This document shows, in pieces, positions 1 to 57,738 of a stretch of 57,738 nucleotides of DNA (the first letter of the stretch is position 1; every line of letters begins with the position of its first letter). The position numbers were made by a program, and so were the translations under genes. This DNA comes from an uncultured Sphingomonas sp. (GTDB lineage Bacteria; Pseudomonadota; Alphaproteobacteria; Sphingomonadales; Sphingomonadaceae). Where the stretch lies: the NCBI GenBank assembly GCA_913775025.1, contig CAJYJW010000343.1:1-57738 (forward strand), given 5' to 3'. The notes under the pieces were generated by a model. That model did no database searches, was not told the DNA's origin, and saw only the letters and a list, made by a program, of their open reading frames with translations.

Positions 1-204
1 ATCGTCGAACACATGAGAGTTCGCTGATCCTCGATCTATGCGCCACCCATCCACGGCGGCCGGAGGGGCGAGAAGCGCGGCGAGGTCGTCAACTCGAACG
101 AGGGTCAACTTTTCCCAAGGAACGCCGTTATCAAGAGATCCTTTGCCCCCGCGAAGTTGGGCCTCCCGCAGCCGCGTGCGTGCGTCTTCGGTCGCGGCGC
201 TCAT
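1..204 (-). CDS. hypothetical early phage protein (partial, runs off the window's left edge)
   Basis: Open minus frame MSAATEDARTRLREAQLRGGKGSLDNGVPWEKLTLVRVDDLAALLAPP...; ATG overlaps the stop of the upstream ORF (ATGA). Confidence 0.55.
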   Translation of the reverse strand, partial: MSAATEDARTRLREAQLRGGKGSLDNGVPWEKLTLVRVDDLAALLAPPAAVDGWRIDRGSANSHVFDD

Positions 205-398
205 GCGCAACACTCCTGCTCGGCATAGCCAATAGCATTCAGACACACGTCGCGCTGATATCCAGGCATGCGAGACGCAACTGATTTATGAAGACTGCGA
301 GGAAACCGCAGCAATTCGGCCAGAGCATTAACACCATCGGTGTCGAAGTGCTCATGGTGTGAGGCCAAGCACTCACGAACAGCAAGTGTGTAGTTCAT
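201..398 (-). CDS. hypothetical early phage protein
   Basis: ORF with ATGA-type overlaps to both neighbours. Confidence 0.5.
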   Translation of the reverse strand: MNYTLAVRECLASHHEHFDTDGVNALAELLRFPRSLHKSVASRMPGYQRDVCLNAIGYAEQECCA

Positions 399-616
399 GC
401 CTCATCTCCCGAATGATGCGTGCTTAATGGCGAAACAATCCGCAGCGACACAATGTTGTCGTTTGTCGGAGAGGTGTCACAAATATTCATTAACTCATCG
501 ACTAACCAGTCCGCAGATCGGAATGGCGCGTTACGGTATTCGTCAACAGCTTTGCGTACCCTGTTCATCTGATTGCTGTTCGCCTCCCGCAGCCGCGTGC
601 GTGCGTTGTCGGTCAT
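395..616 (-). CDS. hypothetical early phage protein
   Basis: ORF MTDNARTRLREANSNQ...; ATGA overlap with neighbours. Confidence 0.55.
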   Translation of the reverse strand: MTDNARTRLREANSNQMNRVRKAVDEYRNAPFRSADWLVDELMNICDTSPTNDNIVSLRIVSPLSTHHSGDEA

Positions 617-975
617 GATTGTTGCTCCAGGAAATGACGGGCGCGGAGGGCGGCGCTGACTAGGGCGAGTGCGGGAGTGGCGGCGGTTGACCGAATGCCA
701 GCTAGAAGATCGCGAGCCTCATTCGGCCACGCCCATGCAGTTCCGTTGTCGAACGCACCCCATGTCCACCCCTCCGGCACCAGGTACAGAGCGGCGTCTA
801 TGGAGGCGGTGTAGCGCGGTGGATTGACAGTTCTGTCTGGTGCCGAGATCGCATAATCAAGGTCAGCCTGCGACCATTCTTCAGGACTAAAAGACGCAAA
901 AATGCGACAGTCCAACTCCCGATCCGCCCCCGTCGCCTTCTCCACGCGCTCGGCAAGGTCCTGCAGGGCGCTCAT
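613..975 (-). CDS. hypothetical phage protein
   Basis: 120-aa ORF MSALQDLAERVEKATGADRELDCRIFAS..., resembles a common small phage protein type; overlapping starts/stops. Confidence 0.7.
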   Translation of the reverse strand: MSALQDLAERVEKATGADRELDCRIFASFSPEEWSQADLDYAISAPDRTVNPPRYTASIDAALYLVPEGWTWGAFDNGTAWAWPNEARDLLAGIRSTAATPALALVSAALRARHFLEQQS

Positions 976-1211
976 GCCCGCTCTCCTTTGGCGAGCTTGA
1001 TGGCGCGGAGGGCGGCAAACGATGCGCGGATGTGCGCGTCCGTCAGGATCTTCGCGACCTCTCTCGCGATCAGCAGATCCGGATCAACAGGCTCGGGGCG
1101 GGTGGCGAGGTAGGCGCAGATTTCGTCAGCGAGATCGCTGCCACCAAGCATCAGCTTTGCCTCCCGCAGCAGCGCATCAGCCTTCGCCAGATCGGCGGTG
1201 GGGTCGGTCAT
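972..1211 (-). CDS. hypothetical early phage protein
   Basis: Internal start MTDPTADLAKADALLREAK... overlaps the stop of the upstream ORF. Confidence 0.6.
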   Translation of the reverse strand: MTDPTADLAKADALLREAKLMLGGSDLADEICAYLATRPEPVDPDLLIAREVAKILTDAHIRASFAALRAIKLAKGERA

Positions 1212-1468
1212 GACGGATACCTCTCGTATCGGCGCGCGATCAGGCCGGCGAACGCCAGCGACGCGATGGTCAGGAGGCCGTGGCCGGTCGCGAAGAAAGC
1301 CAGCGCGCACAGCAGAAACAGCAGGACCAGCGCCCATTTCTCGACGGCGGCGCAGATGCAATCGGCTTGCGTCGGCTGGATCTCAGGGCGCCACCAGGGG
1401 GCGAGCTCCTCGTCGGCCGCGTCCTTGTATTCGACGATCGCCTGTGCGTGATTGTGGGGGGCGTTCAT
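1208..1468 (-). CDS. hypothetical membrane protein
   Basis: MNAPHNHAQAIVEYKD... with hydrophobic segment WALVLLFLLCALAFFATGHGLLTIASLAFAGLIA. Confidence 0.6.
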   Translation of the reverse strand: MNAPHNHAQAIVEYKDAADEELAPWWRPEIQPTQADCICAAVEKWALVLLFLLCALAFFATGHGLLTIASLAFAGLIARRYERYPS

Positions 1469-1806
1469 CGCCCTGCCCCCGCCCGGCTGAGACCCGCCAC
1501 GGCAGCGTTGATCCGCCCGCCGATCGCCGGCCAATCCGCCACCACGCCGGGGCCGGAGAAGTCTTCGCAGCGGACGCAATAGTCATGCTCGTCGAGGGGG
1601 TGATCGCAGAAGTCGCACGTGGGCAACGCGATCTCGACGCGCTGGCCCCCAGCGTAAACCGCCGTTACCGATCCCGTTAGCGGGTTCGTGATGTGGCCGA
1701 TCGGGTGGCCGTAGCAAGCGTGCCAGCCGCTCGTCGCTTGATGCTCGGCGAGCAGCCGGTCGGCGCGCTGTTGGCTCGTCTCCGGGGATGTGGCGCGCGC
1801 GTTCAT
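1465..1806 (-). CDS. hypothetical protein with a possible Cys-rich (CxxC...CxxC) metal site
   Basis: ORF; CDFCDH...CVRC; translationally coupled. Confidence 0.6.
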   Translation of the reverse strand: MNARATSPETSQQRADRLLAEHQATSGWHACYGHPIGHITNPLTGSVTAVYAGGQRVEIALPTCDFCDHPLDEHDYCVRCEDFSGPGVVADWPAIGGRINAAVAGLSRAGAGR

Positions 1807-2246
1807 GCGGCGTCTGCCGGGAAAGCGGCCGTCGCGTCCGCGAACAACTGGCCTGCCCAGTCAATAACCTGCCGGATGGCAGCGTCCGCCGTCTCCGCGT
1901 AGAAAACGCGGGTGTGGTAGTGACCCCACGAGCAAGACGCCGATTTGGAGCTCGTCGCGGTCAAGACGGGATGCTCGCCCGCAACGATATAGCCGTTTAG
2001 ACCCTTCCACGACGCGTCGCCCGCGAACTCCGACCAATCAACCTGATCCCAGTCGATATCATCGCCGTCCTTGGCATCGTCAGGGATCAGCGCGATCAAC
2101 TCGTCCGGCAGCTTGCCGAACTCGATCGCGTCCTTGAAGGCGTCAGGAGCGACATCCGTCAGCCCCCAAATTGGCCACATTCCGGCGATGCGTGCACCAC
2201 TGTCGAAAAATGCAGAACCCAGTGCCGCGTTAGGGACTTCCGCCAT
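1803..2246 (-). CDS. hypothetical protein, first gene of the leftward early operon
   Basis: 147-aa acidic ORF downstream of the divergent control region. Confidence 0.6.
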   Translation of the reverse strand: MAEVPNAALGSAFFDSGARIAGMWPIWGLTDVAPDAFKDAIEFGKLPDELIALIPDDAKDGDDIDWDQVDWSEFAGDASWKGLNGYIVAGEHPVLTATSSKSASCSWGHYHTRVFYAETADAAIRQVIDWAGQLFADATAAFPADAA

Positions 2247-2297
2247 GTCGAGATCTCCGACACCCTGGCCTGATGCCTCGGGTGGTGGGGAGAGTTA

Positions 2298-2310
2298 TGC
2301 GATTGTCGCA
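2298..2310. promoter_or_regulatory. putative repressor operator (distal cluster, site 1)
   Basis: Palindrome TGCGATTGTCGCA. Confidence 0.7.
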
Positions 2311-2332
2311 GACGATCCGCAAGCCTTATTTC

Positions 2333-2345
2333 TGCGATGGTCGCA
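2333..2345. promoter_or_regulatory. putative repressor operator (distal cluster, site 2)
   Basis: TGCGATGGTCGCA, 35 bp from site 1. Confidence 0.7.
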
Positions 2346-2413
2346 TATTTTTTTGGCGGTTGCCGATCGTTCTCCGTTCGTTCTAGCATAAGTTATAGAG
2401 AGGCGGCGGACAG

Positions 2414-2701
2414 ATGGGTCAGCGGGTTGTCGAGTATCGCGTAGTTGTGTTCGGCAAGCCGCGTGGACCGTGGCGCGGCACGCTACCTCAGGCGCATCGT
2501 GACGCTGAGGAGCAAGACTTAGGCTCGTACGATGAGCAGGGGCGATTCTACGTTACTGTCCCCGGCGATATTCAGCGACGAGAAGTCGCTGTATCACACC
2601 TGCCGGCGCGGTGCGTCTCTAGTGGTGTACGAAAATACCCGCCCGAGTATCTTGATTGGCTCGCTGCCCAAGAGGATCGGCTGGTGGGCCGGATTGCTTG
2701 A
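2414..2701 (+). CDS. hypothetical protein, divergent from the left operon
   Basis: ORF MGQRVVEYRVVVFGKPRGPWRGT...; control region upstream; overlaps the repressor 3' end tail-to-tail. Confidence 0.5.
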   Translation: MGQRVVEYRVVVFGKPRGPWRGTLPQAHRDAEEQDLGSYDEQGRFYVTVPGDIQRREVAVSHLPARCVSSGVRKYPPEYLDWLAAQEDRLVGRIA

Positions 2702-3181
2702 GCACGGGATCAGGCGTGCCGGGTCAGCCTGAAACTCCTTGAACGTTTTCTCTCCGTCCTCGGTCATCACGACGTATCGTTTGCCCGGCCATAGGGCGGT
2801 ATCCTCGGGATCTACGACGATCGACGCGCCATCGCTGACGATCAGATCCATCGAGTCGCCCTTGACGGTGAGCGCATAGGCGCCAGCGGGCGTCTCTGGA
2901 TCAGACACCAGAAAGCGCCGTCCGCCGAACTCCTCCTCTGCCCGAAAGTCCCTGGCCGGGACCGCACCTAACCACGGGATTGACCTGACCTTGCGCGCCT
3001 CCGGAACGGCCTCGTCCAACAGCGCCGCTCGGATAGCGTCCATCTCTGCGACCGCGACTTGTCGGCCGGCTTTGCCCCAAATCTTCGACAGGTGATTCTC
3101 AGAGATCCCTAAAGCCGCTGCCGCCGCTCGGATGGAGCCAAACTTCGCCTTCAGGCCGTCGCGGATTTGCTCAGGGGTCAT
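2594..3181 (-). CDS. CI-like repressor: N-terminal HTH plus S24/LexA-type peptidase domain
   Basis: MTPEQIRDGLKAKFGSIRAAAAALGISENHLSKIWGKAG (HTH) and GDSMDLIVSDGASIVVDPED (S24 fold). Confidence 0.85.
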   Translation of the reverse strand: MTPEQIRDGLKAKFGSIRAAAAALGISENHLSKIWGKAGRQVAVAEMDAIRAALLDEAVPEARKVRSIPWLGAVPARDFRAEEEFGGRRFLVSDPETPAGAYALTVKGDSMDLIVSDGASIVVDPEDTALWPGKRYVVMTEDGEKTFKEFQADPARLIPCSSNPAHQPILLGSEPIKILGRVFSYTTRDAPRRQV

Positions 3182-3201
3182 TCCTCCCTGAACCGCGTAC
3201 C

Positions 3202-3214
3202 TGCGATTATCGCA
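3202..3214. promoter_or_regulatory. putative repressor operator (proximal cluster, site 1)
   Basis: TGCGATTATCGCA. Confidence 0.7.
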
Positions 3215-3216
3215 AC

Positions 3217-3229
3217 TGCTGATATCGCA
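3217..3229. promoter_or_regulatory. putative degenerate repressor operator (proximal cluster, site 2)
   Basis: TGCTGATATCGCA, imperfect match between two exact sites. Confidence 0.45.
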
Positions 3230-3250
3230 GATTTTCTCTTGCACTTCGTC

Positions 3251-3263
3251 TGCGATTGTCGCA
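3251..3263. promoter_or_regulatory. putative repressor operator (proximal cluster, site 3)
   Basis: TGCGATTGTCGCA, identical to the 2298 site. Confidence 0.75.
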
Positions 3264-3268
3264 GAACA

Positions 3269-3508
3269 ATGGTTATGGACACCTACGCAAATCGGCTGAT
3301 CGATGCCCTCGGCGGCAGCACCAAGGTCGCCACCCTCATCAACGCGCCGCTGTCGACCGTCCATAGCTGGCGTCGCATCGGCATCCCGAAGTCGCGGCTC
3401 GATCATGTGAAACTGGCCGCGAAGGCTGCCCGGCTGCGGGTCGATTGGGACAATCCGCCGCCGTCGCGCCGCGAAGTCGCCCCCACCCAACAGGGCGCCG
3501 CAGCATGA
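3269..3508 (+). CDS. Cro-like HTH protein
   Basis: MVMDTYANRLIDALGGSTKVATLINAPLSTVHSWRRIGIPKSRLDHVKLAAK; divergent from the repressor. Confidence 0.75.
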   Translation: MVMDTYANRLIDALGGSTKVATLINAPLSTVHSWRRIGIPKSRLDHVKLAAKAARLRVDWDNPPPSRREVAPTQQGAAA

Positions 3509-3648
3509 CGCTCGCCCCCGTCTTCATCCTGATCCCGCCGCGTCATACCGACGCCACCGTCGAGCAGGCCGTGGAGTGGAACGCGCGTGTCATCGATGCG
3601 CCTGCTCGGCCGGTGCGGTTGATCCGCAAGCGGCGGGGGGTGGCATGA
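3505..3648 (+). CDS. hypothetical small protein
   Basis: Translationally coupled small ORF. Confidence 0.45.
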   Translation: MTLAPVFILIPPRHTDATVEQAVEWNARVIDAPARPVRLIRKRRGVA

Positions 3649-3773
3649 GCGGGAACGCTTGGCTCGGCTGGCTGTCGTGCTGTGGGCTTGCGCTCGTCTC
3701 GGTGGCGATTGGGCAGCCGGCACATCCTTACGTCGCAGCGATGTTCGTCATCCTCGCGCTGGGGCGCAAGTAG
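3645..3773 (+). CDS. hypothetical small membrane protein
   Basis: MSGNAWLGWLSCCGLALVSVAIGQPAHPYVAAMFVILALGRK; coupled start. Confidence 0.45.
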   Translation: MSGNAWLGWLSCCGLALVSVAIGQPAHPYVAAMFVILALGRK

Positions 3774-3966
3774 ATGCTCGCCCCCATCCCCGCCGCCCGC
3801 GCCCTTCACGAGGCGGACAGCCGCGAGCGTGAGGCACGCATCCTCCTGCACCCCATCCTCCTGCCGGCTGCCGCAGCCCCCTGCTGGAACCGACGTGTAG
3901 GTCTGGCTGGCGGCGTGGTGGGTGAACTTCATTCCCGTTCAACTATCGCACCGAAAGCGTAGGATC

Positions 3967-4389
3967 ATGCCGGAAATCAGCGTCACCCAGCAGCATCTTA
4001 TCGAGCGCCAGAAGGACATGTTCCGCTTGGCCCGCCGGGATCACGACCTTACCCCGAAGCGTCTGTCGCAACTCGCGCGTATTCCCGAACCGACGATCGC
4101 GTCATGGTCCAAGGGCACGGCGATGCCGGCATGGGCGCTGGTGGTGCTCGCTTGCTACCTGCCGGACGAGATTACCTCGATCCTGTTCGAGCCGGCGGAG
4201 AAATACGTCGGGTCTGCTGAAGGCGGTGATGGCGGTCTGGCCGAGCTGGATTGTGAAGCCCTGGGTTTCGCGGCCGAGCATGCGGAAGCCCGGCGTGATG
4301 GCGTGGTTACCCCGATGGAGCGGGCGCGGCTGGGCGAGCGCGCGCGCCGCGTGGCGTCCGTCGCTCGTTGTGTGGCGAGGGCGGCATGA
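3967..4389 (+). CDS. HTH transcriptional regulator (CII-like position)
   Basis: Internal Met start MPEISVTQQHLIERQKDMFRLARRDHDLTPKRLSQLARIPEPTIASW. Confidence 0.65.
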   Translation: MPEISVTQQHLIERQKDMFRLARRDHDLTPKRLSQLARIPEPTIASWSKGTAMPAWALVVLACYLPDEITSILFEPAEKYVGSAEGGDGGLAELDCEALGFAAEHAEARRDGVVTPMERARLGERARRVASVARCVARAA

Positions 4390-4559
4390 AGCCGCACGAA
4401 GTCGCCCGGACGAAAGAGGCGGCGGCGGCGAGGCGAGCCGCTGGTCTCACCTACCCAGACCGCATGATCGTGATCGAGGCCAACCGCGCCACCCTGCCCG
4501 ATCGGCCCTGTGGTCGCTGTGGAGCCCGTGGCTGGTGCGATCACCGGCAGCCGGCCTGA
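4386..4559 (+). CDS. hypothetical protein
   Basis: Coupled ORF; CGRCGARGWCDH. Confidence 0.45.
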   Translation: MKPHEVARTKEAAAARRAAGLTYPDRMIVIEANRATLPDRPCGRCGARGWCDHRQPA

Positions 4560-4625
4560 CCCATCAATCGGCGCGACCGGCACCTACGACAGCCCGGCCG
4601 CGCCTCTCGCGAGAGGAAGGACATA

Positions 4626-5015
4626 ATGCAAGACCACCCCTTCCATGTCGATCCACGCACCGCGGCGGACGAGGGCGACGAGCTTTCGATTCAACGTCGC
4701 TTTCGCAAAGCGCTGCAGGGTACCGGGATCGCGATGGCGGCCGTGCCGAATGCGGGCAAACGCTCGCATTGGGAGGCCGCTCGCGCCAAGCAGGAAGGGC
4801 TTGCTGCAGGCTTCCCGGATGCGATCGTCACATGGAGCGGCGGCGGCAGCGCCTATCTCGAATTCAAGGCGCGCGCCGGAACGCTCAGCGAAGCGCAAGT
4901 GGCCTGGCTGAACACCCTGCACAGGCAGGGGCACAATGTCGGCGTGTTCCGCTCGTCGGCGACGGCGCTGGCGTTTCTCGGGCGGTGTGGCGCACCGATT
5001 GCGGTGACGACATGA
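4626..5015 (+). CDS. VRR-NUC domain nuclease
   Basis: GFPDAIVTWSGGGSAYLEFKARAGTLSEAQVAWLNTL typical of VRR-NUC. Confidence 0.8.
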   Translation: MQDHPFHVDPRTAADEGDELSIQRRFRKALQGTGIAMAAVPNAGKRSHWEAARAKQEGLAAGFPDAIVTWSGGGSAYLEFKARAGTLSEAQVAWLNTLHRQGHNVGVFRSSATALAFLGRCGAPIAVTT

Positions 5016-5452
5016 ACCCGTTCGCATCGCATGGCGAAAGCGTGTCGCCGAACCGCAAGCTGAAGATAGATCCACGTCTCGGCGGGGAGCGCGTCGCGAC
5101 CGGCCTCGAAAAGAAGATGCAGGAAAAGCAGCGGCTGTCCGCTGGCTATCGCCGGGCGCGCAAGAAGCTGCGCGCCGAGACGATCGAGCAAGAGCCACGG
5201 CTGCGGGACTTTGCGCGATACGTCCGCACGATCGAGCCTGAAACAGCCGACGAGCTGATCGACGCGATCACAACGTCCTGGCTGCCCGGATCCGCGCAGC
5301 CAGTCCGCATGCTGGCGCTCGAGATCGTCTCCCGCCGCTGCGACCGCATCAACCGGCGGTTCGGCATCGGCCCGCTCGACGACCCGCTGCCGCCTGAGAC
5401 GAGCGTGTTCTTTCGCGCCCAGGCGGTGCTTCGCAGTCAAGGGATCCTTTGA
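5012..5452 (+). CDS. hypothetical phage protein
   Basis: Internal start MNPFASHGESVSPNRKLKIDPRLGGERVATGLEKKMQ, coupled to the VRR-NUC gene. Confidence 0.6.
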   Translation: MNPFASHGESVSPNRKLKIDPRLGGERVATGLEKKMQEKQRLSAGYRRARKKLRAETIEQEPRLRDFARYVRTIEPETADELIDAITTSWLPGSAQPVRMLALEIVSRRCDRINRRFGIGPLDDPLPPETSVFFRAQAVLRSQGIL

Positions 5453-6495
5453 TGTTCAGCATACGGGAAGCCGTCCACGACTGGCTGCGCGGCCGCTCGA
5501 AGGATTGGTCGCACGATCGGACCGCGACGATCGGCGCCAGTGAGATCGGCCAGTGCGCGCGCAAGATCTATTTCGCCAAGGGCGGCACTACGCCGGATCT
5601 CGGCGAGGAGTTGAAGGGCGCGGCTGCTCGCGGCGACCTGATCGAGCAGCATGTCTGGGTACCGGCGCTGCTCGCCTACGCCGCCAAGCACGGCGCACAG
5701 GTGCATTTCGCCGGGGAAGATCAGGAAACGCTCGTCGATGGCTATCTGTCGGCCACGGCGGATGCGATCATCACCAGCCTGCCGGATGATGCGCTGGCGC
5801 ACCTAGGCGTACCGTCATGCGGCGGAACGATCCTGGCCGAATGCAAGTCGATCGATCCCCGGGCCAATCTGACCGAGGCGAAGGCCGAGCATCGCGCGCA
5901 GATCCAGACGCAGCTTGGCGTGGTGCGGCATTCCGGACGCTTCGTGCCTGGCGCGGTGCTGCTGTCCTACATCGATGCATCGTTCCTCGACACGGTGACC
6001 GAGTTCGCAGCGGGCTTCGACGCAGAGGTATACGCCAACGCCAAGGCGCGTGCGCTGCGCATCATGGATGCCGGGCGTGCGATCGACCTGCGCCCCGAGG
6101 GCAAGATGGCGGGCGGGCGCGAGTGCGAGCATTGCGCCTGGTCGTCGCGTTGCGTTGCCGAGACCGTCGCCGGCATTCCGGCGAAAGCCGATGTGCCACT
6201 GGCCGACAATGCCGCCGCCGCGCTGGCGGACGCCGTGGCGCGTCAGCAGCAGGCCAACGGCGAGATCGCCGCGAGCAAGGCCGAGAAGGCCGAGGCCGAA
6301 GAAGAGATCAAGGAAATCCTGCGGGCGCATGGCGTCCGCCGGTTCGATGCGCCGACGTTCGGCGTGTCGTGGTCGTCGGTGAAGGGGCGGAAGACCACCG
6401 ACCTGAAGGCGGCCGAGCAAGCGGGGATCGATCTGACCCCGTTCACCCGGGAAGGCGACGCAAGCGAGCGCCTGACCATCAAGAGCAAGGACTAG
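5452..6495 (+). CDS. PD-(D/E)XK family phage exonuclease (Cas4/RecB-like)
   Basis: ASEIGQCARKIYFAKGG, GYLSATADAII, LAECKSID, terminal ECEHCAWSSRC. Confidence 0.75.
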   Translation: MFSIREAVHDWLRGRSKDWSHDRTATIGASEIGQCARKIYFAKGGTTPDLGEELKGAAARGDLIEQHVWVPALLAYAAKHGAQVHFAGEDQETLVDGYLSATADAIITSLPDDALAHLGVPSCGGTILAECKSIDPRANLTEAKAEHRAQIQTQLGVVRHSGRFVPGAVLLSYIDASFLDTVTEFAAGFDAEVYANAKARALRIMDAGRAIDLRPEGKMAGGRECEHCAWSSRCVAETVAGIPAKADVPLADNAAAALADAVARQQQANGEIAASKAEKAEAEEEIKEILRAHGVRRFDAPTFGVSWSSVKGRKTTDLKAAEQAGIDLTPFTREGDASERLTIKSKD

Positions 6496-6499
6496 GATA

Positions 6500-6661
6500 A
6501 TGAGCAGGTATTTATTGAAGGGTAATCGGCCCGGCTTCGATCTCCAAGGATTGGAGAGGCACGACCTGCCGCCGAATACCGGCGGTCACCACTACACCGA
6601 GTTCCGGACAAAAAGCGGCGCAGTCCAAGCTGTCGTGTCGACCCCCCTTCTCTCGAAATAA
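6500..6661 (+). CDS. hypothetical small protein (53 aa)
   Basis: ATG at 6500, in-frame TAA at 6659: MSRYLLKGNRPGFDLQGLERHDLPPNTGGHHYTEF... Confidence 0.4.
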   Translation: MSRYLLKGNRPGFDLQGLERHDLPPNTGGHHYTEFRTKSGAVQAVVSTPLLSK

Positions 6662-6671
6662 GGACAAGAAA

Positions 6672-7340
6672 ATGAACGCATTATCTAATGTGCAGTCGGG
6701 CGGCGCGGTCGCGACGCAGGATGGATACGATCCGTTCGCGGCATATGGCGCGGAGGCTGCCTCAGGCAGCGGGGACTTTCTCAAATTCTCGAAGGGCGAG
6801 TGGCTGCTGGGTCAGAACAATGAGGAGCAGCCGCTAGGCCGCCGCCTCGTTGCCAACATGAGCGAGCTGTCGATCGGCTGGATCCGCTGGAAGGACGGCA
6901 AGCCGGCCGAACGTCGGATGGGCTTCCTGTCGCAGGGTTTCCGGCCGGAGGCGCGCGATGCGCTTGGCCATACCGACGAGGCGCTGTGGGATACGGACAA
7001 CGACGGCAAGCCGCAGGATCCTTGGACCGCGACGAACGAGCTTCCGCTGGCGGATCCTGAAACCGGCGAGCAGATGACCTTCGCCGCATCTTCCAAGGGC
7101 GGCATCGGCGGCATCGGCAACCTCTGCAAGGCCTACGGCAAGGAATACCGCCTGCAGGGTGACAAGGTGCCGGTGATCGAGCTTCGCCGGGATAGCTACA
7201 TGCACCCGGTCTACAAGAAGCTCTACGTGCCCGTCCTGCCGATCGTCGCGTGGGTCGAGAACGGCTCGGTCCCCGCGCCCGCTCCCGCCGAGGAGAAGCC
7301 GGCAGCCAGTTCGACTGCCGGCCAGACCACCCGCTTCTGA
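6672..7340 (+). CDS. hypothetical phage recombination/replication-associated protein
   Basis: 222-aa ORF between exonuclease and primase. Confidence 0.6.
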   Translation: MNALSNVQSGGAVATQDGYDPFAAYGAEAASGSGDFLKFSKGEWLLGQNNEEQPLGRRLVANMSELSIGWIRWKDGKPAERRMGFLSQGFRPEARDALGHTDEALWDTDNDGKPQDPWTATNELPLADPETGEQMTFAASSKGGIGGIGNLCKAYGKEYRLQGDKVPVIELRRDSYMHPVYKKLYVPVLPIVAWVENGSVPAPAPAEEKPAASSTAGQTTRF

Positions 7341-7350
7341 CGAATGACCA

Positions 7351-7383
7351 GATAGCCCCGTCGCTGCGAACGGCGGGGCTATC
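7351..7383 (+). other. RNA hairpin between gene 6672 and the primase gene
   Basis: 10-bp perfect stem GATAGCCCCG/CGGGGCTATC, no T-tract. Confidence 0.45.
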
Positions 7384-7404
7384 GCTCCACACCGGGAAGA
7401 GCCG

Positions 7405-9990
7405 ATGCGAGACAAGGACTATCAGATCGCCGGCGACTTTCTCGCGCGATTCTTTGGCGAGACCGAGCAGGCGATCGAGCTGCGCGCCTGCCCCAATATC
7501 AAGGGCACGCCCGGCGCGCAGTCCATGATGACGCGCGACACGGCCGAGATTGCCTCCTTCTGCCGGCGCAAGGACGAGCCCGGCATGGGCCTCTATTTCG
7601 GCGTCTGCACCCGACGCAACGGCGTCACCAGCGGCACCGCGGCGAACGTCGTCGAGTGTCCCGCCTTATGGGTCGATATCGACTGCGCCAAGCAGGGCAT
7701 TGCCGGCGCCGATGCGCGCGCTGCGCTGGAATTCCTGCCGCATCCGCCGACAGTGATCGTCAACAGCGGCGGCGGGCTGCACGCCTATTGGATCCTGGAG
7801 CAGGCGGTCGATGTATCGCCCGGGCAGCCCGGCGTGCAGCGCATCACGGCGGCGCTTCGCAAGCTGGCCATGATCCTCGCCGGAGACATGCAGTGCGCCG
7901 AGGTGGCCCGCATCCTGCGCCTACCCGGCACCATGAACAGCAAGGATGCCACGCGCGCCCTCTATGGCGGCGAGCCGGCCGTGTGCGCCGTGCTCACAGA
8001 CACGGGCGCGGTGCACGACATGGACGAGCTATGCGAGTGGCTGGAAGGCCAGCGCACGGTGCTGGAGGGCAAGGTGGCCGCCCCCCGCCCGGTCAAGGAG
8101 GATGACCCGTTCGTCAGCTATGCGCGCGCCGCCGGTTACGAGCCGGCGATCGATATCGATGCCGAGCTGGCCGCCATGAATTATGGCGAAGGGCATAACG
8201 GCATCCACCCGACGCAGCTTCGCGTGTCCATGTCGATGATCGCTCGCGGTTATGACGAAGAGGCGATCGTCGAGCGCCTGCTGGCTGCGACCGAGAAGGC
8301 CGCGCCCGGCGATCAACGGTGGAATTGGGCATCGGAGGAACGGGCGATCCGAAAGATGATCGCCACGGGCCGCCAGAAGGTCGAGGAACGGCAAGACAGG
8401 CCCGCGCCCCCCGCCCCGCCTGCATCCAGCGGGCCTGCCGCCGTGGCGGTCGTACATGACATGGCTGAGGCGCGCGCAAAGCGTGAGAAGCCCAAGGCCG
8501 CTCCGAAAGACAGGATCGACGAGATCAGCCTGCTGGGCTCGACCGTCCTCAGCGTGTGGCAGGACAGGCACGGCCCGGTCATGCACAGCGCCGGCACGTC
8601 CTACAGCTACGAGGGGGGCGTCTGGAGCGTCTGGGACGAACGCTCCGAGCAGGCGCTGCGAGTCATGATGCAGGAGGCCTGCGAGCGGCTGAACATGCCG
8701 CCCAAGACCTCGCTGATCAATGCAGCGATCCTCTACGTGATGAACCGGCCGTCACTGCTGATGCGTGACGTGGAATTCGATCGCCACGGCCTGATCGTCG
8801 CGGAGGATGGCACGATCGATGGCGGCACCGGCGTGACCGGACCTCACTCGCCCGATCATCACGCCATGTTCAAGGTCGGCGCCTCGATTGAAGGCTCCCG
8901 CGCCTGCCCCGCCTGGCTACAGTTCCTCACGGACAGCTTTGCCGACAAGGATCCGGCCGAAGTGCCCGAGATCATCCGCACGCTGCAGGAATGGTTCGGC
9001 GCGTCGCTGATCCCGAACAAGAGCCGCGACCTGTCCAAGGGTCTATTCGCTTGGGGCGGCAGCCGCACCGGCAAGACGCAGCTCTCCGAGGTCATGCGCG
9101 CGCTGCTCGGGCGCGGACAAACGAGCGCGGCCGCCGCCGGCGACATCGGCAAGGACTTCGGTTTACAGACCTTTCTCGGCAAGCGCGGGTGGATCGCGGA
9201 CGACGCGATCGGTCAGGACGAATTTCTCGACGCGGAGCGATACAAAAAGATCGTCACCGCCGAGGAGACCGAGGTCACCCGCAAGAACAAGACGCCGGTG
9301 CAGGTGCGGTTCGGCTTCCCGGTGCTGCTGACAGCCAACCACCTCCCCAAGGTCAAGGATCAGTCGGATGCGGTCTACAACCGCTCGCTGGTGCTGCCCA
9401 TGACCAACGTCAGGCCGGAGAGCGCGCCGACGCCTGCCGGCTATCCATCCATCTCCGCCAAGATCATTGCAGAGGAGCTGACAGGCGTCCTGTGGTGGGC
9501 CGTGGAGGGCTGGCAGCGGCTATCCGCCCGGGGGATGTTCACGCCCCCGCCCTGCATGACGCGCGCCGTCACGGAGATGCAGGACAACAACAATCCGATC
9601 GGTTCGTGGCTCAAGGAATGCGTCGTCGAGTGCGCGACGTACAAGGTCGCCAACGCGGATCTCTATTCCTCGTTCGCTGGCTGGCACTTCCTTGAGAACG
9701 GGGACAGCAAATTCCTGCCCTCACAGAACAAATTCATCCGTCGCCTGCGCGAGATGCTGCCGAATGTCGGCAAGCAGACGGGCGCCAAGACCCGCAACAC
9801 CACCGGCCTGATGCTTAATGCCGAGGGACTGGAATACTGGTCTGCCAATGGCGCTCGCGATAGCCTGAACGCGCCCAAGCCGGCCTCGCTGGATCAGTAT
9901 GCGGTCAACCAAGGGTATACCGAAGAGAAGGCTGAACGCGCCGCTGTGGCACACGAAACGGCTCGCCAGAACCGGGAGCCACGGTTTTGA
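7405..9990 (+). CDS. phage primase-helicase (RepB-like primase N-terminus plus DUF5906/virulence-E-like ATPase)
   Basis: ALWVDIDC, GGGLHAYW; Walker A GLFAWGGSRTGKTQLSE; LLTANHLPKVKDQSDAVYNRSLVLPM. Confidence 0.85.
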   Translation: MRDKDYQIAGDFLARFFGETEQAIELRACPNIKGTPGAQSMMTRDTAEIASFCRRKDEPGMGLYFGVCTRRNGVTSGTAANVVECPALWVDIDCAKQGIAGADARAALEFLPHPPTVIVNSGGGLHAYWILEQAVDVSPGQPGVQRITAALRKLAMILAGDMQCAEVARILRLPGTMNSKDATRALYGGEPAVCAVLTDTGAVHDMDELCEWLEGQRTVLEGKVAAPRPVKEDDPFVSYARAAGYEPAIDIDAELAAMNYGEGHNGIHPTQLRVSMSMIARGYDEEAIVERLLAATEKAAPGDQRWNWASEERAIRKMIATGRQKVEERQDRPAPPAPPASSGPAAVAVVHDMAEARAKREKPKAAPKDRIDEISLLGSTVLSVWQDRHGPVMHSAGTSYSYEGGVWSVWDERSEQALRVMMQEACERLNMPPKTSLINAAILYVMNRPSLLMRDVEFDRHGLIVAEDGTIDGGTGVTGPHSPDHHAMFKVGASIEGSRACPAWLQFLTDSFADKDPAEVPEIIRTLQEWFGASLIPNKSRDLSKGLFAWGGSRTGKTQLSEVMRALLGRGQTSAAAAGDIGKDFGLQTFLGKRGWIADDAIGQDEFLDAERYKKIVTAEETEVTRKNKTPVQVRFGFPVLLTANHLPKVKDQSDAVYNRSLVLPMTNVRPESAPTPAGYPSISAKIIAEELTGVLWWAVEGWQRLSARGMFTPPPCMTRAVTEMQDNNNPIGSWLKECVVECATYKVANADLYSSFAGWHFLENGDSKFLPSQNKFIRRLREMLPNVGKQTGAKTRNTTGLMLNAEGLEYWSANGARDSLNAPKPASLDQYAVNQGYTEEKAERAAVAHETARQNREPRF

Positions 9991-9999
9991 GCCGGCTAG

Positions 10000-10310
10000 A
10001 GTGCAAGACGCTTTGGCGATTTTGTGCTGCGACGAAAGCGTCTTGCACTGTCTTTCAAAGCGTCTTGCACTTCGTACTCGGGCCAAAGGTGCAAGACGCT
10101 TTCTCGAGTGCAAGACGCTTTGCAAGACGCTTTTGGGCGCGCTTTTCCGAAAGCGTCTTGCACTATTTCCCAATGAAATCAGAACCTTATCTCTTCTGCA
10201 AGACGCTTAGACGCTTTTCCTCTTATAAAAGGGATACATACATGCGCACGCGCACATGCGCCCATGTGGGACCAACTAACCTCGTCGCTGGCGGAAAAGC
10301 GTCTTGCACT
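10000..10310. repeat. iteron-like cluster: nine copies of (A)GTGCAAGACGCTTT in both orientations; candidate phage origin
   Basis: Copies: 10000-10014 F, 10035-10049 R, 10057-10071 R, 10089-10102 F, 10107-10121 F, 10121-10134 F partial, 10150-10164 R, 10197-10208 F partial, 10296-10310 R. Confidence 0.9.
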
Positions 10311-10324
10311 GTCGGAGGCGGTCG

Positions 10325-10813
10325 ATGAGCCCGGCGCAGAAGGACGCGGCGCTTGTCGCGGATTGTCTCGCACTGGTGGCGCCGGCTGAGGCGGCGTTCC
10401 GCTCGCGGTGGCGACTTGGCACGCTTCAGCGGATCGACCCTGATCTCCATCAACTGCTGCTGGAGCAGATCGACCTGTACGATGTGGCGCTGCTGACGGT
10501 CAGCGACCATCGCGAGGTGCGCAAGCAGTCGGAGGCGATGGTGAGGGGCTGGCGTGCCGCCTGTGCCCGCTTGGAGGCCCCTTTGCAGCCCGACGACGCC
10601 TACCTGGTGGGTTATGACCCCCACAAGGGCTTGCGCGTCGTCATAAGTGATCAGGCGGCGTCCGTGGCCCGGGTGCAAAACAGCAAGCCGGGCGAACGCG
10701 TGATGATCGTCACTCCTGATGAGGTCGCGCGCATGATGACGGCTTGGTCGATCGTCGCCGACACCAAGGCGCTGTTTCCGAATGCCGAGGTGGTCTCGGT
10801 CACACCGGCATGA
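10325..10813 (+). CDS. hypothetical phage protein
   Basis: ORF MSPAQKDAALVADCLALVAPAEAAFRSRW... Confidence 0.65.
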   Translation: MSPAQKDAALVADCLALVAPAEAAFRSRWRLGTLQRIDPDLHQLLLEQIDLYDVALLTVSDHREVRKQSEAMVRGWRAACARLEAPLQPDDAYLVGYDPHKGLRVVISDQAASVARVQNSKPGERVMIVTPDEVARMMTAWSIVADTKALFPNAEVVSVTPA

Positions 10814-10865
10814 CCAACCGCGCGCGCCACCGGATCGTGCTGCCACATACCACCAGCGGGGATGA

Positions 10866-11171
10866 ATGAGGATGAGGAAGGGGACGCGTCGACCTTATCG
10901 GCAGGAGCCTGACGACTTCGAAGAGCTGTTCATTCTCTATGGCTCTAATGCGCTGGAAAAAATGCTGCCCGCCCATTGGAGGAGCGTCCGTCGGTGGGTG
11001 GACGCGCATGGAGGCGATGAGCTTGTGTTCCGCCGTATCAGGCGGTGCCACCTATCAGGGCAGACCCATACGGTCGGCCGTATTCTCGGACAGCTCAGGC
11101 GGCAGGGCAAAATTGCTTTGGTTGCGCGCGCCGAAGCAGACATGTTGGCGGTAGTCCCCGAAGGCCGCTGA
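10866..11171 (+). CDS. hypothetical phage protein
   Basis: 101-aa basic ORF MRMRKGTRRPYRQEPDDFEELFILYG... Confidence 0.55.
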   Translation: MRMRKGTRRPYRQEPDDFEELFILYGSNALEKMLPAHWRSVRRWVDAHGGDELVFRRIRRCHLSGQTHTVGRILGQLRRQGKIALVARAEADMLAVVPEGR

Positions 11172-11200
11172 TAAATTCTTTTATCTCCCGGAGACACAGC

Positions 11201-11428
11201 ATGAACGAGCCGATGTGCATGAAGCCGCGAGAGGCGGCGACGGCGTTGGGTATCTCCCGCGCCACCCTCTGTAACTGGATGGCTCAAGGCCGGATCGCAA
11301 CGTCCCGTGTCGGTGGCCGGCGACTGGTGCCTACGCAAGAGGTGCGCCGCCTCGCTGGCGTAGCCACGTGTTCCGCCGCGGCGGTTCACACATTGGCGCT
11401 AGTCCCACCAGACGAGACGGGGGAGTGA
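11201..11428 (+). CDS. small MerR/excisionase-type HTH DNA-binding protein
   Basis: MKPREAATALGISRATLCNWMAQGRIATSRVGGRRLVPTQEVRRL. Confidence 0.75.
   Translation: MNEPMCMKPREAATALGISRATLCNWMAQGRIATSRVGGRRLVPTQEVRRLAGVATCSAAAVHTLALVPPDETGE
11388..11406 (+). promoter_or_regulatory. late control motif copy 1 (upstream of terminase)
   Basis: ACACATTGGCGCTAGTCCC, 27 nt gap to the terminase small-subunit ATG (11434). Confidence 0.7.
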
Positions 11429-11433
11429 GCCTT

Positions 11434-11802
11434 ATGCCCGCAGGCCGCCCCAGCAAATACGATCCGAGCTACTGCCAAGAACTTGTCGACCACATGGCGA
11501 CGGGTGCGAGTGCCACGTCCTTCGCCGCTGAGATCGACGTAGACCGTTCTACGCTGACGGAATGGGCGGACAAGCATCCGGAATTTTCCCTAGCGCTATC
11601 GCGGGGAAAGGCGAAATGCGCCGCGTGGTGGGAGAAGATGGGGCGTTCATCTGCGTCCAACGGAACCGGTAACGCGACGATGATCGTGTTCGGCCTGAAA
11701 AACATGTCCGACGATTGGCGCGACAAGACAGAGACGCAGCACTCCGGCGAAGTCGCCGTGACTAGTGTGACGCGGACCATCGTCGATCCGCGAGAGCCGT
11801 GA
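11434..11802 (+). CDS. terminase small subunit
   Basis: MPAGRPSKYDPSYCQELVDHMATGASATSFAAEIDVDRSTLTEWADKHPEFSLALSRGK; GGGGGAG RBS. Confidence 0.85.
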   Translation: MPAGRPSKYDPSYCQELVDHMATGASATSFAAEIDVDRSTLTEWADKHPEFSLALSRGKAKCAAWWEKMGRSSASNGTGNATMIVFGLKNMSDDWRDKTETQHSGEVAVTSVTRTIVDPREP

Positions 11803-13094
11803 TGCCCGCCGCCGCCCGCCACATCGAGATCCCGACCGCCCGCGCTTTCCTGCCGCTGCTGGCCCCGGCGCGCTACAAGGGGGCGTGGGGTGGACGTGGC
11901 TCGGGCAAGAGCCATTTCTTTGCCGAGAAGCTGATCGACGATTGCCTGTACGAGCGCGGCATGACGGCGGTGTGTATCCGCGAGGTTCAGAAGACGCTCA
12001 AGACATCCTCCAAGCTGCTGATCGAGAACAAGCTCCAGCAGCTCGGCCTTGGCGAGCGCGACGGGTTCAAGGTGTTCCGCGAGGTGATCCAGACGCCGGG
12101 CGACGGGCAGATCATTTTCCAGGGCATGCAGGATCACACCGCCGAGAGCATCAAGTCGCTGGAGGGATTCAAGCGGGCGTGGTGCGAGGAGGCGCAGACC
12201 ATCAGCGCGAACAGCCTCATGCTGCTGCGTCCGACGATCCGTGCGCCGGGGTCGGAACTGTGGTTTTCGTGGAACGCGCGCCGCAAGACGGATCCGGTGG
12301 ACTTGATGCTGCGCGGCGCGGAGATCCCGACCGGAGCCGTGGTGGTGGAGGCGAACTGGCGCGATAACCCGTGGTTCACGGACGAGCTGGAGCAGGAGCG
12401 CCAGGACTGCATGCGCGCCGAGGCCGATCAGTACGGCCACATCTGGGAAGGCGAGTATCTGACGGTCGCGGCCGGCGCCTACTTCGCCAAGCAGCTTGCA
12501 CAGGCGCGCGCCGAACGCCGCATCGGCAAGGTGGCGGCGGATCCGCTGATGACGCTCCGGGCGGTATGGGACATCGGGGGCACGGGCGCAAAGGCGGATG
12601 CTACCGCAATCTGGATCGTTCAGTATGTCGGGCGGGAGATTCGCTTTCTCGACTATTACGAGGCGGTCGGGCAGCCGCTCGCCACGCATGTCGGCTGGCT
12701 GCGTGATAATGGCTACGGCAAGGCGCTGTGCGTCCTGCCGCATGATGGCGCGCAACACGACAAGATCCAGCAGACAACCTATGAAGGTGCGCTGCGTGAG
12801 GCGGGGTTCGAGGTGCGGGTGGTGCGCAACCAGGGCGCCGGCGCTGCCAATGCCCGCATCGAGGCGGCCCGCCGTCTTTTCCCTTCCATGCACTTCGACG
12901 AGGAGAAATGCTCAGGCGGGCTGGAGGCGATCGGCTGGTATCACGAGAAGCGCGACACCGATCGCAACATCGGCTTGGGGCCGGAGCATGATTGGTCCAG
13001 CCATGGCGCCGATGCCTTCGGGCTGGTGGCCGTCGCGCATGAGCCTCCGCAAGCTGCGCGGAAGATCGTTTACAATACTCGGGGCGTCGTCTGA
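11802..13094 (+). CDS. terminase large subunit (PBSX/terminase_3 type)
   Basis: RYKGAWGGRGSGKSHFFAEKLI (Walker A), RAWCEEAQTIS, nuclease-domain motifs. Confidence 0.9.
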   Translation: MPAAARHIEIPTARAFLPLLAPARYKGAWGGRGSGKSHFFAEKLIDDCLYERGMTAVCIREVQKTLKTSSKLLIENKLQQLGLGERDGFKVFREVIQTPGDGQIIFQGMQDHTAESIKSLEGFKRAWCEEAQTISANSLMLLRPTIRAPGSELWFSWNARRKTDPVDLMLRGAEIPTGAVVVEANWRDNPWFTDELEQERQDCMRAEADQYGHIWEGEYLTVAAGAYFAKQLAQARAERRIGKVAADPLMTLRAVWDIGGTGAKADATAIWIVQYVGREIRFLDYYEAVGQPLATHVGWLRDNGYGKALCVLPHDGAQHDKIQQTTYEGALREAGFEVRVVRNQGAGAANARIEAARRLFPSMHFDEEKCSGGLEAIGWYHEKRDTDRNIGLGPEHDWSSHGADAFGLVAVAHEPPQAARKIVYNTRGVV

Positions 13095-13249
13095 TGCCCG
13101 TTCAGATAGCCACCCCGCTCCTTTCACAGCCGACCCGGCCGGCGGCTGCAATGGGCATCCAGCGTCACGCGTCAACAGCGTGCGGGGACAGGCTGTGCAT
13201 GGGAGCGCTGATGGATGCCAACGGCCGAATTAATTCGAGGATCCTGTGA
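13094..13249 (+). CDS. hypothetical small protein
   Basis: 51-aa coupled ORF MPVQIATPLLSQPTRPAAAMGIQRH... Confidence 0.4.
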   Translation: MPVQIATPLLSQPTRPAAAMGIQRHASTACGDRLCMGALMDANGRINSRIL

Positions 13250-13470
13250 TGGCCGACGAACCCGAAACCCCCGCCGACGCGCAAGAGCCGGCACCCCCTC
13301 CCGAGCCCGACGCCACCCTCTCGCTGACGGCGGAATTGCTGGCCGGTGTGTGGACGCTCTACGCCCTCCCCGCGAACGGTGAGCGGCAGGCGCTCGGGGC
13401 GGGCCCGTCCGGGTCGGGCATCATGTTCCCGGTCAAGCTGCTGGACCGTCTTGTAAGTGAGCCGAGCTGA
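13249..13470 (+). CDS. hypothetical small acidic protein
   Basis: Coupled ORF MADEPETPADAQEPAPPPEPD... Confidence 0.5.
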   Translation: MADEPETPADAQEPAPPPEPDATLSLTAELLAGVWTLYALPANGERQALGAGPSGSGIMFPVKLLDRLVSEPS

Positions 13471-13667
13471 TGGTGAATGATCACATACTGGCCTTGATGG
13501 CCCAATATACCGCAGAAGCCGACGAGGCGGTACGGGATGCTCAACTGCTAGATGCGGAGGCCGCCATCATCGAGGCGCGTGCTGCCGGTTGCCGAGAGCA
13601 TGCCCAATTCCTGAGGGATTGCGTGGAAAAACTCCAGAGCGTGCTCCTGTATCAGGACGAACGCTGA
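13470..13667 (+). CDS. hypothetical protein
   Basis: Coupled ORF MVNDHILALMAQYTAEADEAVRDAQ... Confidence 0.5.
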   Translation: MVNDHILALMAQYTAEADEAVRDAQLLDAEAAIIEARAAGCREHAQFLRDCVEKLQSVLLYQDER

Positions 13668-16000
13668 TGGCGACCGCCCCCGACTTCGCGCTGAACGGCT
13701 GGGAGGAGCCTGAGGCCGAACGCGCCCGGATGACGCAGGAGGAGATCGTCTCGATCCTCCGCGAGCAGGAGCGCGCATCGGTCAACTTCCGCGACACCAT
13801 CCTTGCCGGGGAGCAGGCCGCAGCGCTCGACTTCTACGAGGCTGAACCGTTCGGCGACGAGCAGCCGGGGCGTAGCCAGGTCGTCGTGCCCGACGTGGCC
13901 GAGGTCGTGGATTACATGCAGATCAGCGTGTTGCGAACGGTCGCCAGCGCCGATCGCGTGGTCGAGTTCGAGCCCGGCGACACGGATCAGGTGCCCGACC
14001 TGCCGGAGCCGCCCGAGGCCCCGCAGATGCCGCAGGGCGATGTGCCGCCCGAGCAGCAGGCGATGATGGCGCAGGCGATGGCGCGCTATCAGGGCGAGAA
14101 GGCTGAGCACGACGCGGCGGTGGCTGCCTATCGGCGCTGGGAGAAGGGGCGGGACAAGGCGGCTGACGATGCCACGGCGGCGGTCAATCACATCTTCATG
14201 CGCCGGCAAAACGGTTACCGCATCCTGCTCGACTGGCTGCAATCGGGCCTGATCGAGAAGATCGGCATCGTGAAGACCGCATGCGTGACCGAGCGCAAAC
14301 GGGTCCGCCAGATGGGCACGGTATCCGCCGACGAGCTGGCCCTGATGGAGCAGGAGGGCGCGCCGCTCAGCAACGTTACCGACCGGGGCGACGGCACGTT
14401 CGATGTGGTGGTCGCCATCTGGCAGGACGTGAAGCGGTACAGGGACTATCCGATCCCGAGCGAGGAGTTCATTTTCCCGCCGCGTACGAAGGATGAGGAC
14501 GAGGCCAGATACCTCGCACATCGGGCGCGCAAGACGCTCTCTGATCTGGTGGAAATGGGTTTCGACCGCGAGAAGGTGGAGGCGCTGCCGACCGATGATG
14601 GCGTAAGCGAGGTCGATGACCAGCGCACTTGGGCACGATGGGGCGACGACAACCTGTCCGCCTATCAACGCGCCCCATCGATGCGCGAGGTGCTGCTGCT
14701 GGAGGAGTACGCCCGCCTCGATCTCGATGACGATGGCGTTGCCGAGCTGTGGCAGATCTTCCGCGTTGGCGATGTGATCCTTGATATGAACGAGGTGGAG
14801 GAAGCCCCGTTCGTCGTCTGGACCCCCTTCCCTCGCGCGCACCGCCTCGTCGGCAATTCGCTGGCCGAGAAGACGATGGACATTCAGCGCGTGGATAGCG
14901 TGCTGCTTCGGCAGGCGCTTGACGGCGTCTACATGACGAACAGCCCGCGAACGTGGCTCCCGCAGGAGTCGATGACCGAGGATACGATCGACGACCTGCT
15001 GACCGTCATCCCCGGCGGCATCGTGCGCGGACGCGGCTCTCTGCCGCCGCAGAAGCTCAACGACGCGTTCGACATTCAGAAGTCGCTCGGCATGCTGGAA
15101 TTCATGCAGGGGCAGCGCGAGACGCGCACCGGTATCACGCGTCTCAATCAGGGGCTCGACGAGGACACGATCAACAAGACTGCCACGGGCCAGGCCGCCT
15201 TGCAGGCGCAGGGCCAGCAGATGGAGGAAGCGGTCGCCCGCAACTTCGGCGAGGCGATGGGCCGGCTGTTCGCCAAGAAGCTTCGGCTGATGCGGGCCAA
15301 TGGCGAGCCGATCGCGATCAAGGTGGAGGGCTCCTACCGGCGCATCGATCCGACTACGTGGGACGACGACATGAACGTGGTCGTCCGCGTCGGCCTCGGC
15401 AGCGGGCGCAAGGAGCAGCGGATCGTCTATCGCGGCCAGATCGCTCAGCAGCAGGCAGAGGCATTGCAGGCTGGCCTCCCGATCGTCGATCCGGTGCGGA
15501 TCTACAAGAACGCGGCAGGCTATGTGCGGGATGCGGGGCTGGGCAATCCTGACGATTACTGGCTAGACCCCGAGAGCGAGGAGGCCAAGGCGATCGCGCA
15601 GGCCAAGCCGCCGCAGCAGGATCCGGCGCTGGTGAAGGTGCAGGGCGAACAGCAGCTTGCCGCGCAGAAGATGCAGGGCGAGGAGCAGCGGTCACAGCAG
15701 CAGATCGCGTTGTCGCAACAGGAGGCTGCGGCCAAGCTGGGAATCACTCAACGCGAGGGCGAGCAACGGCTCCGCTTCGACGCTGAGCGCGCTGCCATGG
15801 AGCAACAGCTCGCACGCGAGAAGGCCGAGTTCGAGGCGAACTTAGCAACAATGAAGGCTGATCGCGAATGGGAGCTCGCGCAGGCGCAGATGGCCCATGC
15901 TATGGAGATGGACCGGGTGCGGGCCGGGCACGCGCATGAGCAGGGCATGGAGAAGGCGCGGATGAGCGTGAACCGGCCCGGTGGGGATCTGGACAAATGA
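13667..16000 (+). CDS. portal protein (podovirus type, long coiled-coil C-terminus)
   Basis: About 778 aa between terminase and scaffold; RTGITRLNQGLDEDTINKTATG; Q/E/A-rich C-terminal helix. Confidence 0.85.
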   Translation: MATAPDFALNGWEEPEAERARMTQEEIVSILREQERASVNFRDTILAGEQAAALDFYEAEPFGDEQPGRSQVVVPDVAEVVDYMQISVLRTVASADRVVEFEPGDTDQVPDLPEPPEAPQMPQGDVPPEQQAMMAQAMARYQGEKAEHDAAVAAYRRWEKGRDKAADDATAAVNHIFMRRQNGYRILLDWLQSGLIEKIGIVKTACVTERKRVRQMGTVSADELALMEQEGAPLSNVTDRGDGTFDVVVAIWQDVKRYRDYPIPSEEFIFPPRTKDEDEARYLAHRARKTLSDLVEMGFDREKVEALPTDDGVSEVDDQRTWARWGDDNLSAYQRAPSMREVLLLEEYARLDLDDDGVAELWQIFRVGDVILDMNEVEEAPFVVWTPFPRAHRLVGNSLAEKTMDIQRVDSVLLRQALDGVYMTNSPRTWLPQESMTEDTIDDLLTVIPGGIVRGRGSLPPQKLNDAFDIQKSLGMLEFMQGQRETRTGITRLNQGLDEDTINKTATGQAALQAQGQQMEEAVARNFGEAMGRLFAKKLRLMRANGEPIAIKVEGSYRRIDPTTWDDDMNVVVRVGLGSGRKEQRIVYRGQIAQQQAEALQAGLPIVDPVRIYKNAAGYVRDAGLGNPDDYWLDPESEEAKAIAQAKPPQQDPALVKVQGEQQLAAQKMQGEEQRSQQQIALSQQEAAAKLGITQREGEQRLRFDAERAAMEQQLAREKAEFEANLATMKADREWELAQAQMAHAMEMDRVRAGHAHEQGMEKARMSVNRPGGDLDK

Positions 16001-16179
16001 GCGGAGGCGTTGAAACTTACGCGCGCAAGCTAGTTGGGCGGGGCTACGGCGCGGCGGCCGAAAAACTAGATGAGCAAGGCCGGTACCTCATTCCGGCTGA
16101 TATAGTCATGGGCTATGGTGATACGCCTGAATCCGCGATTGCAGACGCGTTGGCCAATCGACGGAGGCTAGGCCGATGA
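15997..16179 (+). CDS. hypothetical protein
   Basis: Coupled ORF MSGGVETYARKLVGRGYGAAAEKLDEQGRYLIP... Confidence 0.5.
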   Translation: MSGGVETYARKLVGRGYGAAAEKLDEQGRYLIPADIVMGYGDTPESAIADALANRRRLGR

Positions 16180-16478
16180 CCGTCGACGATCCCATCCGCC
16201 GGCAGCATCGCTGGCAAGCCTTCTACGAGGAAGAGGGTGGCCTTCGCGATATGCTCGGCGAGATGCGCGCCGCCTTTTTTCAGCGCATGTCCGCCGTCGA
16301 GCCGTGGGAGGTGGCGAAGCTTTCGAACCTCGCGCTGGCAGCGAAGCAGGTCGCTATGCTCGACACGGCGGTGCTCGCGATCATCGCGGACGGCAAGACG
16401 GCGCAGGCGGCACAGCGGCATGCTGATCAGGTCGCATCGATTCCGGATTACAAGCGGCGGTGGGTGAACGGCGGGTAG
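16176..16478 (+). CDS. hypothetical phage protein
   Basis: Coupled 100-aa ORF. Confidence 0.6.
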   Translation: MTVDDPIRRQHRWQAFYEEEGGLRDMLGEMRAAFFQRMSAVEPWEVAKLSNLALAAKQVAMLDTAVLAIIADGKTAQAAQRHADQVASIPDYKRRWVNGG

Positions 16479-16482
16479 CCCA

Positions 16483-16499
16483 ACACATTGGCGCTAGTC
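16483..16499 (+). promoter_or_regulatory. late control motif copy 2 (upstream of scaffold/capsid)
   Basis: ACACATTGGCGCTAGTC, 31 nt gap to ATG 16531. Confidence 0.7.
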
Positions 16500-16530
16500 G
16501 TCACATCCGAAGCAGCGCCATGTCGGCGGC

Positions 16531-17520
16531 ATGGGCACCGAAACCGACACGACCATGACCGCTGCGATGGACGCCTTTGCCGCGCTCGATGCGCCGCAGG
16601 ACGAGCCTCGCGAGGATCAGGACGACGAAAGCGGCAATCTCGCCGCTGACGACGCCGGAGATGGTGACACAGACACGCCGGAGGGTGATGAGCCCTCCTC
16701 GCCCGACGAGCAGGATGACGAACCGGAAGCCCCGGCCATCGATCCGCCTGCGAGTTGGGACGCCGAGGCCAAGAAGGTCTTCGCCAGCCTCCCACCCGAG
16801 GCACAGCGCATTGTCGCTGATCGGGAGAGCGCCCGCGAGAGGACCATCAACGCCCGGATGAGCGAAGCGGCCACCGCCCGGAAACAGGCTGAGGCTGCCT
16901 CCTCGCAAGTCGCCAATCTTCATCGCACCTATGCGGAGGAGATGGCGCAATACGCGCAGGCATTCGAGCCCCAGCGGCCGGACTATGGCCTTCTGGCCAC
17001 CGACCCGCAGGCATATGCCCAGCAAGCAGCGATGTACGAACAGGCGATGGCCCAGCGAGCCGAGTTCTCGCAGCGCGCCCAGGCGGCACATCGGCAGGCG
17101 GAAGCCATCCAGCACCAGCAGGAGCGACAGGCCGCGCAGGAGTTCCACCAGACCCTCACGGAAGCGTGGGGCGACGAATGGACCGATCAGGGGAAGCGGC
17201 AGGCCTTGGTCGCCCGTCTCGAACCGATCGCGCTGGAACTCGGATACGGTGACCGGATCGGCGATGCCGATGCGCTCGACCATATCGCGCTGCGCAAAGC
17301 TGCCGACTGGAAGGACAAAGCCGCCAAGTGGGATCAGCTTCAGGCATCCCGGATGGAGAACGTCCGCGCCGCCAAGCTGAAGCCACGGGTCCAGACGCCG
17401 GGAGCAGCACCCCAGAAGGGCGCGGCGAAGGCGCAGGGCTTCAATGATTCGATGAGCCGGCTGCGGAAATCGGGCGACGTTCGCGACGCCGCCGCGGCCT
17501 TCGGAAATCTCAGCAGGTGA
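16531..17520 (+). CDS. capsid scaffolding protein
   Basis: Acidic N-terminus, Q/A-rich coiled coil, located between portal and capsid. Confidence 0.75.
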   Translation: MGTETDTTMTAAMDAFAALDAPQDEPREDQDDESGNLAADDAGDGDTDTPEGDEPSSPDEQDDEPEAPAIDPPASWDAEAKKVFASLPPEAQRIVADRESARERTINARMSEAATARKQAEAASSQVANLHRTYAEEMAQYAQAFEPQRPDYGLLATDPQAYAQQAAMYEQAMAQRAEFSQRAQAAHRQAEAIQHQQERQAAQEFHQTLTEAWGDEWTDQGKRQALVARLEPIALELGYGDRIGDADALDHIALRKAADWKDKAAKWDQLQASRMENVRAAKLKPRVQTPGAAPQKGAAKAQGFNDSMSRLRKSGDVRDAAAAFGNLSR

Positions 17521-17555
17521 GCGGCACTAGCCCCGCCTGAATCAGGACAATCGCA

Positions 17556-18518
17556 ATGGCCGTTCCTTCGAACACCATCCAGACGATGACCCGATCGGGT
17601 AATCGCGAGGATCTCTCCGACATCATCTACAACATCTCGCCGACCGAGACGCCGTTCGTCACCGCGATCGGGCGGGAAAGCGCGAGCGCCGTCTACCACG
17701 AGTGGCAGACCGATGCGCTCGTATCCGCCAACGCCAACAACGCCGCGATTCAGGGCGACGATCTGTCGAATGAGAATCGCCCGGCAACGACCCGGCTCGG
17801 CGACTACACGCAGATCTTTACCAAGGTCGTCGGCACCTCCACCACGCAGCAGGCGGTGAAGGCGGCGGGCCGGTCGAACGAGCACAACTACCAGCTCGCC
17901 AAGGCCGGCAAGGAACTGAAGCGCGACATGGAGGCCCGTTATACGGGCAACTATGCGGCGGTGCCTCCGGCGGCGGGCACGGCGGGGCAGTCGGCGGGCG
18001 CGCTGGCCTATATGCGGACCAACGCGTCTCGCGGCGCGGGTGGCGCCAACCCGACGCTTTCCGGCGGCACGACGGGCTATCCGGTGGCTGCGGCGACGAA
18101 CGGCACGCAGCGGGCCTATACCGAGGCGCTGCTGAAGTCGGCGATCGCGCAGGCATGGAATGCTGGCGGCGAACCCTCGCTTGTCATCACCTCGCTCGCG
18201 CAAAAGCAGATCGCCGCCACCTTCGCCGGCCTGGCGCAGCAGCGGCGCGAGAGCGGCGACAAGAAGATCACCATCGTCGCGGGCGCGGATATCTACGTGT
18301 CGGACGTGGGCGAGCTTCAGTTCGTGCCGGACCGGTTCTGCTCGCCGCGGGATGCCCTCATCATCGATCCCGACATGTGGGCCATCGCCACGCTCGATCC
18401 GATGCAGCGCCGCAAGCTGGCGGTAACGGGCCTCGCCGATCGGGACGCGATGTATACCGAGCAGACGCTGGTCTGTCGCAACGACGGCGCGTCCGCTGTC
18501 ATCGCCGACCTCACCTAA
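17556..18518 (+). CDS. major capsid protein (SU10/DUF5309-like, HK97 fold)
   Basis: MAVPSNTIQTMTRSGNREDLSDIIYNISPTETPFVTAIGRESASAVYHEWQTDALVSANANNAAIQGDD. Confidence 0.85.
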   Translation: MAVPSNTIQTMTRSGNREDLSDIIYNISPTETPFVTAIGRESASAVYHEWQTDALVSANANNAAIQGDDLSNENRPATTRLGDYTQIFTKVVGTSTTQQAVKAAGRSNEHNYQLAKAGKELKRDMEARYTGNYAAVPPAAGTAGQSAGALAYMRTNASRGAGGANPTLSGGTTGYPVAAATNGTQRAYTEALLKSAIAQAWNAGGEPSLVITSLAQKQIAATFAGLAQQRRESGDKKITIVAGADIYVSDVGELQFVPDRFCSPRDALIIDPDMWAIATLDPMQRRKLAVTGLADRDAMYTEQTLVCRNDGASAVIADLT

Positions 18519-18576
18519 CCGCCGGATCTGGCCGGGGCGCGACAGGGCGCTCCGGCTTCATCGCAGGAGAGCAGAT

Positions 18577-19065
18577 ATGCGTAAATCGAAGCAGACCGAC
18601 ACGTCCGACCCCGAAGTCGGCAATTCGCAGGGCAAGGATGAATTCCCCGTCAAGGACCTGCCGCCGGCCAATCCGCTCGGCGAGCCGGTGGAAGACGTGG
18701 AACAGTATCCGAACACGTCGGAGGCCGGCAAGCAGGCTGCTGCGCTCGGCCTCGAAACCGAAGAGAATGATGGCCGCTTCCCGGCGGGCGAGACGATCGT
18801 CGAGCACCCGCTGAGCCCGACCGACACCAACCCCAACCCGCACGGCACGCGCTCGCAACTGGAGATCACCGACACGGTGGTCGATAGCGACACGAAGGTC
18901 GCGCATCGCCAGGCGCCCGAGGAAGGCGACGTGGAGGTGGAAGGCACGCAGGACGAGCCGGTTCACCTCGGCGACGGTCGTACGCTTGCCAAGGGCGATC
19001 GTACGAAGGTTCGCAAGGACCTGCTCAAGGACGAGAACCTCAAAGGCAAGGTGAAGCGGGTCTGA
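18577..19065 (+). CDS. hypothetical structural-region protein
   Basis: 162-aa acidic/polar ORF after the capsid gene. Confidence 0.6.
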   Translation: MRKSKQTDTSDPEVGNSQGKDEFPVKDLPPANPLGEPVEDVEQYPNTSEAGKQAAALGLETEENDGRFPAGETIVEHPLSPTDTNPNPHGTRSQLEITDTVVDSDTKVAHRQAPEEGDVEVEGTQDEPVHLGDGRTLAKGDRTKVRKDLLKDENLKGKVKRV

Positions 19066-19298
19066 TGGCTGTCCGGCTCATCTCTCGTGATGTCGTTGAG
19101 GTGGATTCTCCACTGTACGGCAAACACAAGCGCACCGATTTCGTCTTCATCGGGCGCTTCTGGGAGGGGCCGGAAGCTGCCGGCGAGACTGGTCGCTATG
19201 TGAACGAGCGGTGCAGCGTCAGTCATGCTCGCGGGCATTGGGCGAATTGCAGCGCCGAATACGCCGAGCGCCACGGCTTGGCGAAGATGGTCGCATGA
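19065..19298 (+). CDS. hypothetical protein
   Basis: Coupled ORF. Confidence 0.5.
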   Translation: MAVRLISRDVVEVDSPLYGKHKRTDFVFIGRFWEGPEAAGETGRYVNERCSVSHARGHWANCSAEYAERHGLAKMVA

Positions 19299-19618
19299 CA
19301 GAACGCCTGCTCGACTTCGACCCCGCGACGGGGATGAAGACGTGGTTCTCCTCGTCTGACGAGAACGGGGGGACGTGGAACCTGCGCTATGAGCAGGACG
19401 CGTCCCCCATCCTCGACCAGAACAAGGAAACGCAGAACGAGGGGTTCGATCGCCGCGCCGACATGTGGCACGCGGCGAAAGTCCCCTCGATCGTCCTCAT
19501 GGAATGGCTGACCAAGCACGGCGTCCGATATTGGGACAAGAACCATGCGCCGGCCGTCAGGCGTCTCCTGAACAGCGACGAATATCGGCACCTGCGGGTG
19601 CGTCACTTCATTCTCTGA
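19295..19618 (+). CDS. hypothetical phage structural-region protein
   Basis: Coupled ORF MTERLLDFDPATGMKTWFSSSDENG...DMWHAAKVPSIVLMEWLTKHGVRYWDKNHAPAVRRLLN. Confidence 0.65.
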   Translation: MTERLLDFDPATGMKTWFSSSDENGGTWNLRYEQDASPILDQNKETQNEGFDRRADMWHAAKVPSIVLMEWLTKHGVRYWDKNHAPAVRRLLNSDEYRHLRVRHFIL

Positions 19619-19627
19619 AGGAGCGAC

Positions 19628-19996
19628 ATGCGCAAGCTGATCCTCGCACTTGGACTGATCGCCTCGCCCGCCGCCGCGCAGATGGTAACGGCCAATTCCG
19701 CCACCGCCGCTGCGTCCGCATCGCTGGTGATCCCTGGTCCCGCCTACCTGCACGGCATCAACGTGACCTCGGGCGCGAGCGCGGGCTATGTGATGCTGTT
19801 CGATGCGGCGGCGGTCCCGGCGGATGGCACTGTCGCCCCTGCCCGCTGCCTGCCGATCGCGGCCAATACCGGCATCGAGCGCACCTTCCCGACGCCTGTC
19901 GGCATGCGGAACGGGATTGTCTTGGTTTTCAGTACGACCGGGTGCTTCAGCAAGACGGCCAGCGCCACGGCATTCATTGCGGCGGACTTCCGGTGA
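19628..19996 (+). CDS. hypothetical exported protein
   Basis: Signal peptide MRKLILALGLIASPAAAQ. Confidence 0.65.
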   Translation: MRKLILALGLIASPAAAQMVTANSATAAASASLVIPGPAYLHGINVTSGASAGYVMLFDAAAVPADGTVAPARCLPIAANTGIERTFPTPVGMRNGIVLVFSTTGCFSKTASATAFIAADFR

Positions 19997-20547
19997 GGGC
20001 GGCGCTCCTAGCGCTGGCACTTATCGCCAGCCCTGCCGCCGCCCAGCTTACCGTATCTCCTCTCAGCGCACCTGCGTCCGCAGTTGACACCACGGCGCGG
20101 ACACTGGCGCAGGCAGCCGCGGATAAGGCGGATGCCGCCTGCAAACCGATGGCCGCTGTTCCGCCGACCGAGATACCCGGCGGGACGACCGGCAGCGGCA
20201 CCGACTGCCGGCTTGCGAATGCCGCGAACAACAGGATCAGCCGGACCGGCGTTTTTACCGTGACGAACGGGCAGGTCCTCTGTGGCGGCTCGACGACTTG
20301 CACCTGGGCCACCCCCCTTCCGGCGGGCGCCGCCAGCTATCCCATCTTTTTTACGGCGGTAGGAGCTACGGGCGCCCCCTCGGTACGCTGCAAGGTCGCC
20401 AGCACGACGAACACCGGCTTCACGGGCGCTAATTGCACCCAGGCAGTCGCTGCCGTGAGTGTTCTAGGTGCGTCTGTGGAGATCGCAGCGGCGACCGGCA
20501 CGCAGATATTCGCCCTCTCCCTTCCCGCAACACAGGCATCTCAGTGA
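19993..20547 (+). CDS. hypothetical exported protein
   Basis: GTG start; signal peptide MRAALLALALIASPAAAQ; several Cys. Confidence 0.65.
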   Translation: MRAALLALALIASPAAAQLTVSPLSAPASAVDTTARTLAQAAADKADAACKPMAAVPPTEIPGGTTGSGTDCRLANAANNRISRTGVFTVTNGQVLCGGSTTCTWATPLPAGAASYPIFFTAVGATGAPSVRCKVASTTNTGFTGANCTQAVAAVSVLGASVEIAAATGTQIFALSLPATQASQ

Positions 20548-22718
20548 TGGGTGATCGCGCGTTCATCAATTCGTCCTATGGTGGGCGGCAATCTGGCCTT
20601 GATGGCGAAGCGATCATGGCGGCCATGGGCGGCGCTGCGTCGACTGGTGGGCCTACGCCACCGGTTTCGCTACTGTCCGCGATTGATGCCGGCGGCCTGT
20701 ACGCGACATGGGCGTCTGGCACACCGCCTACGTTCGCGCCCGACACGTCGCCTGTAACGGTTGGCGTGCTGCGTTCTGCATTTGGGGCTACTGCTGGCGC
20801 GGGGAATACTGTCGGGGCGGGTACGCTTTCGGAAAACCGCATCGTTACCATTCGCAAGCGCAATCCCGCGCCGGACGATGGAACGCTGACGGCGGATCAG
20901 GTCGTCCTCGACGACTATGTGCTGGCCAGCGATAGCGTCAGCAACCTCTCCTCGACGTTGACGGGCTGGAAGCCGGTCGCCAAGCATCGCTATGCACCGC
21001 GCCGGCTCATCCCCGGGGACTATCCGGTCGCTGTCTCAGCGGATCATCGCGACGGGATCGCGGCGGTGGTGTTTTCCGTGACGGACGGCATCACGACATT
21101 GACCCAGACCGTGACGGATCCCGTAGTCGCCAACCGCACCGGCGATAAGGGGGCGGTGCAGGAATATCAGCATACCTTCCTAGCGGCGGCAATGGCGGCA
21201 TTCTCAGGCCGGGTCACTCGCAACACGAAGGTCTACCCGCGCATCGGCGTTGCTGCCAACGTACTGAACAGCGCGGATCAGACCATCGAGACGCGATCCT
21301 TCTGCGATCAATATGATGTGGTTGGCCCGAAATGGGTCATCTACGTCGATGCCGCTGGTAATGACAGCACCGGTGTGGCGCGGCCGATAAGCGATGACGC
21401 GACCGCCGCTGCCAGCCCGGTTGCCACGATCACGGGCGCGATCGTGCGCGGCAAGGCGCTGATGCCCAATTCACGGGTGTCGGGCCTTGAGATCCGCTTG
21501 CGCGCAGGCACGTGGGGGCCGCCCGCTGTCACCTCGGCAACCTATCAGGACGCCAATAGCGCAGAGGTCATCCTGACCCGCGACCCGGCAGTGCCGAAGG
21601 CCAACGTTACCTACAGCTATGGTACGGCAGGTACTTGGTTTCTTACCTACCTGCGCTTTGCCGACATCAACATCGTTCGTACGGCGGCGGTGTTCATCGG
21701 ATCGCAGCTTGCAACCGGCACAGGTGGGCAGGTCGTATTCCGCGACTGCAATATCGACCTCGGCGGCATCAATAACACGGCCATCATCGGGCGACCGCAC
21801 TATTACGAGGGAAATTGCACGATCACCGGCATTGTCGGAACCTCGTTCACTGGCACCGGCAACTGTTGGATGCAGCGCGGAAATAGTGCCAGCGCGCTTG
21901 GTGGCACGACCATCACCGCCGATTGCTGGGACGTTGCGGGGTGTGACTATCCGAACATCAGCTTGGTCAATTCCGGCGCTGTTCCGGAGAGCGAGACGTT
22001 CATTGAAGGGTCGTTCATCCGGACGAATGCGAGCACTGGCACTGGCGGTATAACGCTTGCGGCTACGGCGAATGCAACGGTAACGGGTATCGTCATTCGC
22101 AACGTGGTGGATGAATATTACGGCGGCGTAGCTAACACCGGCTTGCGCATTTCGGCGGACGGCAACGGCAGCAACACCGAGCATGTGGTCATCCGGGGTC
22201 TTACGCTGGTCGGGGCGCATGTCGCGGGCCGCGCCAACATCGGATACGATGAAAGCAGCGGCACGACGCGCCGCACCCACCGCGGGTGGCATGTGGAAGG
22301 GCTGTTGGCGGGGCAGGTCAACAACAAGTCGGATCGGTTCGTGGCGGTCAGCGACACCACGGAAGCCCCGAACCGTATCGGGGCGTGGCCGGTCATGTAC
22401 GGCGCAGGTTTCCGAGGCACGATTGCTCGCTATCCAGATGCGGGCAACGGCAATGTCGGCGCTGCGAATTTCCGACAGGACTATCCCGGCTTGTCGGCGC
22501 GGATCGCGACGAACGCCACCTCGCCGATCGATGTTGGCTTCACGAATTACCAGGCCGTCACGTACAACGGCAGCACCTACACGGCGGGCGCGGGGGGCGG
22601 CACCTATTCCGTGGCGTCAAACAGCGTAGCGAAAAACGCATTCACTGGCGGACGCAACAAGTTTGACATTCTCGGGAACACGCGCCCTGCCAATGATACC
22701 GCAGGGGCATACGTATGA
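20547..22718 (+). CDS. tailspike-like / parallel beta-helix structural protein
   Basis: MGDRAFINSSYGGRQSGLDGEAIMAAMGG...; Gly/Thr/Asn-rich repeats TGTGGQVVFRDCNIDLGGINNTAIIG. Confidence 0.6.
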   Translation: MGDRAFINSSYGGRQSGLDGEAIMAAMGGAASTGGPTPPVSLLSAIDAGGLYATWASGTPPTFAPDTSPVTVGVLRSAFGATAGAGNTVGAGTLSENRIVTIRKRNPAPDDGTLTADQVVLDDYVLASDSVSNLSSTLTGWKPVAKHRYAPRRLIPGDYPVAVSADHRDGIAAVVFSVTDGITTLTQTVTDPVVANRTGDKGAVQEYQHTFLAAAMAAFSGRVTRNTKVYPRIGVAANVLNSADQTIETRSFCDQYDVVGPKWVIYVDAAGNDSTGVARPISDDATAAASPVATITGAIVRGKALMPNSRVSGLEIRLRAGTWGPPAVTSATYQDANSAEVILTRDPAVPKANVTYSYGTAGTWFLTYLRFADINIVRTAAVFIGSQLATGTGGQVVFRDCNIDLGGINNTAIIGRPHYYEGNCTITGIVGTSFTGTGNCWMQRGNSASALGGTTITADCWDVAGCDYPNISLVNSGAVPESETFIEGSFIRTNASTGTGGITLAATANATVTGIVIRNVVDEYYGGVANTGLRISADGNGSNTEHVVIRGLTLVGAHVAGRANIGYDESSGTTRRTHRGWHVEGLLAGQVNNKSDRFVAVSDTTEAPNRIGAWPVMYGAGFRGTIARYPDAGNGNVGAANFRQDYPGLSARIATNATSPIDVGFTNYQAVTYNGSTYTAGAGGGTYSVASNSVAKNAFTGGRNKFDILGNTRPANDTAGAYV

Positions 22719-23533
22719 TCACTCTTGCGCTCGCCCTCACCACCCTGACCGCTACCCCTGCCACCGCCACCGCCGTCATCGCATCTGCCAAATGCGGCGA
22801 CACGGTGCGGCTGGCGGCTGGCGACTATGGCCGCTTCACGGTCAACCGGCGCGAGTGCAGCCCCCGGCTGACGATCCGGGCCGAGAAGGCGCGGTTCCAG
22901 TATATCTCGCTGACCCGCGTGAAGGGTCTGACGCTCTACGGCGGCACGGTCACGCCGGATGCCACGATCACGGTGCCCGGCTACGGCGTGCAGTTGCAGA
23001 TGTCGTCCGAGGTCAGCCTGTTCGACCAGACGATCACGGGCGGGCTCCGGGCGATCGCCGTGGACCGCTCGTCCGGGGTGCTGATCCGCCGGGCCACGAT
23101 GCGCGGGCAGATGGTGGACGGCATCAACATCGCCCTATCGCAAAAGGTAACGGTGCAGGCATCCACCTGCGCAGACTTCACGCCGCGCCCGGACGATCAC
23201 CCCGACTGCGTGCAGATGTGGAGCCGGCCCGGCGGGATCACGCAGGACGTGTTGATCGAGGGCAACAGCGCCACCGGCGCGATGCAGGGGTTCGCTGGCT
23301 TCAATCACGTCACGAACGGCGTGGACGATGGCGGCTACGATCGCATCACCATCCGGGGCAACACCGTGCGGACCAGCTTTCCGCAGGGGATCGCGCTGTA
23401 CGACTGCCGCAAATGCTCGATCACCGGCAACACCGTCGAGACGCTGTCCGGCGCGCGCTGGCGGACCACGATCAACGCGATCGGCGGCACCACGGCGGTG
23501 ACGGGCAACAGCATCGGGGCGATGCCGAAGTGA
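22715..23533 (+). CDS. exported right-handed parallel beta-helix protein
   Basis: Signal-like MITLALALTTLTATPATATA; repeats VLIRRATMRGQMVDGINIA, ITIRGNTVRTSFPQGIALYDC. Confidence 0.65.
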   Translation: MITLALALTTLTATPATATAVIASAKCGDTVRLAAGDYGRFTVNRRECSPRLTIRAEKARFQYISLTRVKGLTLYGGTVTPDATITVPGYGVQLQMSSEVSLFDQTITGGLRAIAVDRSSGVLIRRATMRGQMVDGINIALSQKVTVQASTCADFTPRPDDHPDCVQMWSRPGGITQDVLIEGNSATGAMQGFAGFNHVTNGVDDGGYDRITIRGNTVRTSFPQGIALYDCRKCSITGNTVETLSGARWRTTINAIGGTTAVTGNSIGAMPK

Positions 23534-23567
23534 TCTAGGATACCGCAGCGGATGATCCAGGTTGCAG

Positions 23568-23586
23568 ACACATTGGCGCTAGTCCC
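23568..23586 (+). promoter_or_regulatory. late control motif copy 3 (upstream of tail module)
   Basis: ACACATTGGCGCTAGTCCC, 28 nt gap to ATG 23615. Confidence 0.7.
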
Positions 23587-23614
23587 GAGAGGGTAGTGTC
23601 GCCACGCCTTGCGG

Positions 23615-24265
23615 ATGGCACTTCAAAGCTATTCGGATCTGAGGGCTGAGATTGCGGATTGGCTTGGAGACGCGAGCCTATTCGACAAAGCTCCGACATT
23701 CATCCGTCTTGCGGAGGATGAGCTCCGTACAGACCTCGTGATGCCGGAAATGGAGGTGACGTACACCGCCAATACGAGCGGATCGTTTTCGCTGCCGTCC
23801 GACTTCGACAGCCTACGGGCCATCGCCCTAAATGGTACGACTCCCCAGAGCCTCAAACAAATATCATTGACGGCATTTTATGACATGTATCGGGCAGACG
23901 GCGGTAACGGCGGTCCGCCTTCGTATTTCGCCATCGACGCCGGGCAGGTGTTTTTATGGCCCACGCCAGCGTCTTTCTCGGCGTTCACAGTTGCTTATCG
24001 CGCGAAGCTGCCGAGCCTTTCCGACGCGGTCCCGACAAATTGGGCGCTTGCACAGTATCCCACGCTGTATCTCTACACTTGCCTGCTCCACGCAGAAGCA
24101 AGGGGCTGGAACGTCGAGCGGCTTCCATTAATCCAAGCTTACGTCGAAGATCGCAAGGCCAAGATCAATGCCGCCGGCCAGCGCAAACGATATGGCGGTC
24201 GCTTGGTCGCGTCCCCGCCTGTCGTCGAGAACGTCGGCCGCACCCGGTACGCGTTCAAATGGTGA
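23615..24265 (+). CDS. tail adaptor / head-completion protein (SU10 adaptor-like)
   Basis: MALQSYSDLRAEIADWLGDASLFDKAPTFIRLAEDELRTDLVMPEMEV. Confidence 0.75.
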   Translation: MALQSYSDLRAEIADWLGDASLFDKAPTFIRLAEDELRTDLVMPEMEVTYTANTSGSFSLPSDFDSLRAIALNGTTPQSLKQISLTAFYDMYRADGGNGGPPSYFAIDAGQVFLWPTPASFSAFTVAYRAKLPSLSDAVPTNWALAQYPTLYLYTCLLHAEARGWNVERLPLIQAYVEDRKAKINAAGQRKRYGGRLVASPPVVENVGRTRYAFKW

Positions 24266-25689
24266 TGACCCGCGTCATCTTCGGCGAGTTTCAGCCTGAC
24301 CAGCCGGCCAATCTCAGCGAAGGGCTGACGGTGGCGGACGGCTGCTTCGCGATCAAGAACGGTTATGCGCCAATCGGCAGCTTCACGCCCACACAAAACG
24401 GCACGCTGACAGGGGGCGCCTATGGCGCGGGGGCCTACCGTTATGCGGGACAGACCTATGTCTTCGCCGCGAATCCGGGGGCGATTTATCGCTACACCGC
24501 GACAGGATACGTCACCCTCGCGACGGGCCTTAGCAACGGTCTTGGGGTACGGTTTGCCCCCTACTCATCGCTGATGCTGGCGACGAACGGGGCCGACGTG
24601 ATCCGCAAGTTCGATCCGGCGGCGCCGGGGACGATGGCCAACCTTGGCGGCTCGCCCCCAACGGCTCGTTACATCGGCGTCGTGGGGGGCTTTACTGTTC
24701 TGGCTTACGCCTCGAACGTCTCCACCCGGGTAGCTTGGTCGGATCAAGGCAATCCCGAGAATTGGACCGCCGGCGGCGCTTCGGAGGCCGGGGTCGCCGA
24801 CATGGCGACCGGTGGCGATATAACCGGCTTTGTCGGCGGCGAGTATGGCCTGATCTTTCAGGAGAACCGTGTCGTTCGCATGTCTTATACTGCGTCCGAT
24901 ACGATCTGGCAGTTCGATGAGATCGCCACGGATATCGGCTGCGTCCTGCCCGGCTCGATCGCGACCTGGGGCAAGCTCACGTTCTTCATGTCGAACCGTG
25001 GCTTCATGGTCTGCGATGGCTCGACGGTGACGCCGGTGGGTGCCGAGAAAATCGATCGCTGGTTCCTAAGCGTTGCGAACCGTCAGTATTTCGATCGGGT
25101 AAGCGCGGTGATCGATCCACGGAACGCGCTCTATATCCTGACGATGCCCACCGCCTACCCGGCGAGCATGCTGCTGCTTTATTCCTACACGCTGGGGCGC
25201 TGGTCCACCGCTTCTACGCGCGTCGAGTATATTGCTTCCGGGATCGCGCAGGATGCCACGCTGGAAGGCATAAGCGCGATGTACCCGAACCTCGATGCCA
25301 TGCCGCTGTCGTTGGATAGCCCCCTTTTCCGGGGCGGTACGCCACTGCTGCTCATGTTCGACGACAGTCATCGGCTGGGCGCATTGAACGGCCCTCCCCT
25401 ACCCGCAGCCTTCGCCGACGCGCAGCGCGAATTGATCCAGGGCCGGCGGGCCCGCATCCGGTCCGTTCGTCCGATCACTGATGCCGCCGCACCCGTCGTC
25501 ACGATCGCAGGCGGCAACAGCTTTGCCGCAGCGCTGACGCCGACGACATACATGGGCCGACAGCCGAACGGGCGCCTTCCGACGCGAGAGAACTGGAACC
25601 TCGTACAGGTGTCGCTTGGCATCCCCTCGCAGCCGTGGACCTATGCGCAGGGTTTCGATCTTGAGATCGAGCAAGGGGGTACGGCATGA
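24259..25689 (+). CDS. tail/nozzle-type structural protein
   Basis: Internal start MVMTRVIFGEFQPDQPANLSEGLTVADGCFAIKNGYAPIGSF...; beta-rich. Confidence 0.65.
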   Translation: MVMTRVIFGEFQPDQPANLSEGLTVADGCFAIKNGYAPIGSFTPTQNGTLTGGAYGAGAYRYAGQTYVFAANPGAIYRYTATGYVTLATGLSNGLGVRFAPYSSLMLATNGADVIRKFDPAAPGTMANLGGSPPTARYIGVVGGFTVLAYASNVSTRVAWSDQGNPENWTAGGASEAGVADMATGGDITGFVGGEYGLIFQENRVVRMSYTASDTIWQFDEIATDIGCVLPGSIATWGKLTFFMSNRGFMVCDGSTVTPVGAEKIDRWFLSVANRQYFDRVSAVIDPRNALYILTMPTAYPASMLLLYSYTLGRWSTASTRVEYIASGIAQDATLEGISAMYPNLDAMPLSLDSPLFRGGTPLLLMFDDSHRLGALNGPPLPAAFADAQRELIQGRRARIRSVRPITDAAAPVVTIAGGNSFAAALTPTTYMGRQPNGRLPTRENWNLVQVSLGIPSQPWTYAQGFDLEIEQGGTA

Positions 25690-25913
25690 GCCTGCCGCCC
25701 CTGATCCGCGAAAGCGAGCCGACGGACGAGGGATGGCGCCGGAAGGCACGTGATCTCCTGAACGCCGTTGTCCGCCGCCTCATGGGCCAAGGGGCGACCG
25801 ATGCGCGCCCCCTGAACCCGACGGTTGGTACGCTATTCTACGACACTACGCTCGGCCGCCCGATCTGGTGGAACGGCACCGGCTGGCGCGATGCGGCGGG
25901 GGGTGCTGTATGA
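25686..25913 (+). CDS. hypothetical structural protein
   Basis: Coupled ORF; TVGTLFYDTTLGRPIWWNGTGWRDAAG fibre-like motif. Confidence 0.6.
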   Translation: MSLPPLIRESEPTDEGWRRKARDLLNAVVRRLMGQGATDARPLNPTVGTLFYDTTLGRPIWWNGTGWRDAAGGAV

Positions 25914-26269
25914 CCTACGCCTATGGTCATTGGCGCGATGCCTTCGCGGCGGTGATGGACCCTGCGCTCTACACCATCGAATGGCTGGACCGGCGGATCG
26001 AGGACGGTTCGGCGATGTGTGTCGGAAACGAGACGGCCGCGATCGTGTTCGAGTTCCGCGAATATCCCACCGGAGCCCGTGATCTGCATGGGCTGCTGGC
26101 GGCAGGCTCGCTTGAGGAGATCCTGGGCAGCCTGATCCCTTGGGCCGAGCACTTCGCCCGCAAGTCTGGCGCGATCGGCGCGATTATCGAGAGCCGACCG
26201 GGGTGGATGAAGGCGCTAGAGGGGCGTGGGTACGCGCCCTACCAGACCGCCATTCGAAAGGTGCTGTGA
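25910..26269 (+). CDS. hypothetical phage protein (possible acetyltransferase-like fold)
   Basis: Coupled ORF MTYAYGHWRDAFAAVMDPALYTIEWLDRRI... Confidence 0.5.
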   Translation: MTYAYGHWRDAFAAVMDPALYTIEWLDRRIEDGSAMCVGNETAAIVFEFREYPTGARDLHGLLAAGSLEEILGSLIPWAEHFARKSGAIGAIIESRPGWMKALEGRGYAPYQTAIRKVL

Positions 26270-27705
26270 TGGGCGTTTCGTCGAGTAAGAGCAAATCCAA
26301 GAGCGAGCCATACGCTGCAGCCACGCCCTACATCAATGCGGGCCTGTCAGCGTCTAATGACGTGTTCCAGCAGCAGCAGCCCCAGTTGCAGCAGCTCGGC
26401 GCGACGGCGTTGGCCGGCTATAACGCGATCGCGCCGGGGGCCTACTCGCCCAGCGCCTTCGTCAAGAACGCTCAGGCAACCGCGGCGGGGATCGCGAACG
26501 GCCAAGGGGAGAGTCCCGGCGCGTCGGTCTATTCCAGCGTGATGGGCGGCAGCAACCCGGCGCTAGGCGCGCTTTCCGCTTTGCAGGGCGGCGGGACGAA
26601 CGGCGCAAGGTCGGGTTATGCCGGCTTTGCCGACAATGGCGGCGGCATCTATGCGCCTGGCGTCGCGGCGTCGATGATCGGCGCGCAGGCGGTGACCGGA
26701 TCGAATATCGGGGCATCCAATGTCACGGCGAGGGATGTGGCCGCACCGGACGGCGAGGCGGCGACGCGCCAGTTCTACGCTGATACGCTCGGCGGGCGGT
26801 ACCTCGACGGCAATCCGTATATCGACGGGATCGCGCAGCAGGCCACGGACGCGGCGACCAAGGCGGCCAACCAGCGCTTCGGCGCGGCGGGGCTCGGTGC
26901 CGGGCTATCGTCAGCTTATACCGATGTGCTTTCGAAGAACGTCGCCAACGCCAGCAATCAGGTTCGCTATCAGAACTATAGCGATGAGCGGTCACGCCAG
27001 CTTGCGGCGGCGGGGCAGTCGGACGCGCTGTATAATGCGGATGCGAACCGTCTCCTGACGGCGGCAACTGGCAACGCCGATCGTGATCTGGCGGCACAAT
27101 CGACGAACGCCGGCAATGCGCTTACGGCGGCGCGCGCCAATCAGGACAATGCGTTTGGAGTCTCACAGGCAAATGCGGCGAACGCCCTGGCGGCGGCGCA
27201 GGCGAACCAGAACGCCGGCCTTGCTGCCAGCCGCGACAACGCCAGCAACTCTCTCACAGCGCAGCAGGCGAACCTCGGCGCGCGTCTGTCTGGCCTGGCG
27301 GGGCTGTCGGGTATCGATCAGCAGCAGTTCGCGAACCAGCTCGGCGCCGCCAACGCGCTCGGGTCTGCCTATGCGCAGGATGCTTCGACGCGGCTGGGTG
27401 CGGCCAGCGCCGCCGACGCGCAGCGCAACGCGCAGGTCCAGCAGCAGTTGGCGGCGCTCGGGCTGACGGGCTCGCTGGAGGATGCAGGCTATGCCGGGAT
27501 CAACCCCGCACTGAACCTGTTGCAGGCTAGTGCCGCCATCCCGTGGTACGGTGTGAATGCCCTGGGCGGCTCGCTGAACACGTTGGCTGGGCGGTATGGG
27601 ACGACGACGCAGACGCAGAGCGGCAACCTCGGCGGGCAGCTTCTTGGCATCGGCGGTAGCGTGCTGGGCGGGTGGGCTAGCGGCGGCTTCGGAGGCAATA
27701 AATAA
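26269..27705 (+). CDS. internal virion/tail protein, Ala/Asn-rich with three 22-aa repeats
   Basis: MGVSSSKSKSKSEPYAAATPYINAGLSASNDVFQQQQPQLQQLG...; repeats encoded at 27106-27303. Confidence 0.6.
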   Translation: MGVSSSKSKSKSEPYAAATPYINAGLSASNDVFQQQQPQLQQLGATALAGYNAIAPGAYSPSAFVKNAQATAAGIANGQGESPGASVYSSVMGGSNPALGALSALQGGGTNGARSGYAGFADNGGGIYAPGVAASMIGAQAVTGSNIGASNVTARDVAAPDGEAATRQFYADTLGGRYLDGNPYIDGIAQQATDAATKAANQRFGAAGLGAGLSSAYTDVLSKNVANASNQVRYQNYSDERSRQLAAAGQSDALYNADANRLLTAATGNADRDLAAQSTNAGNALTAARANQDNAFGVSQANAANALAAAQANQNAGLAASRDNASNSLTAQQANLGARLSGLAGLSGIDQQQFANQLGAANALGSAYAQDASTRLGAASAADAQRNAQVQQQLAALGLTGSLEDAGYAGINPALNLLQASAAIPWYGVNALGGSLNTLAGRYGTTTQTQSGNLGGQLLGIGGSVLGGWASGGFGGNK

Positions 27706-28310
27706 TGGCGATGTTTGGCTGGAAGAAGCGGTTGGAGCGGGAGGGGATCTATTCAACGCCGCCCTACGCACCGGAGATACAATCCGATCCAAGGCAACGC
27801 GAGACTCCCATAGGACGAAGCAGCACAGGACGCGCGATCGCCGGCTACCTTGGCGACGCCTTGGCGCAGATAGGCGGCATGAAGCCAATCTACGCACCTG
27901 CCATGGCGCTCCGTCATCAGGAGGAGCGCGAAGACGCGGCGGCGCAAGCCGAGCGCGAGGCTGCGGCCAGCCAGCAGCGTGCCGTTCCGCTTGGTAATGG
28001 CGGTTTCGGCACGTGGAGTCCGTCTGGCGGATTGCAGATCCTGCGCGAACCGACCCCCGATACGCCTGCCGTCCCCGCCCTTCAGCAGAATTTCGAATGG
28101 ATGAAGAGCCTGCCGCCTGAGGACCAGAAGCTCGCCGCGACCATGCTGCCGGGCTATGCCTTCACGCCCGCCGGGCTCGCCACATCTGCCCAGCGCGCCG
28201 GCGCCGTGGCGGAAGCGGCCGCTGTCGCCCGCGCCCGTCACCGCGCTCCGCCTGCGGCCGCCCGATCCAAGCCCATGTCGCTCCCCGGCGGCTTCATCCT
28301 GGACAACTGA
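27705..28310 (+). CDS. hypothetical virion protein
   Basis: ORF MAMFGWKKRLEREGIYSTPPYAPEIQSD..., abuts upstream stop. Confidence 0.6.
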   Translation: MAMFGWKKRLEREGIYSTPPYAPEIQSDPRQRETPIGRSSTGRAIAGYLGDALAQIGGMKPIYAPAMALRHQEEREDAAAQAEREAAASQQRAVPLGNGGFGTWSPSGGLQILREPTPDTPAVPALQQNFEWMKSLPPEDQKLAATMLPGYAFTPAGLATSAQRAGAVAEAAAVARARHRAPPAAARSKPMSLPGGFILDN

Positions 28311-28311
28311 T

Positions 28312-28854
28312 ATGACCGAATTTCGCGAAGGGCAGACCGCGACCAACCCTAAGACGGGGCAGAAGATCGTCTTTAAAGGCGGACAATGGGTGTCGGCCGG
28401 CGGGGCGATGCCTGCTGCGGGCGGCGGGATGTTCGGTGGCGGGCGGGCGCCCACGGCGGCACAGGCTGCCGCAGCAAGCGCGCGTCAGCAGAACCTCACA
28501 GCCCTCGCTGCGAAATATGCCGAGGTGAAGGGCATGTACGATAAGAACCTCAAGGGCGTCGGCCCGGGTTCGCTTCTTGAATACCTCCCCCTGCCCGCGA
28601 ACAAGGCGTTTGACAGCGCCGCCGCTGGCATGTCCGACCTCGCCATGGCGGCGTTCCGGGTGCCCGGCGTCGGCGCGCAGTCGGACGCGGATCAGCGGAA
28701 CTTCATGCGCGCGAACGAGCCTCATGCAGCGGACCAGGATCAGCAGATCGAGGCGAAGCTGGGCAACATCCGCAACCGCATCAAGGCGGCCGGCGTGCCG
28801 ATCCCCGGGGAAGCCGACGCGGCTGCCGGCTGGAAAATCACGAGGATCAAGTAG
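28312..28854 (+). CDS. hypothetical virion protein
   Basis: MTEFREGQTATNPKTGQKIVFKGGQWVSAGG. Confidence 0.6.
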   Translation: MTEFREGQTATNPKTGQKIVFKGGQWVSAGGAMPAAGGGMFGGGRAPTAAQAAAASARQQNLTALAAKYAEVKGMYDKNLKGVGPGSLLEYLPLPANKAFDSAAAGMSDLAMAAFRVPGVGAQSDADQRNFMRANEPHAADQDQQIEAKLGNIRNRIKAAGVPIPGEADAAAGWKITRIK

Positions 28855-28856
28855 CG

Positions 28857-31421
28857 ATGGGCAAGTATCGTATCGATCTTCCTGACGGATCCGCGTTCGA
28901 GATCGAGGGGCCGGATAACGCTACCGACGATCAGCTTAAGGCCTTTGCGCAGCAGGCGATCAACAAGCAGCGCCCGAACGCGCATTATGCGGAACCGATC
29001 GTTCAGCGGACGGGGACGGGCGCGGACATTCTGAACCGCGCCGACTCTGTCGAACCGGATATAAAATCAGTGCTGATGCAGGGCGGCACATTCGGTCTGT
29101 CGGACGAGATCATGGGCGGTGCCGGCGCATTGGTCGATGCGGTCATCTCGCCATTCTCCGATAAAGTCGATTTCGATCCGGTTGCCTCATACAAGGCTTA
29201 CCGCGATCGAGAACGCGCCGTCGTGGAGGCTACGCGCAAGAGCAGCCCGTGGCTTTCCACCGCAAGCGAGTTAGTCGGCGGGCTCCTGACCGGTGGTACG
29301 GCGGCTAAAGGGCTATTGCAGGGCGCTGGCACGTCGGGGTTGGGAGCAGCCGTTCGACAGGCGGCGAAGGCGGGCGCGACGCAGGGCGCGGTGTCCGGCT
29401 TCGGCTATGGCGAGGGCGGGAACGGCAGCATCGCGGGTGCCGGCGTCGGCGCTGGCCTGGGCGGTGCGCTCGGCGCGGCAATCCCGGCCGCAGCGCGCTA
29501 TATCGGTGGCACGATCGGCGCTGGCGTCAACTATCTGCGGCCACAGAATGGTATCGGCCGCGAGCTGGTGGCTAGGGCGTTGCGCGATGACGCTGTGACG
29601 CCTCGGATGGCGGCGGAAGCTATCGCCGCGGCGAACGAGCGAGGCGTCCCGCTGGGCATGATGGACATGGGCGAGAATACCCGTGCTCTCGCTGGAGCCG
29701 TTGCCAGGGCGCCGGGTGTCAGTCGTCGTCTTGTCCGCCAAGCCGTTGGCTCGCGCCAGATGGCGCAGGGTGAGCGCGTTCGCGGGGCGGTCGAGCGGGA
29801 CTTGGGGCAAATCACCAATACACCGCTAGAAGCCGAGTTGGCGCAACAGCGCGCGAGAGATGTTGCGCGCGAAGCGACGCAAGCTGCTCAGGCTAGAGTT
29901 GTACAGGCCGGCGGGCGTATCGGTCCTATCACTGACCGCTTAGCGTCGGGCGGTTATGCACGTGAAGCGTTTGACAACGCTTACCGAGGTGCGAAAGCTA
30001 GATCGTCCGAGGCATATTCCGCCAATGCGTTGCAAAATCCGCAGCCTATCGAGATCCCGGCAGAATACTTCGCTCAGGACTTGCGAAGCGCTGCAGACGC
30101 TTTTTATGGAGATGGCGGTGGCGAAATACCGGGCGCTCTGGCGCGCATCATTGACGATGCGGCCGCCCCCGACGCCACCACGCGAACGCTAACGAATATT
30201 GACCGTCGGCTCGCTGACTTTGCTGGCCAATCGAGAATGGCGGGCGGAAATTCGGATGCCGCGTTCGCGGACAGGTTGCGGATAAGTCTGAGTGACTTTG
30301 CTGATCGGGCTGCCCCAAGTGAGTATCGGGACGCCTTACGTAACGCAAAGGCCGTGAGGGCAGAGCAAGGTCGTGTATTCGAAACGCGCGACCTTCCCCG
30401 AGCCTTTGCCCGTGACCAGTACCGGAACCCGCTCGTGGGCGACACATCAATCCCGCAAAGGCTTCTGCGCCCCGGTGCGGCGGGCGGAGACACCGCAGAC
30501 TCGCTGATTGCCGCTGTTGGTCCAGAACAAGCGGAGGCGGTCATCCGGCAGGAGCTACGGCGACAAGTCGACGAAATGGCTAACGTCACGCCCGCGAGCG
30601 CGGAAGGACTATCGGTACGATACGGAGACCTATTACAACGCTTTCCGGCGTTGCGGGCGGATATACGCGAACTAGGGCGTACTGCCGCAGGCGCTGCCGA
30701 CGCAATGCGAGCAGAAAGCTTAGCTGGGCGACCTGGATCTACTGCGATCGAACGCGGTGCAGCCGCAATCGGCAAGTCGGCACAAGAGATCGAGCGAGAA
30801 GTCGCCAGCCTTTCTGCCTCAGATTTACCGCAATATGGACAGGGCTATCTTAACGGTCTCGCAGACAATTTGGAGCGGCGGGTCGCCGGAGGCGATAAAG
30901 TCAACACCCTCCTTGGCACTCCAAGAAAACAGAAGGCGGTCAGCGGGATGTTTGGCGGGGGGCGGAATTTTCAGCGCTTCACTGATACTCTTGCTGATGA
31001 AGCCACCGCCAACGAAACCTATCGCTCGATCATGACCGGCTCGCCAAGCGCCGATCGCCTCGCAGCCGATGCCGGCGTAACCGACCTATCTCTTCTTGAG
31101 GACGTAGGAGGCAAGGCGCTTAAGGGGGCGGCCAATGGCGGTTTGGCTGGGGCCTTCGCTGAACTCTGGAGTGCCGTTCGCGACACCAAACGGTTCGGCG
31201 CCGGCGCGACTGGACAGCGCGCGCGCGAGGATGCGGCTGCGCTCCTCTCGGAAGTCGATCCCGTAGCGCTGGGTCAGAGTTGGCGAGAGGCTACGCGCCA
31301 AGCTGCGGGCCGCCGCATCCGCGAGCGCTTGGGACGCAGGCGGGCGGTAAACGCCGGAATGTTCGGGGGCCGCGCCCTCGGCGGGATCAGCGGGTACGCG
31401 CTCCGGCCGGCCGACGAGTGA
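28857..31421 (+). CDS. large internal virion / DNA-ejection protein
   Basis: 854 aa; MGKYRIDLPDGSAFEIEGPDNATDDQLKAFAQQAINKQ; Ala/Gly-rich middle region. Confidence 0.65.
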   Translation: MGKYRIDLPDGSAFEIEGPDNATDDQLKAFAQQAINKQRPNAHYAEPIVQRTGTGADILNRADSVEPDIKSVLMQGGTFGLSDEIMGGAGALVDAVISPFSDKVDFDPVASYKAYRDRERAVVEATRKSSPWLSTASELVGGLLTGGTAAKGLLQGAGTSGLGAAVRQAAKAGATQGAVSGFGYGEGGNGSIAGAGVGAGLGGALGAAIPAAARYIGGTIGAGVNYLRPQNGIGRELVARALRDDAVTPRMAAEAIAAANERGVPLGMMDMGENTRALAGAVARAPGVSRRLVRQAVGSRQMAQGERVRGAVERDLGQITNTPLEAELAQQRARDVAREATQAAQARVVQAGGRIGPITDRLASGGYAREAFDNAYRGAKARSSEAYSANALQNPQPIEIPAEYFAQDLRSAADAFYGDGGGEIPGALARIIDDAAAPDATTRTLTNIDRRLADFAGQSRMAGGNSDAAFADRLRISLSDFADRAAPSEYRDALRNAKAVRAEQGRVFETRDLPRAFARDQYRNPLVGDTSIPQRLLRPGAAGGDTADSLIAAVGPEQAEAVIRQELRRQVDEMANVTPASAEGLSVRYGDLLQRFPALRADIRELGRTAAGAADAMRAESLAGRPGSTAIERGAAAIGKSAQEIEREVASLSASDLPQYGQGYLNGLADNLERRVAGGDKVNTLLGTPRKQKAVSGMFGGGRNFQRFTDTLADEATANETYRSIMTGSPSADRLAADAGVTDLSLLEDVGGKALKGAANGGLAGAFAELWSAVRDTKRFGAGATGQRAREDAAALLSEVDPVALGQSWREATRQAAGRRIRERLGRRRAVNAGMFGGRALGGISGYALRPADE

Positions 31422-31432
31422 TGCGCGGTCGG

Positions 31433-31540
31433 TCATCCTGCTAGATTCCATCCGACGCGAAGAAGTGCCCCGACCACAATAATGACAGCCGCCGCCAGCA
31501 TCACCAGCCAACAACCTATCCCTTCGCCAGCTCCGCTCAT
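31433..31540 (-). CDS. putative 35-aa single-pass membrane peptide
   Basis: Minus frame MSGAGEGIGCWLVMLAAAVIIVVGALLRVGWNLAG*. Confidence 0.35.
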   Translation of the reverse strand: MSGAGEGIGCWLVMLAAAVIIVVGALLRVGWNLAG

Positions 31541-31580
31541 AGCCCAACCTACCCCGCCCTCGCCCCCTTTTCAATCGCCA

Positions 31581-31599
31581 ACACAATGGCGCTAGTCCC
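31581..31599 (+). promoter_or_regulatory. late control motif copy 4 (upstream of fibre/lysis module)
   Basis: ACACAATGGCGCTAGTCCC (one mismatch), 29 nt gap to ATG 31629. Confidence 0.7.
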
Positions 31600-31628
31600 C
31601 TCGCCCAACCCATCGGCATATCCTCGGA

Positions 31629-32432
31629 ATGCCGAAGAACGCCGTCACCGACTGGTCGCAAACCGCTAGCCAGAACAGCGACATTGCCGGGATCGATATC
31701 TCGGAAGGGTGCCCGCCGTCCGGCATAAACGATGCGATCAGGACGCTCATGAGCCAGATCGCGACGTGGGTTTCAACCACGATTGCCAGTCTGATGCCCA
31801 AGTCGGGGGGCACGTTCACAGGCGATGTGAGCTTCAGCAACGCGAACACCGGGGAGCGAAAGCTCGTGTTCCCGGTCAACACGCGTCTGTCCTATTTCTA
31901 CGCCAATGGCTTCTCATTCGGCGCCTACGACAACCTGTTTGGCAACATATGGTCGCTCGATTACGCGCTTAACAAGGTCATCATCGGCTCAGCGTCCTTC
32001 ACGAGCACCGCGTCGTTCACCGGTGCGACGTCTTTCACCGGCTCGGTCACATTAAGCGGCGGGGTCTTAGGACCGACGACGTTCGCGAGCAGCATCGGCG
32101 CCGCCAGTCTCAGCACGACAGGGGCGCTTGGCGTAGGCGGGGCTGCGACATTCAGCGGGCCGGCCTCGTTCCCCGCAGGTGTCACCGGACCGGTCACCTT
32201 CGGTAGCAGCATCGGCGCAGCGAGCCTCAGCACCTCGGGGGCGGCCGGCATCGGCACCACCCTTACAGTCGGTGGCAATAGCAGCTTGCAGGGCGTCTCA
32301 GCAGCAAGCGTCAGATTCAACGGGTCGGGCAACCCAACTCTTGTGCCTAGCGGCAGCGCCCTTCTAATCCAGATCGCTGGCGTTACGGTTGCATATTTCG
32401 ATGCGACCGGCGTTCACAACGGTGCGCCATAG
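31629..32432 (+). CDS. tail fibre protein
   Basis: MPKNAVTDWSQTASQNSDIAGIDISEGCPPSGINDAIRTLMSQI; GGTFTGDVSF; duplicated SSIGAASLST shaft repeats. Confidence 0.8.
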   Translation: MPKNAVTDWSQTASQNSDIAGIDISEGCPPSGINDAIRTLMSQIATWVSTTIASLMPKSGGTFTGDVSFSNANTGERKLVFPVNTRLSYFYANGFSFGAYDNLFGNIWSLDYALNKVIIGSASFTSTASFTGATSFTGSVTLSGGVLGPTTFASSIGAASLSTTGALGVGGAATFSGPASFPAGVTGPVTFGSSIGAASLSTSGAAGIGTTLTVGGNSSLQGVSAASVRFNGSGNPTLVPSGSALLIQIAGVTVAYFDATGVHNGAP

Positions 32433-32821
32433 TGGCCGATCTTGGCACGATCCTGACCGAGATACGGCCTTGGGTTTCGACCGGGGCGAACCTGGGTCTT
32501 CTGGCCTTCGCATCGCGGCTCTGGCTCGCCAATCGAAAGCTACGCCTCGTCGAGAATAAGGCCGATATGGACGGGTACGGCATTCTCATCAAAGCCTTGC
32601 AAGAGGACGTGGCGCTCGTTCGTGCCGAGCATCGCCGTTGTGAGGATCGCCTCTCAAAGATCGAGGGCGAATTGATGGGCTTCCACCGTCAAGCCCTCAT
32701 CCAATCTCAGCAGGGTGTTGTCACGCTGCCTGCCTCGAAGGCGGTGCGCGAAGCTGGCGACCGGGCTGTGGAAGCAGCGCAAACCCACAGTAAAGATATG
32801 TCATGCCCGCCCCCGCCATAG
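32432..32821 (+). CDS. membrane-anchored coiled-coil protein (holin/spanin-region)
   Basis: GTG start; hydrophobic segment LGLLAFASRLWLA then coiled coil; adjacent to endolysin. Confidence 0.5.
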   Translation: MADLGTILTEIRPWVSTGANLGLLAFASRLWLANRKLRLVENKADMDGYGILIKALQEDVALVRAEHRRCEDRLSKIEGELMGFHRQALIQSQQGVVTLPASKAVREAGDRAVEAAQTHSKDMSCPPPP

Positions 32822-32838
32822 CGTCGGGCGGGCTTTTT
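32805..32838 (+). terminator. rho-independent terminator
   Basis: GCCCGCCC / GGGCGGGC stem followed by TTTTT. Confidence 0.75.
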
Positions 32839-32852
32839 CATGCCCGGAGAAG

Positions 32853-33464
32853 ATGATGGCAGACCTTGCGAGGAGCCAAGCACGGATGCGCCAACGCGGC
32901 GTCTACGGTGGCGAGATTGACGGCATATGGGGTAAGGGGTCAGACGCTGGCTTGGCAGCGCTGCTCGACCGCCTTGACGCGCTCGACCCCCTGCCCGTCC
33001 CGCCGCATCCCAAAATCCCGATGGACCTCATCCTTGGCGCCATGCAGGCCGAACGAACCTATGCCGTCCCTGCATCGGTGTCGCTCGCGCAATGGGCGCT
33101 GGAAAGCGGATGGGGTAAGTCCATGCCACCGGGCAGCAACAACCCGTTCGGCATGAAGGCGCGTGCGAACGAGACGGGGCCCGTCGTCTATGTGGACACG
33201 AAGGAACAACGCCGCGACGGAACCTGGTACACGATCAAGGCACCGTTCCGGAAGTTCTCCAGCATGGGTGAGGCTTTCGAGGAGCATGCAAAGCTGGTCG
33301 GCACGGCGAAGGTCTATGCGCCGGCGCGCGCCAAGCTGCCTGATCGCGACGCCTACATCGACGCGCTGGGGCCGATCTACGCTACCGCCAAGGATTATGT
33401 GAAGATCATCAAGGGTCTGATCCGCCAGCACGGCCTTGATCGCTATGATCGGGGGGTGGCATGA
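32853..33464 (+). CDS. endolysin: peptidoglycan-binding-like N-terminus plus glucosaminidase domain
   Basis: AEQ-type glucosaminidase core SLAQWALESGWGKSMPPGSNNPFGMKA. Confidence 0.85.
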   Translation: MMADLARSQARMRQRGVYGGEIDGIWGKGSDAGLAALLDRLDALDPLPVPPHPKIPMDLILGAMQAERTYAVPASVSLAQWALESGWGKSMPPGSNNPFGMKARANETGPVVYVDTKEQRRDGTWYTIKAPFRKFSSMGEAFEEHAKLVGTAKVYAPARAKLPDRDAYIDALGPIYATAKDYVKIIKGLIRQHGLDRYDRGVA

Positions 33465-33685
33465 CAGCCCGCGAGCAACTGATCGCCTACCTTGCCACGC
33501 TGGCGTCGCTGGTCATCGTATTCGTGGCGGCTCTGATCGCCGCCGGGCGTGGCGTGACGGTAGGCGAGGCGTTCGGCCTCGGCACGATCACCGGCGGGCT
33601 GATCGGCATCTTGCGTATCCCGACGAGCCGCAGCGTGACGATCGACAACCCGTCGAGTGATCCAGTGCCGGTGGAGCCGAGGTAG
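33461..33685 (+). CDS. small membrane protein, holin-like
   Basis: Hydrophobic LIAYLATLASLVIVFVAALIAAGRG and FGLGTITGGLIGILRI; next to endolysin. Confidence 0.55.
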   Translation: MTAREQLIAYLATLASLVIVFVAALIAAGRGVTVGEAFGLGTITGGLIGILRIPTSRSVTIDNPSSDPVPVEPR

Positions 33686-33725
33686 CCCGCCCGGTGCGCT
33701 TCCATGGAGAGGCGGGGCGGGCTTT
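33684..33725 (+). terminator. terminator at the end of the late operon
   Basis: AGCCCGCCC / GGGCGGGCT stem, short T run. Confidence 0.6.
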
Positions 33726-33777
33726 GGCCGATTCGCAGCCCGAGGGCGTGCAAGAAGGCTCTGGGTGGTACTAGCCT

Positions 33778-34011
33778 CTATACCCCACCCGCGCCCCGGT
33801 GTGAATCCCCCTCCAGCCGTTCCGCAAGCGCCCGCACCCGAGCCACCTCCTGCCGCGCCATCCGCTCCGGCTCCGCGAAGCTCTTGCCGCACGAGAGGAG
33901 GTGATCCGCCTGCTTCTCCATCTGCACGGCCGCGATCCGCAGCCATGTCGCGAGGAGCCTCGCCTGGTCCCTGTCGAGCCGCAGCACCTTCATGACGGCG
34001 TGAGAACACAA
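33778..34011 (-). CDS. hypothetical protein
   Basis: Leftward ORF MKVLRLDRDQARLLATWLRIAAVQMEKQADHLLSCG... Confidence 0.45.
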   Translation of the reverse strand: MCSHAVMKVLRLDRDQARLLATWLRIAAVQMEKQADHLLSCGKSFAEPERMARQEVARVRALAERLEGDSHRGAGGV

Positions 34012-34058
34012 CGGGAACGGGCGGGCAAGCGATTCGGGTTGATGGATCCCCGTGTGGG

Positions 34059-34442
34059 TTATGGGGTAGATCTTTGCTCATCCCGCAAGGAGGCCCACTT
34101 AAGGAATATGGCGTCGATAAGATCTGTCATCTGATGCAGCAAAAGCCACGGGCACCCGGCACCTTGCCTAGCGCCAATTCTCTGATCGCGTGCCACGCGC
34201 CAGATCCGACGCAGGTCATCGTCGCTTAGCCAGCTCGGTGTGGCGGGACGGGCGTCCTCTACAAACCAATCCTCGGCAATGCACGGTTTGCGGCCAAAGA
34301 CTTGGGGGTCAGGCAGGCGTTCGAAGAAGAAGCGCCGTAATTTGCCGAGAGTGCCTTGCGACAGGCCTTGTGGTTCAGGCATGTGCCCCTCCTCGTCTAT
34401 CTCGACGGCGGGCGCGTGGTGGTTGTGGATGGCGTAGGTCAT
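34059..34442 (-). CDS. hypothetical protein
   Basis: ATGA overlap with the methyltransferase stop. Confidence 0.5.
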   Translation of the reverse strand: MTYAIHNHHAPAVEIDEEGHMPEPQGLSQGTLGKLRRFFFERLPDPQVFGRKPCIAEDWFVEDARPATPSWLSDDDLRRIWRVARDQRIGARQGAGCPWLLLHQMTDLIDAIFLKWASLRDEQRSTP

Positions 34443-35095
34443 GCGGGGGCACGCGTTTCAAGATGCGCCATCAGCTGTTCACCGATCCATCGGGTATAAG
34501 CCGGCGGGATCGCCTCGCAGAGCTCGTTGCCGCTCATCCAATCGACCCCCATGGCCTCGGGCCCAACGTAAGTGCCAACATCGCCAGTAATCGAAACGTG
34601 CCAGCCCTCGGCCCATCGCACCTTTCGCTGCTTCGTGGCTGTCATCACCACATGCTTCGGATGCGGCGGCGCGAATAGCGGCAGGCGGCTTTCGAAGCGG
34701 CGGTGACGGTAGGTCCGCAAGCCGAACATCCCACCGCAAAGGACGATCGAGCGCGCTTTATCAAGTGGCGCCGTCATTACATTCTCGATGACGTAGGGTA
34801 GCCCAATATGGTCCAACCGATCACGCGTATCCGCTAGCAAGTCGGGATATACCTTGTGGCGGCTCAGTGCATTGAGCGGCGAATAATGCTGGCAGGGCGG
34901 CGATGCGTGGATCGCGTCGAATGATCGCAGAAACTCCTCGCTAAGTTCTAGCGCATCCGACCGCACGAACTCGAAGGGGTATCGCGGCTGCGGATGGATA
35001 TCGACGCCGACCACGTCGAAGCCGGCTTGATGATAGCCCATAGCTGCGCCACCAGCACAGCAGAACAAGTCGAGAAGGCGGGGACGGCTCACCAC
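34439..35095 (-). CDS. DNA cytosine-C5 methyltransferase (phage type)
   Basis: RLLDLFCCAGGAAMGYHQAGFDVVGVD; ASPPCQHYSPLN; YVIENV; GTG start overlaps HNH stop. Confidence 0.85.
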   Translation of the reverse strand: MVSRPRLLDLFCCAGGAAMGYHQAGFDVVGVDIHPQPRYPFEFVRSDALELSEEFLRSFDAIHASPPCQHYSPLNALSRHKVYPDLLADTRDRLDHIGLPYVIENVMTAPLDKARSIVLCGGMFGLRTYRHRRFESRLPLFAPPHPKHVVMTATKQRKVRWAEGWHVSITGDVGTYVGPEAMGVDWMSGNELCEAIPPAYTRWIGEQLMAHLETRAPA

Positions 35096-35748
35096 CCCCT
35101 CCCCGCCCGATGCAGGGGGCTCGAAGCGATGGCGGCGCCTCCCTCCCGCTGTTCCATATAGGCGACGGCCGGTGGCCATCCCGCGGCGGCAGCTTGAGGC
35201 TGCCATGATCGCCCTGTGCGGATGCGGCTGACGAGAGCATGTCCGACCGGGAAGCGCCGGGCGATTTGCATGTTGTTCAGGCCATCACGGAAGCAGCCGA
35301 CGATCTTCGCCACGTCCGCGTTGGCTAGCATCGCGCGCCCGTTTCGCTCGCCCCTGTGATCGCCGTTACGGTGGCGCCCTCGCTCCATCTTGTCCCGCGT
35401 ATTGTCGGCATGAGTGCCTAGGAGCAGGTGCGCCGGGTTGCAGCAGACCGGGCGATCGCACGTGTGCCGCACCACGAGGTCGCCTGGCTCCTGGTCGTTT
35501 GCGATCGCCCATGCGACGCGGTTGGCGTGGCGCTGCTCAAACGAGGCGATCTTAAAACGGCCGTAGCCGCCCTCCGCTGTTCCGGCCTGCCAATCCCAAC
35601 ATTCGTCCGGCCCACCCACCGCGATCTTTGACCAGAACCGCTCGATCACCTTCTCGCGCTTAGGACCTTGCAGGTGGATCAGGATCGGCGATTGCAGCGG
35701 CTTCAAGTTGGACCGCAATTGGACCGCAAATCCGGCTTTGTTCGCCAT
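35089..35748 (-). CDS. HNH endonuclease
   Basis: CWDWQAGTAEGGYGRF...ANRVAWAIANDQEPGDLVVRHTCDRPVCCNPAHLLLGTHADNTRDK. Confidence 0.85.
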   Translation of the reverse strand: MANKAGFAVQLRSNLKPLQSPILIHLQGPKREKVIERFWSKIAVGGPDECWDWQAGTAEGGYGRFKIASFEQRHANRVAWAIANDQEPGDLVVRHTCDRPVCCNPAHLLLGTHADNTRDKMERGRHRNGDHRGERNGRAMLANADVAKIVGCFRDGLNNMQIARRFPVGHALVSRIRTGRSWQPQAAAAGWPPAVAYMEQREGGAAIASSPLHRAGRGW

Positions 35749-35804
35749 AAAACCTCCGTTTGTCTGCGTTGAGACAACGGGTAGATGGCGTAATTACGTG
35801 GTTT

Positions 35805-35853
35805 CCTCTCGTTTACACCGAGAGGGTCGGCGGTTCGAGCCCGTCAGCCACTA
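35805..35853 (+). tRNA. truncated tRNA-Val(UAC) 3' fragment, probable attR core
   Basis: Anticodon arm TCTCG-TTTACAC-CGAGA, variable GGGTC, T arm GGCGG-TTCGAGC-CCGTC; no D arm or 5' acceptor upstream. Confidence 0.7.
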
Positions 35854-36004
35854 CCGCATAATCCGTTGGAAAAGCCCGCGCCGCTGCACATCGCGCATGA
35901 TGAGCGGTTCGAGAATTTGCCGCCATGGGCAGCAGACGGACCGCATCTCACCCGCCTGTGCGGTCGAGGCGACGGTCCAGCCGGCCGCCCCGCACCTCAT
36001 CGTC

Positions 36005-36652
36005 TCAGGCCGTCAGCGCCTCGACATATTCGGCCTCGGTCTTGGCGCGCACCTCATCCGCCGTCACGCCGTCCGCCAGCTCGATCAGGCGGAACGGGCC
36101 GGCGCGATCGTTCCGTTCGAATACGGCAAGATCGGTGATCAGCAGATCCACGACGCCCGCCCCGGTCAGCGGCAGCGTGCAGGCCTTGCGGAACTTGGAT
36201 GAACCATCCTTCGAGACATGATCCATGATGACGATGATGCGGCGGCATCCAGCGACGAGATCCATCGCACCGCCCATCCCCTTCACCATCTTGCCGGGGA
36301 TCATCCAGTTGGCGATGTCGCCGTTCTCGGCCACCTCCATCGCGCCCAGCACGGAGAGGTTCATGTGCCCGCCCCGGATCATCGCGAAGCTTTCGGCGGA
36401 AGAGAAGAAGGCCGTGCGCGGCACCTCCGTCACCGTCTGCTTGCCGGCGTTGATGAGGTCCGCGTCCTCCTGCCCTTCGAACGGGAAGGGGCCTACGCCC
36501 AGCATTCCGTTCTCGCTCTGCAACGTCACGTCGATGCCCGGCGCGATATGGTTGGCCACCAGCGTCGGGATGCCGATGCCGAGGTTGACGTAATAGCCGT
36601 CCTTCAGCTCCCGCGCGGCGCGGGCGGCCATCTGATTGCGATCCATCGGCAT
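36005..36652 (-). CDS. 3-oxoacid CoA-transferase subunit B
   Basis: [41 protein letters not shown]. Confidence 0.9.
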
Positions 36653-37371
36653 CAGCTCGCGCTCCCCTGTGCGGCTTCGGCGGGTCGCACGGTGCGCTGC
36701 TCGATCCGCTTCTCGAACGTCGCCTGGATCAGCCGCTGCACGTAGACGCCGGGGGTATGCACGGCATCGCCGTCGATCGCGCCCTCGTCCACGATCTCCT
36801 CCACCTCAGCCACCGTCACGCGGCCAGCCGTCGCGACGGGCGGGTTGAAATTGCGGCTGGTCTTTCGATAGATCAGATTGCCGCTCCTATCCCCCTTCCA
36901 GGCCTTCACGATGGCAAGGTCGGCGACGATCCCGCGCTCCAGCACATAGGTCTCGCCGTCGAACTCGGCGTGCGGCTTGCCTTCGGCCACCAGCGTGCCC
37001 ACGCCGGTGCGGGTGTAGAAGCCGGCGATCCCCGCGCCGCCCGCGCGCAGCCGCTCGGCAAGCGTGCCCTGCGGATTGAATTCGATCTCCAGCTCGCCGC
37101 CGAGATACTGGCGCTCGAACTCCTTATTCTCGCCGACGTAGGACGACACCATTTTTCGCACTTGGCGCGTCGTCAGCAACATGCCGAGGCCAAAACCATC
37201 GACACCCGCATTATTGGAGACGATCGTCAGATCCTTCACCCCGCTGTCGCGGATCGCGGCGATCAGATTCTCCGGGATCCCGCACAGGCCGAAGCCGCCG
37301 GCCGCGATCGTCATCCCATCGAACAGCAGCCCGTCGAGGGCGGCGGCGGCATCGGTATGGACCTTTTTCAT
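36652..37371 (-). CDS. 3-oxoacid CoA-transferase subunit A
   Basis: [48 protein letters not shown]. Confidence 0.9.
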
Positions 37372-37437
37372 GCGCGCTTTGTCTCCACCCGCCCCCGCCT
37401 CGTCAAGGGCGTGTCACCGCCAGCCGGACACCATCGA

Positions 37438-38517
37438 TCAGAGGACAGGGCGCACCCAGCCATGCGGATCGGCCGCCGTGCCGCGCTGGATCGCGGTCAG
37501 CGCACCGCGCAGCCGCTGCGTCTCGATGCCGGGGCCGCCGTTGCCGATGGTGAAGTCATAGGCATGGCCCCGCACCGCTAGGATGGGGGTGATGACGGCG
37601 GCGGTACCGCAGGCGAACGCCTCGCGCAGGCGGCCGGATCGGGCATCGGCCTGCCACTGGTCGATCGCATAGGGCTCCTCCCGCACCGTCATCCCCTCGT
37701 CACGCGCCAGCGTCAGCAGCGAATCACGGGTGATGCCGGGCAGGATCGTGCCCGTCAGCGGCGGCGTGACGAGCGAACCATCGTCCATCACGAAAAAGGT
37801 GTTCATCCCGCCTAGCTCCTCGATCCAGCGCCCTTCCGCCGCATCGAGGAACACCACCTGATCGCAACCGTGGCCGATCGCCTCCTTCTGCGCGATCAGG
37901 CTGGAGGCATAGTTGCCGCCGCACTTGGCCGCCCCCGTGCCGCCAGGCGCGGCGCGCGTATAGTGATCGGACACCCAGACGGTGATGCCGGGCTTGCCGC
38001 CCTTGAAATAGCCGCCGACCGAGGATGCGATGACGATGAACTTATATTCGGCGGACGGCTTCACACCGAGGAAGTTTTCACTGCCGAACATGAACGGCCG
38101 CAGGTAGAGGCTGCCCTCCCCTTCCGGAATCCAGTCCCGGTCGATGCGGATAAGCTGCTCCAGCGCCTCGACAAAGGCCTCCTCGGGCAGCTCGGGCATC
38201 GCCATCCGCTCGGCCGAGCGATTGAACCGCGCCGCATTGGCTTCCGGGCGGAACAGCACGACGCGGCCATCCTCCTTGCGATAGGCCTTCAACCCCTCGA
38301 AAATCTCCTGCGCGTAATGCAGCACGGCGCAGGCGGGATCGATGGAGAGGGGGCCGCGCGCCTCCACTCGGGCATCGTGCCAGCCTTTCTCCTCGTTCCA
38401 CTCGATCAGCACCATATGATCGGTGAACACGCGGCCGAACCCCGGATCCTGCAACATCGCGGCGCGCAGATCGGCGGCGATGGGCGTGGCGTGCGGGCGG
38501 ATATCGAACTCGGGCAT
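37438..38517 (-). CDS. ilvE: branched-chain amino acid aminotransferase
   Basis: LHYAQEIFEGLKAYR; AKCGGNYASSLIAQKEA; GMNTFFVM. Confidence 0.9.
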   Translation of the reverse strand: MPEFDIRPHATPIAADLRAAMLQDPGFGRVFTDHMVLIEWNEEKGWHDARVEARGPLSIDPACAVLHYAQEIFEGLKAYRKEDGRVVLFRPEANAARFNRSAERMAMPELPEEAFVEALEQLIRIDRDWIPEGEGSLYLRPFMFGSENFLGVKPSAEYKFIVIASSVGGYFKGGKPGITVWVSDHYTRAAPGGTGAAKCGGNYASSLIAQKEAIGHGCDQVVFLDAAEGRWIEELGGMNTFFVMDDGSLVTPPLTGTILPGITRDSLLTLARDEGMTVREEPYAIDQWQADARSGRLREAFACGTAAVITPILAVRGHAYDFTIGNGGPGIETQRLRGALTAIQRGTAADPHGWVRPVL

Positions 38518-38587
38518 CGCGTTTCTCTTAGGGTCGCGTCTCGGGGGATGCAGCCTTGGCCGCAAACGCCCCCCCGATGCAAGACAA

Positions 38588-40498
38588 TCAGGCGGCCCGC
38601 GCCTGCCCCAGCCCGAACAGCCGGCCAAGCGAGCGGTCCAGCATCAGCAACTGCCACAGCAGCCGGCCATGATCCGCGCGGCCGGCGCGATGATCGGCCG
38701 TCAGCTTGGCGATGGCGTTGCAATCGAACCAGCCCGTATCCGCCAGCGCCGATCCGTGTGCGATGCCGTCGGCAGTCGCCGCCAGCGACCCGCGAAACCA
38801 TTCCCCGATCGGGGTGACGAAGCCCATCTTGCGCCGATGCAGGATTTCATCGGGCAGATGCCCCGCCAGCGCGCGTTTCATCAGCCATTTGCCCGATCCA
38901 CCCCGTACCCGCATCGAGACCGGCAGCTTGGCGGCGAATTCGACGAGGCGATGATCCAATAGCGGCTCGCGCGCCTCCAGGCTCACCGCCATGCTCGCGC
39001 GATCCACCTTGGTCAGGATGTCGCCCGGCAGCCATATCTTCATGTCGGCATATTGCGCGCGGTCCAGCGGGTCGCGCGCCGGAGCATTCCGCATCGCGGC
39101 GACATAGCGATCTTCCGCACGGTGCCCGCCCAGCGCCCGCGCCGCCTCCGGCGCGTAAAGACGATGGCGCAGCGCATGGCGCGTCACCCCCACGCTCATC
39201 GCGTAAGCCTCCTCGCCGGAACGCCCGATCGCCTGCAAGGTCGTCTTCGCACGCAGCCGCTGCGGTGCCCAGTCCAGCTTGGGGAAGCGATCGCCCAGCC
39301 GCCCGACCGCGCCGCGCAGACCGGCCGGCAGCATCCCCCGTGCGCGCTCCTCGGCCAGATGGAAGGCATGGCGGCGGTAGCCGGCGAACGCCTCGTCCGC
39401 GCCATCGCCCGAGAGCGCCACCGTCACCCGCTCCCGCGCCAGCTCGCAAACCCGGTAGGTCGGCAGTGCGGAGGCATCGGCGAACGGCTCGTCGAAGGCG
39501 GCCACCAGCGTGTCGATCAGCCCGAAATCGCCCGCCGCCACGGTCCGCGTCGCGTGCCGCGTGGCGAAGCGATCAGCCACGATGCGGGCATAGCGCGTCT
39601 CGTCATGCGTGGCCGAATCGAAACCGATCGAGCATGTCTCCACCGCCGCGCCGCTCGTCTCGGCCATCAGCGCCACCACGGCGGACGAATCGACCCCGCC
39701 GGACAGGAACGCCCCCAGCGGCACGTCCGCCACCATCCGGCTGCGCACGGCCGCGCGCAAGCGATCGAGCAACTCCGCCTCCAGTGCCGCCGCGCCGCCC
39801 GTCGCACGATCGGCGAAGCTCACGTCCCACCACTGCACCGGCCGCCCCAGTGGCCGTCCGCGCCGTACCGCCAGCCAATGGCCGGCGGGCAGCTTCCTGC
39901 AGCCCGCCACGACGCAGGCGTCGTCGGGCACGTAACCGAGGCCCAGATAGTCATCGATCGCGGTCAGATCCGGCGCGCGACGCAACAGCGGATGCGCCAG
40001 CAATCCTTTCAATTCGGAGGCGAAGATCAGGCTGCCGTCCGAAAGCTCGGCGTAGTGCAGCGGCTTCACCCCAAGCCGGTCCCGCGCGAGGAACAGCGCA
40101 CCCGCCGCCGCATCGTAAATGGCGAAGGCGAACATGCCGTTCAGCCTGGGCAGCACCTCCGCCCCCCACTGCCGCCAGCCGCGCAGGATCACCTCGGTAT
40201 CGCCGTGGGTGGTGAAGACGTGGCCAAGCCCCTCCAGCTCCGCCCGCACCTCGGCAAAATTATAGATCTCGCCGTTGAACGTCAGAGTGAGGCGCCCGTC
40301 CTCCGTCGCCATCGGCTGCGGGCTTCCGGCCACGTCGATGATAGCCAGGCGACGGTGGCCCAACCCGACGCCGGGCGCGGTCCAGACACCCGATCCGTCC
40401 GGCCCGCGATGCGCCAGCGTATCCGCCATCGCCACCACGCGCTGCGGATCGACGGGTTTTGCCGTCTGCATGTGAAAGATACCGGCGATGCCGCACAT
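38588..40498 (-). CDS. XrtA-associated amidotransferase, asparagine synthase-like
   Basis: MCGIAGIFHMQTAKPVDPQRV; FLSGGVDSSAVVALMAE. Confidence 0.9.
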   Translation of the reverse strand: MCGIAGIFHMQTAKPVDPQRVVAMADTLAHRGPDGSGVWTAPGVGLGHRRLAIIDVAGSPQPMATEDGRLTLTFNGEIYNFAEVRAELEGLGHVFTTHGDTEVILRGWRQWGAEVLPRLNGMFAFAIYDAAAGALFLARDRLGVKPLHYAELSDGSLIFASELKGLLAHPLLRRAPDLTAIDDYLGLGYVPDDACVVAGCRKLPAGHWLAVRRGRPLGRPVQWWDVSFADRATGGAAALEAELLDRLRAAVRSRMVADVPLGAFLSGGVDSSAVVALMAETSGAAVETCSIGFDSATHDETRYARIVADRFATRHATRTVAAGDFGLIDTLVAAFDEPFADASALPTYRVCELARERVTVALSGDGADEAFAGYRRHAFHLAEERARGMLPAGLRGAVGRLGDRFPKLDWAPQRLRAKTTLQAIGRSGEEAYAMSVGVTRHALRHRLYAPEAARALGGHRAEDRYVAAMRNAPARDPLDRAQYADMKIWLPGDILTKVDRASMAVSLEAREPLLDHRLVEFAAKLPVSMRVRGGSGKWLMKRALAGHLPDEILHRRKMGFVTPIGEWFRGSLAATADGIAHGSALADTGWFDCNAIAKLTADHRAGRADHGRLLWQLLMLDRSLGRLFGLGQARAA

Positions 40499-40502
40499 CG
40501 CC

Positions 40503-42050
40503 TTAGCGCCCCGCCGCCCGGTCGGCGAGCGTCTCGATCGGCCCCAGCGCGCGGAGGAAAGCGTCGATCGCCGGCCGCGCGCTTTTGCGCCCGCCCGGCT
40601 GCTCGGCCGAGACGAGGATCGCGACGGCACTTTGCGGCCCGCCCAGCAGCCGCGCCCTCAGCGTTTCCAGCTTCACCCGCGCCTCGCTGCCTGTCACCAC
40701 ATCGCCCACCCGATAGAAGGTCGCAACCTCGCGTACCACCGGGCCGGGGGCGGAAATACGAAACGCGCGGCCGCCGGGCGGGGCGGGGCTGTCGTCGGTC
40801 CAGGCCCAGTCGCCCTCCGGATCGACCGCCCCCTGCCCGTATCCCACGATCTCGCGCCCCTCGGCCTGGGCGGCATAGGTGACGATGGCGAGATCGACCA
40901 TCCGTCCCGCGCCATCGCGATAATGGCCGATCGCACGGGCATCCGCCCCGTCGAACCGAGGCCGCCACCAGTGCCGCCGCGGCTCGGCCACGCGGGTCCA
41001 TCCCGGCACCGCCGGCAGCGCGATATCGCTTGGGACGGCCGCCGCCTGCCCTGCCACCGCCGCGCTCCAGCCGACCGGCGCCAGCACCAGCGCCAGCACC
41101 GCGCCCCCGATCCACGCCGCGCGCGCCGGCCGTTCCGGTAGCGGCGGCATGGGTTGCAGCGCGTGGGCATCCAGCCAGCGATCGTAGGGCCCACGATCGA
41201 AGAAGCGCCAGCTCAGCGCCATCGTCGCCGCCAATACGAAGGCGAAGAAGAACCAGCCATAAACGACGTGATCGAAGCTGCCCGCCACCTCGCCATCCGT
41301 CAGGTGACCGACATAGATCGTGCCGAACGCACGCACCCCATTGGCGAGGATCGGCATGGCGACGGCACCGGCCATGAACGCCATCCGCCGCCCCGCCCGC
41401 CGGAAGCATACGTTGGCGACGAGCGCGCCATAAGCGATCATCGCGACGAGGAATTTCACCCCCGAGCACGCCTCCGCCACCTCATAATAGCCGTTGGGGA
41501 TGGTGATGAAGACACCCTCGATCCGCGCGGGCACGCCGGTCAGCCAGAGGAGCGCCATGCACATCCTGGCAGTGATCGTCTGCAGCGGCGGCACCAGAAC
41601 GTCGCCCGCCGGCACGAGGAACCACAGGTAGCAGAGTGGGAACAGCAGACCGCGCGTCACCGCCGGGCCGAGGCAGGCGACCACCGCCCCCTGCAGCATT
41701 ATCACCAGCCCCAGATGCCGCGCGATGCCGACGCCCGCCGCCTGCCCGAGCAGCCAGCCCCCCGCTCCGGCGGCGACGATCAACAGCCCCGGCCACCATG
41801 CGCGCGGCACGATGGCGGCGATCTCCGGCGCGCGCTGCCACACCAGCCAGCCCGCAATCGGCAGGACGAACAGGCAATGGCCGTAGGTGGAGCTGTTCCA
41901 CCAGATATCCGCCATCGCCGCCGCATCCCGGTGGTGGATCAGCAGGATCGCAAGCCACAGTCCGCCCAGCCATGCCAGCGGCAACCGCCACACTGCCGCC
42001 TGCCCGACCGCGAAGGCGGGGGGCGGCGAAGGCCAGGACAATGCCTTCAT
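40503..42050 (-). CDS. xrtA: exosortase A with fused C-terminal EpsI-type domain
   Basis: EACSGVKFLVAMIAYGALVANVCFRRAGRRMAFM; N-terminal multi-TM, C-terminal DUF3485-like region. Confidence 0.9.
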   Translation of the reverse strand: MKALSWPSPPPAFAVGQAAVWRLPLAWLGGLWLAILLIHHRDAAAMADIWWNSSTYGHCLFVLPIAGWLVWQRAPEIAAIVPRAWWPGLLIVAAGAGGWLLGQAAGVGIARHLGLVIMLQGAVVACLGPAVTRGLLFPLCYLWFLVPAGDVLVPPLQTITARMCMALLWLTGVPARIEGVFITIPNGYYEVAEACSGVKFLVAMIAYGALVANVCFRRAGRRMAFMAGAVAMPILANGVRAFGTIYVGHLTDGEVAGSFDHVVYGWFFFAFVLAATMALSWRFFDRGPYDRWLDAHALQPMPPLPERPARAAWIGGAVLALVLAPVGWSAAVAGQAAAVPSDIALPAVPGWTRVAEPRRHWWRPRFDGADARAIGHYRDGAGRMVDLAIVTYAAQAEGREIVGYGQGAVDPEGDWAWTDDSPAPPGGRAFRISAPGPVVREVATFYRVGDVVTGSEARVKLETLRARLLGGPQSAVAILVSAEQPGGRKSARPAIDAFLRALGPIETLADRAAGR

Positions 42051-43249
42051 GCCGCCTCCTTCCACCCGATCAGCCGGGCGAGCGGCGCCAGCCGCTGCCC
42101 CCAGGAGTAGGCCGAAACGATGCGCGCCCGCGCCGCCTCTCCCAGCAGACGCGCTTCGGTATCGTCGCTCAATAGACGGACGATCGCCGCCACCGCCGCG
42201 GCGCCCTCCGCCACGATCAGGTCACGGCCAGCCGTCGCCTCTATCCCCTCGAACGCCGCCGGCGAGGCGACGACCGGGCGGGCCATCGCCATCGCCTCCA
42301 GCACTTTGTTCTGAACACCCCGTGCAAGCTTCAGCGGGGCGACAACCACGTCCGCCGCCTTCAGCCAGCCGCGCACGTCCGCCACCTCGCCCGTCACGAT
42401 CACGCCGGCCTGCGCCGCCAGTGCTCGCACGGCGGGCGTCGGCGCGCGGCCGACGATGGCGAAACGCGCTCGCGGAACGGCGGCGCGGATGGCGGGCAGG
42501 CACTCCCTGGCGAAGGCCGTCACCGCCTCGATGTTAGGCGCATAGTCCATCTGCCCGGTGAAGACGATCAGCGGCCCCGCCTCGGCGACGGGCGCCACCT
42601 TCGCCGGATCGAACAGCATGAGATCCACGCCGTTGCCCAGCGCCCGCACCCGTTCCGGGCCAAGCCCGCTTCGGCGACGGAACAGCGCCGCCTCCGCCTC
42701 GCTTACAAACAGGCTGATGTCGGCGCGGATGGCGGTCTCTCTCTCAAAGGCGGCGAGCAGCCGCGCCTCGCGCGCTTGGATCCAGCGCATCGGCGGGCGG
42801 GCGGTTTCGGCATAAGCCGCGAACTTGGCCGAATCGACATCGACGAAATCCATGACGAAGCAGGCAGCGCCCCGATCCGCCGGCACATATTGCGCCATCT
42901 GCCCGGAAAAGACGACGATCGCGCCGATCGGCCGCTCCGCCAACGTCCGCCTGACGAACCGCGCGATCCCCACGTCCTCGAAGGCGGTGAGCGATACCGG
43001 CCGCCCGCGCGCCAGCGCACGCAACCCCGCCGCCGGCATCGATCGCGTCCGCCGGGCGACATGCCGCGTCGCGATCAGTGGCTCCAGTGCAGGAGAATAT
43101 GCGGTGCCCGATCCGCTATCCGCGAAACAGGCGAGGTGAACGGGGCCGAGCGCCGCCAGCGCCTTCAACAGGTGGAACGATCGTATCCTGTCCCCCCGAT
43201 CCGGCGGATAGGGCAGGCGGTGCGCCAGAAACAGGATCTCCCCCGTCAT
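42047..43249 (-). CDS. XrtA-system glycosyltransferase
   Basis: MTGEILFLAHRLPYPPDRGDRIRSFHLLKAL; GNGVDLMLFDP; GVQNKVLEAMAMARPVVAS. Confidence 0.9.
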   Translation of the reverse strand: MTGEILFLAHRLPYPPDRGDRIRSFHLLKALAALGPVHLACFADSGSGTAYSPALEPLIATRHVARRTRSMPAAGLRALARGRPVSLTAFEDVGIARFVRRTLAERPIGAIVVFSGQMAQYVPADRGAACFVMDFVDVDSAKFAAYAETARPPMRWIQAREARLLAAFERETAIRADISLFVSEAEAALFRRRSGLGPERVRALGNGVDLMLFDPAKVAPVAEAGPLIVFTGQMDYAPNIEAVTAFARECLPAIRAAVPRARFAIVGRAPTPAVRALAAQAGVIVTGEVADVRGWLKAADVVVAPLKLARGVQNKVLEAMAMARPVVASPAAFEGIEATAGRDLIVAEGAAAVAAIVRLLSDDTEARLLGEAARARIVSAYSWGQRLAPLARLIGWKEAA

Positions 43250-44310
43250 CCAAGGCCACGCGCGATCAGCGGCCCGAGCCGGTTGGCGACGGCAAGCGGC
43301 AGCCGCCGCCATGCCTCCACCTGCATGCGGTATTTCGGGTTCAGCGGGTTCACCCGGCGCGGTTCCGCCCCGTCGGCAGTGCGCGTCGCATAGGCCAGGG
43401 GCACGGGCGTGAAGCCCCAGTTGCGCTTGAACGCGAACGCGCCGGTGCCGGGTTTCGATCGGCCGAAATCGAACGCGGCGCACCCCCTTGCCCGCGCATG
43501 GCGCATCAGCGCGAAATACATCAGGTCGTTCGCCCGCCACGTTCGCGCCGCCGCCGTGCCACCACCCCAATAGGGCATCACTGCGCCGCCGTGGTACAGG
43601 CTCAATACGCTGGCGACAGGCTGCCCGTCCGCCCTCACCGTGAGGATATCGGCATCCTCGCCGAATGCCTCGATCACCTCGGCGAACAGGCTTTGCGGAA
43701 AGACCGGCGTGCCGAGGTTCCGCACGCTTTCGGCATAGACCGCATAATGCGCCGCCCGATCCGCCGCGCCCCGCCCGATCGCCACCGTCAATGGAAAGCC
43801 GAGCGCGCGGCGCACCTCGGCGCGTTGCTTGCGCGGGATGGCGAGCAGTTCCGCATCGTCGTCCGCCGCCAGCGGGCGCGTAAAACCGGCGTAGCTGTCG
43901 CGGTCGATATGCCAGCCGGTGCCCTCCGGCAGCCAGCCGCCGCGCAATTCCAGCGACGCGCAGCTCAGCCGCCGGGCCAGCGCCCATGCCTCTTCCGCCA
44001 GCAAAGCCGCCGTGCCCTCGTCATCGGCCAATATGCCGCCGCCCACGGCGAAACCGCTGGAGACGAGCGCCCGCCCGAACAGGGGCGAATGGATCGCGGA
44101 AAGCGGCAGCACACCCCGGATCGCCTCCCCGGCCCGCGCGACCAGATAATGCGCCGGCTGGCCGCACCCCCGCGCCACCGCGATGCTCCATGCCGGACGA
44201 TGGAACGGCGTCGCATCCGCCCGCCCGGCCAGCCACGCCTCCACCGCCGGCCCGTCGCGCGCCGGATTAACCGCCGCGACGATCGGCACGTCGAGGCGTG
44301 GCCCCGCCAT
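43246..44310 (-). CDS. FemAB family XrtA-associated protein
   Basis: FEM/GNAT-like GRSKPGTGAFAFKRNWGF; VLPLSAIHSPLFGRALVSSGFAVGGG. Confidence 0.88.
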   Translation of the reverse strand: MAGPRLDVPIVAAVNPARDGPAVEAWLAGRADATPFHRPAWSIAVARGCGQPAHYLVARAGEAIRGVLPLSAIHSPLFGRALVSSGFAVGGGILADDEGTAALLAEEAWALARRLSCASLELRGGWLPEGTGWHIDRDSYAGFTRPLAADDDAELLAIPRKQRAEVRRALGFPLTVAIGRGAADRAAHYAVYAESVRNLGTPVFPQSLFAEVIEAFGEDADILTVRADGQPVASVLSLYHGGAVMPYWGGGTAAARTWRANDLMYFALMRHARARGCAAFDFGRSKPGTGAFAFKRNWGFTPVPLAYATRTADGAEPRRVNPLNPKYRMQVEAWRRLPLAVANRLGPLIARGLG

Positions 44311-44315
44311 CGCGG

Positions 44316-45167
44316 TCACGACGCGATCGAAGCGGAAGCCTGCCCCGCCACGACTGTATCCACCCGGCCCCATTCGAACCGGCGGAGCAGACGGCGCAGC
44401 TTGCCCTCCATGCCCTTCAGCCCGGTATAATGGCGCAGGCGCGAGCGGAGCGGCGCGCCGAGTACGCGCGGCTGATCGGGGTCGATCTCCCATGGGTGGA
44501 AATAGAAGACGGCGGGCCGCCCCTCCGCGCCGTTCACGCGTCCGATCGCCCAACGCGAAAAGCCGTAGGGCAGGATGCGGAAGAAGCCGCCGCCGCCCGC
44601 CGCCATCACCCGCCCGGCCGCGCGCACCGTGGTCACCGGCAGTTCCAACAGCGCCGCCCCTGCTACCGGCCGGAAGGCGAAGCGCGGCGCTTCCGGCCAG
44701 CCGTAATGATCGTGCTTCACAGGGGCCACGCTGCTGGAATAGGCATAGCCCTCCTCCGCCAGCACGGGGTGCGCCCAGGGCGTCCGCGCGTCGATCGAGA
44801 AGCTGGGTGCGCGATAGCCGGCCACGGCGACGCCCCCCGCATCCTCGATCACGGCGCGCGCGCGGGCGATGTCGGCACGGAACGCTTGCGGGGTGAGCGT
44901 GAAGACGCGGGCGTGATCCCAGCCGTGGCTAGCGATCTCATGCCCTGCATCCACGATGCGGCGGATCAGCGCGGGATAGCGTTCCGCCACCCAGCCTAGC
45001 GTGAAGAAGGTGCCCGTCACCCCCTCCTCCGCGAACAGGCGCAGCACCGCGTCGCTGTTGCGCTCGACGCGCGGTTTCAGCGCCGCCCAGTCCGCCTTGT
45101 CGACGGTGCGCTCGAACGCGCCGACCTGGAACCAATCCTCGACATCGACGGAGAGGGCGTTGCGCAT
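44316..45167 (-). CDS. XrtA-system polysaccharide deacetylase
   Basis: MRNALSVDVEDWFQVGAFE; GTFFTLGWVAERYPALIRRIVDAGHEIASHGWDH. Confidence 0.92.
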   Translation of the reverse strand: MRNALSVDVEDWFQVGAFERTVDKADWAALKPRVERNSDAVLRLFAEEGVTGTFFTLGWVAERYPALIRRIVDAGHEIASHGWDHARVFTLTPQAFRADIARARAVIEDAGGVAVAGYRAPSFSIDARTPWAHPVLAEEGYAYSSSVAPVKHDHYGWPEAPRFAFRPVAGAALLELPVTTVRAAGRVMAAGGGGFFRILPYGFSRWAIGRVNGAEGRPAVFYFHPWEIDPDQPRVLGAPLRSRLRHYTGLKGMEGKLRRLLRRFEWGRVDTVVAGQASASIAS

Positions 45168-45180
45168 CGGGCGATCCCCG

Positions 45181-46248
45181 TCAGGAACGGGCGGCGGGGC
45201 CGAAGGCGCCGGGGCGGGCGGCATCGTCGCCCTCGGCCCAGTCCACCAGCAGGGTCAGCACACGGCGCAGCGCCTTGTCCTGCTCCGCCACCTGTGCCTC
45301 CAGTGCCGCGATGCGGGTGAGGAGGGCGGCATCGGGGGAGGATGCAGAGGCATCCGCCATCGCCGCCTCCAGCGCCACGATGCGCGCGCGCAGTGCGTGA
45401 TCGGGCGCGCCCTCCGCCACGGCGGGCGTTTCCGCGTCCCGCTCCATGTCCTCGGTCACGGCGGCCACCGCATCGGCATCGATCTCAGCCAGATCCTCGA
45501 TCGCGCCGTGCAGCAGCAGCCGCGTCGCCAGCGTGTTGATGGTGCGCGGGATGCCGCCGGTCGCCTTATGCAGCGCCTTGCACGCCGCCTCGGTGAAGCG
45601 CGGGCGGCCCGTCCAGCCGACCAGCGACAGGCGGTGCTCCAGATACTGGCGCACCTCATGCTCCTCGATCGGATCGAGGTGATGGGTCGCGATCACGCGC
45701 TGGCGCAGTTGCTCCAGGCTCTCGGCCTTCTGCAGCTTGTCGCGAAACTCGGGCTGGCCGAGCAGTACGATCTGCAACAGCGATTCGCCGCCCGCCTGGA
45801 AGTTGGAGAGCATCCGCAACTCCTCCAGCGCGGAGACGGGCAGGTTCTGCGCCTCGTCCACGATCAAAAGCGCGCGCTTGCCCTCGCGCATCTGCTGGTG
45901 AAGGAAGCGTTCGATCCGGTCGAGGAGCTGCGCCTTGGCCATGCCGTCGACAGCAAGGCCGAAGCCCTGCGCCGCCAGCCGCAGCATGTCATCCCCCTCC
46001 ACCTGCACCGACACCAGCCGCACCGCCGTCAGCCGGGCCTTGTCGATCGTCGCCATCAGGTGGCCGACCAGCGTGGTCTTGCCCGCGCCGATGTCGCCGG
46101 TGATGACGATGAAGCCCTCGCCCTGCGCCATGCCGTAGCCCAGATAGGCCATCGCCTTCCGGTGGGTCGCGCTGTCGAAGTAGAAGGCCGGATCGGGCGT
46201 CAGCTGGAAAGGCCGCCCCGTCAGGCCGTAATGGTCAGTGTACATCAT
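45181..46248 (-). CDS. XrtA-associated ATPase (ExeA-like AAA)
   Basis: YGLTGRPFQLTPDPAFYFDSATHRKAMAYLGYGMAQGEGFIVITGDIGAGKTTL. Confidence 0.92.
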   Translation of the reverse strand: MMYTDHYGLTGRPFQLTPDPAFYFDSATHRKAMAYLGYGMAQGEGFIVITGDIGAGKTTLVGHLMATIDKARLTAVRLVSVQVEGDDMLRLAAQGFGLAVDGMAKAQLLDRIERFLHQQMREGKRALLIVDEAQNLPVSALEELRMLSNFQAGGESLLQIVLLGQPEFRDKLQKAESLEQLRQRVIATHHLDPIEEHEVRQYLEHRLSLVGWTGRPRFTEAACKALHKATGGIPRTINTLATRLLLHGAIEDLAEIDADAVAAVTEDMERDAETPAVAEGAPDHALRARIVALEAAMADASASSPDAALLTRIAALEAQVAEQDKALRRVLTLLVDWAEGDDAARPGAFGPAARS

Positions 46249-46282
46249 CGCGTCTCCGCCACCGCTATCGCGTGGGACCGGT

Positions 46283-47890
46283 TTAGAAAATGTAGCGCAT
46301 ACCCAAAAGCAGCGCGCCGGAAACGTCCGTATCGAAGCCATTCGCTTCATAGGCATAAAGGCCGACCGCGGCATTCGCGCTGAGATGATCGCCGAAAGTG
46401 CGATAATAGTTGGTCGTGGCGCCCCCACTCTTCACGTCGACGGCACCCGGAATACCGCTTTTGTAGTAATCGCCGTAAAGCGCGAAATCCAGGCCGGACG
46501 TCTCCGTCAATTTCCGGCCGATATTGCCCTGCACCGACCAGCTTTCGTCCCTGAGCCCGTCCAGCGAGAACAGCCCGGCGAAGCGCGGCGCGAGATAGCG
46601 CCGTTGCGCGTAGCCGCCGCCTGCGCCGTACGTCCATCGCCCGGTGCGACCCGAATAGAGCGCGAAAATGCCGCGCGCGCGGAAGACGCCGCTGTTGGCG
46701 GACTGGAAGACCCCGTTCAGGCACCCGCCCGTACCCGGCGTCGCGCCGATCACGCAGCCGGTGAAGCTGTTGCCGAACGGGTTGCGATTCAGCACGAACT
46801 GCGTCGGCAATGCCGCCAGCCCGCGGGTCAGCCCGCGCCCGAACGTGTCGATCTGGTCGTAGACGACGACCTGCAGACCCGAACGCTGATTGATCCGCCA
46901 GTCGAACGATCCTGTGAAGCTGGCGCCGCCATAGCGATAGCCTGCCCGCGCGATCAGCGTCGTGCGCGGACTCGGCCGCCAGAGCACGCCGCCGTCATAG
47001 ATCAGCCCGTCCGTATCGTAGGCGAGCAGGCGGGGCGAATTGGGGTCTGTGACGAAACGACCGCCCCGCACCACCGGCACGCCGTTCGCATCAAGCAGCG
47101 GCGCGCGGTGGCTCGCCTCGATCCGCTCGTAGCCGATGCCGCCCAGCAGCGCGACCGTGGGGGAGATCGGCACCGTCACGTCGCCGCGCACGAACCGCCC
47201 CTCGTACCGCTGGTCGAGCTGGCGGGCATCCTCGCGATCGTAGCCGGCGGACAGCGTCCAGCCGAACGGCAGCGGACCCGGCCGCATCCCCACGCTGGCG
47301 GCAAGGCTGTGGTTGGTCGAACGATCGAACGAGGCGAGGCGAGGCTGGCCCGGCGCGGCCGTGAAACCCACGCTGTCCTTCACCGTCACATAGCCGAACC
47401 GGTAGCTGGCGGCGACATCGAGGTTTCCGATCCGTTTCGCCAGCGTCGGGCCGACGTACAGGCCGTAGATTTGGGACAGGTTGGACTGGTCGCCGATCAG
47501 CAGCTGCGGCGCCGGCCCGCGAATATCGGTGCGCGCGCGGGTGGCGAGCGCGCCGCCTTCCAGCGAGAGCAGGTTCGGCACCAGACCTACCCGCCCGCGC
47601 GCCAGCCCGGTGTGGATATCCTGATCGGCAAGGCCATCGCCCCAGCCGAAGCGATGCTCGTAGCGATAGTCGATCGTGGCGGAGGCATTGCGCGAGTCCA
47701 CGCTCGCCTGCACGCCCGCCGCCAGCGCGGTATAGGTGTTGGTGCCGCGCCGGTTACGCCCGGCGATATCGACGTCGATGACCTGCTGCACTTCGAGATA
47801 GGGCGCCACGACGGCGCGGCGCGTCTGCGCGGGCGCACCCGCGAGCAGGGCCGCCCCCGCACCCGCCAGCAACGCCGTCGATCGCTTCAC
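46283..47890 (-). CDS. XrtA-system outer-membrane beta-barrel protein (TIGR03016-like)
   Basis: GTG start; signal sequence; PYLEVQQVIDVDIAG; C-terminal LLLGMRYIF. Confidence 0.85.
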   Translation of the reverse strand: MKRSTALLAGAGAALLAGAPAQTRRAVVAPYLEVQQVIDVDIAGRNRRGTNTYTALAAGVQASVDSRNASATIDYRYEHRFGWGDGLADQDIHTGLARGRVGLVPNLLSLEGGALATRARTDIRGPAPQLLIGDQSNLSQIYGLYVGPTLAKRIGNLDVAASYRFGYVTVKDSVGFTAAPGQPRLASFDRSTNHSLAASVGMRPGPLPFGWTLSAGYDREDARQLDQRYEGRFVRGDVTVPISPTVALLGGIGYERIEASHRAPLLDANGVPVVRGGRFVTDPNSPRLLAYDTDGLIYDGGVLWRPSPRTTLIARAGYRYGGASFTGSFDWRINQRSGLQVVVYDQIDTFGRGLTRGLAALPTQFVLNRNPFGNSFTGCVIGATPGTGGCLNGVFQSANSGVFRARGIFALYSGRTGRWTYGAGGGYAQRRYLAPRFAGLFSLDGLRDESWSVQGNIGRKLTETSGLDFALYGDYYKSGIPGAVDVKSGGATTNYYRTFGDHLSANAAVGLYAYEANGFDTDVSGALLLGMRYIF

Positions 47891-48777
47891 GCGCCATATC
47901 CATAATAGCTGGCGAAGCGGCTGCGGCCGAGCCCGGCGGTGGTCGCGTTCAGCAACAGGCGGATATCGGCGCAACCCTCCAGCAGCTTCAGCGCATCGCG
48001 CAGTTCACTTTCGCCTGTCTGGTCGGCGCGGACGATCATCATCGTCTGGCCGACATGCAGCGCCAGCACCGATGCGGGCGACGCCGCCAGCGCCGGCGGC
48101 GAATCGAAGATGGTGATGCGGTTCGGCTTGGCGCCCAGCGCCTCCACCACCGTGCGGGTGCGGTCGGCGGCGATCAGCTCGGTCGCCTCATTATGCGGCT
48201 GCCCCGCCGGCATGACGGACAGGCGGCCGAGATCGGTCCGGATCACGCAGGCCTCCGGATCGAGCGTCGGGTCGGCGATCACGTCCATCAAGCCCGGCCC
48301 CGCCTCCAGCCCCAGCGTGGAGAGGACGGACGGCTTGGCGACATCGGCATCGACCAGCAGCACCTCATAATCGCGCTCGTTCGCCATCGAGAGCGCGAGG
48401 TTGACCGCGCAGAAGGTCTTGCCCTCATTCGGCACCGCGGAGGCGACGAGGATGCGGCGGCTGCGCGCATCGCCCCCCTCGATCGCGTTCAGCAGCAACT
48501 GCCGCTTCACGATGCGAAACTCCTCCGCCAGCGCGCTGACGGGCGCGTCGGGCAGGATGTAGCCTGCATCACGCAACTCTTCCCGGTCGATCGTGCCGAA
48601 GCGACCGGGGTGGGGCGCAGCGGCCAGCGGCAGCCGCGCGACCACCGCCTCGACCGGCGGCGGGGGCGGGAGATCGACGGACGGGGCGGGGCGCGCCGCA
48701 CGGGCCACGCCGAAATCGTAAACCTCGGCCGCGCGCTCCAGCAGGGAGGGGCGTTTCGGGTTGCTGTTCATCTGCAT
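47887..48777 (-). CDS. XrtA-associated tyrosine autokinase (CpsD/CapB family)
   Basis: LVASAVPNEGKTFCAVNLALSMANERDYEVLLVDADVAKPSV. Confidence 0.9.
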   Translation of the reverse strand: MQMNSNPKRPSLLERAAEVYDFGVARAARPAPSVDLPPPPPVEAVVARLPLAAAPHPGRFGTIDREELRDAGYILPDAPVSALAEEFRIVKRQLLLNAIEGGDARSRRILVASAVPNEGKTFCAVNLALSMANERDYEVLLVDADVAKPSVLSTLGLEAGPGLMDVIADPTLDPEACVIRTDLGRLSVMPAGQPHNEATELIAADRTRTVVEALGAKPNRITIFDSPPALAASPASVLALHVGQTMMIVRADQTGESELRDALKLLEGCADIRLLLNATTAGLGRSRFASYYGYGA

Positions 48778-48784
48778 TGCCCCC

Positions 48785-50329
48785 TCAGGCCATCAGGCCA
48801 CGCTGAACGAACTCGACCAGCAGCAGCAGCGCGAAGCAGCCCGCCAGCGCCCCGGCCCCGCCCGCGAACCACATCAGCCGGCGGCGACGCTCCACCACCG
48901 CGGCGGGCATCACGACTTCCGCCACCGAACCGAGCACCGGCAGCCCCATCGATCGCGCCAGCCGTTCAGGCGTAGCATAGGTCGCGCGCAACTGCCCCTG
49001 GGCGAAGGCCGCGCCGATGCCACCGGCGATTCCAAGCACCAGCACCAGCGCCAGCAGCAGCGGGCGGTTGGGCGTGGCCGGCACGCGCGGCAGCGCGGGC
49101 GGATCGATCACGCGAAAGCTGATCGCATCTGTGCGCGTCGCTACGTCGTTACGCAGGCGCACGTCCTCGCGATCACTCAACAGCTTGTCATATTGCGCCT
49201 TCAACACGTCATAGTCGCGATTGAGCCGGGCCTGCTCGGCAGCGATGCCGGGCTCTTCGGCCTGCTTGGCGGCGAATTGCGCCATGTCGCTGGTGATCTG
49301 TGCGCGACGCGCGGTGAGCGCGGCGACGGTCGCCTGCTTTTCCGCCATCATTGATCGCAACGTCATGTACATCGGGTTGGGCGTGCTGCCGGCCACCACC
49401 CCGCCGCGCCCTTCAGCGGCCGCCGCCCCGCGCAGACGCGCGATCTGCTGGCGGGCGGCAATCACGTCCGGATGCGCCTCGGTCCAGCCCTTGGCCTGAT
49501 CGTCGGAGATCTGCGCCTCCAGCGCCGCGATGCGTCCGCGCGCGCCGCCCACGCCGCCACCGCCCGCCACGGGGGACGCGATCGTAGCGGGGGTGCCGCC
49601 CATCTGCCCGCTCAGCGCCGAGAGAGAGCTTTGCGCAGCGGCGAGGTTCGTTTCGACATCCTGCAATTCGCCCCGCGCCGTATCCATCCGCTGCGCGATC
49701 GAACCTACGCCGGGCAGCATGCCGACATATTTCTGCTCGAATTCCGCGCGGGACTGCTCAGCTTCGCGCAGGCCCTTTTCGCGCCGCGCCAGCTCCCCAT
49801 CCAGGAAGGCGATCGTCTGGCCGTTTTCCTGCCGGCCGCCGGCCAGCCCCTCGGCCACGAACAGATCGACGAGCTTGCCGGCCACCGTCTGCGCCAGCCG
49901 GGCATTCTGCGCATCGGTCAGCCCGCCGCCGCTGGTCCGCACGCCGATCTCGAACATATTGTCCTGCGGCGACTTCACCGTGATGTTGCGCTGCAGGCTG
50001 GCGACCATGCCCGCCACATCGCGATCACTGCCCGCCTGCGCCGCCAGATCGGTGGACCGGACGATCTTCTCCAGATTTTCGGCGGAGGTCAGCGTCTGTC
50101 GCACCTGATCGATGTCGGCCATCTGCTGGCCGGTGGAGATGCCGACCTTCTCCGGCAGCAGCGATTGCATCTGGACGTACAGGCGCGCGCTGCTCTCATA
50201 GGCGTTGGGGATCAGCGCCACTACCAGCCAACCGGCCAGGCAGATCGCCCACATCACCCCCAGCGCCAGCCAGCGCCTGCGCCACACCATGTGCATGGCG
50301 ATCCTGATCTCGTCGTAGATGCCGCTCAT
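48785..50329 (-). CDS. XrtA-system polysaccharide chain-length determinant (Wzz/GNVR family)
   Basis: N-terminal Wzz TM, long coiled coil, RVIDPPALPRVPATPNRPLLLALVLVLG. Confidence 0.9.
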   Translation of the reverse strand: MSGIYDEIRIAMHMVWRRRWLALGVMWAICLAGWLVVALIPNAYESSARLYVQMQSLLPEKVGISTGQQMADIDQVRQTLTSAENLEKIVRSTDLAAQAGSDRDVAGMVASLQRNITVKSPQDNMFEIGVRTSGGGLTDAQNARLAQTVAGKLVDLFVAEGLAGGRQENGQTIAFLDGELARREKGLREAEQSRAEFEQKYVGMLPGVGSIAQRMDTARGELQDVETNLAAAQSSLSALSGQMGGTPATIASPVAGGGGVGGARGRIAALEAQISDDQAKGWTEAHPDVIAARQQIARLRGAAAAEGRGGVVAGSTPNPMYMTLRSMMAEKQATVAALTARRAQITSDMAQFAAKQAEEPGIAAEQARLNRDYDVLKAQYDKLLSDREDVRLRNDVATRTDAISFRVIDPPALPRVPATPNRPLLLALVLVLGIAGGIGAAFAQGQLRATYATPERLARSMGLPVLGSVAEVVMPAAVVERRRRLMWFAGGAGALAGCFALLLLVEFVQRGLMA

Positions 50330-50341
50330 CGCGTACTCGCC

Positions 50342-51001
50342 CTAGAAGACGCTCGTGGGGATGATGATGACGTCGCCCGGCTCCAGCCGCACATTGGCGG
50401 AGGCGTCACCCCGCTTCAGCAGCCGGTCCAGCCGCACGCCATATTCCTTCTGCGTGCCGGTCGCCTTGTCGAACCGCACCAACCGCGCGCGATTGCCGGC
50501 GGCGTAATCGTTGAGCCCGCCGACCGCGATCATCGCATCCAGCAGCGTCATGTTGGCGCGGTAGGGCAGCGACGCCGGCTTCTCGGTCGCGCCCACGATC
50601 CGCACCTGCTGCGAATAGGTGCCCGAGAAATTGTCGACGATCACCGAAACGATCGGATCTTTGATATAGGTCGACAGCGCCTGCTTGATGTCGGCGGAAA
50701 GTTGCGCCGGCGTCTTGCCCACGGCCGGCATGTCCGCGATCAGCGGCGTGGTGATCCGCCCGTCGGGCCGCACCTGCACCTTCGCGCCCAGTTCCGGATT
50801 GCGCCAGACGAAGACGGTCAGCTGATCCAGCGGGCCGATCAAATAATCCTCGCCCGGCTTCTCCGCCGTCTCGACGAAGGGCGCGGGCGGAAGCTGCTGC
50901 GTGCTTCCCCCGGCGCATCCGCCAAGATTGGCCGCGCCCGCCAGCACTATAGCCGCCCACGCGACATTGCCCGACTTCATCATCGCCCCAAGAACCCCCA
51001 T
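50342..51001 (-). CDS. XrtA-system polysaccharide export lipoprotein (Wza-like)
   Basis: Lipobox LGGC; DYLIGPLDQLTVFVWRNPELGAKVQVRPDGRITTPLIADMPAVGKTP. Confidence 0.9.
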   Translation of the reverse strand: MGVLGAMMKSGNVAWAAIVLAGAANLGGCAGGSTQQLPPAPFVETAEKPGEDYLIGPLDQLTVFVWRNPELGAKVQVRPDGRITTPLIADMPAVGKTPAQLSADIKQALSTYIKDPIVSVIVDNFSGTYSQQVRIVGATEKPASLPYRANMTLLDAMIAVGGLNDYAAGNRARLVRFDKATGTQKEYGVRLDRLLKRGDASANVRLEPGDVIIIPTSVF

Positions 51002-51082
51002 GATCGCCCGCGCCCGATTCAGCGGCCCCGATGGAATCGTCAAGTCTCCCCATGGCGCGGGACAGGTGAATATTGGGTTAGG

Positions 51083-52324
51083 TTAGCCGATATCGGGTTG
51101 CCCGACGAGTATCTCCCGCGCGGGCGGATGGCCGAGGAAGGCCTGCGGTGATGCGGTGGCGCCATAGGCCCCCGCCAGGAAAAGCGCGATCACGTCCCCC
51201 ACCTCGGCGCGCGGCAGCGCCACCTTGTCCGCCAGCCGGTCAATCGGGGTACAGAGGCATCCGACGACGCTCACCGTCTCGTCTGCCGGGTCGTTCAGCC
51301 GGTGCGCCACCGCCACCGGATAGTTGCGTTTCACGACCGTGCCGAAATTGCCGCTGGCGGCAAGCTGATGGTGCATGCCCCCGTCCACCACCAGAAACAC
51401 CTCGCCGTGGCTCGTCTTCCGATCGACCACGCGGGTGAGATAGACCCCCGCCTCGCCCACCAGCCAGCGCCCCAACTCGATGGCGAAGCGCGTCTCCCGC
51501 AAGGCGGGCGCGCGGGCGGCGAGGGTCTCCGTGAGCGTCGCACCGACGACTGCCACGTCCAGCGGGGCATCGCCGGGGAAGTAGGGGATGCCGAAGCCGC
51601 CGCCCAGATTCACCAGCGGCGGGGATGCCCCCGCCTGCGCCGCCAGCGCGCCCGCCAGCCGCACGGTCGCGGCCTGCGTTTCAGCGATGGCGGCGGCGTC
51701 CAGCGCCTGCGATCCGGCGAAGATATGGAAGCCGCGCCAGTCCGCCCCGGCGGCGATGATCCGCCGCACCAGATCTGCAGCGCGTGCCTGATCGACGCCG
51801 AACGGTTTCGCCCCGCCCGCCATCCGCATGCCCGATCCGCGAATTTCGAAATCCGGGTTCACCCGTACCGCCAGCTTCGGACGGATGCCGATGCGGCCGC
51901 CGATCGCCAGCGCGCGCTCGGCCTCGCCCTCCGATTCGAGGTTCAGCGTCACGCCAAGCCGGATCGCCTCCTCCAGCTCCCGCTCACGCTTGCCCGGCCC
52001 GGCGAAGGAGATATGCTCCGCCGCCATGCCCGCCGCGATCGCACGGCCCATTTCGCCGGCGGAGGCGACGTCGATCCCATCCACCAGCGGCACCATCGCG
52101 GCGGCGAGCGGGGCATAAGGATTGGCCTTGATCGCGTAATGCAGCGCGACTTGCGGCGGCATCGCGGCGCGGAACGCGGCGATGCGCGCGACGATGGCGG
52201 CCATGTCGTAGGCGAACAGCGGCGTATCGCCTGCCTCGGCGATCAAGGCGGGGATGGTTTGGCCACCCACCTTCAGCGCCTGGCCCTGCGCGAACCACGC
52301 CGGTATCGGCCCCATCGGTTTCAT
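51083..52324 (-). CDS. PLP-dependent decarboxylase, exosortase A-associated
   Basis: LysA/Orn-Dap-Arg fold: LHYAIKANPYAPLAAAMV; HIFAGSQ; LGGGFGIPYF. Confidence 0.9.
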   Translation of the reverse strand: MKPMGPIPAWFAQGQALKVGGQTIPALIAEAGDTPLFAYDMAAIVARIAAFRAAMPPQVALHYAIKANPYAPLAAAMVPLVDGIDVASAGEMGRAIAAGMAAEHISFAGPGKRERELEEAIRLGVTLNLESEGEAERALAIGGRIGIRPKLAVRVNPDFEIRGSGMRMAGGAKPFGVDQARAADLVRRIIAAGADWRGFHIFAGSQALDAAAIAETQAATVRLAGALAAQAGASPPLVNLGGGFGIPYFPGDAPLDVAVVGATLTETLAARAPALRETRFAIELGRWLVGEAGVYLTRVVDRKTSHGEVFLVVDGGMHHQLAASGNFGTVVKRNYPVAVAHRLNDPADETVSVVGCLCTPIDRLADKVALPRAEVGDVIALFLAGAYGATASPQAFLGHPPAREILVGQPDIG

Positions 52325-53868
52325 CGTCTGTCCCCCGCATGGGCATCGCGCAAGGCGACGCGATCGAGCTTGCCGTTGGCGTTGCGTGGCAGATCGCTTG
52401 CCCACACAATATCGCGCGGCTGCATGAACCCCGGCAACGCCGCCTTCAGGGCTGCGCGCAAGGCATCCTCATCCCCGCCATCGCCGCGCGCGATCAGCAG
52501 GATCGCCTGCCCCAGCCGTTCGTCCGCCACGCCCAGCGCCACCGCCTCCGCCGTCACGCCGCTGGCGACCGCCGCCTCCTCCACCTCGGTGGGCGAGATG
52601 CGGTTGCCGGCGCTCTTGATCATCTCGTCGTCCCGGCCGACGAAGCGGAGCAGGCCGTCCGCCCCGCGCACCACCGTATCGCCGGACCAGACCGCCGTAC
52701 CCCCCGAACGGGCGATTGCCGGCGCGGGGCGGAAGCGTCGCGCCGTCCGCTTCGCATCCTGCCAATACCCCTGCGCCACCAGCGGCCCGGCATGCACCAG
52801 CTCGCCCGGTTCGTCCGCCGCCGCCTCCGTACCGTCGGGCCGCAGCACGAGGATCTCGGCGAAGGGGATCGCATCGCCGATCGAATCCGGCTGCGCATCG
52901 ATCAGCGCGGGGGGCAGGTAGGTCGATCGGAACGCCTCGGTCAGCCCGTACATCGAATAGAGATCGGCTTGCGGAAACAATGCCCGCAACCGCCGCACCA
53001 GGGGCGTCCCCAGCCGCCCGCCGGAGTTCGTCAGCCGGCGTAGGGATGCCGCCGCCTCGTCCGGCCAGGTCGCCTCCGCCAGTTGCAGCCACAGCGGCGG
53101 CACGCCCGCCAGCGTGGTGATGCGATGCTTGGCAACGGCGCGGATAACGTCGCGCGGGGTGAGATAGTCCAGCGTCACCGCGCAACCGCCCGCCGCCCAT
53201 GTCGAGAGCAATTGGTTCTGCCCATAATCGAAGCTCAGTGGCAGCACGCACAGCGTACGGTCGTCCGCCCGCAGATCGAGATAATGCGCCACACTGACCG
53301 CGCCCAGCCATAGGTTCGCATGGCTGAGCATCACGCCCTTGGGGCGGCCGGTGGAGCCGGAGGTGTAGAGTATCGCGGCCAGATCGGCCGGATCGGCGAC
53401 GGAGGGCCGTAGCGACTCCTCGTCGCCCTCCAGCAGAGCCGCCTCCTCCTCGATCAGCAGGCGAGCGCCCGCCGGCACGTCGCCCGCCGCCAGCGTGGCG
53501 GCGCGGCCAGCCCCCGCGATCAGCAATACAGCGCCGCTGTCATCCAGAATGTGCGCTACCTGCGCACGCTTCAGCAGCGGGTTTACCGGCACATGCACCA
53601 GCCCTGCCCGCGCGCATGCCAGCGGTAGCAGGCTGGCCGTTCGCGTTTTCGCCAGCCACGATGCGATCCGGTCGCCCGGGCGTGCGCCGTGCGCCAGCAA
53701 CGCCGCCGCCAGCCTGCCTACGCCCGCGTTCAGCCCCGCATAATCGAGGGTGCCGGTGCGATCGATCAGGGCGGGCGCATCCCCCGCCCCCTCCAGCGCC
53801 AGATGGCCGAGCGGCCGGGCCACCGGGTCTGCGGCCACGCGGCCGGTTTCGTCTCGCAACAGATTCAC
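52321..53868 (-). CDS. acyl-CoA ligase (AMP-forming), exosortase A-associated
   Basis: AILYTSGSTGRPKGVMLSHANL; SMYGLTEAF; GTG start. Confidence 0.9.
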   Translation of the reverse strand: MNLLRDETGRVAADPVARPLGHLALEGAGDAPALIDRTGTLDYAGLNAGVGRLAAALLAHGARPGDRIASWLAKTRTASLLPLACARAGLVHVPVNPLLKRAQVAHILDDSGAVLLIAGAGRAATLAAGDVPAGARLLIEEEAALLEGDEESLRPSVADPADLAAILYTSGSTGRPKGVMLSHANLWLGAVSVAHYLDLRADDRTLCVLPLSFDYGQNQLLSTWAAGGCAVTLDYLTPRDVIRAVAKHRITTLAGVPPLWLQLAEATWPDEAAASLRRLTNSGGRLGTPLVRRLRALFPQADLYSMYGLTEAFRSTYLPPALIDAQPDSIGDAIPFAEILVLRPDGTEAAADEPGELVHAGPLVAQGYWQDAKRTARRFRPAPAIARSGGTAVWSGDTVVRGADGLLRFVGRDDEMIKSAGNRISPTEVEEAAVASGVTAEAVALGVADERLGQAILLIARGDGGDEDALRAALKAALPGFMQPRDIVWASDLPRNANGKLDRVALRDAHAGDRR

Positions 53869-54014
53869 GTCTCGCTCCTCGGAGGCGGGGATAGCCTCTT
53901 GCGGCAGCCGGGGGAACCGTGGGGTTAACGCGGGACGCATCCGACCGCTGATCGCTTGTCGATCACGCCCGCAACGGGTACGTCCCGCGCCACCATATGT
54001 GTGGGGGACGCGGC

Positions 54015-54287
54015 ATGGCGATACTGGCGGATGGGACGACGGTGGAGGCGACGGTCCGCGGGGTGCTGCGCGACGTACTGGGGCTGGGCGCGCGCGCCGA
54101 TGCGATCACCGCCGAGACGCCGCTGTTCGGATCGCTGCCCGAACTCGATTCGATGGCGGTCGCCGGCCTCCTGACCGAGCTGGAGGACCGGCTGGACATC
54201 GTGATCGAGGATGATGAGGTGGATGGCGAAATGCTGGAAAGTTTTGGCGCGCTCGTTGCCTTCGCCGAAAGCAAGGTTCGCGGCTAG
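54015..54287 (+). CDS. acyl carrier protein, exosortase A-associated
   Basis: LFGSLPELDSMAVAGLLTELEDRLDIVIEDDEVDGEMLESFGALVAF (DSM phosphopantetheine site). Confidence 0.85.
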   Translation: MAILADGTTVEATVRGVLRDVLGLGARADAITAETPLFGSLPELDSMAVAGLLTELEDRLDIVIEDDEVDGEMLESFGALVAFAESKVRG

Positions 54288-54290
54288 GCG

Positions 54291-54309
54291 GCGGGGGTAT
54301 AGCCCCCGC
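54291..54309. terminator. hairpin between the convergent ACP and kup genes
   Basis: GCGGGGG-TATAG-CCCCCGC, no long T tract. Confidence 0.4.
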
Positions 54310-54326
54310 ACGCCGGGCGATGCCGC

Positions 54327-56252
54327 CTAGATCTCCACCTGGCTGCCCAGCTCCACGACGCGATTTGTGGGCAGGCGAAAGAATTCCATCGCGCTTTCCG
54401 CGTTCCGCAGCATCCAGCTGAACAGCTTTTCGCGCCACAACGCCATACCCGGCCGTTCGGAGGCGAGCAGCGTCTGGCGGGACAGGAAGAAGCTGGTGTC
54501 CATCATCCGGAAATCGGGGCCGCACTGCTTGGTCAGGTTCAGCGCCGCCGGCACGTCCGGATCCTCCATGAATCCATAGCGCAGGATGAGCCGGTAGAAG
54601 CCCTGCCCCAGATCCTCCATCGAGGATGTGCGCTTCGTCATATCGACATAGGGCACGTCCTCGATCTTGACGGTCAGCAGCAGCACCCGCTCGTGCAGCA
54701 CCTTGTTGTGCTTGAGGTTATGCAGCAGCGCATGCGGCACCCCATCCGCGGAGGATGTCATGAACACGGCGGTGCCCGGCACCCGCGTCGCCGAATTGGC
54801 GGCGGATTTGACGAACACCTTCACCGGCATCGCCGCCTCGCGCATCCGCGCGATCATCAATTGCCGCCCACGCGCCCAGGTGGTCAGCATGGTGAAGGCG
54901 AAGATGCCCACCAGCAGCGGGAACCAGCCGCCATCGGGCACCTTGGTGAGGTTGGAGGCGAAATAGACACCATCCACCAGCAGGAAGATCGCGGTGAGCA
55001 GCCCGGCCAGCGGCAGCGGCCAGTTCCACACGCGGACGATCAGCACGCCGATCATGCAGGTGCTGATGAACATCGTGCCCGTCACCGCGATGCCATACGC
55101 GGCGGCGAGATTGGAGGACTGGCCGAACATCAGCACCAGCAGCATCACCATCACCATCAGCGCCCAGTTGGCGCTCGGCACGTAGATCTGCCCGGCGGCC
55201 GACGCGCTCGTATGCTCGATGCGGACGCGCGGCATCAGACCCAGTTGCACCGCCTGCTGCACCACCGAGAAAGCGCCCGTGATCACCGCCTGGCTGGCGA
55301 TCACGGTCGCCAGCGTGGCGAGGATCACCAACGGCAGCCGCCACTCGTCCGGCGCCATCAGAAAGAAGGGGTTCTCCGCCGCGCCCGGCTGGCGCAGCAG
55401 CAGCGCGCCCTGCCCCAGATAGTTCAGCATCAGCATCGGGAAGACCAGGCACAGCCACGCCGCGGAAATCGGCCGCCGGCCGAAATGCCCCATGTCGGCA
55501 TACAGCGCCTCCGCCCCCGTCACCGCCAGCACAACGGAGCCGAGCGCGAGGAAGGCGAGCACGTGATCGTGCGCGAAGAAGCGCACCGCCCATACCGGGT
55601 TGAGCGCGAAAAGCACTTCCGGATTGGCCACGATGCTGATCACGCCGAGAATGCCGATGGCGAGAAAATAGATCAGCATGACTGGGCCGAAGAATCGTCC
55701 GATCAGCGCCGTTCCGCGCGCCTGCAACATGAACAGGCCGATTAGGATGCCCACCGAGATCGGCAGCACGAATGGCGTGAAGTTCGGCTCCACCACCGCC
55801 AGCCCCTCGATCGCGGAGAGTACGGATATGGCAGGCGTGATCATGCAGTCGCCGAAGAACAGCGCGGTCGCCAGCACGCCCAGCATCACCAGCCCGCCCG
55901 TCCAGCGGCCGCCGCCGGTGCGGCGCTGGATCAGCGCCAGCAGCGCCAGGCTTCCGCCTTCGCCCTTATTGTCGGCACGCAGGATCAGCAGCACGTATTT
56001 TAGCGTGACGATCACGACCAGCGACCAGAAGATCAGGCTGAGCACGCCGTAGATGTGCAGCGGATCGACGGCGAGCGGATGGTGCCCGACGAAGATCTCC
56101 TTCATCGAATAGAGCGGGCTCGTCCCGATATCGCCATAGACCACGCCCACCGCGCCCAGCGCGAGCGCGGTAAGCCCGGACTTGCCGTGCCCGCCCCCAT
56201 CCGCCTGCTGCGCCGTGCCGGGGTCGATCGCGGCCGCCCCGCCATCACTCAT
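54327..56252 (-). CDS. kup: KUP family potassium uptake protein
   Basis: [25 protein letters not shown]; many TM segments. Confidence 0.95.
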
Positions 56253-56467
56253 CGACGGATGGACCTTGCCATACGCATCGTTCGCCTGCCCGTTCTGTTC
56301 ATCCCGGCGAAAGGGCCGGGGCGATCGTCGCGGCGCCTAGCATGCCCCCCATTCCCCTGCAACGGGCGCCGGAGGCCGCGGTACGGCGTGCTCCCCTGCC
56401 GCAACCGGTTCGCCTGCCCATGGTGGAACAGGGAGCGAACACCGGACGTTCGGGCCCACGCAAGGAG

Positions 56468-56692
56468 ATGAGCATGTCCGCAACCGAAAACCCCAAGACC
56501 CATCCGACCTCCAACGCGGAAAAGGACCCGGATGACTGGACCACCGGCGACGAGGCGATGACCGGCGCGCAGGCGAGCTATCTGAAGACGCTGTGCGAGG
56601 AAGCGGGCGAGGAGTTCGACGAGACGCTGACCAAGGCGGATGCCTCCAAGCGGATCGACGCTTTGCAGGAAAAGACCGGCCGCGGAAAATAG
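56468..56692 (+). CDS. DUF3072-like protein
   Basis: DPDDWTTGDEAMTGAQASYLKTLCEEAGEEFDETLTKADASKRIDALQ. Confidence 0.85.
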   Translation: MSMSATENPKTHPTSNAEKDPDDWTTGDEAMTGAQASYLKTLCEEAGEEFDETLTKADASKRIDALQEKTGRGK

Positions 56693-56717
56693 TCCGACTT
56701 ACCTGCGGGGTCGGATG

Positions 56718-56751
56718 CCCGGTCGCGCCCGATGCTTCGGGCCCGACCGGG
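56718..56751. repeat. long imperfect inverted repeat flanked by 11-bp direct repeats
   Basis: CCCGGTCGCGCCCGA-tgct-TCGGGCCCGACCGGG; AAATAGTCCGA at 56687-56697 and 56752-56762. Confidence 0.65.
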
Positions 56752-56922
56752 AAATAGTCCGATCCGGGTCGTCGGCAGGGCATCGCAGCAAGAGAGCGAT
56801 GAGACGGCACTCATCCGACCGTCTTGCCCGCGTCCCTGTTTGCTTTGGGACCACCGGTGGCGCGCGCATCTAATGACGTGCGACCGAGCCTCATGGCGTA
56901 GCGTTCTGAGCCAGCGGACCGG

Positions 56923-57327
56923 TTATTTCTCCGTCACGGCGGAAGGGCCGAACCACCGCGCCAAAGCGGCACGGAAGGGACCGGCAGGTTCAACGCCGGC
57001 GAACAGCGTCAAGCAGGAACGAAGCTTCATCGCATCGACGGGCCCGAACACCGCCACCGGATCGGGTGGCGATACCGTCGACAGGGCAGACGTGATTTCA
57101 CGCAGCCTGGGGCCGAGCACGGGGTGGGCCAGATAGGCGTGCGCCTCGTCTGTACCAGAGATGGCGTAGCGCCGTGCCATATCGCTGTGGCCAAGCCCCG
57201 CCGATTGCGGAAAAATGAACCACATCCAGTGGCTACGCTTGGCCCCGGCGCGCACTTCCCTTAGCGCGACGGCATAGATTCCCTGTTGTGCCTCTACGAA
57301 GCGATCGAGATGATATGGATCGTTCAT
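56923..57327 (-). CDS. DUF1810-like protein
   Basis: YHLDRFVEAQQGIYAVALREVRAGAKRSHWMWFIFPQSAGLGHSDMARRYAI. Confidence 0.9.
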   Translation of the reverse strand: MNDPYHLDRFVEAQQGIYAVALREVRAGAKRSHWMWFIFPQSAGLGHSDMARRYAISGTDEAHAYLAHPVLGPRLREITSALSTVSPPDPVAVFGPVDAMKLRSCLTLFAGVEPAGPFRAALARWFGPSAVTEK

Positions 57328-57651
57328 GACGCCATAACGTCTCGCACCCGGGTTCGGCCAAGCCGACCACCGCGTCTTCCGCCACGCTTGCCAAAAATAC
57401 GGGTCTGACCAGCCATAGTCGATCCCGAAGGCGCGCCGGCACCGTTATCCGGTCGTGTCCCGACGTGACGATCCTGACCGTCGCCGGTCCACGGCCCTGA
57501 CAAGCGCGGCGGAGGGATATGCCTCGTCCGCGCCACCGCCCTGGTGATACCGTACAGGCACCGCGACCGGCATGCGGCCTAGCCAGATTGCGGGTAGCGT
57601 GCCGCGCCGCGCGAGGTAAGACGGCGCCGTTCTTCAAGGGAGATATGCCGC

Positions 57652-57738
57652 ATGGATCTCGGGCTCAGCGGTCGCAAGGCCATTCTCGTCGGCGCCAGCC
57701 ATGGCATCGGTCTTGCCACCGCCAAGGTGCTGGCAGCC
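57652..57738 (+). CDS. SDR family oxidoreductase (truncated by window end)
   Basis: MDLGLSGRKAILVGASHGIGLATAKVLAA (Rossmann GxxxGIG). Confidence 0.8.
   Translation, partial: MDLGLSGRKAILVGASHGIGLATAKVLAA

Follow-up and report, generated by a model that had tools for sequence, protein, structure and literature searches.

A dispersed repeat in a sphingomonad prophage probably forms the upstream half of a set of leaderless late promoters

Phages P2 and 186 divide their morphogenesis regions with a small set of late promoters that respond to the phage zinc-finger activator Ogr/Delta (B), and the P2 site is a TGT-N12-ACA sequence centred near -55. In the case of the ArpU and RinA families and of lambda Q, a small regulator gene sits at the boundary between early and late genes, immediately ahead of terminase. 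The site of the phage Mu activator C is an interrupted palindrome. The Mu late promoters (lys, I, P, and mom) are used by host RNA polymerase, have non-consensus -10 and -35 elements, and carry the C site at or upstream of -35 (PMC4461284). Repeated motifs confined to one strand are also described from LUZ24-like phages, in which they mark site-specific single-strand nicks (PMC11780129, PMC3517423), and 88% of these nick sites are spread through coding sequence (PMC11780129). In the open-access papers that we searched, we found no description of the motif reported here and no account of late-gene control in the prophages of sphingomonads or of alphaproteobacteria generally, a subject that seems little explored.

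The window, by which we mean the whole 57,738-nucleotide stretch of DNA analyzed here, is a segment of a sphingomonad chromosome with a prophage at ~1-35.7 kb followed by host genes. The contig edge cuts off the left end of the prophage, and further regulators may therefore be missing; two integrase-bearing contigs examined for the missing end yielded nothing useful. Upstream of the late genes are genes for an S24-type repressor, Cro-like and CII-like proteins, recombination functions, and a DUF5906 protein, while the late gene set consists of terminase, portal, scaffold, capsid, virion proteins, a fibre-like protein, and an endolysin. The capsid protein is related to those of LUZ24-type Pseudomonas podoviruses and of many environmental phages, and the MCP matches include Pseudomonas phages DL54 and JB8. 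Between the DUF5906 gene and the gene at 10325 there is also an array of a different 20-nt repeat, CTAGAGTGCAAGACGCTTTG, with four copies at 9996-10210 spaced 88, 19, and 88 nt apart.

The original prediction placed four copies of ACACATTGGCGCTAGTCCC ahead of the first genes of the late modules, and all four are indeed present on the + strand, the coding strand as claimed (Table 1). The copies at 11388 and 23568 are exact, that at 31581 has a single mismatch, and that at 16483, which ends in GT, agrees at 17/19 positions. The predicted gaps of 27, 31, 28, and 29 nt between motif and ATG are correct (46, 48, 47, and 48 nt from the motif start), as is the proposed division of the late region, since each copy stands at the start of one block (terminase, scaffold, tail-adaptor, or fibre). 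Copy 1 is contained in the HTH gene at 11201, at its 3' end, and copies 2-4 directly follow the preceding gene. At ≤3 mismatches, ACACATTGGCGCTAGTCCC did not occur in any of 100 dinucleotide shuffles. A search of the whole genome (3.57 Mb, 346 contigs) found the motif 17-mer at 0-1 mismatch in this contig only, so the motif is not common genome-wide, and the four stray 3-mismatch matches elsewhere in the host genome were comparable to the control. Allowing ≤4 mismatches over 15 nt, there are 17 look-alikes in the window, and a start codon 34-36 nt past the TA is found only in the four. The copies thus form a same-strand repeat upstream of late-block first genes, as in a late promoter set. On the minus strand at 34167-34178, ATTGGCGCTAGG has 11 bases in common with the motif; it lies within a coding frame, has neither a second element nor a start codon, and is probably a chance occurrence.

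Table 1. Features of the prophage late region, with positions in the window.
Feature	Position	Strand	Remarks
Candidate late activator, 101 aa, predicted all-helical	10866-11171	+	homologues just upstream of terminase in other sphingomonad prophages
Weaker fifth motif copy, ACATGTTGGCGGTAGTCCC, 3 mismatches	11140-11158	+	in 3' end of 10866 gene, before HTH gene 11201
HTH_17 protein, 75 aa, secondary candidate regulator	11201-11428	+	
Late promoter 1 (putative), upstream element	11388-11406	+	precedes terminase small subunit, ATG 11434, GGAG Shine-Dalgarno present
Promoter 1, predicted -10-type A	11424	+	+24 from motif TA, 10 nt before ATG
Terminase small subunit, first gene of block 1	11434-11802	+	
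Terminase large subunit	11802-13094	+	
Late promoter 2 (putative), upstream element	16483-16499	+	precedes scaffold gene, ATG 16531, no Shine-Dalgarno
Promoter 2, predicted -12/-11 CA	16519-16520	+	
Head scaffolding protein, first gene of block 2	16531-17520	+	
Late promoter 3 (putative), upstream element	23568-23586	+	precedes tail-adaptor-like gene, ATG 23615, no Shine-Dalgarno
Promoter 3, predicted -12/-11 CA	23603-23604	+	
Virion structural/tail-adaptor-like protein, first gene of block 3	23615-24265	+	
Late promoter 4 (putative), upstream element, one mismatch	31581-31599	+	precedes fibre-like gene, ATG 31629, no Shine-Dalgarno
Promoter 4, predicted -12/-11 CA	31617-31618	+	
Fibre-like protein, first gene of block 4	31629-32432	+	no family match; named by sequence and place
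Endolysin, after fibre-like gene	32886-33464		

The motif had been said to fit neither the sigma54 nor the sigma70 consensus, and we agree on both points. The bases found 10 nt after the GG are AC, CA, GA, and CT, as opposed to GG-N10-GC (-24/-12), and when a TTGACA-like -35 and a TATAAT-like -10 were sought 16-18 bp apart, the sequences located 17 nt after TTGGCG were GACGGG, AGCAGC, GTGTCG, and CCCATC. A T7-type single-subunit RNA polymerase (PF00940) had no match in the host genome and none in the control genomes either, so that this control was uninformative. The sequences around the copies had also been called unrelated, which is true except for an A located 24-25 nt past the motif TA and 10-11 nt ahead of the ATG. 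Counted from the motif TA, this A lies at +24, +25, +24, and +25 and the ATG at 34, 36, 35, and 36 in copies 1-4, and the corresponding -12/-11 dinucleotides read GA, CA, CA, and CA. A second core-promoter element at fixed spacing is strong in the relatives described below, whereas the window has only the A, without a conserved T and with a one-base wobble.

Most genes of the prophage have at least a partial Shine-Dalgarno sequence, but none is found at three of the four block-first genes compared with 1/34 other phage genes (Fisher p 0.002), the copy 1 gene being the one that keeps it. This absence suggests that the three genes are expressed from leaderless mRNA, which would put the motif at about -48 to -28. 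The sole other phage gene lacking a Shine-Dalgarno is the Cro-like gene at 3275, which adjoins the putative CI operators; since it begins right after a palindromic repeat, it may be leaderless as well.

Although the original prediction looked to related phages for further copies of the motif, the window sequence itself was not found there; instead, variant repeats with the same geometry were. Exact or near matches to the window motif in 401 family genomes and in viral contigs were scattered chance matches only, and the closest virion relatives (L011-L017, MCP 80-89%) lack it; in three of these relatives (G404, G405, and G409) sigma70-like promoters, as judged by eye, apparently abut terminase. 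A repeat search in TerL relatives returned mostly host repeats and coding repeats. The loci with a homologue of the 10866 protein before terminase were more informative, as five of six have a repeat of their own, TGACGGCGGTAA. When the pattern GACGGCGGTAA-N30-34-ATG was scanned across the 401 family genomes, clusters of 4-5 matches within ~10-24 kb were found in G372, G077, G322, G247, G176, and G365, with only scattered matches elsewhere. The eight genomes with the strongest 10866 homologues include five of these six, and the sixth, G365, has a diverged one, in a co-occurrence test that was framed, and its thresholds chosen, after looking. The fixed-offset repeat finder, run on single 19-kb pieces, did not list the TGACGGCGGTAA arrays because there were too few copies per piece.

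The six TGACGGCGGTAA prophages hold 40 copies of the GACGGCGGTAA core, 26 of which are followed, 42-45 nt from the G of GACGG, by a start codon (one site at 40 nt, with a GTG two bases ahead of an ATG, was left out of this count), and 24 of the 26 genes so headed have no Shine-Dalgarno-like 4-mer. They include genes for the terminase small subunit, a portal fused to Acb1, and DUF2213 and DUF4054 proteins. These prophages are myovirus-like, of a different virion type from the window prophage, to which they are otherwise unrelated; the repeat-bearing prophages share a virion family, and therefore their copies are not fully independent. With the copies aligned on the motif, an A is seen at offset 32 in 36/40, with T (23) or C (12) as the base before it, and in viral contigs with ≥2 copies the A is present at 28/30 sites compared with 28/108 singleton look-alikes (p 1e-11). 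If this A is read as -11 of a -10 element, then +1 falls at offset 43, on the ATG. A seventh prophage (G245; L358, L521) uses CCAGCGTCGGTAA, with six copies, one of them degenerate; five have the TA at an unchanged offset, and in the remaining one it is shifted downstream by a single base. Two Sphingomonas prophages of the window type, L243 (from 9575) and L288 (from 9584), carry an identical 18-nt CGACTTTCCTCCCTAAAA located 52 nt before the terminase region, in both cases in the 3' end of the 10866 homologue. The T/C-A element is located 23-24 nt past the motif TA in both the TGACGGCGGTAA and CCAGCGTCGGTAA variants, and a TA occurs exactly 23-24 nt after the upstream TA in five of six CCAGCGTCGGTAA-type copies and at both the L243 and L288 terminase sites. 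Where the start codon lies further off, as in L521 and in G365 at 6473, a Shine-Dalgarno appears, yet the A keeps its +24 spacing from the motif TA; at L521:11123, for example, the start codon is distant, a Shine-Dalgarno is present, and the TA position is unchanged. We would therefore write the putative promoter code as a variable block, STA[A/G], 23-24 nt, T/C-A, and ATG. An upstream block that varies by lineage while the spacing and TA stay constant is what would be expected of a phage factor that recognizes the block, with host RNA polymerase supplying the rest.

The weak fifth copy in the window offers a connection between these variants. It reads TGTTGGCGGTAG, identical to the TGACGGCGGTAA of other prophages at 9/12 positions, and in G372 (one mismatch) and G077, too, the 10866 homologue contains a motif copy at its 3' end, ahead of terminase. 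Given this match and the same placement, the window motif appears to have diverged within the same family as these variants, with the weak copy as an intermediate.

The 10866 protein itself has no significant match in Pfam or PHROGs, although homologues are present in other genomes of the family. It is the only one of the 38 window phage proteins to match 9/10 loci fetched around these homologues, and in 6/10 the homologue is located just before terminase, ≤~1.3 kb upstream of the large subunit gene (L351, L352, L354, L355, L356, and L358); the same holds for the window-like phages L243 and L288. An AlphaFold model (six sequences, pLDDT 87.7) has five helices, including a WRxxRRW helix. Compared against the PDB and viral models, it gave no match below E 1, and thus binding of DNA or polymerase by this protein stays putative. 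Homologues of the NWRxIxRW type mostly accompany TGACGGCGGTAA, with the exception of G365, which combines the TGACGGCGGTAA motif with a homologue whose putative recognition helix is very different, indicating that motif and protein type track imperfectly. Overall, we regard the 10866 protein as the likely factor reading the motif. The HTH proteins at 3967 and 11201, which had been put forward for this role, are not the best candidates, as it is the 10866 protein that recurs across the repeat-bearing prophages.

That the sites act as promoters, where transcripts start, and what the activator is and how it works are our inferences from sequence comparison. With good though not complete confidence, we propose that the motif marks leaderless late promoters that consist of a phage-specific activator site in the -35 region and a minimal -10; the probable reader is the 10866 protein together with host RNA polymerase. 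The repeats would be the upstream halves of four late promoters, to which a phage-made regulator, most likely the 101-aa protein, would bind at about -48 to -28. It would replace the -35 contact and recruit or activate host RNA polymerase, which would melt the DNA at a minimal -10 that is essentially T/C-12 A-11. Transcription would begin at the ATG or within ~1 base, in which case the head, tail, and fibre blocks would each have a first gene that is translated from leaderless mRNA and needs no Shine-Dalgarno. The four repeats appear to belong to an undescribed promoter family that is common to unrelated prophages and accompanied by a small protein without a matched fold.

This would work much like late control in Mu or P2, with several late promoters, one phage activator, and the host polymerase, and we do not claim membership in either system. 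Mu likewise has four late promoters, and here too we propose an activator site in the -35 region. However, the Mu site is an interrupted palindrome whereas the window motif is asymmetric, and predicted leaderless starts and a bare T/C-A -10 set the promoters described here apart. No Mor/C-family match was found in Pfam/PHROGs for 3967, 10866, 11201, or other early genes, a scan of part of the proteins of a prophage whose end is missing. As in P2 and 186, a small late promoter set divides the morphogenesis region, but here the conserved block is asymmetric and lies at about -38, unlike the TGT-N12-ACA dyad near -55. The block does not contain TGT-N12-ACA and no Ogr match was found among the proteins scanned, and we rejected assignment to the Ogr/Delta system. 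The 10866 gene has the same position just upstream of terminase as the genes of ArpU, RinA, and lambda Q, but it has no sequence match to these families and would serve several promoters, not one.

Several other explanations for the motif deserve consideration. The same leaderless promoters might have a different phage reader, which we consider unlikely but by no means negligible; candidates are the HTH_17 protein, the protein at 3967, and some regulator or sigma-like factor encoded past the end of the contig. The HTH_17 gene immediately precedes terminase and is located between the weak copy and copy 1, the protein at 3967, which resembles CII with a weak E-value, has a homologue in L354, G365 breaks the link between 10866 and the motif, and the prophage is truncated on its left. 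On the other hand, HTH_17 relatives were found in neither viral contigs nor phage records, and 10866 alone among the 38 window proteins recurs in repeat-bearing prophages. There is very little chance, in our estimation, that the motif acts in RNA as a 5'-UTR element for translation or antitermination, even though its fixed distance from the start codon and the three genes without a Shine-Dalgarno could be read in this manner. The -10-like A is tied to the motif and not to the start codon, as it remains at +24 in L521 and G365, which fits DNA recognition with a transcript start downstream of the motif. Of the options originally offered, therefore, the 5'-UTR element is unlikely, since the predicted transcript begins at the ATG, downstream of the motif, while the promoter with a phage-specific activator site gains support from independent prophages with a homologous putative regulator, which have other repeats at the same distance and share the -10-like element.

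A repressor site, either a CI operator or a stoperator-like silencer keeping late transcription off in the lysogen, seems similarly improbable. The stoperators of mycobacteriophage L5 are asymmetric, in one orientation, and dispersed near gene starts, all of which the motif shares with them, but an operator needs neither a fixed distance to the ATG nor a second element. Furthermore, the repeat on either side of the S24 repressor gene is a different one, the palindromic TCTGCGATTGTCGCAGA (2296, 2331, and 3249; spanning 2296-2347 and 3249-3265), the copies of which are likely the operators of this repressor; with the repressor region carrying TCTGCGATTGTCGCAGA instead, we rejected the motif as a CI operator or stoperator. 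We give least credence, and hardly any, to the motif as a mark of site-specific single-strand nicks. The related capsid protein, with its DL54 and JB8 matches, and a repeated motif on one strand recall LUZ24-like phages, but the window motif differs in sequence and occurs only at the putative promoters, all copies being at a fixed distance from start codons unlike the nick sites spread through coding sequence. The known motif WACTRTGAC is not in the window; neither TACTRTGMC nor WACTRTGAC has a copy in the prophage part, and a single WACTRTGMC is located in host DNA at 37906.

Beyond the leaderless late promoters of the window, we suggest tentatively, and with somewhat more doubt than conviction, that proteins like 10866 constitute a novel family of phage transcription factors, of an unrecognized helical fold, which replace the -35 contact and read lineage-specific blocks at leaderless late promoters in podovirus-like and myovirus-like sphingomonad prophages, the late switch having been swapped between unrelated phages. 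With a readable promoter code, sequence alone would suffice to mark late operons in many prophages. The code comes with a candidate regulator outside Pfam and PHROGs and with the prediction that the mRNAs of major structural genes are leaderless when translated. The four upstream blocks with one geometry would also be natural variants on which the redirection of host RNA polymerase by a small phage factor could be studied. Two further observations concern structural genes in other genomes. A portal (PF06381) with a C-terminal Acb1 anti-CBASS domain (PF23474) is encoded at L355:11446-13377 and L358:10298-12172. In addition, relatives of the capsid gene in G172, G027, G112, and G217 (loci L092-L094, L098, and L107-L110) are seemingly split, with residues 1-31 or so encoded ~370-500 nt from the rest, as if by an insertion.
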